NCBI GenBank assembly: GCA_034190875.2 | Contig: CM067354.1 | Span: 46,396,245 to 46,460,244 of the forward strand | Reading direction: 5' to 3' | Length of the DNA: 64,000 nucleotides | From: Urechis unicinctus | Lineage: Eukaryota > Annelida > Polychaeta > Xenopneusta > Urechidae | Shown here: positions 1-64,000 of the stretch, piece by piece | Numbering within the stretch: the first letter of the stretch is position 1 | How the letters are laid out: every line of letters begins with the position of its first letter | Made by a program: the position numbers and the translations under genes | The notes under the pieces: generated by a model | What the model was told of the DNA's origin: nothing | Seen by the model: the letters and a program-made list of their open reading frames with translations, nothing else | Databases searched by the model: none

Positions 1-3000
1 TAAGACTTTCGAAATTTTACTTTGCGACAGTCTTTTGCATCTATGTATCATTATAGTGGTTGTAGTCCAAATGGATGATGGGATCCTGTCATGAGTCTGG
101 CTTATAGTGTGCCATGATGTAGTTAACGATGCACCAATGCAACAGGCAAAAAGGCAAAAAGCCTCGTCGAGACCATTTGGTAGATAGTCATTTCCGTTTC
201 GTAAATTTAATTTAAATTTGTAGAGGATGCTTATATGACCATATAACCGACTATTGTCGATATCTATGCTAACGTTAGTGTCATTGCCATAAAAACCATT
301 TAAATACGTGGAATGTATTGTATTCATTCACCACTTGGTAGTTGGTAGCTGATATAATAAACGTTTATTTTGATCGATGCACATTTACAGTGTGTAGTCG
401 CATGGTAAATGTGGTGTTGAAAGCTATCTTGGCCTATATGATGCGATTGTTAAATATAACTGCCCTTACTTGAACATACTCATTCTCCGCAAGTTTTAAA
501 CAAGGTAAACATGTCTGGCACTGTCCATTATAGTCCTATCACTTCACGTTAGCGCTGTGTATTTATGTGCTGGTAGGAAATGCCTGGATGACCTTAGGGT
601 TTACTCTGAAGGAACATGAGTCAAATGCTTACTGAAACCAGGCGCTCTAATATAAATGTGCTGCTTCTTGCGATACGTGCAGGTACCATGAAAGCATTGA
701 TGTTCGCCTAGCATTCCCTTCTAGCACCCTCACCCCTCTCTTCTTTGTACGCCATACAACCTTCCAATCCCTATTCTTTATTCTCTAGTAGCAACGATAA
801 TGTGGCCACGACTTGTCACGCTGGCTAAAGGGATTATGCAAAAATGGTTTCTGCGTCGACTACCGCTCGTCAGTTCGTGATCGTTAAACATGAATCCATC
901 TTCGCGATCCCTTGTCAGCATGGTTCATTGAGTTATTACGATTCAATTGAAGTTCGAAAGGAGCACTTGTGCTTATAAAAGATAATTCGTAACGGGCAAT
1001 GTGCAAGCCGTGGAGCGTTTAAATGTGCATCATGTATATAGTGACTACATGGCTACCTAAATGCAAATTATGCAGCCATAAGCAATGAATGAATGCTTCC
1101 CTCATGCAGAAGTAACGTAGAGCAGATTGTTAGATTTCACTATATCTTCCTTGCAGTCGACGGAATATATTTAAGAAGGATTTACCAATTGATTTTACAT
1201 TCTGTTCAATCTTTCTTGACCATAGATAGCTAAACTATCGTTCAGGTAGAACACAAAATCAGAATAAAGTGGAATTGATCGCACTCATTGCATGTAAATG
1301 CCTTTATTCGATCATATGTCATGAAAATCGCTCAATATAAATTAGACTCTGAATCAATATTTGTCGTATTGCACAGTTCGACGCCGCTCATCTGGTTCAA
1401 TTAATGCAAGATAGAAACGTAACGGATGGTATATGATTGTAATCTATTTAAAATACATGATGCAGAAATAAGAATCAGGTTCCACTTGCAATAAATTATG
1501 CATCGTAGTATTAAAAAAATAAATGATTAAAGTCACACTATAAATTCTACGCTCTATGACAATATACGCAATCATATCCTATCCAATTTCTATGCCTGGT
1601 TATTTTAATATGTCGTGCGATAATGTTTTGTACGCTTATATTACCCTGTAGCAGACTAATGCGTAATCAATATTGCACACATAGTCAGTACTGAACAATA
1701 TCATGGGCCGCGATAGTATCACATCGTACATTGTGACTGCAGCCTCTAAATTAATGTACCTTATGATACATCAATGTATCCAATAAATGCCGAATTCATT
1801 TGATTATGAAATCGAAAGTGCATCGTTGAGAGAGTTCGGGCGATCACGTTTTCCGTTTTACTTCATTCGATGGTATTCCTAAAAGATACTGGTTAGACCA
1901 AAGCCACTGTACCTCACAGAATATCACATACAGTCGATTTGTAGACAATGCCATAGAAAGATTGATATTATTGACCTTAGCTATGGTAACTGTCAGTACT
2001 TAAACGAAATAAATAGATTGCCGCAAAAAGGATTTTAAACCTGCAAAGGGTATGGGAAGTGTTATATTCAACACTTAATGTTGCCAGCGGATGTCATCAA
2101 TTTACTTTTGTTTATGATAAGAGCCTATTACACAAAGCGTCCAGTCACAAGACGTGTATGGTTATACAAGTGATCCTTCCTTTTATGTTACGGGTTTTTA
2201 ATTAATTTACAAGGATGAGTGACAGAGCAAAGATGTATGCCATGTCGTCGAGCTGCCCAATGTAAGTGTTCCTTATAGCCACAGACGAAACCCGCTAGTT
2301 TGCAGTTTATATGCGTGATGTTCCGGATAATAACCATCAAAACGAGACCCACATAATCCTATCACTCTGCGTTAGTGGCTGCAAGGTTAGATGCGCAGAT
2401 AAAACAACGCTACATTACTTATCTAAGATAAATTTTATTGCATTTCCGGAATTGCAGAATTGGATGCTATGTAACCTCGTATATAGAGATAATAGTTTTT
2501 AATGCAGGAACAGATTTGACATACATTCTGGCAATATGTTCTACCGAAAGAGTGACTGAAACCGACATGCTATAATTAGTCAGGCAACTCATTCAATCCC
2601 AGCAGTATAATCTATAGATATTTTGAGATGACGGAATTCTATCCGTTTAACTGAACTGGCGAAGTGATGACATTAAAATCAACTCATTTGCATTTGCATT
2701 CACAAAATCACCTATCATGGTGCTAGTTATATATCTTTTCGATTACCAAAATATCCTACCGTATTAAGACAATTTAACGCAATAAGGTACAAGTAGTATG
2801 AATACTTTCGGTAATGTGTCTTGTTGGACAAAATAATGCGCCACAATTATGACGGATGAAAGCAAGCATATAACTAAATGCGCATTTTGGTCAGAGTTCC
2901 ATAATGTGCACTACGTCGTATACCGTCAAGGTGTTACGCAGAACATAACCTTTATGACGTTCGGCTTTCTACTCTCTTTACCATCAAACAGTATCGTAAT

Positions 3001-6000
3001 GTTTGCAAGTGTGATTGACCACCATAGATCGACCCGACGTGTCCCAATGCATCATTTCCAATGACCAAAAAAACACGAAAGCCATCGTTACAGAGCAGTT
3101 TCAGACGACATGATTTGCTGTCTTGTCTAGTGTGATATCAATACGTAATATCTTTGGTCAACGGATCCACCCTTTAAGGCACTGTGGAACCAGTATGTAG
3201 TGTTATTGCTGCGCAACACGTAGCGTAGCACAGGACAGTGTGTTCTTAATTAATTTGGATCAGTGGGATCATTAAATTAGCTTGGACTTTTGCTATGCAC
3301 TATAAGTTAACAATAAGATTGGATTGACAGCTGCGGGTGCTTTTGTTAGGGACTGTCTTGATTTACATGTTTAAGTTGTGCCTCCTTTGGCACAGAAAAT
3401 ATCATTATAAGCAAGACAATGCAAGAGCATCCTAATGTGCGATGAAGGAATCAATTATCTTGTCAGCTCGTATGCACCAACCCTCTTCGTACCAACATAT
3501 GTAAACACCTTGAGATTTGTCGAGTAAGCTGCGTGAGAGGCAGTGGTTGATTTTTGATAGGCTCAACAAATCATAACTCTTGACCATTTTACAATTGCAA
3601 TAACGTTAAAACGCAGGATAGAACCAATACAATTACTTCTAAAAGCAAAGGTTTTAACCCTTAAACTTGTCTTTTAATCAATAGACCATAGGATGAGCCT
3701 CGGTAGACAGAATATAGAACAATTTTGTATCTAATTAAAAATAAAGTAGATATTATATGATGCTCATCGCACGGTAAAGCTACAACAGTGCATATGATCC
3801 ACTAAACCTTATGCCTCTCAGAACAATATTTCGCTATCCGGGCTGAGCTCAGTTTTACGTGTTGGTAGCCAAAGGAATGAATCACTCAGCGACGAATTCG
3901 TGGCGTCGGGCCGCCGCATTATTTACACGGGCCAGTCGTACTAGTCTAAAGCATATATTGTACTTATCAGCATTATTCGGTTATTTAGCTTTTTCTGACC
4001 TTTTATCTTCTGCTGCCTTGCGTTCAATATGCTGACACAGCAACAAGACTACTCCTGGTGTTGAAATCGCCTCACTGCGCTTGGATGCACTATTAAACCA
4101 CTAGTCATACACAACAGAACATTGCAAAATACGCTTAGGTTTGCTGTTATCTTGCCTCGGTAGTGCATCGAAAACATGAGAACGTCAGCTGGCTATAATA
4201 ATTGATAAACAACCTTTATTTTGTAAATAATGTCCATGCCATAGCTAAGCTACGTTTGTGTTTATCAATTGGTAATTGCTCACAAAAACACATACTCCTC
4301 ACTTGGTTGCACTAATTATATGGGATTTGTTTCTCATAATTTTGCAATCAAATTCACACATATGCATTCCAAAACGCACGCAATATAGAGCAGGTAAAGC
4401 AGTGTTGCTCGTATATTATCAATTTCCCTAACTACATGAAGGCTCTATAAATCAATGCCTTATCAATAATATCGGTTCGTAATACTCCAAGCACCATTTG
4501 TGATACCATCACATGAAGCGTAATTTCGGCAGTTATTCTAGAACGCTGAGACCAATGATGCCAACTTGCAACTAACCAGTGTCATCACTGCAATGCATGT
4601 TCTTATCGGGCAATTATCAAAGGGAGCCATGATGTCCATGAAGCCAGGCAAGCCCAAGCAAAGCACATAGAAATGTAGAGAAATATGTGTAGTCACCCTA
4701 CCTTTAATATGACTTCCGGCCCCCTATACTTTCTGCGACACGCGTCGAATCACAGATGCCAACTTATCAACCCATTGCATGCACAATGTGCGAGGCAGCT
4801 TACCTACTTCAAATTAACGCACACGCGGCCCAAAGTTCATGCTGCGTGGCAACAGAAGGGAACCATGTTTTGTTAAAAAGAATGTCTTGACAGCATCGCA
4901 TTCGCGCACGATGCGTTCGTTTTCTCTGGAGGTGCAGTCATACACTGGCTACGTTAATAACTAATAATAATAATCGACTGTATGCAGTATCAAGGCATTA
5001 TCTTATGATCCTGCCATGCGCCATATTGTGAAGTTGACGCACTGAGCTTACTATTACTATATCACTAGCATAGCAGTCCATAAACGGTGGCACCTTGTTA
5101 CTAATCTTCCATTTCCATTCTTATATTGGCGTTAAATCTTATAATATCTAAGTAAATTGCAAACACTCACGTGTGATATTTAAGTAACTATCAAACATCA
5201 GTCACTGCCTCTCACGTAGCTTACTCTACAGATATACATGGGTGTCCATACCGCCGATATGTCATTCAGTTATGTAGGTCTACGCATTTTAGCGATTTTA
5301 TTATGCTTGGGTCCATACAATCACTTGCCTAGCAGGCGTGATGTCATTAATGCCGATAGATTGTGCTAAACATCATAAAGTCTCTAGATCTACGCCTATG
5401 TATCGAAAATGTAACCATAGTTTGTAATAAAACATTGTGGTTTTGGAGTGTTAGGTGTAGTAATGATGTTTGCGTCTACACTCATATGAGTTGCCGAGAG
5501 AGTTTTGCTAACAAAGACCGATATGAATTTCTGCTATAGAAATAGACCTTACCAATATGTGTTTTTTTATTTGTTGTATTCTGCGCTTGTAATAGATCGC
5601 TTTATTTATGCTGCACCTGCCCGAACTTAGCGTTTCCTTCCGGGTGCATATTCAGCAATGCCACTGCGGAAATGTTATGAATGCCACATGTTTGGAAGCT
5701 ATTTGTTCTGAAAACCGATACAAGAATGTCGATCAGAAGGCCCCCAGCCAAATATGTTTTATATGCTCATTAATACCATATTGTGGTACGCCACAATAAA
5801 AATATCGGCCGATTAACGCTCAGGACTCCTGATAGTTTCGTATCGTTAATTGGATTTGCCTCACTTAATTTCACATTACTATTATTCCGTAATGTCGCCG
5901 CCTATGCTTAACGCCTCCAATCAGAGCAAAAGTCTCGCAAATAGTTATAGCATAATGCTTCTGTGGGGCCTTTCTGTAGATTACCTCCAGCCGTTTCAGA

Positions 6001-6250
6001 ACGTCAAATCCGATTTCCCAAAAAGATTGATAGGATCACCTAGATATTATCAAATAAATGATCAAATCTAGACGATACCAAGGCGATTGCATACCAAGGT
6101 TAATGGGATTTACCTTAACTGTATTATCATAAATTGTCTCGAATGGCACCATTTGCGGAACTATGTCGGTAAATAACCAACATTTCAATCATGAACCCAC
6201 TAGAGCAAACCCTGATATAATCGGTTGGACAATCATTGATCCTAGTTAAA
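1..6250 (+). repeat. Repeat unit A (outer unit of left arm)
   Basis: This is the most complete unit of the arm family. Its first about 1,870 bases are repeated in direct orientation as unit B (7,788 onward), and its part near 6,070-6,190 recurs in B at 9,450-9,560. Pieces of A also recur, diverged, at 50,148-53,010, 54,000-54,160, 56,990-57,330 and 60,250-61,115. Short open frames inside (for example 2,311-2,502 and 2,849-3,064) are not kept open in the other copies, so I treat the unit as non-coding. A pyrimidine-rich stretch near 715-790 is a recurring landmark of the family. Confidence 0.85.
4200..5845 (+). repeat. Left-arm segment absent from right arm
   Basis: The left-right match runs continuously to about 4,195 (partner 37,490) and resumes at about 5,850 (partner 37,475), so about 1.64 kb here has no counterpart in the right arm. 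Part of it (4,372-4,690) recurs in the same strand orientation at 60,785-61,115. It is therefore family sequence that was probably lost from the right arm rather than newly inserted in the left. No coding sequence is recognised; the two open frames of 63 codons (4,685 and 5,608) have no support. Confidence 0.75.
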
Positions 6251-6254
6251 GTTT

Positions 6255-8228
6255 CACATTTCTTTTCTGATATTCGCAGCTGTCTCGATATGCACATTTA
6301 TATTAATGCTAGCCTGAAGTCATTTGATATGATATTCTCCTATCGTTGCTTTTCATGTGTTTTGCCTCTATTGCCTGACCAGAAATAGATGGTTGGTTAG
6401 GTGTCATTAAATCAGCCTGTAATTGAGATGCGTCTTACTTCATCTGAATAGACTGTGTCAGCCACACGCATGTGGATAGTCATAACGTCCGCATATAAAA
6501 ACTAACAGAAGCTGCATTTGGCATTTTCTATTTCAGATATAGGCAAATTACAGATATAAGCAAATTACAGTGGGAGGTCCTTATACGGGTGGCAAATATG
6601 TTTCCATAAAATTGTACTTAATGTGACTATTTGAAGGTATACCTGGTTTAAATGGCTGGTTCTCTTTCTAACGCTGTGCCCTTGATGTATATGTATTGCA
6701 AGTTTGCATAACTTTCCTCAAGGTTTTAAAATGTTATAATGCGGTTCGGTTCTGGTTGATAACATAGCTATTTCTGTAAGTATTTGCATGAATATTTGCA
6801 CCAGTGTGATGTTAGGAAATAAAGTGACTGCATCTTTGATGTTCCACATAACTTTTATACACTGCACTGTAGGTTTTGTTGGCAATTTCTATTAAATAGC
6901 AGAATGAAGCAGCACAGTTGCGTGGAGAATGCTGCGCATATATCGCATGGTCCTGTTGACTTTTACATGAGCGAATAGCGTTCAAAACACTATAAAACAT
7001 TTCACATTCCTCTAAAAGATTTCATGATATTTCAGGTTGCTTTTATTATACTATGCTAAACGCAAAAGCAGCACAGCCGCTTTATTTCACCTTAGCTGTC
7101 GCGTGACCTTAAGCAATAAAAGATCCGCAAATAGTTGGATTGACAAGAATAGTGGAAGATAATTATAGTGCCTGATGCAGACTACATATTTGCAACAAAA
7201 TCACTAGTCCTGGGTCGGTATTTTTCTATTCATCGGATTAATAATGCAGTATACCCATGAAGCGACCTTTTGCTAAGTTTATATAGTTCCTTTGATATAG
7301 ATATATCGGTGGCTAGTATGAATTCACATCGTATCACGTCTGCTATGTTACGCTGCAATAACTGGCTGCATAATTATAGCCGTCAGTTATGTAGATTTTC
7401 GTGTGCATATCAATTTGATGTCTAATAAGAGCAGTGGGGAACAACATTGCACCGATTGTCCTTGACGGATGGAAAGACGTGTACTACTTTGGTGGCAGAT
7501 GCATTAGAACCCCTATATTGTAATTCTTCACTGCACATAAATTATAATCAAGAACTGTCTGAGACTGTCTATATAATCATAAATGTTTCGAGCACAAAAT
7601 TATCAACTAAAAGCCCATTACATAATTATGCGTGGTTATAATCTTATGATGCATCATTAGATGTGGTTTGAATGAGTACGATGCCTTTATGCGAAATATT
7701 GCTAAATCAGTATTTGACACATCGTCAGTATTGATAAAAGGTTCTCAATTGAAACTGAGACATGTATGAAATCATATGATAATTGTGGATATACGATACT
7801 GTCACGGGTCAGGCTTATCTTGTGCCATGATGTCGCTGACGGTACATCAATGCATCAGTTTGAGATAAGCAATCGAAAAGTCGCTATTCGATACAATCTG
7901 GTAGATTACCTCAAGCCCTTACGGTGTGTGATGTATGTTTTAGAGGATGCTGAAATGCGAAAATCACAGTATTATACTCATTCAGCACTTTGTGTTGGTA
8001 GCGGATACCATAAGAGTTACCTTTTTGATCACGGAACGTTTACAGTATGTAGTCGTAGCATAAGCTATCCTGAATTATATAGCACGGGCTTGTTGAATAA
8101 AGCTGCTAGAATAACAGGCAGGACACGGTAGTTGCCATGTTTGCAAAAGGGCTATCGACGACGAACCTTACTTGAATATCATTGTACTCGTCGGAAACCT
8201 ATCGTTCCTTGACGCAGGCTAATGATTT
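6255..8228 (+). repeat. Left-arm A/B junction segment absent from right arm
   Basis: The right arm passes directly from the partner of about 8,229 (near 37,075) to the partner of about 6,250 (near 37,088), so about 1.97 kb of left arm is missing there. The segment contains the tail of unit A, about 1.5 kb with no recognised partner (6,260-7,780), and the start of unit B. It also holds a 17-base direct repeat at 6,534-6,567. A 121-codon open frame (7,766-8,131) lies across the A/B homologous part but is closed in A, so it is not taken as a gene. Confidence 0.75.
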
Positions 8229-9560
8229 GCCGAGGCAAACTTGTCCTGTCAGAGCTGTCAATAACAGTTCTGTCGCTTAACGCTTGTCTTTGAGTTACAC
8301 TGCCAGATCATAAGTAGAGTGCTGACTTGAACTATGCTTACTAACATTTAGGTGCTAATTCCTTCAATTCCTAACCCAAGGTGCTGCTTCCTGTCATACG
8401 CGTTAGTACCAAGAAGTCGTTTATGTGCGCCTCGCATCCCCTTCCAACCCCCCCCCCCCCCCACTCTCTTTCTCTTCGTCTTACACCAAACAACCTGCCT
8501 ATCCCTGTTTTCTATGCACTAGTATCCACTAGCCCATAAAATGGCCAAGACCTGTTTCGCTTTTTTTAGTGATCATAAAGTACTAGTACAACATTAAGTG
8601 ATCCGTAAACATGAAGCCATCGTCGTTTGCTATTGTCAGTGTGGCTTTTGCGTCATTGCGGTTCAATTCCTATCCGACGCCTGGGCATTCATCTGCCTTG
8701 TAGCTAGCTACCTGTTCCATACTGCTGATCGAGTGTACCCGAGGTCCTTATTAAAGGTAACTTGTATCAGCAATTTGTAAGCCTATCGGCACCTGTCTCT
8801 TTAACATGTGCATCATACAAATATTGGCTACATTCGGGTAATTAAATTATGCCATTGCATATGCACTTGTTAACATTGAGAGGTACATTAAATTGATTTT
8901 TGCGATGTTCATCTGACGCAGCAGTAGCAATTGCAACAATGTGGATTGTTAAGGGTAGACAGCAGCACGCAAAGGATAACCCGGATTAGTCACATGGCTT
9001 TTCCGTCAACATATTTTCATATGATTGTAATCTATTTCACATTCACGATACAGAGATAATGATAAAGTGCAGCAAGACAATAAATGATGCCACATTGTTG
9101 TCAAAAAAATATCAACGCCTGAATACTTTTTGTATGCTCTAATGGAATCCATAGCATAGTATCTTATTCAACTGCTACGCCCTGTTTTATTGATTTGTCG
9201 TATCATGTGCTTAGATTTGGACTGTTTATGTTGCCCTGTGATGAGCTACAAATTTAACCTAATAATCAAGCATTTTGTGCCATTATACCTTAACACACAT
9301 CGATGCATCCATCAAATTTCGTATGGACAATCGAGAGTGCATCTTTGAGATAGTATGGTAGATTACCTCTTGCCGTTTAGCTTATTCCATTTCATTCCCG
9401 GTACAACCAGAGCGACTATGCCTTACTAACGATCAAATTGTGTTCCAGGCAACATCATAGCTGGAGAAATATCATTCACCTTTGCTAGGGTGCCATAAAT
9501 AGCCTGAAATGGTACAATTTGTGACATTACCCATGCGAAATAGATATTTAGATTAGGTAA
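7788..9560 (+). repeat. Repeat unit B, shortened direct copy of unit A
   Basis: Bases 7,788-9,400 follow unit A 85-1,870 in the same orientation. Shared landmarks are the start (tgtgccatgatgt near 7,822 and near 108), the pyrimidine-rich stretch (8,430-8,520 and 715-790) and the block near 9,296-9,350 matching 1,768-1,830. B then jumps to sequence matching A near 6,070-6,190 (B 9,450-9,560). It thus lacks about 4.2 kb of A's interior, or A gained that interior later. B is also present in the right arm (about 36,150-37,083, reversed), so the A plus B arrangement predates the inverted duplication. Confidence 0.8.
8448..8462 (+). repeat. Poly-C run in unit B
   Basis: A run of 15 C sits inside a longer pyrimidine-rich stretch. 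The partner in the right arm is a G run at 36,930-36,942 followed by another short G run, so the homopolymer expanded before or on both sides of the inverted duplication. Unit A has only short C groups at the same place. Confidence 0.9.
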
Positions 9561-11310
9561 TCACGGAAGTTTACTCCTAAAATACAATCTGTTTATGCAG
9601 GTAACTGGGTAGAGACGATACATATGCATTTCCTGATCAGCCAAGGGTAAAAGTAGCGATAAATTTGCGAAATGTCTATACCTAAGTGCCACTAATCATG
9701 CAGAATTCAGTGATTACAATGCAATGCCCCTTTTGGGGTCTGTGATATATACAAACAGAGTGGTGCGTGACAGCCAAGCGATTATGTATCAATCAATATA
9801 TGCTGTTGTGTTCCTTTCTCATTACCCATATGAGGAAATTCAAGTCTGGCAAAGTCGCTGCATTATGTAAATGGTAGCTTATTGTATATCATTGTTATGA
9901 AAAATCCTCACTTATCACAATTTACATCTAGATGTCTATATATCACTTGCACACATAATGCCAATTTGATAAATTGCAAAAGGAATAAACACTAGTCTCA
10001 TTAATTACATTGTACCCGAGCATTATAAGGACCAGTTTCCTCGACAATCGTTTCGCTTGCCTCTGACTCGCTCTCCCTCTTAAGCCGCGACAACCAACTT
10101 ACTTCCCCAGGAGGGGATTGCACAGATTGCTAACACATTTATTTTTTATATTCGTTTATGTGATGCACCACGCGTATGTAATTCTTACAATATTCGTAAA
10201 AAGGGGTAAATTACACGGCTTAAATGCCCATTCCTATCAATAAGCTTAAAATACCGGCTTGCTCTATATTAGTAGTATCGGAACATTCGGTGGTAATGCT
10301 GTTAATAGTGTAGCAGTAGCGAACACGTGGGATAGTTAACGTCATCGTTTAACATGTAGCTGATGTAGTGAAGACAGCGTCTTTGTACGATTGCCTGACA
10401 CATGGTAATATCTTCGAATCAGTTTATAATTATATATTATTGCCGAGTTGGCCAACGCCCCTATGATTACATAGGGTTGGCTGTTAGAGCGCCGTGCACC
10501 TGCTCATTATATGGCCCATTGTCAGCGCGCTACACCGGAACACAAGCGCATATACATTTTGATAAGCTTGCATTATTTCTGATATCTACACATATACAGT
10601 TCTTCCCTGCTTAAAGTGAAATATGCGAAACGATTGCTTTGCAAAATTTGTCTGCAATATGCATACAAACTAGGGTTTTATCGTACAGCGTAAGTGCTCT
10701 CCGTCTTGACGGCATTATCTGCGGGACAAACTAGAGCACATTACCTCGCACATTTCACCCATTGTCTTACATAGTAGTTTTTTTTTCAAGTGAAACCTGT
10801 CTGTTGATATTGTTTTGTTGAAAAGCTGTCCAGGGAGTAATGCTAAATGCTCAAGCTCCATATCTGACTCCACAGCGAGGTTTGCGTTAACGTGAAAGTG
10901 GTTTTGTTCGTTTTCATGCTACATTACCATGCAAAATTGATAAAACATATATCGTTCTCTTAGTGATGTAACCAAATGTCAAAGCATTAGTATGCAAATT
11001 GCTGATGCCAGTGCTAGAGTACATACATTTAATTTTCATGCTTAGTTTCCCACCTGCTGGTTGTACTCATTTTTACACTATGGGTGCCTCTTTCCTCGTA
11101 ATTGCTCAATGTTCAGTAAATAATGATGGCCGGAATTCAGTCGTAAGAGCGTGGTCAAAATTTATGCACGTGGCATTTCTTCTTTATCATCCGATTCGTT
11201 GTAAATTCGAATGCCTGCCTATATTGTAACTTTTTAACAGCTATTATCCTATATGCGGATATATTGTTTGTCTTGTCTGTTATTTACTTGCTAATACCTG
11301 TAAATTGATA
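9561..11310 (+). repeat. Inner part of left arm, no gene
   Basis: This stretch matches the right arm at about 34,270-36,150 in reverse. A block at 10,440-10,520 corresponds to the right-arm sequence that is tandemly duplicated at 35,041-35,326. Short open frames (10,402-10,614 and 10,999-11,229) overlap only partly with frames in the partner and drift out of frame, so no gene is called. Similarity becomes hard to follow beyond about 11,090 and is only suggestive to 11,310. Confidence 0.75.
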
Positions 11311-14300
11311 ACGTCAATAGACATACAAAGCGTAGTTATATATTGCCTAAAAAATTACGGACAATATACGCGATTATCCCGTTCAAAACAATATCAACTG
11401 TCCTTTGATATGGTGATGTCGCAAGACCCAGGACCGGCAATGAAGTGCAGCTGCTCCATGCTAACCAAACAGAAAATATTGGTAGAAAATATTGGTTGAA
11501 AGACAATTTCTAGTCCGGTCGTCCAACTATACATATGACCGCATAAGTTTCATTACATTCCTGTTGTATTATGAAACATTCCATTATGGTTCATTTATTA
11601 TTCTTCTAGTACTTCAACTGTGCCAATAGGTGTTAACCATTGGTATTTGATTGCCTATTAGGTAATAAGTTGCATCTCAAAAGAATAGAGTGATTTCGAT
11701 TTGATTATTTGTTTCCACGTTCCCTTTGCTGCGGACATTCACCAAAACATTTTTTACACATAGTAGTGTTAACTTTGCTATGATCATTTATCTGTGGTTT
11801 TTTTTTACGCGAGAATCCATCGAGAATTATCCCACCTATATCGCTACCGAATGATAAAGGGCATGTTGTATGCTGAGACAATCGACTGTATCACCCTAAC
11901 GTAGCTACCAACTTCCTTCAATGCGTTGCCTTTTGCTTAACTAATTATATGATGCTCAATTCATCTTAAGCCTATGTTAATAATAGGCGTTTAGTCAGGG
12001 CAAGATCAAAGCGCATACTACACAGTGGCTGCGGAATAAGTCATGTAGAAGAAGCAGAACCCAGGAGCACTCCATCCCCCCCCCGTACTCTCACCACGGG
12101 TGTGCGCTTGTGCCGTTTTCTTATTAATTTATACTTGTAGGATAAAATATATATTTCGCTGTTGCTTCATGTACCATTATTCTCTGTCAATATCTTCCGT
12201 CGGAACATAATAGCCTTTATTTTTGTCATTGTGCACAGAAGTAAATCAAACGTAATATCAATTCACAACAAAAGCATGAGATCATTTTAGTGATTGATTA
12301 TCTTGGGCAAATGTGATAAATGTTTAATGAAAAGAAATGATGTACGCATAACAGTTATGTAATATTGATCATTATCATTAAAAACAACCTTATTTATGGA
12401 AATTTATGAACCGGCCTGACATTCCTTGCCACCACTACCGCCCCCGCTTACCATACTCCCCACTTCATGCTCCCCACTTCAAGATCCTTATTCACTACTC
12501 TGTACAAACAACCAGAAAGCTACATAACGCTTATCGCACGGATTACATAAAATCCGGGAATAAATGTCACAACATGCAGTTTCATGATCACAGAAAAACA
12601 AATACAGCTCGGTTTTCTGTTGTCGGTATGATACAAACGCACTAACCAGCAACGGCGCTTTAACTTTTTCCGCATGGTAACTCGAGGGCTGCAGTTGTCT
12701 TTATCAAAGACAGTAAGCAGGCAGATCATTCATTAAGCCCGTATCAAAATGAATGCAAAACATAGCTTGCATCGCCACTTGCAATATAGACTTAACTACT
12801 ACGCAACACGAGTACCCCATCAATTTCTTGTTACGGCGCCTGTGGCAGTTAAAGGCGCCATGGTTCCTTGCAAGATGCTCTCTTTGGAATCCGATTCACT
12901 CTGATTATATCGATTGTAAATGAAGTATACAGGGCGCAGTCATTTTCTTATTGTCGGCTGAGTTTTTCTTCAAAAGGCAGCCACATCAGCTTGATTACGT
13001 GAATAAACGATCAAGGCCCAAACAATTATGCTTGAAACTTGATTTTGCAGCTAATTTCTCTCTTTGATGGTTGCAGAAGAGAGATATGTTTTGTTGTCAA
13101 GCCAATTTTAATCTGCTGTATTCACGATGTTACGACAAATAGTCAAAAGCAATCACCTCGACGTTGATAAAGAGGCTCACACGAGCACAATTACAGTGTC
13201 ATCGAATGCGAGGCCGTAAGGCACAATGATCAACCTTAAGGCATCATAGAATCATTCTTACTTAACACTAGTCACAACGCTTGTTAAGCAGCAAGCTTGT
13301 TTCGCTCGAATTAGCCGATAGATTGTAGGCTGCGCTATGTGAGAGGAAGGGACTTCATATGTGACATAAAACGATCAAGCAAGACAGTACATTTGTAAGG
13401 GCACAGTCTATTAATTTAGGAGGGGCATAAGTCATATAAATAACTTTTTATGAGATTTGTTTTTATTCAGCTTTTACATTTGTTTAGCTCGAGCGAGTTT
13501 GAACAATGACTTTTGAGTAAGTTGGAAGCCCAACATAAGATAAACTCAACAAGAGATTGTTATCTATTAGATATATTTGTATTTTACTTATGATTATAAG
13601 GCAATGCTTTAAATCTGGAACACCTATTTTACGTATTTATAAACGTTATTTTGCACAGATATTTTGCGGGGGTACATTGATGCAGAATCTTACATCTTTA
13701 TAATATAATTATTCTATCATTATCAAACGAAAAACGAACAGAGACTAGCATAAGCTGAACTGGAGCAAAATGCTATAGAAACCAATTATGTGTCTCTAAA
13801 AGAAGCAGTTTTTAGACGCAGCGGTTATTCGGCGTTCACGACAGTATTGTATAATATGCATACAGTATGTTAGTACAAACAACTCCAAGTTTTATCAGGC
13901 TGAAAACACGAGAGACGAGCGCGTATACTCATATTTGAATGTTTGCAATGTGGATGTCTTTGCAGACTGCTTTTGGCCAAGATACACTTTAATTTGATCG
14001 CAATCAACACTACAAAAGCAGGCATTATGATGACGAGTTTATATAACAACCATTGAACTAAACTCATGATCACTCGTTGGGGGCCGCGGAAGATCACTGA
14101 ACCAAGTTGTTGATAGACGTTCTTACGATATCTCATTGTTAATGACACATGCGATAGCAACGCTGACAAAGACGTACCGGCAACGTCTTAATGCAGTTGT
14201 AAATAGGTTAGAGATAGAATGGACATGTGAAGCCAACTGGAGACATGATATCTTTAAATCATACCTTCAGAACTGGGTATCAACATTTATGGACACGTCG

Positions 14301-14877
14301 CTACTCATTATTTGACAATATAATAGACAAAGATGAATGTACCTTTTAGGTTGTTGGGTTATAGGAAGATTTGGTGTATTTGTTGCATTGAATAAATTGA
14401 TCGCATTTACCCTCATGTGGTGTCAGAATGCACAGGAGCAAATTTGGAAACCAAACTAGTATTCATGGATAGCTTAAAGCTATACGCGGAGGGATCAGTC
14501 GCAAAAACAGCCATTACTGACCGGCATATGAGAATTATAAGCTGTTTTGATAGGATATGAATGCACTATGTTTCCAATGTCAATGATATGGAAATCGCCA
14601 ACTCATCGAACATCGAAACTTGTTAGAATCTTGCATTAGGTACTAATAACATATAACATTGATTAACAAAATCAAATACCAGTGCAACTTTGCGCAGTGT
14701 TATATTGGCGTCCATTGTTCCTTTCCTAGCTCAATTCGGCCTAAACTGTCGCAAATACATTTTAGCTATCCTTCTGCGGTTATCATCAGTTGTTGTTATT
14801 ACCGCACCCACACTGTCAAACACGTGCAGCATGTTTTATCATGTAAGAGATTATACGCGCATCTAACAATCTATTTG

Positions 14878-14879
<2 letters not shown>
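11311..14879. other. Spacer DNA, no gene seen
   Basis: AT-rich sequence with no open frame above about 100 codons that looks coding. It contains a C-rich stretch near 12,070-12,090, another at 12,425-12,490 with a repeated ctccccacttca, and a 15-base near-perfect direct repeat around 11,470-11,500. Two opposed open frames (12,406-12,645 plus, 12,520-12,729 minus) and a 99-codon frame (13,870-14,169 minus) show no recognisable domain. I see no partner for this region elsewhere in the window. Confidence 0.5.
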
Positions 14880-15214
<335 letters not shown>

Positions 15215-16244
15215 GATTCTGTTACGCCAGCCAACGTAAAAAAAAACTTCTCACCATGTTACATATGTATGTATTCAAATAAACAGATGATGCGTGGGTA
15301 AACAATCAAACGCCGTCCCCCTCTGAGCGCTCATCAGTCTCTGGTTGGTCATATTTATGTAGCTGATGGCCCAGCTATTCTCTATACGATTCTCATACAA
15401 CTAAATATCCGTATCATCAGTTATCAGATCAATATTAAACGCTATCCTGTCTTAATTACCAACGTTTTTGGTAGGTCAATAACTTATATATCAATCAGAT
15501 AAGTAAACACATCTCTTGTCTTGTCTATAGCTGTTGATGAATCAAGAACTGTATCATGCATAGGTAAATGATTTATTGGACTTGACATATGAACCCGGAT
15601 GCAATTAATCGAACATCTAGGCAATATTCAGATATAATGTCAGGTAGTAACGGTTAAATTAAGAAAGAACTGAAACAGGCGGCGATTGCGATAAGGATTA
15701 AACAGAAATTCACACACTATGTGAAAATGTTAACTTAAACATATTGCACTTTGAATTAATGATTCCACAGCTTATATCAAAAGTTGCACAAAACACTAGT
15801 TTACGACTACTAATTGGTATCATTCAGCAAATTTAATGAATCCGTTAACGGATATTTAGTTGTTTTGATTTAATTGTGAAAACTAAAAGAAACACTCATG
15901 AATAGGGTGCTCATACACATAAAAATTTCTATGTAAACACAAATAAAAAGCCCTTCGAGATTTTGCAGTCATCATTACTAACCTAAGTCAGTTGACGCTA
16001 TATTATATGCAGCACCTGACGCACTGTCATTCCTTCATGAATATCTATCGAACTAATGCTATGATATCTGAATGTAAAAAAGTATTACGTCTTAAAGTCA
16101 CGTGAAACCAAGTAGCTTGCACTGGTGACAATAAAAGCCTTTTGAATTAGGTGCACTGTGGCGGTATTTGTTTAAGTGTACCCTATATCCTATTTTCGCG
16201 ACCATATAAGAAGACAATACAATATCTTTTTAATTCGTATCATT
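15215..16244. other. Spacer DNA, no gene seen
   Basis: AT-rich sequence without a convincing open frame or recognised repeat partner. Confidence 0.5.
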
Positions 16245-16880
16245 ATAAAATGAGACGTACGAGTCAATGGAGCAAGTTAACACTTTATATAAGACGTTGC
16301 TCTTTTGCTCTGCGCCGATATCAAACAATTTAATTGACAATCGAATATTTTCAACAAATGGGTAATTACCACATCAATGTCTCTATATAAACACTTGACA
16401 CACGCATACGCATTGAATTCAACATTTTCGGTAACTTTCGGGTTTGGTTATATCTTGTGACACGACCCTTGTGAGGATCGGCATAGGACAACAATGGGAA
16501 GAGCAATATTAATTGTAGTTGAACCAATTACCGTACCAAATGGGAAATTGCAGTATCTTAAAAGCTGATGCGGTGTGTATTAGTCCTTAGCACTCTCTTA
16601 ATTAGGGACTGGCCTTCGCAGTAATTTGAACCTTCTTAATTGCCATTCGGAAGCCTCCTCCGTTTTATTTACTTTCGACCCGAATCCCTTCCTGTTCCGG
16701 ATATTTCCTTTGGTATCGCATCTCTCGTCCCTTTTCTTTGCCTACTAAATCAATGTGCTGACGCTTGTACAGAACATGGTCGCTTTTCACAGCACATTTG
16801 ATCAATTGGGAATCAATGTGGCGGCAGTCGGTAGGATCAGGTTGTTATGCGTCGTTTTATCGTAAACGCTATTTAAACAC
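16245..16880 (+). repeat. Spacer direct repeat, copy 1
   Basis: This stretch is a diverged direct copy of 31,362-32,060. Shared landmarks are tcaacaaatgggtaattacc near 16,351 (31,413 onward in copy 2), agtccttagcac near 16,582 (31,743), cgcagtaatttgaacc near 16,616 (31,780) and gcggcagtcggtaggatcag near 16,820 (32,005). The central part is pyrimidine-rich in both copies. No open frame is conserved between them. Confidence 0.8.
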
Positions 16881-17629
16881 GCCGACGATTGTTTTGTGGA
16901 GCTATGGAATAATTTCCTTTACAGCCAATAAACCATGAGCTAACACCCCAAGACCTATACACGATTGATTCACCTTATTCAGGTTCAGGAGTATCTTGGT
17001 TTGGGAGCCGTTGCGGAAGTGCATTTGATGACGCATAATTTGAAAAGATATTTACGTCACTTATCATGCAGACAGGTAAAGTGTCAGGACCGGAAAAATG
17101 CTTTTTTAGTAATCAGGCCGGCAAGGATGGACATTGAAAAGCCATACGCACTCCAACATCACTGTATCGCTAAAACAGAGTAGAAATTGCTACCATACAT
17201 CGAGATGCACATTCCATTTAGGAGTCGAAGATTTGTTAACGAATTGTTTTCACGTCAATGTTTCTCATTACAAGTACGGGCTACAGCAGCTCATCCTGAA
17301 TACATTGGTCATTAACAACTACACGAAAATGTAGCTGCCGATTGGTCGATAATATTATCAATAAACAACAGCCGTTTGCCATATCCGATACCTCCCCTTC
17401 TTATACTCTGTGGATGACAATATAAGCGTATACGGACACGAACCGCACTCACATGGATATACTTTAGTACCTACACAAGTCCAGACATATGTTACAAGGT
17501 AATATAGTTGTTCTCGAGTCGCAACGCATATGCAATCATGTACTCGATTGACCCCGGCTTCATATGAGAACAGATAGATGTTCATTGCTAGTAATCTTAT
17601 CACACTGCTAATATGCTTTGGCATTGTGA

Positions 17630-17765
17630 TAGAGGTATATTGAATTTATCAATGATTTGGTAATTGCCAAATCATGTACTGCTCTGTTTTTCCTAATAAC
17701 ATAAATATATATAATCGATGTATGTAACATAAATCATCCGAACACAAGCATAAGCAGTTCCAGTC
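17630..17765 (+). repeat. Partial third copy of the spacer direct repeat
   Basis: A stretch with ggtaattgccaaatcatgta near 17,660, followed by a block ending in acacaagcataagcagttcc, resembles 16,355-16,425 (ggtaattaccacatcaatgt, then acacgcatacgcattgaattc). The match is short and diverged. Confidence 0.45.
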
Positions 17766-19364
17766 GACTAAAAATGCATCTATTGCGTGCAAAAAATATG
17801 ATGATCCATATGTTTTCGCCTAGTAATGGCAGATGACAAGAGCTCATTTACTTCAAAAACGCCAGGGGTATTTCAGGGATGATTTAAAGCTGCATCGGCC
17901 ATTTGCAAGTATCTTTATCAATACATTTTATTCCAATGCGACGATGAATAAAACTTTTATTGATGATATGCTACCGAACTGCAGCGGAAGACAATTTAGA
18001 GGAGATTGAATCGCCATGTTGCGACAAATTTACTGAAATAAAATTCTTACATCTTTATGGGATTCGCAGCGAACTGGTCGATAAAAGACTACACGTGCCA
18101 AACTTGCACACATTCAAATCATAAACATACTGATTGTAGATGTTTGGTAAATGATATATGAAGGTGTTTGTGTTTTTTCCTATAGTTATTTTGGGCTAGT
18201 GACATTTTTAAGGAATGATAAATCTACACTTGGCAGCAAATATTATTTTTATGTCTTTGTTTGTGCTGATGATGTCTGTTGTTGCATCAATCATATGTTA
18301 TGTACGTCGACCCTGCTGGGCAGCTGGGACGATTTTCTGAGATGAGTTAAGCAATACCAGCAAATTAGACTCGCCATGTTGTCAAAATGGCCGTTACGGT
18401 GTTTTGATTCGAAAAGGTCTGTTGCTTTTGCAAAGTTTCTAAGCTTACTATGTTCTTATGTAGCGCACAAAAAATGATATCATCTCCTGTTTAACGGCAT
18501 CCTCGTATATATTGTGCCTATCAAACATGCATCGCATCTAGCCATAACTGAGCACTTCCTACCCAGTATCAGGTGATGAGCTGTGCAGTCAATATGTTTA
18601 ACAACTCACAGCCAATATCATAGGCTCTGTTTATCACTAAGTTAAAATTCAGTGGTGCAAGAGCGCTGTAAAATGACACCAAGACAACCAGATCCAGGGT
18701 TTAACTTTAATTACAGCCCTAAACATCGATCGTCAGTTATTGCAATTAACACACGTGAACGGATATCATTTCTAGCGGGATTATTACATCAAAATAGTAC
18801 GTGTTTGCTGCGATGCTATTCTTATGTCTATTGTCGCGAAAATGTCACAATCTAATACATTTCCTTCTTCTTGCTGACAAAACTGGATATGCCATTGGAA
18901 ATCAAACATGGACGATAAGACCAACGTTGGTTTACTTCTGTGAAACAATCATTGATATATCTAATTTATACTGCGATTTGAAATCGAATGCACTGCGAGC
19001 AAATAAGTGAATATAACGAAAAATGTTTCGCACAATAATGCACGTTGTTGCGTGAGGAAATCCCTAAATTATGGTCTTCGATGTGACGTTACGGCATTGT
19101 TTTTGTAGGAGCCTCTCATGCTTTGAAGACAAATTATGTATCATACAAGAATGCTGGCACAAATGCGATCGGGACAATCCGAGTCACTACTGACTGCATA
19201 ATATGAAGGGGAATGCTAACAACGCAATGTGTGCCCCCCTCTCCCCTCTCCCATCCCCACTCTAGACGCTGACAGCAGTTGGCTTATTTGCACATGTACT
19301 CATCGTTCTTTAACCAGTACTGCTATCCAACTAAGGTTTCTAATAGATCATGCGATAACAGCTG

Positions 19365-19735
19365 TACGCACGGACTTGACGACATACATGTGCAACCCAA
19401 ACCGTCAGAAAACAAGACCGCCGCAATTAACAACAAACTGCAGCCGCAATCTATGCATCCCACCTAGTGATCATGCTGTCTTATCCAAATATTTGGCTAC
19501 CTTTTCTGGCGTTTTATTTTGTAATGTTGTACACAGTAGCATTCAGTAAATAAGCTAGCCTTCGTTGCACAAGCATTGCATTGACAACTTGCGCTGTGAG
19601 GGTACATGGTCATTGCAATTGATCAGAAACCACAGCAGCAATATATGCACCATACTACGTGACATGCATGTTCCTGCCTCCCCAAACTATTTGCCGGCCT
19701 TTTTTCATTTGTTCGTTATTATTTTTAACATGTTA
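19365..19735 (+). repeat. Diverged tandem repeat, two units of about 190 bp
   Basis: The stretch from about 19,380 to 19,535 resembles 19,570 to 19,735. Both contain gcagc(cg)caatctatgc-like sequence, then a catgctgtctt or catgttcctg block, then caaatatttggctacctttt or caaactatttgccggcctttt, then a T-rich tail and an aatgttgta or catgttaga end. A 106-codon frame at 19,229-19,549 spans unit 1 but is closed in unit 2. Confidence 0.55.
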
Positions 19736-22700
19736 GAACCTCTCGAACACCAATAAATACATCGATAAGTAAAACAAAATCTGCGGTTTCTTATGTTATA
19801 GTATTAGCCGAAGGAGACATAATTCGATTGCATGATTCCATGTGTATAATCCTCTCTCAAATAATATGGTTTGGCATAAAATCGAATAGTAAATAAATTC
19901 ACTTTACGGTTCACTCACTCCGTATTGACGAATGTCATCTGTATAGATGATAAGGTTTTAATGGTTCAGGATATTAAGTGACAATCACAGGACCTACGCA
20001 GCAATTGTCATGTTCTTAAGCTACGCCGCTCATCTGTATCTGCTTGGACTGTTCTGAATACCTGTTCTCTTTCATTTGTGTCGCATTGCATGATTACCGA
20101 AACCAATCCCTAGTCTTGATAGAGCATCAATTCCGCATAAATATTGTGCGGGCTGCTTATATTTTTTTTTATTTGTTTGCCATCATTCTCGCAAGCCGGA
20201 ATAATGAAAACAAGGTCAAATGCTAATGTTAATTTATTTAGAAGCCTAAGGTAGAGATTATCTTGGCACGGTACTCTGTAAGGGTTTAAATAATGTAGCA
20301 ATTTTGGGCCTTCGTTCCGACTTACAGGTATTCTGGCTAGTTGTTCTAATCACCGCCATCAAATAATCTGAGTCAGTAACTGATTCTGAGAGATATGCTC
20401 TCTCAACTGTGAATGCTGATGCAAAGTAACCATCCGACGCCTTCTTTGCCTTATGATATTTCATCCCTGGCATTATCGATTAAGAGACCGAGGGTTTCTT
20501 AAGCTTTCTCTTCTGACCTGGCATAGCTGTAAATATGCTTTGTTATTTTTTTAAACGGTTTATAGATGTTTGATAATATTTGTATAGAATCTGATCTAAA
20601 TGCTCTATTTTTTGTCTAAACGCTTGTCACAGCTTATTTTCTCTGTTGATAGCGTCCTAAACTTTACTACTGATATATATAGTTATGTTTATGCTGCGGC
20701 GTTTTCTGAAGAGTGCATATCTTCTTATTGTATCCTATTTCATATAATGCAACTTGTTGTTTATGTAAACCTTGTGTTTTGGTCCAAACAAATAGACAAA
20801 TAAATTATCTAAGACCACAAAATGTTGCCAAATGGAAATAGGGGGACTTGCTCGTTAGTAAGCTTTTGGGGAAATGATATCAAATTCTGTGTTCTAGACT
20901 TCTTTCTGGTGACTCGCACCTAATGGGGCTCTATCGTTAACATTACTAACCATGCCATCCCCAGTCGAAAAACCCAAAGTTGGTTCAGATACAAATTGCT
21001 ACCAAAAGCCATCATCGACGCCATGTGCCTCGTTCAACCTTTAACACAATTTCAAGCTTGCCCATTAAAAGACAACCATTTAGGAATTTTATGAGAATCA
21101 CTCCACACAGGGCAATCATTGTGAATAAGAAAACTGACATATTTTTGCGATTTCAAGTCTTGCACTATTCTAACTTATGCGTATTTGCCCATCCATCTCG
21201 CGATGTTTGCGATGTTTGTCTGCTGAAATATAAGTCAACTTATTTAACCATAACTTTATTGATAGATCTGTATGCATGTAGCATATTGGAATAACATTAG
21301 GAATCTATTAACTATCGTATCATCGTTCAAGATTATGCAACTATAGAAAGTTGAGAAAAAATGAAATCGCCATGATGCCACTTGTTATATCGAAGTGGTT
21401 GTTCCCATTCATCTGCGGTTAGCTCCAAATATTTTATTCAAAGCAAATATATTAAATTTAATCAACAAATTGACTTGATAAATGTAAAGAGCTGGATCTG
21501 CGATAAATACATTTTTACTAGATTCACAGCGCGATTTCTATGAAGGCGTCCGTATGCGTGTATTGGATTGCTTTCACCAACGTATTTATTACTATTACTC
21601 CACGTGTTGATACTGTCATTTGAAACAAATGATGAGGCCGCTGTATTGTGACATACCACTGTGTATGGTACAGCATCTTTATCGTGTAATTAGCAATCCA
21701 GGTAGCCCGACGGGTACATTTAATTAAAATTGCATACATTTGTTCTTAAGAGATAGACTAGCAATAGCAATTCTGTCTTTCGATGTAGACACTGGCACCG
21801 AGATAACACAAATGAATCTTGACATTAGGAGACAACAGCAAATTGCATAACATTACAGTCGCCTCTGGCAACGCCTTAGATTTTTTTCTGTAAAATGATT
21901 CAGTGGAATTATTTTACCCGATATCAACCTTTTCAATTTGCATAAAAATAAGCTGTAAAAAATTGTCAGCAAGGAGGCCGAAATGACCGTGATTGGCTTC
22001 ATGACACTTACCCTCATATTCTATCTATTTTTTGGATTAAGTTTGCCTTAAAAGAAGCGTTTGGACAAATTAGGATGACGTAGCGCACGCCTGTGGATAT
22101 TGCACGTGTATTCAGCAGCTGATTATGCAGCCGAAATTGCAATGCGTTCTCGCTCATGAGGTAGTGGGGGATGCGAACGATACATTTGGCTTACTTACGC
22201 ACTCCAACGATAGACATATAACAGGAATTAAATCACATTGTCAACTGAAATGTTGCCTATTTGAAAAGGGCCGGTACCATTCATCGTTTTTGGTACATAT
22301 AATGGGAATAAAGACATGATTACAAAACTGTCATTCCCAATGGGATCTCTTATACACCAGCGCATTGATTTGGTTCATTCGCATGTCATTTATCACTAAA
22401 CATTATATCTGCAGTGGAAGCATGCAATAAGAAGGATTGGATAACTTTCTTTCTCAATAGCGCTGGATAGTCGATAACTTTGCATCACGGTGTAGACCGA
22501 ATTAGCCCACCTGTACCAAATGTCTCCATTCCTTAAAATTCAGGGGAATGCTATGTATATCAAACGACAGACTATATCAAATGCAAACATAATGCAAACA
22601 CCAACAACATCAATATGGTAGTTCACTAAATGAAAATGATGGCTGTTATGGATGCACGGTCCCGTTTAACTTTTAATTGTTTCAAGCTTCCGCGGAGCAT

Positions 22701-23531
22701 TGGTGAAAGATACCCATGCAGTTATAGCATGAACCCATATCGATTTTTCACACGCCATATGTACATGCTACCCATGTTTCATTGACTTATGTCGCATTTA
22801 TTAACTGCAACAAAGTTTATTAAAAGCTAAGAAACGGCTGTGCTTTGCGGTTAATGGATAAGCATAGAGTGTTTGGCCCCTGGTTTCTTTTTCGAGCACC
22901 TGATATCTCGTTGTCGAAGAAAAGCGCCTGCCTTTTCGGCGCATAATCAAGCAATCGCCATCGGGAACAATCCCCCGTATCAATAATTGGGTGGGCACCT
23001 CTGTGCCAGAGGTGTCCCAGTGAAGTGAATGTCCATCATATCAAGGAATAGGGCAACGCCATGTCAATACGTTGCTCATTGCTCTACAGATTCACTCACT
23101 TCAATATGAGAGACTATTCATCCCCGCCAATATTATCGGTATTAGTGTGCGTTTCATATGTAATTCTCTATTTAATGGTGTTAAATATTGAAGTGCATTT
23201 GTAGTGAAACGATTCTGGTGCTTAATATGACAAAACATCAAGCAAAATGCAAGACGCATGACTCTTTAACACCCTAATATTGTGAATTACGGACTGCAAA
23301 CAAATTAAAGATCATGTTTAGGTCAGGATGCAATTTGTTCAGTTATTTACGACATTATTCAATGCGTGATGTACAAGCGCATAATCATATTGGTATTCAA
23401 ATAACTAACGAATTATGTGCGCCTTTCTGCTTTCGATAAGCATCGAGGAACCAATCACTAATGCATATGATGACGAAGTAACATTAAAAGCCTTAATAAA
23501 TCCTCAACTCATTGTATACAAATATTTATAT

Positions 23532-23537
<6 letters not shown>

Positions 23538-23586
<49 letters not shown>

Positions 23587-23620
23587 TAAATAGAGATATA
23601 GATATATAGATAGACAAATA

Positions 23621-23658
<38 letters not shown>

Positions 23659-23843
23659 TATATATATATATGCATATATATATATATATATAGAGAGATC
23701 TATATATATAAATATATAGATATATATATATTCTATAGAGAGATATAGAGATGTATAGAGAGAAAGATCTCTAGAGATCTCTCCCTCTATCTCTCTATCT
23801 CTCTCTCTCTATATCTCTCTCTCTCTAGAGAGATATATCTATA

Positions 23844-23882
<39 letters not shown>

Positions 23883-23909
23883 CTATCTATCTATATATAT
23901 CTATCTCTA

Positions 23910-23954
<45 letters not shown>

Positions 23955-23955
23955 T
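23538..23955. repeat. Composite TA/CT/GATA microsatellite
   Basis: Long TA tracts at both ends enclose an interior of tagagaga, tctctaga and atctatct motifs. The centre, around 23,760-23,850, has several overlapping self-complementary pieces such as agagatctct and tctctagaga, so a long hairpin is possible. Confidence 0.95.
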
Positions 23956-23958
23956 TCT

Positions 23959-24052
23959 GTCAGGCTGTCTCAACTCAGGGGAGGGAAATACACACACATT
24001 AAAACAAGTTTGAATTGATCCAGCCAGGACATAAGGCAGGCAAACTAAGAAT
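23959..24052 (+). repeat. 94-bp direct repeat, copy 1
   Basis: Starts gtcaggctgtctcaactcag and ends caaactaagaata. The second copy is at 33,426-33,513 in the same orientation and is about 90% identical over its length. Both copies are followed by a short related stretch (taggacgtcatggtg near 24,065; taggatgtacttggtg near 33,604) and a TA tract. They may be ends of, or independent copies of, a small dispersed element. Confidence 0.9.
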
Positions 24053-24098
24053 AATGTGTGTGTGTAGGACGTCATGGTGATATATGTATTTATGTAGG

Positions 24099-25168
<1,070 letters not shown>

Positions 25169-25879
25169 ATGTTGTTCGCCTATAAGACAAATTATTATCT
25201 TCACGTAGGAGAGTGTCGGTATGCAGCGTATAAGTACATCACCGTCGCGGAAATAACAATGGAAGTGTTGACAGCACTATATAGACAAACGTCTGCCACA
25301 GTGAAGGAGGATAAACCAATAGAACCAATAGAACCAATAGTACCAGTCATACCGACACTACCCAGCCCACTTTCCGGGGTACACACACAGACACGACCGA
25401 CCATTCTTTATGGAGTAATGCACTGTCCCTAGGACCCTCCATATGCATACAAAAGAAAGGAAAATTATCCCCTCTTTTGTTACCACTGCACTAGATATGA
25501 ATTTGGACTACCCCGCTTCCTATTACATCCAAGGTGGGCTACACAGACATTTTCATGCTGGTGAGGTAGGGTGTTGTCTAATCTAGGATGACCCGGAGGT
25601 ATGGTGACCCGGACTAGCTATTCCATATACGCTACCCTGGACTACGCAAGATATGTTAAGTTTGCCCAGCGTCTTCGGCTGCTTGCTTGTTGCGATCAGC
25701 CTTGGCTCTCCTTTGACCAACATGCGGTATATTTGTACCCGGCGCGCGATGCATTAACAGTTGTGTCTCTTACTAAAATGTCCTTCTCACACTCATCTGC
25801 TTTCATTCAGCGGGTATGGCTCTTGCAGTCGGTACTCCTAGGTTTCTATCATGTGGCATCAATACGTAAGTCTCCTCAT
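25169..25879. other. Edge of GC-richer island, coding character uncertain
   Basis: GC content rises here. A plus-strand frame (25,169-25,432) contains a proline-rich stretch reading KPIEPIEPIVPV, produced by three copies of the 9-base unit aaccaatag at 25,314-25,340. A second plus-strand frame (25,601-25,891, 96 codons) has no recognised domain. These could be remnants of an inserted element or chance frames in GC-richer DNA. Confidence 0.3.
25314..25340 (+). repeat. Three 9-bp tandem units
   Basis: Three perfect copies of aaccaatag, followed by a degenerate fourth (taccagtca). In one plus-strand frame they give the repeated tripeptide PIE. Confidence 0.9.
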
Positions 25880-26960
25880 CCTATGATATGATGGCTTCTC
25901 GTAGGTGGAGCGCCTGGAGGATGTGTTGTTCTATCAGTAGGGTGAGCAGTGCCAGTGGTACACATTTTGTTTGTGCCAGGTGGGTGCCCAGACCGTGAAC
26001 TCCCATGCCACCACTGCAAACCCAGTAGGGCAATTTCCGGGGGGTAGCGAACCGTTGGTAGGCATTAGCCGAAACCTGTGTAGCTGATGTCCGAACCGGG
26101 CGAAACAAGGGGAGTAGTCACTTGCGCGTTGGATCAATGGAAGGGAGCAGTGCTTCACGTCTATCTCTACTACATACTGACTGTATGTCGGAGAAGTAGG
26201 ACGCTGAGGTAGGTTTCCATTTGTTTTTTTCTTGCGCGTATGGATTGTGGCCGCGTGGTTGGCACCTAATGCTCGGCCAGAGAGCTCTGCACAGCATAGG
26301 GATGTGGACACGTCGCGCATATAACTGTGCATATGCTGTGGCTGATAGAGTGTTCCGTCTTTGAGCAGTCTTACCAGTTGTCACCCTCGTAGAAGAGCAC
26401 AGTGCGTGTTGGGAGAATGATAAATCTGCCAACTAGGCGTGACCCTTGTGGAGAACGACACGTATATGCTTAAACTGACGCTGAAAAAATTTTGTACTGT
26501 TGTATGCCGAAAATATCACGAATAACAATGATGCGAGAGATAATATTTTCCACCGCTGGTCTGTCATCTGTTCGTGCGCATGTGTCGTGCACTTTCTCTT
26601 CCCAGTTACCTATCATTTCGTCTGTGCGATATTTGGGCTGTGGCGAGCGATGGTTACTGGTTGATGCTCCACATGGTAAACATAATGGATTGGTCGTCCA
26701 GATCAAACTCATCCTCATGTACATAGGTGGGCACCTTTTTTTGTCGGCATGGTATGCAGCAAGGACATCAAACAGTGCTTCAAGCTCTGCCTTCGATCGT
26801 GCATAGGGGGCTCATTACCTGTTATCACCTTGAGCTCCGCAAGTACCCGCTTGGCATTCTTGGTGTGTGTCTCAGTGGCATGGGAGCCGTAACTGCCAGT
26901 GTGCCTAGACTCTTCAACCGTGCCTCCCAGTCGAAGCCTCGATGGCGACACGTGCTAGTA
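25880..26960 (-). pseudogene. Decayed protein-coding relic, family unknown
   Basis: Read on the minus strand, protein-like stretches occur one after another but in different frames: FDWEARLKSLGTLAV (about 26,940-26,880), AKRVLAELKVITGN (about 26,860-26,815), KAELEALFDVLAAYHADKK (about 26,797-26,740) and VHEDEFDLDDQSIMF (about 26,715-26,670), then a charged stretch with RTDEMIGNWEEKVHD (about 26,625-26,580). The switch after KAELEALFDVLAAYHADKK falls at a run of seven A (T on the plus strand, 26,736-26,742), a typical frameshift site. GC is high: plus-strand line 26,881-26,940 has 36 G or C of 60. From 26,430 to 25,880 minus-strand frames stay open for 75 to 132 codons but are less convincing. 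I do not recognise the family. It could be a relic of a mobile element or a host gene fragment. Confidence 0.5.
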
Positions 26961-27186
26961 TATATCTCACTAATAACCATATATGAAAGCGGCGGGGCGC
27001 CTTATAGCAATAGGGAGGTTTGCCCTCAATAGAGTAAATATTATGAGCTTGGGCACTTTGTACCACCTGTGTCGTTATGCACTAACACCGTAAGGTTCGA
27101 AACGGACACAAAAAAAAGTCAAAAAAAGACAAAAATGACCCACAAAACGCGCGCATGTGTATATGTTACAACCCATCGGCCGATCT

Positions 27187-27206
27187 GACCCATCTGCAGA
27201 TGGGTC
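27187..27206. repeat. Perfect 20-bp palindrome
   Basis: The sequence gacccatctgcagatgggtc is its own reverse complement. Nearby pieces (gacccg at 27,208 and gatgggtc at 27,228) repeat the half-site, and cgatctgaccc lies just before it. This could be a hairpin or a protein-binding site; the role is unknown. Confidence 0.9.
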
Positions 27207-27424
27207 TGACCCGTTTATAAATCCGAAGATGGGTCGTCCATCCGGACCAGGATGCAAATTTACGTTTGAAAGAAGCTTGCCAAATCTCCGATAATCTACG
27301 GTGAACAGCACTGCTTAGTGATATAATAGGGGCATGTTACGAACAAAGCAAAAATGCGTTGTCGATATTGGAAATTGTCGTTGATGTTAAGCTCTCTTCA
27401 AGACATATATAATTGCACAAGGAA

Positions 27425-27428
27425 TCTA

Positions 27429-27479
<51 letters not shown>

Positions 27480-27506
27480 CTATATATAAAAAAATATATA
27501 AATATA

Positions 27507-27565
<59 letters not shown>

Positions 27566-27616
27566 ATATATATATATATTATATATATAATATATATATA
27601 TAAATAAATATATATA

Positions 27617-27701
<85 letters not shown>

Positions 27702-27712
27702 TTATATATTTA
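27425..27712. repeat. (TA)n microsatellite block with interruptions
   Basis: Mostly alternating TA with interruptions at about 27,479-27,510 and 27,564-27,625 (taaata and atatct variants). Open frames of Tyr-Ile repeats on both strands are artefacts. Confidence 0.98.
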
Positions 27713-29869
27713 TGTGCACCATACAAGGCAACACTTTGTGTTCTATGAGATCTACGGTAGCCCAACACTCAAGACCACATATTTGTATTTGATTAGTTGT
27801 TATACTAGAAGGTTGATTTTTCCAGCTGTGGCTATTCTTTATAAGCCTCAATATAGGCGCTGTGTTTCCAGCTGTTTATTTAACAGCTTGGGGTGGTAAG
27901 TTTATGCATGATATATGTTCATCTAATTGCCAGCACATGCACAATTAACCGACTGAATCTTAGGGGAGGCAATTATTCAGTTGGCTGAACCTGAAGCGCA
28001 ATACACGATGACTGATTAGCAAATCATATGGCGGCGATGAAAAATATACGGAAAATCTTTTACCTGTTGGCCAAACCCCATTTAAAAATCATGTGCACTC
28101 AATTTATAACTTTATGTGCTCATGCTCAATTTAGTGTTAGGCTCTTGGATCATTATTGGAAAATCATTTTTACCCCAAGGAATTGTTTGGCGCCACTTTG
28201 CTATGCCAACTGTAATAGACGAACCGATGCTGCTTTTGAATACATTTAGCTAGGACGAATGAAAGACACATAATTAATGTTCATGGTTGATTTTGAAAAA
28301 AGGATCGGTAGCCATTGTCCAATTCACTGTGCGATTGGAAATTGTTCTAGCGATGTTGTTGTGTGAAAGGGTGCTTAATTCCGGCTGTTAAACAGTTATA
28401 CATAATCATATGCTGTGGTGAGAGCAGATATAGCAATTGGTCTTCATTAACAAAATATGTCATTTATTTGTCGCCCAATATAAGTTGTGTCTACCATAAA
28501 GCAGTACACACAATCAGCATCTCTAGACAAGAAACAGTTGAAAATAACTTACACGTAAACGAAATCCAACGTGTATAAAACGATGACAATTCACTGTTTA
28601 AGAATAATCTCCGTAGTACGGGATTTAAGGCATACATTTTGATACCCATCTCATTAACAACTCGTTTTCGAAATCAAATCGATAATTATATAGCATACTA
28701 TTTAATATGCGCAAGATTCTTCTTAGAGCCTCAATATATCGGACATATTGGGTGATTACATTTGTTACAGGTGTCAGGCACTGCGTATTGCATGAATTAA
28801 TAAACACGATTAACGCTAAAGAATCTCTTCGATATTTTGCAGTCAGCCTCAATGTTATTATACGTGTGTCATGCTCGGACATTGGCCATCAACTACAACT
28901 TCAGCATGAACGCTATATTATACTGGGGTACAACGCTGTCATTACACTAATAATATGCAGCTCGAGATGGACTCGGTCAAATGTAATGGGACATCAAACA
29001 GAGATAAAACAAGTGCAAACGCGTCGTCCATCAGGGCTGTTGGCGATTGTTTGTCTTTAGTAATCAATACCTGTTGCCTTAGAGGATTACGCAGCTCATA
29101 TTACTTCGGTGATTGAAAGCGGCTTCTTCCCCAAACATGTTTGAGTCCATCAGTTCTTATTCCTAGCCGATTAAGTAGGAGGAGAGATCTATTGTGAATC
29201 CTGCTGGCAGATACGCGGTAAGCCGGGGAGATGTTTAAGAATGTCGTAGACTAAATCCGGGCAAATATTTCATTGGTTAATGTTATTATTATAGCAATTT
29301 AGTTAGCCCAAAAACCCGGACCGCATGTTAATATAGTTAGATACAGCTAATGACGTGTGATACGTGCGTTTTATGTATTCATCCAATTTGTATAAGCCCA
29401 AGTTTTAGACGAGCGGCGCGTGACATGTATAAAATACAACCTATAGCACGTAATATGCCGTGCCACTCCGGCACAACCTACATAATAGGATCATAATGCG
29501 ATTTAGCCGGACGCTACATCTGTTTAATCTTTGTATAAATATGTCACATAAACTATTATGTAATGCATCAGTCGAAAAATAAACAGAATTGTGGGGTCTC
29601 TTTATTTATGCCCGAGTTAACCAATTATCGGTGCAGCGAAGCACTAATCTCTCATGAAAAAGTCGCGAAATTGTATCAGTTGTTGTTTTACTGCATTAGG
29701 ACGATATGAACTGCTTCGGACATTAGCATACCACATTTCTCATTTGTGTACTGTACCATCGTCTTGTTTGGTTTTTTGGGGGGTTTTTTTCCCCTCTCAC
29801 TTCTATTGTGCCATATTTCGATGTGTGTATTGATAATATCGTAACCCTGATTGATTGCCAGGTTCAAAA
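27713..29869. other. Spacer DNA, no gene seen
   Basis: AT-rich sequence. A 117-codon plus-strand frame (28,707-29,060) and an 85-codon minus-strand frame (28,625-28,882) overlap one another; neither shows a known motif. A T/G homopolymer cluster lies at 29,766-29,795. Confidence 0.5.
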
Positions 29870-30256
29870 CGCCGGGGGTTACATACACGCCGCAAGGATG
29901 CAACAAAATTGCCGTAATGAGTCGTACGGGGCCCACACCTGGCCCATGGGAGCTCGTAAGGGGTCAAAGGGACCCAAACGACCTACGGGCCCGTAAAGCA
30001 ACTGTACGTAAGCCGTGCAGGCACCGCAAGGACCCCGCAATGACCCCGCACAACTACCTAATTTCTATGGGCTTAACCCCATAAGGGGCCCATATCTGAA
30101 AGCTGCGCGTGTCCAACTTGGCCATGGGCAGTACTGGGCCCGTACTGGTCCATAAATATTTAAGCCAATTCGTACGGGCCCTCAACGGGGCAGCGTGATT
30201 CGATGTGTGGGCCTGCACAGCCTAAGATAACAGGGCCCGTCGACAGCCTAAGATAA
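29870..30256. repeat. GC-rich island with GGGCCC palindromes
   Basis: About 390 bases stand out from AT-rich surroundings; line 29,941-30,000 has 37 G or C of 60. The motif gggccc occurs within cgtacggggccc (29,923), tacgggcccgta (29,984-29,995, a perfect palindrome), ctgggcccgtac (30,136), cgtacgggccct (30,171) and agggcccgtcg (30,232). A 26-base tandem duplication with acagcctaagataa at 30,217 and 30,243 marks the right edge. The recurrent cgtac/gggccc pairing in both orientations suggests a small structured insertion, such as a miniature inverted-repeat element, but I could not define matching ends. Confidence 0.6.
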
Positions 30257-31361
30257 AGCCTCATGTGAACGAGGCATTTACTTGTTTGCAGCCTCAAACA
30301 TATCAGTCGGAAGCAGTAAATGCAATAGCTGTTGCAGTAGATAGAATTGTAAATGTAAAAGAACGTCTGTTTCTGCATAATGTAGACATATTGTCATAAA
30401 TCACCAATTACGCCAAAGGCAGCACATACTGTTTTTTTAAACTCCAACGGCGCATTAACCAGGGCCATATAACTCATGCATCATGCTTTGGTGAAAATAC
30501 GCTGCTGTAATTTACAGATTGTCTGTCAGCTAATAAAAGTTCCAGTAAAAAGAGTGCTTGGTAAAGGAAGCGAATATATCAGCGAGTCCGCCTAAGTATT
30601 AAGTGCAATATTTGCATGTGTAAAAAGAAGTAACGCACATGCAAACCTCACAAAACTCAGTAGAGCATATGTTAGTTAGTAAACCTCAAGGCTAATGTGT
30701 GCGATAACCACGTGTCTATCGATAAATGTGTGCTTTGACAATACACAGTTGCTCATCAGCGCTTCCATGCATTTGTCAGCCTCACAGTTTGATAAACGGG
30801 AGACATGGCGATTTAATGACCGTTACGATGTCGGATGACTAAGCCATTATCTTTATTACATTAGCATATAGTTCACGTTATGCGAAGATTGTATGATTTG
30901 CTGTTTGCTGTGTATATATATATAAACTTTATCATCGAAAGCTCCATCATGTTGCACATACAATATAAGTAGCGTTCGTTTGCGACTGTTGTCAGTCCAT
31001 TAAATTGAATGAGCGCTCGAATTACTATTACTGGGTGTAGGAATGAAAGCATGATAAGTTACATGCATGCAAACTTTGTTGATGGAAGCAGAGAAATGTT
31101 AAAGCGGGTTGGCAAGTATATTTACCGATAAATCTAATTAATATTTAAACAATTTGTCACACGCTACGGAACAAATAATTAGACAGAAGCCAATAGCATA
31201 GCAACAATGTGTAAGTTACCATATCGGGTGTTTCTAAAATATCACCAAGGTAAATTGCATAAGGTATTAACAAGATGAGATAATTCCACTGGTATTCGGC
31301 CTAAAAAATTGTATGAGGAAATTAATGGCATTTAGAACGGTTAGCTGTATAAAAAAATTGA
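30257..31361. other. Spacer DNA, no gene seen
   Basis: AT-rich sequence without a supported open frame or recognised repeat partner. Confidence 0.5.
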
Positions 31362-32060
31362 GTGAACCCTTATTATTCACGTGATCTCTTTATTCTTCGC
31401 ACTGCACAAATATCAACAACTAAATGGGCAATCAATTATTGCACCGCATCAATTTATCTGCGCCTATCTTTGAACTATACTACTGGGACACATTTGTTCC
31501 ATACTAAAGCAAACTTAAGTAATTGTTGCACAAAACTATGTTTTCCGATTGTCCACAGCTCTGCCGCATATGCCTTTTATTCAACGTTGTCTGCAAACCT
31601 TTTGTTAGGCTCTTGTTGGAAGCATGATCAACTTAAGAACAATAGTAGGGCCACATTGAAAAGAGCACTGATGATTCTTTATGAACAAATAGCAACGCAA
31701 ATTGGAAATATCCGTATCACGGAAGCTGATTCTATGTATATCAGTCCTTAGTGCGCACTTCATTAGAGGATGATGGTCTTCGTAGTAATTTGAGCCTCCG
31801 TTGTTGCCAGATTTCCATTAGAAAGCCCACTCACTTTTGTTTTTGTTTTTTTATGTGAGCGGAGACCCCCCAAAATCCTTTCTTTGTGGTGTCTTTTTAT
31901 GGTGTCGCGACAATTATCTTTTTCATTTCAATCTGTTTGCTAATGCAGGTACGGAAATGGTATGTATCCGTAAAAAGCATTGCTACACAACTAGGGATCG
32001 CGGGGACGGCAGTCGGTAGGATTGGAATATTATGTGTCTTTTGATCGCAAAGCTTTATAT
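31362..32060 (+). repeat. Spacer direct repeat, copy 2
   Basis: Partner of 16,245-16,880. A 129-codon open frame (31,362-31,751) coincides with this copy, but the equivalent part of copy 1 is interrupted and the frame has no recognised motif, so it is not called a gene. Confidence 0.8.
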
Positions 32061-33029
32061 CACAACTTCAGGCCATCCCCCGACTCTCTGGCAGAGTCTA
32101 CTAACTTCATATCCCTGGACAACTAAGGATTAGCATCCGGGAACTTCCTAGAAGATCTGCCTCCCCCGTGTTTCTACCGTCTTGGAGTGCTCATCTTTTA
32201 CCACTTATTTCAGTTCTATTATATTCCCCTTTCTTCCATCTGGCCTTCCCCGTTACGACTTACCTTACCGTCCTTTATCCTTTTGCTTCACTGCACTCTT
32301 GTGTACTTTTTTGTGCTAACCTCCGTCACATCGTGTTTTGGCAATGACAAGCGGTCAGGCATATAACCATTGACAGCAATTCTACACAGAAAAACACTTT
32401 GAAAGCATACACCCAATGTTTGTTAGCCCTTAATAGGAAAATGATGCATTAATTGTCTTGCAATTGAACGATACGGTTAATCGTTTTGCTTTGACTTTAA
32501 CTCCGTAGCACTACTGGAGCATAATTATGCGGTTACGGTAACATAGGCATAAATTGTGAACATATATTTCATTCATTTAAGGATCTTGACAATGATATTC
32601 TGATCCACACTTTATCATCCCAGGACATCAGTACAGAGCGCACGGATGGAATGCAGGTAACAGCCAATATCTTCTTATTGTTACACGGAATGATATTCAC
32701 CTGAGGTCAGGTGTAACCAGCTTCGGTTTAACTTTGTAAAATATAGCTTATGATATGCAGATGTCACTACGGCTACTGGTATAGATAAAATATAGCAACA
32801 AGACGACCGTAAGTAAGGATTATTCATACAGTGTAGACTCAGTATTGTTTTAGAACATATCTAATGAGTTACATATATAGCAGTCAATGCATGTCTTCAA
32901 AATAGGAGACCGTCACGATACTATCTAGTAATCCATGCACACCACAGAACCATTTCCCATGCTTAAACGCGACACCCCAAGCTATTCTACGCAGTATATT
33001 ATGGCCTGGGCGTCGGCTTGACGTAATGA
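32061..33029. other. Spacer DNA, pyrimidine-rich start, no gene seen
   Basis: The part at 32,070-32,340 is rich in C and T on the plus strand. The remainder is AT-rich without a supported frame. Confidence 0.5.
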
Positions 33030-33362
33030 GCCATCTCAAATAATGCAGTTAGGAGGTATGTAGCGAGAGTGAATATTCAGTGTTGCGAGGCTAATGTTTT
33101 ACATCTGCATAATGAAGCGGTAGAGATCGGTGTGCTGGAACGCGATCTGGAGAGGCTGACATTATATTTACAAACATGCACACATGAACTTGCTGTTATA
33201 GGTATTCGCCTCGAAAGAACACAGCTGGCACATCTAGATGGATAACTAAGGAGAGTACAGGCCGTGTATGCTTAGGCGGAACAGGCAGAATGCTTCCCCG
33301 CTGAGTCCTCTATTGCCCATAAGGAGTACACCACCAGAGTCCCGACACGTTTGTGCCACTGA
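33030..33362 (+). pseudogene. Short coding relic with coiled-coil character
   Basis: Between stop codons at 33,027-33,029 and 33,360-33,362, one plus-strand frame reads like protein, with a leucine-heptad, charged stretch (VLERDLERLTLYLQ and IRLERTQLAHL). It is interrupted by in-frame stops at 33,243-33,245 (TAA) and 33,273-33,275 (TAG), after which AEQAE and similar charged residues continue in the same frame. A run of 11 A (33,381-33,391) follows 19 bases after the final stop, which could be a remnant of a retroposed poly-A tail. The family is not recognised. The stretch is short, so chance is not excluded. Confidence 0.4.
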
Positions 33363-33425
33363 ATTATGCATCTCCATTAGAAAAAAAAAAAGAGCTGATT
33401 CTGAATAATTACGACGATTGTTTCA

Positions 33426-33513
33426 GTCAGGCTGTCTCAACTCAGGGGAGGGAAATACAGCACATCAAAACAAGTTGGAATTGATCCAGCCCGGACATGA
33501 GGCAAACTAAGAA
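33426..33513 (+). repeat. 88-bp direct repeat, copy 2
   Basis: Second copy of the repeat at 23,959-24,052, same orientation, with a few substitutions and small deletions. The two copies bracket about 9.4 kb that includes both GC-rich islands and both coding relics. Confidence 0.9.
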
Positions 33514-33519
33514 AAACGT

Positions 33520-33628
33520 CTTGGTGCAGTAAAATGCTTCTCTATAGGAACCGTGTGTGTAAAATGCAGTAAAAATGCTTCTCTATAGGAACCGCGCATG
33601 ATGTAGGATGTACTTGGTGCAGTAAAAT
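33520..33628 (+). repeat. Short tandem repeats
   Basis: The phrase aaaatgcttctctataggaa, followed by ccg, occurs at 33,531-33,553 and again at 33,572-33,594. The phrase cttggtgcagtaaaat occurs at 33,520-33,535 and 33,613-33,628, forming a small nested tandem structure just before a TA tract. Confidence 0.9.
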
Positions 33629-33672
33629 ATATATATATATATATATCAATATATTCATATATATATATGTAT
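33627..33672. repeat. Short (TA)n tract
   Basis: TA repeats with one interruption (tcaatatattc). Confidence 0.95.
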
Positions 33673-33971
33673 ACATATGCAAGTTCCAACACTCAAGTGA
33701 TGCGAATGAGGCATGGAACAATCGGCATTCTATAAATATACCGCGGTTCACTTGTATTATGAAATATCAGCTGTCAGTTATACACCTTATAACAGTCAAT
33801 CCTGCTTATCATTGCATCATATCAGTTGTGCGCAATTTCAATGGCGCTAATGCGTTATGTAACATACTGCTTCTTACATCCTTGTGCTTGCCATCAATAG
33901 ACAGTTTCAAAACAATGCCTAACGGCCCATGACACTGCGATGGATATGTTGTTCTTTGTTTATTTGCGCTA

Positions 33972-34194
<223 letters not shown>

Positions 34195-35040
34195 GCCTAT
34201 TAGGACAAACATTCTAGGCTGTGTAACTCCATTTCATATATCGAGCTTGAAATCAACGATATTTACAGATTAATATGTAAAGATGCCACTTTATGCACTT
34301 CTGATCATGTCATAACCGTTAAGCAGGTCGAATCCACAACGCAGAACTTCAAACTAGACAAATCCGATGCCCAGTAATGTTTGTTCATATTTCACTTGTT
34401 TAGTGCGATGCTCTCGCATGTCTATGCTCCACTATGATTGTTGCTGTCCCTGCCCTCTGCTTGTCGTATCAAACATTGATTAATTACACGGAAAGAGGCA
34501 CCCATGCTGTTAAATGACTACTTTCTGAGTACAACCAGCACGTTGGATACAATGCATGAAAAAGATGTATAAAAATGTATCTGTATTCTAACACTGGCAT
34601 CAGCAACTTGCATACTAATGCCTTGACATTCGGTTACATCACTAAGAGAACCATATATGTTTTATCAATTTTGCATGGTAATGTGGCACGCAAACGGACT
34701 GGTTTCACTTGCGAAGAATACTCCCTGAGCAGCTTTTCAACAGAACAATATCAAGTGACTGGTTTCACTTGAGAACTACTATGTAACACAATGGGTGAAA
34801 TGTGCGAGATAATATGTTTTTAGTTTGTCCCGCAGATAATGCCCTCTAGATGACGAGCACTTACAGTGCACGATAAAACCAAAGTTTTTATGCATATTGC
34901 AGTCAAATTTTGCAAAGTAATCATTTCGCATATTTCACTTTAAGCAGGGAAGAACTGTGTAGATATCAGAAATACCGCAAGCTGCGCAAAACGTATATGC
35001 GCTTGTGTCCTTGTGCAGTACTGACAATTGGCCGCATAAC

Positions 35041-35326
35041 GAGCAGGTGCACGGCGCTCTAACAGCCGACCCTATGAGAGGTGTTTGAGTCGTAATAACA
35101 GGGGCGTCGGCATCCTCTGCAATTATATACAATTATATACTGATTCACGGCATGCTTCACAGGTCGTTTCCAGGGTAAGGCAATGAGCAGGTGCACTGCG
35201 CTCTAACAGCCGACCCTATGAGAGATGTTTGATTCGTAATTACATAGGCGTCGGCGTCCTCTACAATTATGTAAATTATATACTGATTCACGGCGTGCTT
35301 CACAAGTCGTTTCCAGGGTTGGGCAA
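35041..35326 (-). repeat. 144-bp tandem duplication in right arm
   Basis: Unit 1 (35,041-35,184) and unit 2 (35,185-35,326) both begin gagcaggtgcac and contain cgctctaacagccgacccta, ctgattcacggc and tcgtttccaggg. They are about 90% identical. The left-arm partner (about 10,430-10,520) has a single, shorter copy, so the duplication happened in the right arm or was lost from the left. Confidence 0.92.
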
Positions 35327-36929
35327 GACGTTAGCAATAAATCGTGCGAAGATATTGTCATGTGTCAGGCATTCGAACAATGACGTTGTCTTCACTACAT
35401 GAGTTACATGTTAAACGATGACGTTAACTATCACACGTGTTCGCTACTGCCACACTATTAACAGCATTACCACCGAATGTTGCGATACTACTAATATAGA
35501 GCGAGCAGGTTTTTTAAAGCTTATTGATAGGAATGGGCATTGAACCCCCGTAATTTACTCCTTTTTTTACGTATACTTTAAGAATTACATACGCGTGGTT
35601 CATCACATCAACGAACAATTTGTGCAATCCTCTCAGTATATTTTTAATCTAGTATCTCCCTGGGGAAGTAAGTTGGCTGACGTCGCTAAAGAGGGAGAGC
35701 GAGTCAGAGGCAAGCGAAACGATGGTCGAGGAAACTGATCCTCATTATGCTCGGGTGCAATGTTATTAATGTAACTGATGTTTATTACTTGTGCAATTTA
35801 TCAAATTGGCTTTATGTGTGCCAGTGATGTCTAGACATCTAGATGTAAATTGTGATTAGTTTGTTTCATACTTTTTCGTAGCAATGATATACAATTTGCT
35901 ACCATTTACATAATGTTGCGATTTGGCTAGACACGAATTTCCTCACATAGGTAATGAGAAAGGAACAAAAAACAGCACCCTCTATAACAAATAGATATAT
36001 TGATTGATATATAGTCGTTTGGTTGTCACACACCACTCTGTTTGTTTATATATCAGACCCCAAAAGAGGGAAATGCGTTGAAATCACTGAATTTTGTAGG
36101 ATTCGTGGCACTTATCTATATACAATTCGCAAATTTTGCAGTGACAGTGATATCAAGCATTTAGACAGTCATCGCGTGCAGTGACACATTCAGCAGCGTT
36201 TGATCTTCACAATCACTTCAGTCGATTGTATTTAGACATTTGACACTGTTTTGTTATTCGTTTTGAAAAGCGTCGGTCAATGCATATAGCATGTTTTCCA
36301 AGTTATTGTTCACATAATGCATTGGAAGACTATTATATTGACAGAAAGCAGACAGAACTCATCGTGCTCTTAGTCACAACACTATCATAATTAACATTGC
36401 ACTGATATCTGAGGAACTTTAACCAAAGGTTTGGCGACACGGCATACAATGATGTGTGACAAAATGGCAGACCATGAAACCTAGGGACTGACACTACGGC
36501 ATTATAACGGCTGAACGCAGCTTATTTATTAAGAAGGATGTCAAGAGGAACGCTAAATGATAGTCTATGTGTGTAAAACTCGTTTTCATCAAAGTACAAC
36601 AGGCTGGTCGCACTCGATAAACAGGTGTTGAAAATTTGTCGTGTTTTAAGTCAACCCCACCCAAACATCTTGGACATCAATAAACGATGCCTTCAAACTG
36701 CACTTGCAAGAATATCAAGACTTGGGGTTGGAATTGAACCACAATGACTCAAAAACCACACTGAGAATGGAAAACGACGATGGCTTCATGTTTACGGATC
36801 GCTCAATGTTGAACTAGTACTTTATGAACACTATAAACAGCGAGACAAGTCTTGACCATTTTACGGGGTAGTTGATACTAGTGCATAGAAAACAGGGATC
36901 GACAGGTTGTTTGGTGTAACACGAAGAGA

Positions 36930-36950
36930 GGGGGGGGGGGGGAGGGGGAT
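36930..36950 (-). repeat. Poly-G run, partner of left-arm poly-C
   Basis: Thirteen G, then A, then five G. This is the reverse-complement equivalent of the C run at 8,448-8,462. Confidence 0.9.
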
Positions 36951-37085
36951 GCGCACACATACAATACTTCATGGTACTTAGTTCAAGTCAGCACTAGTAC
37001 TTCTTATCTAGCCATGTAACTCATAGACAAGCGTTAAGTGACAGAACTGTTATGGACAGCTCGGACAGGACAGGTTTGCCTCACG

Positions 37086-38690
37086 AAACTGTGAAACTTT
37101 AACTGGGATAAATGATTGTCGAACCGATTATATCAGGGTTCGCTCTAGTGGGTTCAATATTGAAATGTTGCAAAATTAATTCTGCTTATATACCGACATA
37201 GTTCCGCAAATTGCGCCATTCGAGACAATTTATGACAATACAGTTAAGGTTAACCAGGTGTGCTGTCGCCTTGATATCGTCTGCATTTGATTGTTTGTTA
37301 TCCTATCAATCGTTTCGGGAAATTGGATTGGACGTTCTGAAACGGCTTGAGGTAATAAACAGAATTGCCCCAAAGAAGCATTATGCCATAACTTTTTTGC
37401 GAGACATTTGCTTTGATTGGAGACTACGGCTACATTACGGAATAATAGTTATGTGCAATCAAATGAGGCACAAGAGTACGAAATAATTTTAGCCAGCTAA
37501 CGTTCTCATGTTCTTGCGTTCTCGATGCAGTTCCGATGCAAGCTCACAGCAAACCTAAGAGTATTTTGCAATGTTCTGAAGCGATTTCAACACCGGTAGT
37601 AGGTGTAATTCATCATATAAAACAGATACCAAGTCCGACATCAGACTGAGTTGAAATACCCTTAACTGGGCCGACATACATTGCCCTGGATATGTGAATT
37701 TTCCTCAGCATGCCGATTGACATTGTGCTACACTGGACGGCAGTATAATAAGATCTGATGAATGCCGATTTTATTTTCTCGATAGTAATTGTAGCTTGTT
37801 ACATTATTAACAATAATTTGGAACGCTGACATGATTTAATATGCCCATGGAGATGGTATATGCAACCGCAGAAGATAAAAGGTCAGAAAAAGCAAAATAA
37901 CCGAATAATGCTGATATGTACAATATATGATTTAGACTTGAACGAATGGCCTGTGTAAATAATGTAGCGGGATTCAACCCTTTTGGCTACCAACACGTAT
38001 AACTGAGCAGAGCCCAGATAGCGAAATATTGTTATGCGAGGCATCAGGCTTAGTTGAGCCTATGCACTTTTGTCGCTTCTATGTGCGATGAGCAGCATAT
38101 AAGATCTACTTACATCAATTATATGCAAAATTGTTCTATATTCTGTCTGCCGAGGCTCATACTATAATCTATTGATTAAAAGACAATATTATTGGTTACA
38201 ACGTTTGCTTTTAGAAGTAATTGTATTGATTTTGCCATGCGTTTTAAAGTTATTATAGTTGTGCAATCGTCAAGAGTTATGATTTGTTTAGCCTACCAAA
38301 CATTAACCACTTTTCCATATGATGGTACAAATAGGGTCGGTGCATACGAGCTGACAAGATAATTGATTCCTTCCTTGCGTATTAGGATGCTCTTGCATTG
38401 TCTTGATTATGTTGATATTTTATGAGCCAAAGGAGGCCAAACTTACAAAACAAGCGAATTAAGGCAGCCACTTACCAAAGCACCCACAGCTGCCCATCCA
38501 ATCTCGGTATTAACGGATGGTGCATATAGATAGTCCAAGCTAAATGAATGAAAATCCAGTTAACAGAGCTCATATGCTTTGAATCGCAACTTAGAATTCC
38601 ATGATCCCACTGATCCCAATTAATTAAGAACACACTGTCCTTCGCTAAGCTACGCGTTGCGCAGTAATAACACTACATACTGGTTCCACA
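37086..38690 (-). repeat. Right-arm unit A block, no gene
   Basis: Bases 37,086-37,475 match left-arm 5,850-6,250 and bases 37,490-38,690 match left-arm 3,180-4,195, both in reverse. The 91-codon frame at 37,211-37,486 lies in a block also present at 6,071-5,850 (reversed), 50,250-50,540 and 57,080-57,330; it is not kept open in those copies. Confidence 0.85.
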
Positions 38691-41600
38691 GTACCGTAAA
38701 GGCTGTTGACCACAGATATTACTGTTTGATATCACTCTAGAAACGACAGCAAGTCATATCGTCTAGCACTGCGTCATAACGACGGCTTACGTGTTATTTT
38801 GTCATTGGAAAATATGCATTGGGACACGTCGGATCGATCTATGGTGGTCAATCACACTTGCAAACATTACGATACTGTTTGATGGTAAAGAGAGTAGAAA
38901 GCCGAAAGTTATCTTTGCGTTACACCTTGAAGATTTACCATATAGTGCACATGATGCAACTATGACCAAAATGCGCATGTAGTTATATGCTTGCTTTTAT
39001 TCGTCACAACTGTGGCGTAATATTTTGTCCAACAAGGCACTTATTACCGTGAGTATCCATGCTACCTTATTACATGAAATTGTCGTTATACGGTAAGATG
39101 TTTTGGTAATCAAATAAACATATAACTAACTCCATGATAGGTGATTTTGTGCATGCAAATGCAAATGAGTTGATTTTGATGTCATTACTTCTCGGGTTCA
39201 GTGTAGCGGATACAATTCCGTCATCTCACAATATCGACCGATTATACTGCTGGGATTGTAGGAGTTGCCTGACTCATTATAGCTTGTCATTTTCAGTCAC
39301 GCTTTCGGTAGAACGTATTGCCAGAATTTATGGCAAATCTGTTCCTGCATTGACAACTATTTTCTCTATATACGAGGTGATGTAGCAACCATGTCCACAA
39401 TTTCGGAATTGCAATTAAATCATCCTTGGGACGTTATGTAGATATAATGATAGCATGTTTATGTAGAAGATAGCGCGCCTTAATGTAGCTCAGCTGTTGC
39501 TTGAAAGGGTTGCCGTCCTGATATCATTATGGGTTTGGTTTGATACGTTTGCGAAAGATAGTGACTTCAGAGTTTTGATGCTTGGTGCACTTAATGAAGC
39601 ACAATTGTACTTGTTGGAGACCAAATATATTGCTGGAAAAATGGTAAAATGCGCAATATAGGAATAGACGAACGCCTACAATGGTTGGTGTCTCTTGTCA
39701 TATGATTTATAAATCAATTGTTATGCGCGAATAGTAATTGATGCCAGTAATAGAACAGTAAGTTTACCTTGCAGTTATTGCGCTGTAAGCTAGTGTTAAA
39801 TATGGAAACTATAATGAGACATACTTAGCTTGATGTGAGCATACACAACAAGATATCTTCGACAACTGAGCAATTGAATATTCATGAGATATGAATATTA
39901 CATGATAAATTTTTTCTATCGTCTGGGATATGCAAAGAATCATCCTTCTGTCTCCATATATCAGGTACAATGAGTAATTACATTCGTGCTGATGCCAGGA
40001 AGTGCAGAGATAAATATCCACGAATAGCCAATGATGCACAAACCGGCATTCTTCATTACATCATCATACCAAGAATATTCACATGCACACATATGCCTCT
40101 TTTAAATCCATCAGATAAAGAAATACGGGCCTCTTAATCATCAAAAACATCATCGGTTGCTTAACAACATCTGGCAGCTTCTCTGATTAACCGAGATCCA
40201 TACTAGTTATCCACTCTCTTAGTCTCAAAAAGGGCATATTCGTCACTGGAACGCTGATGAAAAGTGGGTCATGATGTTTCCACTCATGTGTTAATTTAGG
40301 ACGTATTAATTGATGTTAACCGATATATAGCGGCAAACACTGAACGTTTGGGCTTGAATAATGTCATTTTTAAACTGTGCAAAGGTTCGTTACATTTAAC
40401 GTACATTTACGGGACTTTACGCTGGCCCTGATATTAAAACTAATGCCTCAGTCAATAATCTGCAAATAATATCGAATAGGTTCGCCAGTAATACGTCAAT
40501 TGAGTTGGCGTGTTGTCGAATGTCGGGAATCGACAAGTAACCATGAAGTCAACTTGAGCCCGTCCAACCATCCCATCCAGACTTTAAGTCCCGGATATTT
40601 ACTTCAGACATTAATGTGAATGTCCAATATTGATGCGTTCATATCCTTGCATACTCATTTGTTGCATCCCGCAAATCTTCTGTTGATATGAACTCTTGAT
40701 AACATAAGATGATTATGTTATTTGGGGGAACATTCTAACGACATTTGAGATAAGAACTGACGAAAAGGGGGCTTTATTAAGATGTCTTCAAGATCACAAA
40801 AGGAACATTGATCGATCAATCAACTCCTTGTAACATAATTGATTCGACGATTAGCTAGTGGAAAACAAAATTAAAGAATATTTGCACTCAAAAGCTTTTA
40901 ATACCCTTATCTATGAGCTATAGTGTATTGTCAATTTGCTCTTGACAAATAGTAATTTATTCCACCATTTTTAAGTGCTCATATAATGTATGCGGACAAT
41001 TGCTGGCTCCATAACGCACGGTCATGGTAATAGACAATTAATGCAGTGTCAGTAATAAGACAGAATGTTGCCTGAAAGTAGCTCTGAAATGCATGATCCC
41101 CCAGTAAGAGGTTATGTCGTGATACAGCATTAAGTCGCGCAGTAGCAATAACGTCATGTATCTTGAGCTCTCAGAGGCACGCATTGAGAATGACATCCCT
41201 GATGATGTCATCATCGACCAGTGGTTTTTATTGTCGTGTCGAACATGATCAAGCTGAAAGCATTTTGTCGTCTCTTGAGGCAGAATCTTTGAACATAATT
41301 GGCATTATCTTATTGTGTATGGATGAAGAATAGTTTGTTTCTATGGATTCCAAAGATGCAGTAATCAGTAGCAGTATAACCTACATATATCATATGGTCG
41401 ATACACGACTGCAATACAAAATAAGACGCATACTGCAAGATCCGTGGAGTAACTTGGCAAGTTGACAGTATTTGGAAGCAAAATATCATTACTAACTGTG
41501 CGGTATTATGGCCTTGAATAACCTTAATCGGAACAATGTTAGGGTTGAGCACGATAAGCCATGTAGCGTAGCGTTATCATGTCTGCGCATCTATCATTGC

Positions 41601-42064
41601 AGCCACTAACACAGAGTGATAGGATTATTTGGGTCTCGTTTTGATGGTTCTTTTCTGGAACAGCACACATATAAACTGCACACTTGCGGGTTCCGCCTGG
41701 GGCTATAAGGAACACGAATATTGGGCCAGTCGACGTGACATTTAAGGAAGGATCACTTGTCTAACCATACACGTCTTGTGACTGGACACTGTGTGAATAG
41801 GCTTTTATCATAATTACAATCATGACATCAGCTGGCAACATAAAGCGTTGAATATAACACACCCCATACTCTTTGACTAAAATGCAGGCTTAAATCCCGT
41901 TTGCGGCAATCTATTTATTTTAAGCTTTGGTCTAATCAGTATGTTCTACGAATACCATCGAATGATGTAAAACGGAAAACGTGGTCGACTGAATTCTCTC
42001 AACGATGCACTTCCGATTTCATTATCGAATGAATTCGTCATTTATTGGATACATTGATGTATCA
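38691..42064 (-). repeat. 3.37-kb tandem duplication, unit 1
   Basis: This unit of 3,374 bases is followed immediately by a nearly identical unit at 42,065-45,439. The join shows the two-base overlap ca. The duplicated interval corresponds to left-arm 1,765-3,180, which is present once there, plus the 2.1-kb segment missing on the left. Predicted peptides of 63 and 80 residues are repeated in both units simply because the DNA is; they carry no recognised motif. Confidence 0.98.
39435..41555 (-). repeat. Right-arm segment absent from left arm
   Basis: The left-right match breaks near left base 2,425: one side continues at about 39,435 and the other at about 41,555. The 2.1 kb in between has no left-arm copy. 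The same segment is repeated in duplication unit 2. Its final part resembles 51,540-51,780 in copy C, so it is family sequence and the left arm most likely suffered a deletion. No gene is supported. Confidence 0.75.
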
Positions 42065-45000
42065 GTACCGTAAAGGCTGTTGACCACAGATATTACTGTT
42101 TGATATCACTCTAGAAACGACAGCAAGTCATATCGTCTAGCACTGCGTCATAACGACGGCTTACGTGTTATTTTGTCATTGGAAAATATGCATTGGGACA
42201 CGTCGGATCGATCTATGGTGGTCAATCACACTTGCAAACATTACGATACTGTTTGATGGTAAAGAGAGTAGAAAGCCGAAAGTTATCTTTGCGTTACACC
42301 TTGAAGATTTACCATATAGTGCACATGATGCAACTATGACCAAAATGCGCATGTAGTTATATGCTTGCTTTTATTCGTCACAACTGTGGCGTAATATTTT
42401 GTCCAACAAGGCACTTATTACCGTGAGTATCCATGCTACCTTATTACATGAAATTGTCGTTATACGGTAAGATGTTTTGGTAATCAAATAAACATATAAC
42501 TAACTCCATGATAGGTGATTTTGTGCATGCAAATGCAAATGAGTTGATTTTGATGTCATTACTTCTCGGGTTCAGTGTAGCGGATACAATTCCGTCATCT
42601 CACAATATCGACCGATTATACTGCTGGGATTGTAGGAGTTGCCTGACTCATTATAGCTTGTCATTTTCAGTCACGCTTTCGGTAGAACGTATTGCCAGAT
42701 TTATGGCAAATCTGTTCCTGCATTGACAACTATTTTCTCTATATACGAGGTGATGTAGCAACCATGTCCACAATTTCGGAATTGCAATTAAATCATCCTT
42801 GGGACGTTATGTAGATATAATGATAGCATGTTTATGTAGAAGATAGCGCGCCTTAATGTAGCTCAGCTGTTGCTTGAAAGGGTTGCCGTCCTGATATCAT
42901 TATGGGTTTGGTTTGATACGTTTGCGAAAGATAGTGACTTCAGAGTTTTGATGCTTGGTGCACTTAATGAAGCACAATTGTACTTGTTGGAGACCAAATA
43001 TATTGCTGGAAAATGGTAAAATGCGCAATATAGGAATAGACGAACGCCTACAATGGTTGGTGTCTCTTGTCATATGATTTATAAATCAATTGTTATGCGC
43101 GAATAGTAATTGATGCCAGTAATAGAACAGTAAGTTTACCTTGCAGTTATTGCGCTGTAAGCTAGTGTTAAATATGGAAACTATAATGAGACATACTTAG
43201 CTTGATGTGAGCATACACAACAAGATATCTTCGACAACTGAGCAATTGAATATTCATGAGATATGAATATTACATGATAAATTTTTCTATCGTCTGGGAT
43301 ATGCAAAGAATCATCCTTCTGTCTCCATATATCAGGTACAATGAGTAATTACATTCGTGCTGATGCCAGGAAGTGCAGAGATAAATATCCACGAATAGCC
43401 AATGATGCACAAACCGGCATTCTCCATTACATCATCATACCAAGAATATTCACATGCACACATATGCCTCTTTTAAATCCATCAGATAAAGAAATACGGG
43501 CCTCTTAATCATCAAAAACATCATCGGTTGCTTAACAACATCTGGCAGCTTCTCTGATTAACCGAGATCCATACTAGTTATCCACTCTCTTAGTCTCAAA
43601 AAGGGCATATTCGTCACTGGAACGCTGATGAAAAGTGGGTCATGATGTTTCCACTCATGTGTTAATTTAGGACGTATTAATTGATGTTAACCGATATATA
43701 TAGCGGCAAACACTGAACGTTTGCTTGGGCTTGAATAATGTCATTTTTAAACTGTGCAAAGGTTCGTTACATTTAACGTACATTTACGGGACTTTACGCT
43801 GGCCCTGATATTAAAACTAATGCCTCAGTCAATAATCTGCAAATAATATCGAATAGGTTCGCCAGTAATACGTCAATTGAGTTGGCGTGTTGTCGAATGT
43901 CGGGAATCGACAAGTAACCATGAAGTCAACTTGAGCCCGTCCAACCATCCCATCCAGACTTTAAGTCCCGGATATTTACTTCAGACATTAATGTGAATGT
44001 CCAATATTGATGCGTTCATATCCTTGCATACTCATTTGTTGCATCCCGCAAATCTTCTGTTGATATGAACTCTTGATAACATAAGATGATTATGTTATTT
44101 GGGGGAACATTCTAACGACATTTGAGATAAGAACTGACGAAAAGGGGCTTTATTAAGATGTCTTCAAGATCACAAAAGGAAACATCGATCAATCAACTCC
44201 TTGTAACATAATTGATTCGACGATTAGCTAGTGGAAAACAAAATTAAAGAATATTTGCACTCAAAAGCTTTTAATACCCTTATCTATGAGCTATAGTGTA
44301 TTGTCAATTTGCTCTTGACAAATAGTAATTTATTCCACCATTTTTAAGTGCTCATATAATGTATGCGGACAATTGCTGGCTCCATAACGCACGGTCATGG
44401 TAATAGACAATTAATGCAGTGTCAGTAATAAGACAGAATGTTGCCTGAAAGTAGCTCTGAAATGCATGATCCCCCAGTAAGAGGTTATGTCGTGATACAG
44501 CATTAAGTCGCGCAGTAGCAATAACGTCATGTATCTTGAGCTCTCAGAGGCACGCATTGAGAATGACATCCCTGATGATGTCATCATCGACCAGTGGTTT
44601 TTATTGTCGTGTCGAACATGATCAAGCTGAAAGCATTTTGTCGTCTCTTGAGGCAGAATCTTTGAACATAATTGGCATTATCTTATTGTGTATGGATGAA
44701 GAATAGTTTGTTTCTATGGATTCCAAAGATGCAGTAATCAGTAGCAGTATAACCTACATATATCATATGGTCGATACACGACTGCAATACAAAATAAGAC
44801 GCATACTGCAAGATCCGTGGAGTAACTTGGCAAGTTGACAGTATTTGGAAGCAAAATATCATTACTAACTGTGCGGTATTATGGCCTTGAATAACCTTAA
44901 TCGGAACAATGTTAGGGTTGAGCACGATAAGCCATGTAGCGTAGCGTTATCATGTCTGCGCATCTATCATTGCAGCCACTAACACAGAGTGATAGGATTA

Positions 45001-45439
45001 TTTGGGTCTCGTTTTGATGGTTCTTTTCTGGAACAGCACACATATAAACTGCACACTTGCGGGTTCCGCCTGGGGCTATAAGGAACACGAATATTGGGCC
45101 AGTCGACGTGACATTTAAGGAAGGATCACTTGTCTAACAATACACGTCTTGTGACTGGACACTTTGTGTGAATAGGCTTTTATCATAATTACAATCATGA
45201 CATCAGCTGGCAACATAAAGCGTTGAATATAACACACCCCATACTCTTTGACTAAAATGCAGGCTTAAATCCCGTTTGCGGCAATCTATTTATTTTAAGC
45301 TTTGGTCTAATCAGTATGTTCTACGAATACCATCGAATGATGTAAAACGGAAAACGTGGTCGACTGAATTCTCTCAACGATGCACTTCCGATTTCATTAT
45401 CGAATGAATTCGTCATTTATTGGATACATTGATGTATCA
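42065..45439 (-). repeat. 3.37-kb tandem duplication, unit 2
   Basis: Differs from unit 1 by about ten events. Most are one- to four-base insertions or deletions in runs or short repeats (for example near 39,322, 39,640, 39,909, 40,330, 40,350, 40,765 and 41,795 of unit 1), with about two substitutions (near 40,054 and 41,766). Net length change is +1. That is well over 99% identity, far closer than the two arms are to each other, so it is either a recent event or an assembly duplication. Confidence 0.98.
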
Positions 45440-46154
45440 TAAGGTACATTATTTTAGAGCTTGCCGTCATAATGTACGATGTGATACTATCGCGGCCCAT
45501 GATATTGTTCAGTACTGACTATGTGTGCAATATTGATTACGCATGAGTCTGCTACAGGGCAATATAAGCGTACAAAACATTATCGCACGACATATTAATA
45601 TAACATGGCATTAAAAATGGATACGATTGCTACACTGTATGAGAGCATGGAATATATTTTGGGGCGTTAATAATATATTTTTTTAACACGAAACTGCATG
45701 ATTTATTGGTAAGTGGAAGCTGATTCTTATTTCTTCATCGTGTATTTGAAATAGAATGCTATCATAGGACATTCGTTACGTTTCTATCCTTGTATGAATA
45801 GAACCAGATGAGCAACGTCGAACGGTGCAATACAACAAATATTGATTCGGTGTCGAATTTTTATGGAGCGCTTTTCATGACATAAGATCGAATAAAGGCA
45901 TTTGCAAGTTATAAGTGCAATCAATTACCCTTTGTTCGGCTTTTGTTTTCCTCCTGAAAGATAGTTTGGCTGACTGTGGCATAGAATGAGTGAGTAGAAG
46001 GTAATCAATGTTTCTGCTTGGATAATCCTCCCTAAATACATTCCGTCTACTGCAAGATTTAGTGAAATCTGGCAATCTGCTCCACGTTACTCCTGCATGA
46101 AGGATGCATTCATCCCTTGCACATGGCTACATATTTTGCATATAGGAAGCCATT

Positions 46155-46855
46155 CTCATCTTAACAGATGAGTGCGGTACTCATCGAAATATCAAAGCAA
46201 GTTTCCACATGTTGCTTTCGCGAAGGACTCTTACTAAATGTGTAGGATGCGTTTCAAAAATGGAGTTTGTCATCGATTGACGGTTGGTGTTAATACGGTT
46301 TGATTCCCATTGCGATATATGTATGTGGCTGTTGCTCCTTGGTTTACCTATATCTGTCTCCACCATTAAAATGTGAGGATATTATGAAAACGAGAAAGAT
46401 ATTCACTGATAAACCTTTTCAATGTTCTAATGCATTTGCTTCTAAACGGTCTGTATTTCCCATCCAAAAGGATGGATGAAAAGCGCCCTCTAAGTTACCA
46501 GCAGCTGCATCCAATAATGCAGCAGCACTAACGCTGTATGAACAACTTCCCCACAAGCCTGCTTCTAGAATGATAAGAATGTGTAGGTAAGTATTATCCT
46601 TAAACTTTAGGTAGTTCTACTTTGCTTACGCTGAATGGAAACAATGCATGGAATAGATGATTGTGACATGGGGATAATAATGACTTACATGTCTATTCTG
46701 GGACGTAGAATAGTTATACGCATAGCAAATGGTGGTATTAATGCACACACAACAGGCATCACATTGTAAGCACTGTATCATGCAGGACTCGTGAGACTTA
46801 ATTCGTTTGAATAACGTTCTTCCGCATGTTAAGAAATGCATCGCTCAGTTACCTG
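46155..46855. repeat. Extra 0.7 kb in right arm
   Basis: The flanks match left-arm bases on each side of about 1,050 (1,060-1,130 with 46,050-46,150; 1,010-1,050 with 46,855-46,905), but this segment has no left-arm counterpart. Unit B also runs straight across the site (near 8,820), so this looks like an insertion into the right arm. One edge has the hairpin ctcatcttaacagatgag. I see no matching terminal repeats and no supported open frame. Confidence 0.7.
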
Positions 46856-47946
46856 GATGTAGTCCCTACATGCATGACGCACATGTAAACGCTGAACGAC
46901 TGGCACATTGCAGAATCACCTTTTATTAGGACAGGTGCTCCTATCAAACTTCAGTGTGCAACATGTAGCCAGCTTCACAGCAGATGAATATCTAGCCTTG
47001 GGATCGGAATGGATTCATGTTTAACGATCACGAAATGATGAAGGGTAGTCGACGCAGAGACCAGTTATGTATAATCCCTGTAGACAGCGAGACAAGTCGT
47101 GGCCACTTTAGGGTTGATACTAGAGCACAGGGAATAGGGATCGGGAATGGGGTACGAATAAGAGAGGGATGAGGGTGCTGTAAGGGGATGCTAAGCGAAC
47201 ATCAATGCTTTCATGGTACATGCACGTATTGCAAGAAGCAGCATATTTATATTAGAGCGCATGCTTTAAGTCAGCAATCGACTTAGTTTCCGCTAGAGTA
47301 AGGTCATCGACGCATTTGCTATCAGCACATAAATACAAACCGCTAACGTAAAGAGTAGAACTATTTTGGACAGTGCCAGCCATGTTTACCTTTGCAACTC
47401 AACTTGCGGAGAATGTGTTTGTTTAAGTAAGGGCCGTTGCGATACTCCCGTTAAGTGGTGAACACTGTCTGTTATTTTGGAGGTGTATCTACCAAACCCA
47501 TTATACATAGTCAGGATAGCTTTGAACACGACACTCACCATGATTACACTCTGCAAATGTGCATCGATAAAAAAAACGCTCATTCTATCAGCTACCAATT
47601 CAAAGTGGTGAATGAATAGAATACATTGCACCGCATTTAAATCGTTTTATGACAATGCCAATAATGAAAACATAGATATCGACACTGTTCGGTTATATGG
47701 TCATATAAGCATCCTCTACGAATTAAATTAAATTTGCCGGAACGGAAATGGTCTCAAAGAAGCTTTTTGCGATTGCCTATGGCGAACTGATGCATTGGTG
47801 CATCGTTAGCTACATCATGGCACCACGATAAGTCAGACACATGACAGGATCCCATCGGCCATTTGGACTACAACCACTATAATAATACATAGATGTTTAT
47901 GTCACTTTGAAATAGGGTTTCGCAAAGTGAATCTTCGAAAGTCTTA

Positions 47947-49126
47947 AGCCATACTGACAATGTGTTAAATATAAATGATAATGCAATAATTCAGCACAAG
48001 CATCATACGAATTCAAAACAACAGCGAATAATGCCAAATAAGATTATAACCAGGCATAACAAAGAGTTAGATTAGAGCTAATAACAGACAAGCCGATTAT
48101 ATAGTGGAGTTTATAGTTTTGTACTCAAAACATTAATAAAACATCCGATATGGTTCCATATCTACATAAAGCAGCTGGATGAGCCTGTGTAAAAACATAA
48201 TTACGCCGAAATGAAAAGTCAACTTTGGTGCACAAGCAGTGAGTATACAAACGCTAATAGCAGTGCGCCTCACGCCCATATACCATTTTTTCATTCCCTT
48301 TCCATCCCACATCAGCGGGCTGCTTTTTTTACTTGTCAATACGTAAATTATTGAAAGGGAGACCAAATAATGGTATACAATGTAGTCATTATTCCTCTGC
48401 TAGAAAATCCAACTGGTTATAATATTGTACCTGACATTCGACACCCACGTGATGGGCAGATGGTCGCAAAAAACGTACGACATGATGCATTTCCACGTGA
48501 CTTACCACACGCTTCAGCTATCGATCTCCGCTTTAATTTCTATCAACGTATTTTAATACCGTATTGTTTCTGACCTTGCGAAATAAGCAACTAACTAGCT
48601 CCTCAAATCACTCCACTTGGACCCTCTCATTCACGGTTTTCGCCATTAAAGAGACATATATGGCAGATATAGGACATAGTTAGCTGCTGCTACACTTTCT
48701 CCGGCTATAATCACTTGATCACACATCCTCTCAATTAATGAATTGTGTGTTCGCTTCCCGCCTTTATTTCACAACAACATAACTATAAATGTAAACAAAA
48801 TGCTGAACGAGTGCGGCAGTTATATTGATAAGGCAATGTTGTCGTAAATACATTGTGAATTTGACTGAATACAGGGTTATACATTATGCATTCCATGTCT
48901 AGTTACAAAGCTTGCCGTTCGATGTTTCATAAAACACTCGATATGGAGAACCATTCATTATAGGAACTAACACACTATATATTTGTAACTTACTAATTCG
49001 TAAAATAGTTCCTCTTAGTGCAACCTCTTGTCAGAATACGAAGAGACTCTCAAATGATCCGACTAATGTTTAATTTCGGTTAGTCTCTCCCCATATACGT
49101 GTCTTTACCAAGCGCGATGGGAAATG

Positions 49127-49131
<5 letters not shown>
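47947..49131. other. DNA beyond right arm, no gene seen
   Basis: AT-rich with short frames only (48,133-48,366 minus; 48,370-48,573 plus). Arm homology cannot be tested here because the left partner would lie outside the window. Confidence 0.5.
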
Positions 49132-49196
<65 letters not shown>

Positions 49197-49236
49197 CTCT
49201 CTCCCTCTCTCGCTCTATCTCCCCCTCTCTCTCTTT
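49132..49236. repeat. (CT)n tract
   Basis: About 60 bases of pure TC (49,132-49,192), then a degenerate CT-rich tail leading into the TA block. Confidence 0.98.
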
Positions 49237-49237
49237 C

Positions 49238-49277
<40 letters not shown>

Positions 49278-49298
49278 GATAGATATATATATATATAG

Positions 49299-49330
<32 letters not shown>

Positions 49331-49987
49331 GTATATATATATAGAGATATATCACATATATAGATATATATATATCTCTATATATTTATATATATATATT
49401 TATATATATATAAATATATATATACCTATATAAATCTAGATATAAATATCCCTCTATCTCTAAAATATATATATGTTTATATATATTTATATATATACAA
49501 ATCTATATGCGTCTCTATATATATTTACAAATATATCTAAATATAAATGTATATATATAAGTATGTACATATATATATTATATGCATACATATATATATA
49601 CATATATATCTATATATATATATCTATAAGAGATATAGATATATAGATATAGAGATCTACATATATATATACATATATATAGAGATATATCTCTTTATAT
49701 ATCTCTATATAAATATATATTTATATATCTATATATATATCTAATAGATACACATATATATATTATATAATAATTATATATATTTATATTATATATATAC
49801 ATATATATCTATATATACAAATATATATACGTATATATATATAGATAAATATATGTATATTCGCAAAGGGGGTATTAATATATATATATATGTATATATA
49901 TATTGTGTATATATATATATAATATATTTATTTATATATATACATATACTATATATATATATGTTTTTATATATATGTATATATATA

Positions 49988-50020
<33 letters not shown>

Positions 50021-50080
50021 ATATGTGTATATATATCTTTATTTATAAATATATATACAATATATGTATCAATCATATAT
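49238..50080. repeat. Long degenerate TA/GATA microsatellite block
   Basis: About 840 bases dominated by TA with tagata, tctata and taaata variants. One non-repeat insert lies near 49,861-49,874 (cgcaaagggggtatt). All Tyr/Ile-rich frames here are artefacts. Confidence 0.97.
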
Positions 50081-50147
50081 ATTACCTCAGCCTATTACTT
50101 ATCAACATGTGAGTAAGGATAAAATTAGGGAATCATCTATGAATATC

Positions 50148-50560
50148 AGGCACGTAATGTGAAAATTTTACTGGGATAAAACAGATTGTACAAGGGTTTG
50201 CTTTAGTTGTTTCAAGATACAAATATCGCAACATTTATTATGCTGACACACCGACATAGTTCCGCAAATGGTGCTATTCGAGATAATATAGGTAAAGTAA
50301 ATCTAATTAACCTTGTTATATTATCACTTTGTATCGTCTTGATTTGAGCATTTGATACCAAATATCTAGGTGACGCTATCATTTTATTCTGGAAATTAGA
50401 CTGGACTTACTAAAATTAATAGAGGTAATCTACCAGATTGCCCCCTAAAAGCACGACTTTGTTTAAAGACAGATTCGGTGTTTTTATCTATCAGCTGCTT
50501 CATCTTGGCATAATAATTACGTGCAATCAAGTTACGTCCGAAGAGGCAATCCAACTAAGC
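50148..50560 (-). repeat. Copy C, part 1 (matches A 5,850-6,240, reversed)
   Basis: Runs like the right arm at 37,086-37,480: ctgggataaa, ccgacatagttccgcaaat, attcgagataat and gtgcaatcaa occur in the same order. Homology begins close to the position where the right arm switches units (37,086), so this may be a natural unit edge. The upstream neighbour is the TA block. Confidence 0.8.
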
Positions 50561-51119
50561 GATGAGATACGATCGTGTGCTGTTGAGATTTGATCAAGAA
50601 TCTTGTCTGTTGATTTAACTTCATTATGTTATATATATTCAGTGTGGCGTACCACAACATGGTGTGAATTAGCATATGTAACATGTTTGGCGGGTCGCCG
50701 TCTGATCAACACATATATGTGTAACATATCTCAAACAATAGATTGCAAACATGTGGCATCCACACCATTTCTGCTCTGGTATTACTGAAAATGCACCCAG
50801 TGGAGGACATGTTCTTTATAATCTACAGTAATTTGGTAAGCAAAACATTATTGTCTTCACACCTGATAGCTAACTGACCGTATGCAATAACGTATATCTG
50901 TTCACCCATGAGTAATTCGCTGAATGCAATAACTTCTCTAAGCCTGAATGACCAATCAGCTGGATTGGATTTCGGATTGGATCACCATAATGAATTTTGC
51001 AACTCTTTTGGTGGATTGCCAAATCATAACTTTTTATGAGGTTAATTTGACACTAGCAACGACATGATTGATTGCTGTGATGTAGCCCTTTATTCCAGTC
51101 TACACATTGATTAGTTCAA

Positions 51120-51535
51120 AATTAAAAGTAAGACAAAACCAATATTATTACTATAATGCCAAAACTTGCTTGGAATACGATATCACAATTGTAAAACTAT
51201 TTAAAGTACGACAAAACCAATACTATTACTAAAAGCAAAAGTTTTTATCTTTTACATTGTCCATTATCCAACATACTTGGTTTGCAGGATTTAGAATACT
51301 TTTGTAACCAATTGCCGTTAACAGATCTTATATGCTGTTCATCGCTCGGAAAAGTTACATAACTGCATATGCACAACTAAGCGAGGTCAAAATCTTCTTT
51401 AAATAACATTTTCTATCCAGTAATAAGTGTTGGTGTTAATTGGATGCGTCGGGCCGCTGCATTATTTGTACGTGCCATTCACTCGCGTCTATATTCTTGT
51501 GAACAATATATCTTCGATTTTTTGTTACAGAGATT
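51120..51535 (+). repeat. Copy C, part 2 (matches A 3,610-3,990, direct)
   Basis: Shares accaatactattactaaaag, the run from cacatgcat/catatgcac to cagtaataagtgttgg, and gcgtcgggccgctgcattat with left-arm 3,620-3,920, in the same orientation as unit A. This is opposite to parts 1 and 3 on either side. Confidence 0.75.
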
Positions 51536-51539
51536 TGGA

Positions 51540-52075
51540 TATCAACTTGCACCGATAGCAGTCTTACCAATAGCTGCTACAGATATAGCAACACTATGAA
51601 TGCACCTCAAAACGAACAGCTGCAGAATAGCCTGCAAAAATGATTTGGGCGATACACAACACTTGCTGTTTCTGAAATACAAAATATGACGCAGAGGAAG
51701 TGCGATAATAATAACAAGCACGTGGAATGACAAGTTATTTGAACAAAAAAATCATGGCTAACTGAGTGGTATTTTGGTTATGATCCTCGTGACTTATATG
51801 TCTTCTGTGCATCTAACATTGCAGCCGCAAACGCAAAGTAATAGGATTGTGTTGGTCTGCTCTTAATTTTCTCTCCGGGTTTCTTCAGTGGCCATGAAGA
51901 GAACGAATATTGGTCAGGTCCTTGGACAGCAGCACGACAACCTGGCTTGCTTTGTTAGTCATTTGCGTTGACATATAAGTCAGGATTACTTGCATCATAC
52001 TCATCATAAGTAAAGTTATGACATCAGCTACAATTATTAAGTGTTGATCAAATATAAAACACCCCACACCCTGTG
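51540..52075 (-). repeat. Copy C, part 3 (matches right arm 41,330-41,880)
   Basis: Shares cattgcagccgcaaacgcaa, ataggattgtgttggtct and gaacgaatattggtcagg with right-arm 41,595-41,740, in right-arm orientation. It includes sequence from the 2.1-kb segment that the left arm lacks. Confidence 0.8.
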
Positions 52076-52839
52076 GCTACAATGCAGATTGATAATGAGA
52101 ATTGCACTTGGCCAAAGCATATCCACGCATGGTATTACCGCGATAAATTAACTGTCAAATGCAAACGCCTGCATGCCAATTAGTGACAGCGTACAAATTC
52201 ACCTATATTGGTCATGTACCACAAAGCCAAAGTGTTTCTGCACTGATATGCCAAAAAGTCCACATTCCTTGCCATACTCGCCGTAATTTGTACGCGACGT
52301 TCAGATATCATCTGTCGCAATGAAATTGATTTGAATCAAACAAGCGAGTAAGTATGGGTAATGCTACTGACCAATTTAGAAGTTATTATAAAAATTATAC
52401 TCTTCGCAGTATAACAACAAGTCTATTGCAAATGTTTAGATATATTGAACATTAACTGCTTATTGTTATTGCTGAGTCCCTGATGCCAACATATTAGGCT
52501 ACTAGTGTGCCGTACAGACTAGCGGTAGTTCATAGATGGTCTGATGCGTGGCTATCTAGATTAAAGCGGAGAACAAAACCTATAAAGGTCAATTATATTT
52601 ACTGACTCTTGATTCGCATGCATGAATCCAGCATTTAATAAATGATCTATCAGTCTATTTAAAGGTAAACTGAAGTGATTCCCAAATCTCAATATGGCAA
52701 TGTCTATTTCATTTAAGTACAGACAGAGCGTTACAAATGGAACCATTCCGGGGAAGTTGTAAGTTCATAGTAGAGGTAAACGATATTAATCCTGCTATGG
52801 CATAGCCTAAATATTGACTTCATTTGATCGTTTGTGTAG
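52076..52839. other. Insert within copy C, no gene seen
   Basis: About 760 bases separate two adjacent parts of the family in copy C. I see no partner and no supported frame. Confidence 0.45.
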
Positions 52840-53010
52840 TATATTCATTCTGGTCTAATCAGAATCGTCTGGTAACTACATCGAATGAGCTTAAAAAGGA
52901 AAACGAGATCGTTCAGTTGTCTCAACGAGACTCTTGCGATTGCATATGCAGACAAATTGTGCATTTATGGGATGCATTCATGTTTTTTTCAGGGACACAA
53001 TGCACACAAT
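52840..53010 (-). repeat. Copy C, part 4 (matches right arm 41,930-42,060)
   Basis: Shares ctggtctaatcagaat, acatcgaatga, ggaaaacg and gtctcaacga with right-arm 41,927-42,010. It ends with a ttatgggatgcattcatg block, equivalent to ttattggatacattgatg. Confidence 0.8.
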
Positions 53011-53999
53011 AAGTACCTTTAAACCTTTAAATGTGCAACTTTTAACCTTAAGCTGTGACAAAACGAGAAATGAGCAACGTTTGTAGCAATGGGTACAGAG
53101 AGGCCCTTTACAAAACCTCTTATGTCTTCCTATCATTTCTTCTACTATTTATCATATAAAATGTGTTAAATGACAGTCCCCAATTAGTTTGCTTTTATCG
53201 TATGTCATTTCTCCTTTAATGAGACCTAGGATATTTTATGATGCATACAAAATCACATTTGTAATAAAACTAACATGTAATCGTGTTATTTGTCTATTGG
53301 CATGACTCTGTTGTTGTACCAATATGCGAAATGCTCTTACTTGAGTGAGGCTAGCTTATATCTAAGAGCAGCAGACGTTGGACCAAAGGTATACCACGTC
53401 TTCGATGACTAGTCCTTGTCTCCTTAGTGACTTTACGAACACTTATGAGGCATTAAACTAAGTATTAGTATTAAAAGTACACATTTCAGGCCCAGCCTTG
53501 CAATTACATTAATGTACGAGATTAATGGATTCAATGTAGAGCATATTTGCACTGTTATTCAACATCAACCACCCGTTAGCTTCATATAACATTCCATTAG
53601 ATGAAATTATTCAGTTTTATTCCATTTAATCTATGTATCATATTAGCACACAGTTGTATCTTAATAGCCGCATTATCGTTGATAACCTCAGCCTCCAACA
53701 CCGCTTATGATATCCGTCAACTGCCTAACCCTCTTATATCCCGCTAAATGATGAATGCTAAGTTGGGATTTTCAGTCTGATTAACTACATGTATGTAGGA
53801 CATGTGGTGTGATGTATTGATTACAAATGGAAACCTTCCACAAAACACCATTAGGTGAGACATTACGGAGCGAATTATGATTATCGGATCATTTCCTCAA
53901 ATATGCTAGGCGTATATTGAAGCTTTATGGCACAATAATGATGCATGTATGGTCGCACTCTAAACTTAACTCACAATACAGCAAAAAAACGCCAACGCA
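53011..53999. other. AT-rich DNA, no gene seen
   Basis: Only short frames and no clear repeat partner. Confidence 0.5.
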
Positions 54000-54160
54000 A
54001 CATGGCAGGACTATTTAGATTGCTCTAGACAGGCTAACTCGGCAGCTCGCTGGTTTTGGAGACAAATAGGGTGCTTGCGGTTTCTATCAGAGGCTATGAG
54101 GAACATAAGTATGAACCTTTGGCAGGAGCCTTCTGAACATGTAACACAGAACTGCGCGCT
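54000..54160 (-). repeat. Copy D fragment (matches right arm 41,640-41,740)
   Basis: Shares gcttgcggtttctatcagag, gctatgaggaacataagtat and a following ggcaggagcc stretch with right-arm 41,683-41,735 (acttgcgggttccgcctggg, gctataaggaacacgaatat). A second version of the same landmark is in copy C near 51,890. Confidence 0.6.
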
Positions 54161-55600
54161 GTCGGTCAAACTCATGACAGGACAGCAACACCACCATTCG
54201 AATCCACAGTTTAAATGTACGTAGGTCGAAATGATCTTTAATGATATAAGGTACCGTTTTAAAGACCTTTAAAGGAAATTGTAGGTATGTGAATATGATG
54301 TGGGGCGAATAGTGTGGAGGCCGACTTGAGGATAGCCGTGCAGGTTTTTACCACGATAGTTTGTCTGAAGAGTGTGACCAACGTTTTGATACTTCATGAA
54401 TGATTTTAATGAGTTATACAAAGTATATGTACTATGTAATATACTATTAGTTCTCAAAATTGTCTCACGAAAATTGGTTCCATTTGCAATGAGTACCACA
54501 CGTTGCAAATGTTTGTAGCTATTTATAGATTGAAACCATCAATAGACCAAAATGCATTATTGCCCTAAAAATACAATTGTAATTGTTAATACAATCCTCG
54601 CCAAAGCGACTTAAGTCTCGATAAATTGCAATTAACACTCCATATTCTTCGTAGCAAATGCGTAACATATTTCATATTTCAACTGCTGAGCGCCGTTGTT
54701 GAGGTAAATTGTATGAATCCTGATATGGTATAGCCTAATGGTCTTAAAAGGCTCTGGAACAAAAGTGTAAGGACCAAAATCAGCAGCAACGATTCGTTAA
54801 TTATAGCCGGTAAAGCATCGAGGGCGAATCACACACTAATAACAAATTTTGATATTGATTTGGTGGCATTGTAAATTGTTTCCAGCGAATTTGCAAGACA
54901 GCGAAACAGATTTTTAAGGTCTGACAAAATGGCATTATTATGGATGATATGTTACTAGCATACGCCATCATCGCTGACACGTGCTATTCAGACCCGCCCA
55001 CGCCATGGTTCTGCTATATTATCACGAGCCATTCACATTGGTCAACGTCCGTGTTCATCTTTATTTACTTGGGTCATTCCCACACGCCATCCACGCTGTG
55101 CGGTCTCAAGGGAATTCGTTTAATTTGCACCAGCTATACACACTCGGGTTCTGTTGAACGTACGGATGCTACACGATAGGCACTCGACTGCCCCAGGATG
55201 CGGTTATGTAATTACCGGCCGTGCACATGTCCGCATGCAGGTTTAGTTTTATAGTCTACAATAGGTTTTCTACATATTGTCGTGATGAACTCACTAGATT
55301 AGGTGTAAATGTATATCAATCCGTGTTATATGAAGGGCTATAAATGCCATTGTACTTTACAGGAACGCATATGCTGCCAAATATTCTGCTCGAAACAGGC
55401 GATGTACAAAAGAATTGACGAATTTGTACTATAATATGAAAGATAAGCGATGATGTTGCCCAACATGGATTAATTTAAAACAGGTAAATTTCTTATTCCA
55501 TGTGTTTGTGTTGTACATGTTGGGCTTTTGAGAATACGAGGCTTATTGCAGAGCTATGCAATAGAGCAACAGTACAGGTAGGTGCAATTATAGTGCTTAA
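54161..55600. other. AT-rich DNA with a GC-richer patch, no gene seen
   Basis: A 79-codon plus-strand frame (54,940-55,179) lies in a locally GC-richer patch but has no recognised motif. Confidence 0.45.
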
Positions 55601-55775
55601 CACACATATTCAAGCATGAAACGATTTATTTAAGAAAACAGTGTACACGATAATGTCTTCGTGCTGCTTGTCACACTTATATTCAAGCATATCACGATTT
55701 ATTCAACGGACTGATGTACACTGTAGTTTCGTTGCACTGTTTGCCACACTCAATTCGACAAATCACGATTTGATA
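55601..55775 (+). repeat. About 72-bp tandem repeat, 2.4 units
   Basis: Units begin at 55,601, 55,672 and 55,745 with cacacatatt, cacacttata and cacactcaat. Each continues with an attcaagca or attcgac block, then cacgattta or acgattt. Units 1 and 2 also share gtgtacac or tgtacact and tttcgt-gctg stretches. The units are diverged, so this is an old local duplication. Confidence 0.8.
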
Positions 55776-56989
55776 TCTCCCTTGCTGCTTAAATCTACCT
55801 ACTCAATTGTCCACTAACGAGGCTCCATACATTGTTAGTATTGTAAGACACCCTGTCGGAGTACATTTTCCTAGAACTGCGCGTCTAGAATTTGTATATC
55901 CGTAACAGTTTGCTAAAGTCTGTTTGCCATTCTAGCAGCAAGGCATTAACTTTTTTCATCAGCGAAATACTTGTACATTCCCACGAAGGTATTAGTGCCA
56001 TTGTGTAGTGTGCGCTGAAACCACGTTTTGCCACTCGTGCAGTGTCATACTTTGTCCAGAGAACAGGTCGAGTAATTATATACCGCGTGTGCTATTAGAC
56101 TTGATGGGCAACTGCTTTCCATTTATTGGCTAGAATAACCTCGTTTTCATATCGCATTCCTGATAAGCTTATTACTTTCCCAGTCATCCCTACCCTACTT
56201 TGTATGGTGTGCGTTGTGAGTCGTAAGCCTACTGTCGTCAAAATCGCGACAAACCATATGCAGAAGAGTCAATATGTTCAACCATAACCACTTCACTGAA
56301 TGTATGGGCATGTCTACACCTGAATGTCGAATCGCTTGCACTACATATATATTAATAATAAAGCAATCACAATTGTTCTCCCAATCGGTTTAGGCCAAAT
56401 TATGTTAGATTCAAACACGAGGAAGCCGTTAGTCTTTTGAGACCTACCATTAATTATGTTTTATGTAACTAATTTCGAATGTAATTATCACCCCTATCAT
56501 ACACACAAGATGCTAGGCATAAAATGTCTCAATTTGCTCTCGTGAATACTCTTTGAATTGAAAACCTGCATGTCGAATTGGCAATGTTAGAATATTGTCC
56601 GGCCACAATTGATGATGACATCAAGGAATCCGGAATACAATAGCAGCGATTACATATGAGAGATTTCAAGTGCACCTTGGGACAATCCGAGCTGCGGGCT
56701 GCTTGTTATGTCCATATTGCAAATATGGGTTCGGAGGAAAGCTGGCACCATTCTGTTTGCAAAAGCTAATGCGTTCAAGCAGCCCCCTACATTTGTACTT
56801 ACCACTCCTACCTTAATCGGGTACCATTATATAAACACATGAATTTCATCTGAATTTTTGTTTTCTTACGTCAAAAATACAATAAATGTGTCGAGTTTTT
56901 TGAAACGTCATAATGCTTGTTAGTTGATTACAAAGTCCGCTTTGACGGAATACAAGGGATATCACATATTATTATCTCAGACTGGCATT
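55776..56989. other. AT-rich DNA, no gene seen
   Basis: No supported frame or recognised repeat partner. Confidence 0.5.
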
Positions 56990-57330
56990 AATCAAAAAAG
57001 GCTGGTCAAACCGACTTTATAAGTGGTTGTTATTTCCAAATATTGCAACATTCGTTTCGCCTTTATACTGACACAGTACCGCAAATGACACCATTGCTGA
57101 CAATTTATGACACCACTGGCAAGGTAAATGCAATTAACCCTGGTATGGTTTTTTCTAGGCATCGTGTAAGTTGTATCATTCGTTAGATAAAATTTATGCA
57201 TTCACACCAATTACCTCTGAAAATTGAATTGGATGGTAATTTGCTGAATTGTCCTAAGGAATCGTTATGCAATTATTGATACGACAGACATTTGCTCTGA
57301 TTGGATGCATCACTGCAATTAAATTAGGTC
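56990..57330 (-). repeat. Copy E (matches right arm 37,130-37,440)
   Basis: Shares tactgacacagtaccgcaaa, gacaatttatgac, aattggattgga, attgtcc and gacatttgctctgattgga with right-arm 37,190-37,425, in right-arm orientation. A 69-codon minus-strand frame (56,992-57,201) is not conserved in the other copies. Confidence 0.8.
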
Positions 57331-60249
57331 ATTATTTGAACTCCGAATATACGATGTGATGTTATCGTGGGTATATGAATATGGGTCAAGTATTTAATTG
57401 TGTTCTCTGATTTCAAATGAACAATTATACGGTACACTAATTTACGTGACGTTATACTTATCTTTAATGTGTCAAACCTGCTTTGCGTCGCACCCCCTGA
57501 ATAACGCTCCTCTATTTCTTATTCAACAAAGAAGACCACAAACATATAGCATCCCTTATGTTTCCATCCCTACATCAAAAACCTACATGAGGCTGCTCAC
57601 AAAACTTAACGCCACAGCTAGGAAAGAGATGACAAGTACCAAACAATCATGCCATCTGCCCTTTTCATACAATCGCTGCGGGCCAGTTTCATCCGTCAAC
57701 ACGATGAATATTGGTTTGGAAGACAACAAATGTCATATATGAGGTCATTATTCTGCTTGGCAGAAGTATTTATGCAATGTTATCAGGTACATGAAGTAAA
57801 GCAACTACAGCACTGACACAGTCTACCCGCATATTAAACGAGAATAGGAGAGATTAGGCAACTTAATTCACATGAAGGATTAACAAAGTCATTGCATTTG
57901 AATAACTATGCATATGTTCTAATATATCTGCAAAGAAAGAGTCGTAATATACATTACTTCTGGCAATGAGTAAACGATAGAGATGGCTCATGCCCACTAC
58001 ATATTAATAGTTTGATAAATCGCCATCCATTTTCTGTGCATTATCCTTAGTTATGTTAGGCTAACTTCGGTGCCTACTTTTAAATATCCACTTGATGAAT
58101 CTGCAAATACAGAGTCACATTGACGAACGGAAAATGTCATGCACGACTTTTGCTTGTACTTCTCGGCATAATAATACTTTTTTGCAGCAATTCTAGCTTT
58201 GTGTATTTTCAATAACCTTATCATCCTATTCAGTTTCGCTGACAAGAGTTTACCCCACAGCCTTCCCCAATACTAGTATGCGTTGACATTACGTAATATT
58301 CATTAATTAATAGCGGAAATATAATTGATATCTGGTACCTGAGACTTTATTCCTAGAAGGCATGTCAAGTTATAACGCACCGGCTTAAATACCATCGCCG
58401 CAGATTTCAACGGGTTAATCTGTACTGGTGGCAAATGTCAAGCCAATTTTGAAGTAGACAACGATTATCAGCATGGAAAATATTGTCAAGGTATACATCG
58501 CCAATTAACAGCTAGAACTACAATTCCGCAACTTACAGGATAATTCATCAACATATATCACTAATAATATTGGTGACAGAACACCACCCTGCATAGCACC
58601 TTTGTAAACGGTACAGATAGACATAACATCTTTCCACTGTGTATATAGCGACTATTGTTGGCACATGAACATTACCACACGTGTATATAACAAAGGAACA
58701 TTAAGTTGAATGATTGCTTTTGAAGCTTCTAAAATACATAAGGGTCGCCTTGCAGGGTATGTTAGTGGTCGAGTCAGTGGTAGCTGTACATCTGGCTGAG
58801 CTGAGCAATACATGCGAGAGGTTTGTTCGGCAATCGTTTAAGTTAAAAAGCCTAGACGAATAAGTAGACGCAAGACCCAAGGGTCTAGTGTACAGCGCAT
58901 CAACATTCCCAAAATGAATGTAAAAAGCAGTTGGCAGTGACGTTCTTTACATATTATTGGTCCGGTTTGTCGGCAGCACTTGATATAATGACGTTTATGT
59001 TGCATTCAGTGACAGTGTGCGTGTTACGTTAACACAGCTCATACACCATACGTCGCATAAAAGTCACTGAGTTATTTCGATATAATCGATGTAAATTATC
59101 AGTGTACAGTACAAATATATGATGATTTCTGATATGAGCTCATTTATTTTGGTTGGTGCCCGGGTACATATAATATGTGATCACTCGCGCACCAGGTCAT
59201 TCACGTTCGTCTGCACCAGCGGGACACTGTAAGTGGATCCCTATAAATATATATCATTCTGTAGGTGACGTAATAGGGGATAAAGGATACACAGCATCCG
59301 ATGCATTTGTCATGAGAATGTACCCCAAGACAGGTTTAATGCTACCTCTAACCGATTTGTGACGATGTTTACAATCTCGGCCGGCTCATGCAATTTATCA
59401 AATTGCGCCCAAGTGGTATTTAATGCACGGTTTTACATAATGGGAGTTTCCTACACCCAGTGACGTCCAGATGCGATAAAAAGGGCGATGCATACTCAAA
59501 CAATACTCAGGGGTAGCACTATAGCAAGAACTAAAGAACATTCGTAGAATGCTGCCACACACCTCACGCTCAGATGCTCTGGCATTACGGAAAATATGTT
59601 AGGAACTAATATCGATTATGATGTAGACACTCTGTGCTGCCATATCTTAGAATACGTTATTACAATTTCAGTTTACAAATCGTATATGCTCTACAACGTT
59701 CGGAAGAGCTCCAGAATTTAAATGACATAACTAAGCAAGAAACATTATTTTACCCTCTCCTGGTAGTTCCTATTGAAACGAATCTCCTCCTTAGTATTTT
59801 AGGTGATGCATCACCTGGCGACTGATAAATATTGTGAGGACACAATGAGCTGATTAACGTAGAAAACGAGAAGACGCATAAATGTTTCTGACTATGGCGT
59901 ATTAAGGTCCACAGCATATGATGCCCGAGGATACCAACGGCTGATTTTAAGGCGGTGACGGTCAAAACCATATTTCTGTCAATGTGCCGGCGATGATATC
60001 TCAGCACACGACGCAATGTATTCATTTTATCTGCAGCATTCATTTCGTGTCTGTTAATAGTGTTTGTCTATCCAATTAGCGTTTGTGGCTGCATATACCA
60101 TCCTTATGGACGTATTCACCGATACACGTGTAGTCAACCATTAATCACAATGTAAACAACCTGTAATGACCATCGAGGACATATAATGGGCTTCGGCAGA
60201 TATTATTGTTCCACCACCTAGTGTAGAACAATGTAAATTAACTTGCTTC
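57331..60249. other. AT-rich DNA, no supported gene
   Basis: The longest frame is 114 codons (57,398-57,742 plus), with no recognised motif. A 61-codon frame at 59,177-59,362 includes GDKGYTASDAF, which loosely resembles the GDKGY region of some DDE transposases; alone this is not enough to call a gene. Confidence 0.45.
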
Positions 60250-60310
60250 AGAAAATGGACACATTCAGGACAATTTATTCCGGCCAAGTTAAGGTCAATT
60301 AAATTTAAGC
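60250..60310 (-). repeat. Copy F, part 1 (matches right arm near 37,215-37,270)
   Basis: cattcaggacaatttatt followed by gccaagttaaggtcaatta parallels cattcgagacaatttatgac and cagttaaggttaaccagg of the right arm. Confidence 0.6.
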
Positions 60311-60394
60311 TGATGTTACTGCCGGGGCATCTGCTTAATTTGATCAATAAGCGCACCATTGTCCGTTATCATGTTCCACTACGCCTTGCATTTA

Positions 60395-61115
60395 ACAAGA
60401 CCAGTAGTGCATCGAAATGGTAATGTGCCCTATTTATCCTCTGGTCATACAAGATAAAATGTTGCATAATCGACCCCTGTTTGCTATTTGTTTGCGAGTA
60501 CTGCAAAAAATGAACATATAAAAACTGGGATATCAAAGGACCAAAGGTTTTTGCGTTAGTTTAGCTCTTCATTTGCGCCGTTTCCTTGCGCAATACCATT
60601 CGGTTCTAACAAACGTTCATGTTTATCACTTCTAAATTGATCTCAGGAACATATGCCTCTTGTTTGGTCGCACCAATACAAATATTAGTTCTAAATGTTT
60701 GGCTTATGTAGTTGTTGTGATTGGTCAAATATGACACATCTGCATTTAAAAACACATAAAACAAACAAAATTTACATAAGAAATGCAATGCGGGTAAAAT
60801 AGTTCGGCAGGTATATCATCAATTGCACTGACTACATTAAAGCTGTGTTAATCAGTACTTGGGCACTAATTATCTGAATTTCACATGTTCGTGTGTATTC
60901 AACAGTTATGGCATCATCAGATGAAGCGGAATTTTATCAGTTATTATCAAACACTAATGATACAAACACTGATAATACAAACATGCAGCTCACATGTTTC
61001 AAGTCTGTGATGCCTATGTAAGGGCAACTATGTAAGGAGACCATGATGTCACTGAAGCCAGGTAGGCTGAAACAAATGTAGAGAAATAAGTGTGTGACAT
61101 GAATTCCCTTAGGAA
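60395..61115 (+). repeat. Copy F, part 2 (matches A 4,150-4,690, direct)
   Basis: tagtgcatcgaaa near 60,406 matches left-arm 4,163. The stretch 60,785-61,115 follows 4,372-4,690, with ctacattaaagct, gatgaagcggaattttatca, accatgatgtcactgaagcc and atgtagagaaat in order. The orientation is that of unit A and opposite to part 1 of this copy. Confidence 0.8.
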
Positions 61116-64000
61116 GTATAACACTGGAATCATCACATAATTCAGCAGATAAAGGCTATTGGTGTATATATTAAATGTGCACTAAATAAACCGTTAACAG
61201 GACCCGGTTCTTCTTAATGCGCAAAAATTACATTAAGTGACCGCTCTGATATTAAACCATGTCATTTAAAGGAGCGTATGTCATTAAGTCATTCCATATC
61301 CGTTAATGTTAGGACATAGCTAAATCTGTGGATTGCTGTCACAATGAATTCTTGCACATTGATATGGCAATCTACGGGTGATGTAGATCAGTCAGTGGTG
61401 CTCGGCGAGGGGTGGGCGGAATATTGTTATCACATAATACGAGAAGCACACACAGTCATACTGACTACGTTTGTGTATGTAAACACTCGTATGTAAGGAG
61501 CACCACATCTTCCCAGTATTGCCATAAACCAAAAGGAAACATAGCTAAGCAGAATTTACCGAAACGGATACAGAGTCAGGCTTCAATAAATCGCCTATTA
61601 TTTTGGACTGTCTTTAATGGAAGCTGAGCTTTACCTAAGAAGGGAGGTGAACAACAATATGCATACCAACGCCATAGAGCGACTAGAGTTCCTTATTTAC
61701 TTGGTAACGAATTGCAAATTAATTATTATAGATACTTTTATAGACAATGATGAAGATGCAGATAGTCGTTAGCGGAGATAGGGTTATCTGGCAATTCACA
61801 CCTGCTCGACCACCACCATATTGTGAATGAGTCTGCTGTTCCAAATACAAGACACACGTGTTGTAAATAATGGATAGTCGTAGACCGGTACAACTAATAT
61901 TACCGAAGAATGTCCTTTGTGTTATATCCTTGCAATAACAATCAAGCCGTCAACATCCTGTCTGTAGCTACAGCTCCGATTTCTGTTTATCAATGCATGC
62001 TGTTGATATCAGTCAGACCCAGGACCCTGCTGACAGAGTGACGAAGAGCAAAGTCGGAAGGTCTTATGTACACCTAATTAAGCTGCATATCATTTTCCAG
62101 ACGGAATAGCGTTTGCCATATACTCAAACGTTGAACATTGCAATCGTTCGTGTCTGAAGCCTGTACCATTCCATCATACATGTCTCCCTTTAAACTCATT
62201 ACATGTATCATTTTATCATGTGCGTGGCGATTGACGCACCAGTTCCATGGTAACAAACTTATAACCATGTTTCCTACAGTATGCTGCAAGAGAAGGGGCA
62301 TTATTTAATGGTCGGCAATGGAAGTATGATCTACTTTCGTAAAGTTTCGTTTACATGCATTGAGCGCCACGAGCCAATGCTGCAACTGCTTAGCAAACTT
62401 ATAAAACTTTGTCCCTAGTCTCGCAGTATTCATGATGCATACAAATCTAATGGTCGTGAATTATTCAAAATCTAGGAAGGCTTAACGCTGCCTTACTCTT
62501 AATAAATCGACAAATTCACTTGCAGTGCTCAGTAAGACCCTAAGTAGAATCGAATTGCCATAATAAGAGCGAATATTTGAATCGAGCTGGAGAGCTGCAG
62601 GATCGCATAGACATATATGTATTTTTAATCGTACCGTGCGTTTTACTATGTAAACGTTGTATTGCGCAGTCACAACAATCAATATTGGTTTGTATGTGTG
62701 ACAAAATGTGCTTCCGCTAGCAGCAGATATGACTCTACACTATTGCAGCTGAAGCGCATTAGCAGCAAAGTTAATATTGGCAAAATGCCAGGGCGCATAT
62801 AACCAACCAATTTAATTTAAGTGGTTCTTTTTTTTGACTGGGTTCAAGAGTAGTAAATATTCGATGAGTTTCACGGTGACGACTTTGTTCCTGAACAATC
62901 AGATGCAAGCGAAGGCCTTCAGTAAGAGATAACAATCGCACGATGTCTTTAGTTAGCTCAAGCACTACAATTTGTGATTCTTCATAGAAAATCAATCAGC
63001 ATTTTTTTTACGATATATAATGTATAGCCCTCTCCTCAAATGGGTAACACTTCAGAATTTCTATAAGTTATATATCGGAATTCTAAAGTTTTGCGTTTGA
63101 TTGTGACCATGGAATTTGCAACTGGGTCCATGGAAGCATCGCAGTTATTTATATGCCCAAGATGTATCTATTTTGAAAGCAACTTTGGACCTACAAAACG
63201 AAAGCAGGAGTAATTCGCTTGCAATATGTTACGATCCATAAGCAGATGAACGCCTACAAATGCAGATATCGCTGGTCAAACGCATTACTTACATCGTTAA
63301 TTGATATCGTTATCGTGATAACCGATGCTAGTGAAAGATGCAATACATTCACCATTCTTTCCATTCTGCGTTCAACAAATGTTCATTATGGAAACGGAAA
63401 AGAACGGAAAAGATGTAATCTTTCAATAATATTCTCATAAAACAAGATCAAATTAATGCTGAACATAAAATGATGAATGACGCTAGGTAGTGGGATATGC
63501 AACGATTATCCCAAGGTTCATCAATTATCAGGTTAATTAAGGAACTTTTTGGGGGCAGATGCCATGTGTCTCACATTGCATAAAAATGTACTATAAGCAA
63601 TTTGCGTTCAACAAGCAATCGAACGTTATGGTCAGTGCGTCTTGTATTCTACATTACTTTTTATGCTCGCTGTATATCACAAGGCAGGAAATAACGTGAC
63701 CATCTTGCATGTGAGGCCGTGAGTGGTATGAGGTGGGTATTGCTCAACCGAAAGTTTTGCACTACCATTATTTGACATATTGTGGTGTAAAATCAAGCTT
63801 TTGCTGTTAATAGGAGCCCTGTTTATTGGTGCTTAAGATCCGCCTTTGTCCTTATAATCTTACAATTTGGGTAGCCTCGAGTTTTCAGCGGTATGTATGC
63901 GTATATACGTAGTAGAACCCTTATGAAAACCTTTTTCTATCGGCGTCAAGAGAAATGCATGACTATCAAAATGAGACTAACCGATTACTCAATACTTGAC
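61116..64000. other. AT-rich DNA to window end, no gene seen
   Basis: Short frames only. Two minus-strand frames (62,482-62,682 and 62,771-62,995) have a mildly protein-like composition but no motif and no shared frame, so they are not called. Confidence 0.45.

Follow-up and report, generated by a model that had tools for sequence, protein, structure and literature searches.

The window, a 64-kb stretch of DNA analysed here in its full length, was placed at C13:46,396,245-46,460,244 in an assembly of 1.19 Gb. It holds the inner parts of two long arms in inverted orientation (L and R), a loop between them (S), a set of old repeated modules, a recent tandem duplication and several (TC)n(TA)n microsatellite arrays (Table 1). 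Flanks of 100 kb on either side were added and coordinates are given relative to the window, except where C13 is named. These 264 kb, which contain N runs left of -47.7 kb, were read completely, and the remainder of the 1.65 Mb considered below is represented by matches and small samples. No coding genes were found in the tested sequence.

Table 1. Coordinates of the principal features of the window.
Feature	Position	Strand	Remarks
Left arm L, inner part	1..11113	-	Minus-strand chain with 34472-47946
Right arm R, inner part	34472..47946	+	Minus-strand chain with 1-11113
Right arm R, outer part	50470..64000, on to ~+86 kb	+	Partner is the left flank of the window
Loop S (23-kb "spacer")	11885..33970	+	Inverted copy S' at +118.3..+145.3 kb
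Module E, L copy	5640..6290	-	nhmmer and tree; others at 37062-37480, 50130-50771, 56947-57565
Module E', L copy	1600..2015	-	nhmmer and tree; others at 9200-9620, 41833-42064, 45208-45556, 52600-53060
Module B, second L copy	7600..8857	-	First L copy 1-1055; R copies 36544-37088, 46832-48084
Recent tandem duplication, copy 1	38689..42063	+	99.4% to copy 2
Recent tandem duplication, copy 2	42064..45438	+	Junction overlap 2 bp (CA), read by eye
(TC)n(TA)n array	49132..50082	.	TRF; ~40 bp before the homology block at 50121
Further (TC)n(TA)n arrays	14881-15214, 23536-24289, 27427-27713, 33978-34181		TRF

The existence of two facing arms that are collinear in reverse complement, as claimed in the original prediction, was borne out by self-BLAST. 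A minus-strand chain was found with blocks of 72.7-88.5% identity each, and Markov-2 control sequences gave no match in any of five self-comparisons. The outermost blocks of the chain are 1-1050/46857-47946, 1049-1904/45299-46153 and 2007-2413/44941-45295, followed by 2432-4013/37868-39420, 4115-4203/37482-37578 and 5857-6261/37087-37470, and innermost by 8232-8334/36979-37082, 8405-8670/36730-36978, 9661-10416/35347-36136 and 10416-11113/34472-35146. The ends at 1-11,113 and 34,472-47,946 were reproduced by a self-comparison of higher sensitivity, so that the arms as first drawn stand, with inner ends (11,310 and 34,270) about 200 bp too generous. Within the chain, substitutions amount to 14.2% over 6,082 ungapped sites (14.6-15.6% across inner and outer local blocks), with about 21 gap openings per kb.

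The outer end of the left arm had been expected to lie out of view, and this proved correct. With the flanks included, the true arms run from about -25 to +11.1 kb (~36 kb) and from +34.5 to +86 kb (~51 kb). The continuation pairs -25.1 to -0.3 kb with 50.5 to 86 kb on the minus strand, with unaligned gaps between blocks such as -1679..-275/50470..51863 (77%), -2750..-1677/52703..53775 (79%), -6248..-2748/54178..57458 (70%) and -8347..-7062/60001..61366 (80%). The unequal length of the arms is due to the 3.4-kb tandem duplication in R and to stretches missing from each arm. A further tandem duplication of 146 bp is carried by R at 35038-35183 and 35182-35326 (90%). The inverted repeat is confirmed as genuine and is larger than first described.

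The loop was also found in more than one copy. Minus-strand blocks between S and S' are mostly of 69-88% identity, with substitutions at 15.8%, and parts of S have more copies, out to C13:48.04 Mb. S' lies in turn between further inverted arms, Y and Y' (109-115/156-163 kb, extended to ~104-115/156-171 kb), in which no homology to L or R was seen. Recurrence of the nested order of arms and spacer had been put forward as the mark of an element. The loop does recur inverted between inverted arms, but no resemblance of those arms to L or R was seen and the recurrence is local. The other outcome envisaged, a one-off duplication, fails because loop and arms have further local copies on C13. The inverted repeat is neither a stand-alone 48-kb element nor a single duplication event.

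Further pairs include a palindrome centred at about -31.9 kb and a direct duplication at -59.2..-53.6/-42.0..-36.9 kb (88-93% identity), and related pairs extend back to about -72 kb in the left flank. K2P distances were computed on local blocks with a minimum of 62% identity and 90 columns (67% identity in the named groups), so that the values lean low and older pairs are left out. The L-R blocks give 0.162 (inner) and 0.175 (outer), S-S' 0.178 and Y-Y' 0.184. The palindrome stands at 0.149, the direct duplication at 0.075 and a direct pair at 116/150 kb at 0.236, and all remaining pairs pooled give 0.264. The four inverted sets (L-R inner, L-R outer, S-S' and Y-Y') are similar, at 0.16-0.18. 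Homology within the region covers 53% of bases between -52 and +164 kb (46% by inverted and 18% by direct pairs), and the region holds 91 inverted pairs (65.9 kb aligned) vs. 40 direct pairs (24.1 kb aligned). The divergence of copies ranges from 0% up to about 40%.

One of the TA arrays lies 290 bp from the inner end of R, and the proximity of arrays to block ends is not clearly above chance. Within S, a direct repeat of 62% identity was noted at 16403-16875 and 31565-32059, 15 kb apart. An element of ~100-130 bp, present near microsatellites at 23946-24080 and 33420-33530 (87% alike), looks like a short interspersed element.

The arms are built from an old repeated unit, the modules E, E', B and H being mutually related. 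A profile search (nhmmer) was carried out with nine modules, none of which had a hit in the control sequence (10 x 62 kb). Copies of E, E', B and H are spaced 1.3-4.8 kb apart (read from positions) in L and R as well as between 50 and about 60 kb, keeping the orientation of their array, with the exception of module F, which is inverted in its 51-kb and 60-kb copies. The possibility that E is a small transposon was rejected, since its copies hold the orientation of the array. In a tree of nine E and E' copies (midpoint root, five of six inner branches strongly supported, one long branch flagged), L and R are grouped in the E as well as the E' clade. Next to branch off are the copies at 50.4 and 52.8 kb, and those at 57.2 kb and at 9.4 kb in L fall outside. 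This pairing of L with R within both clades indicates that the module split is older than the inverted duplication. Among the 3,383 alignment columns of the 3.4-kb tandem pair (38689-42064/42063-45439), 4 hold substitutions and 15 hold gaps, and the copies differ by 0.6%.

Genome-wide searches with four queries from the window gave 6, 10, 8 and 29 matches, each count including the query itself and being a lower bound (common words were skipped, and all 5, 7, 5 and 17 first-look candidates were scored). All 53 matches, four of them the queries themselves, are on C13 at 46,394,216-48,042,634, including 29 of 29 for the query at 16400-19280 within S. The C13 matches occupy the middle of the chromosome (46.4-48.0 of 79.6 Mb). 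An 8.6-kb query from +104 kb gave at least 78 matches (40 of 2,450 candidates scored), of which 21 lie on C13 between 46.50 and 47.79 Mb. The remaining 57, on other contigs, all fall within positions 4167-4736 of the query (C13:46.504-46.505 Mb), a dispersed element, the recovery of which demonstrates that the search does see dispersed DNA. Control queries of 3 kb from C13 at 45.5 and 49.5 Mb matched themselves and dispersed repeats, with no local copies among the 40 of 261 and 40 of 822 candidates scored; a third (L037) gave 113 microsatellite matches, its own locus not among them. Exact patterns had 0 matches in collections of viral contigs and genome contigs, from which own or near-genome records may be absent.

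These searches bear on the fold-back-like element that was among the original suggestions. A giant transposon resembling Foldback/Galileo would have long inverted arms, internal repeated units and a middle part, as are present here, yet it is scarcely credible at this locus. The arms lack ends at 1 and 47,946 and run past both, the loop is duplicated apart from the arms, no transposase was found among the scanned stretches, and the four queries matched only C13 at 46.39-48.04 Mb, with no copy found off that chromosome.

An assembly artefact or a contaminant is highly improbable. There is a 100-N gap at -47.8 kb, and the copies that differ by 0-0.6% could be haplotype duplication; on the other hand, the arms are about 15% diverged and N runs are absent from -47.7 to +164 kb, in flank pieces and window alike. 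In addition, a retroelement fragment to the right of the gap (Pfam Exo_endo_phos_2, E 2.2e-6) had at least 48 matches (from 40 scored candidates out of 72), 41 of them on other contigs, and a family so common to other contigs argues that the region is native to this genome. The endonuclease/RT fragments of the left flank, which we take to be RTE-like, are located at C13:46,337,731-46,338,571 and in flank piece L007 at 8700-9550; they are 91% alike, 17 kb apart and part of the direct duplication described above, and are among the few transposon traces seen in the region. An inverted pair at 47.443 and 47.991 Mb, 0.55 Mb apart, is identical at 698 of 698 bases, and may be very recent, homogenised or an assembly duplication.

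A frame-wise substitution test was run on the 90 kb aligned in 131 paired blocks, taking ungapped stretches no shorter than 60 bp that had 5 or more differences. It was flat, with a mean z of -0.06 over 2,460 frame tests, of which 7 were above +3 and 11 below -3 (best z 4.3). No three-base periodicity was detected in the window, 151 indels left remainders of 1, 2 and 0 in 82, 37 and 32 cases, and ORF lengths resemble those of Markov sequence. The periodicity, indel and frame tests are the basis for reading this DNA as non-coding, and the last two agree with the earlier remark that the arms share no open frame. The window holds 1,604 open stretches of at least 25 aa, and Pfam results for 283 of these (273 of the 283 that reach 54 aa outside microsatellites, and ten of 26-52 aa chosen for conservation) were at chance level, with best E-values of 0.0037 among 144 and 0.0015 among 139. 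Ten of the 98 open stretches of at least 105 aa in the flanks were scanned, giving one retroelement hit and otherwise weak ones. The window has no tRNA genes and no Rfam match, and RNA folding of 1,506 windows of 120 bases was like that of shuffles (mean z -0.06, 0.5% below -3).

Two exact runs of 74 and 73 bp are shared by L and R, where 1,000 shuffles reach at most 56, and L-R identity is overdispersed (variance 12.1 vs. 6.1). Constraint on such islands was considered and is unsupported by the outgroup copy, as judged on one long island: in the first island 72 of 120 sites are retained, against 123 of 176 elsewhere, so it is not better kept. Neither did L-R identity per window predict outgroup identity (rho 0.08, P 0.56, 51 windows); an initial correlation (rho 0.36, P 0.0002) had pointed the opposite way and was confounded by shared branches. 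The islands of excess identity look more like gene-conversion tracts between the arms than like constraint.

It is very unlikely that the repeats are introns of a clustered multi-copy gene family whose exons are tiny. A local cluster in both orientations is typical of such families, the two exact islands of 73-74 bp would suit this reading, and the Pfam scan covered few open stretches below about 54 aa. However, the frame test and the indel remainders speak against it, as does the one island examined in the outgroup copy, and CpG is little depleted here, yet depleted in a genic-looking control locus. We consider it quite unlikely, too, that this is an ampliconic region with palindromes that is sex-linked, or recombination-suppressed for another reason. 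The nesting of inverted repeats on a single chromosome, the identical inverted pair and the signs of conversion tracts are all consistent with such a region, but the paired sequence has no coding signal and most arms differ by 15-40%.

In 23 pieces from -60 to +164 kb, the G+C content is 0.37-0.40 and the CpG observed/expected ratio (o/e) is 0.85-1.01. Three control loci have CpG o/e of 0.39-0.57, one of which (C5:30.0 Mb) looks genic by appearance only. Seven small samples from 46.99, 47.07, 47.44, 47.70 and 47.90 Mb, of which three overlap and all but one were chosen for matching the family, have values of 0.76-1.09. With N removed, CpG o/e is 0.85 and 0.88 at -100..-90 and -70..-60 kb, and 0.62 and 0.56 at -90..-80 and -80..-70 kb. 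This drop perhaps counters the CpG reading given below, marks an edge of the region or reflects a minisatellite. A repetitive open stretch in flank piece L023 (2033-3443, within -90 to -70 kb) is probably a minisatellite. Over the whole window GATC (o/e 0.74) and CGCG (0.78) are under-represented and AA/TT is not enriched (0.93-0.96).

The weak CpG depletion, judged against few controls, suggests that the region is little methylated in the germ line; it would also suit the normal intergenic DNA of an animal with methylation chiefly in gene bodies. That it holds across more than 200 kb may point to a special chromatin state, which plain neutral duplication leaves unexplained. One reading built on this is that of a gene-free, apparently little-methylated, chromosome-private domain of about 1.65 Mb with the nested inverted repeats as working architecture instead of debris, either a non-satellite centromere or a recombination-suppressed (sex/supergene) core made up of fold-back duplications around loops that recur, and this we regard as rather unlikely.

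(Peri)centromeric DNA, in the sense of a non-satellite centromere region with loops and flanking inverted repeats as part of chromosome structure, was weighed separately and is unlikely. It would be in keeping with the mid-chromosome position (weak alone), the lack of coding signal, matches private to one chromosome and a composition unlike that of two C13 flank samples. The centromeres of C. tropicalis have inverted repeats around a non-repetitive core (PMC4741521). Here, however, the G+C content of the loop is 0.31-0.42 per 2 kb, similar to the arms, so there is no AT-rich core; the loop is not unique, the arms are diverged by some 15% instead of homogenised, and the window is without tRNA.

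It is moderately probable that the region is a chromosome-private hot spot of repeated, mainly inverted local duplication of non-coding DNA, and a sequence-encoded function is probably absent. Among the original suggestions, a segmental inverted duplication is supported, with local inverted copies and the same family continuing beyond the arms, and a chromosome-structural feature is a possible one. Over a long period, non-coding DNA of the region would have been copied locally, inverted more often than direct, and the region would have grown in this way. Copying took place in several rounds of all ages. The old repeated unit diversified into modules E, E', B and H, and a block of about 36 kb (L)/51 kb (R), the loop S and the neighbouring arm Y are each present with an inverted copy (K2P 0.16-0.18). 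The direct duplication (K2P 0.075), the 3.4-kb tandem (0.6%) and the identical 698-bp inverted pair are younger, and part of this recent copying (the 0.6% and 0% pairs) could be assembly duplication. Judging from one junction with a 2-bp overlap, the copying may have proceeded by fold-back repair or by template switching at replication forks. Long (TA)n arrays and existing inverted repeats may provoke new breaks and switches, making the region self-feeding, and the absence of genes may let it persist, no sequence-encoded function being required.

Local segmental duplications of the inverted type are likewise large, local, mosaic, in both orientations and of several generations, but here the arms are about 15% diverged, there is no coding signal, the private span is 1.65 Mb and CpG is little depleted. 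Segmental duplications are usually defined with a cut-off of at least 90% identity. The chains, at 11 to about 36 kb, exceed the required 1 kb; L-R and S-S' are below 90% identity, which is reached by the 3.4-kb tandem and in part by the direct pair. The copies are low in number and not those of a dispersed transposon (53 of 53 matches on C13, as lower bounds). Ampliconic sex-chromosome palindromes have in common with this region nested inverted repeats, conversion-like islands and, in one case here, an identical inverted pair (698 bp). The arms of such palindromes are kept nearly identical by conversion; the main arms here differ by about 15%, being mostly old and diverged, and no genes were seen.

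Foldback/Galileo elements (PMC3573991) share the long inverted arms with internal repeats, and differ in that no transposase, no ends and no dispersed copies were found here. Complete copies of these elements have a transposase in the middle part, and the elements have defined termini and dispersed copies; here Pfam over the 283 window stretches was at chance level, the arms run on outside and no copies were found off C13. The regional centromeres of C. tropicalis and S. pombe are similar in having non-coding inverted repeats around a loop (PMC4741521). C. tropicalis has a non-repetitive core of 2-5 kb and homogenised repeats of 2-5 kb; here a 23-kb loop is duplicated, with copies at 118-145 kb and beyond, between diverged arms of about 36-51 kb.

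The locus represents a chromosome region expanded by self-copying, mainly reversed, over divergences of 0 to about 40%, in which no gene was found and no dispersed transposon stands out as the driver. Inverted repeats spaced by 30 kb undergo rearrangement in single-stranded DNA of yeast, and only heterology above 25% suppresses it (PMC10164571). The spacing of L and R (23 kb) and their level of substitution (about 15%) lie within those limits. The region offers a natural case for asking if a locus of this kind is the mark of a centromere or a non-recombining core, and if diverged inverted repeats at a wide spacing continue to drive rearrangement, as shown for single-stranded DNA in yeast (PMC10164571).
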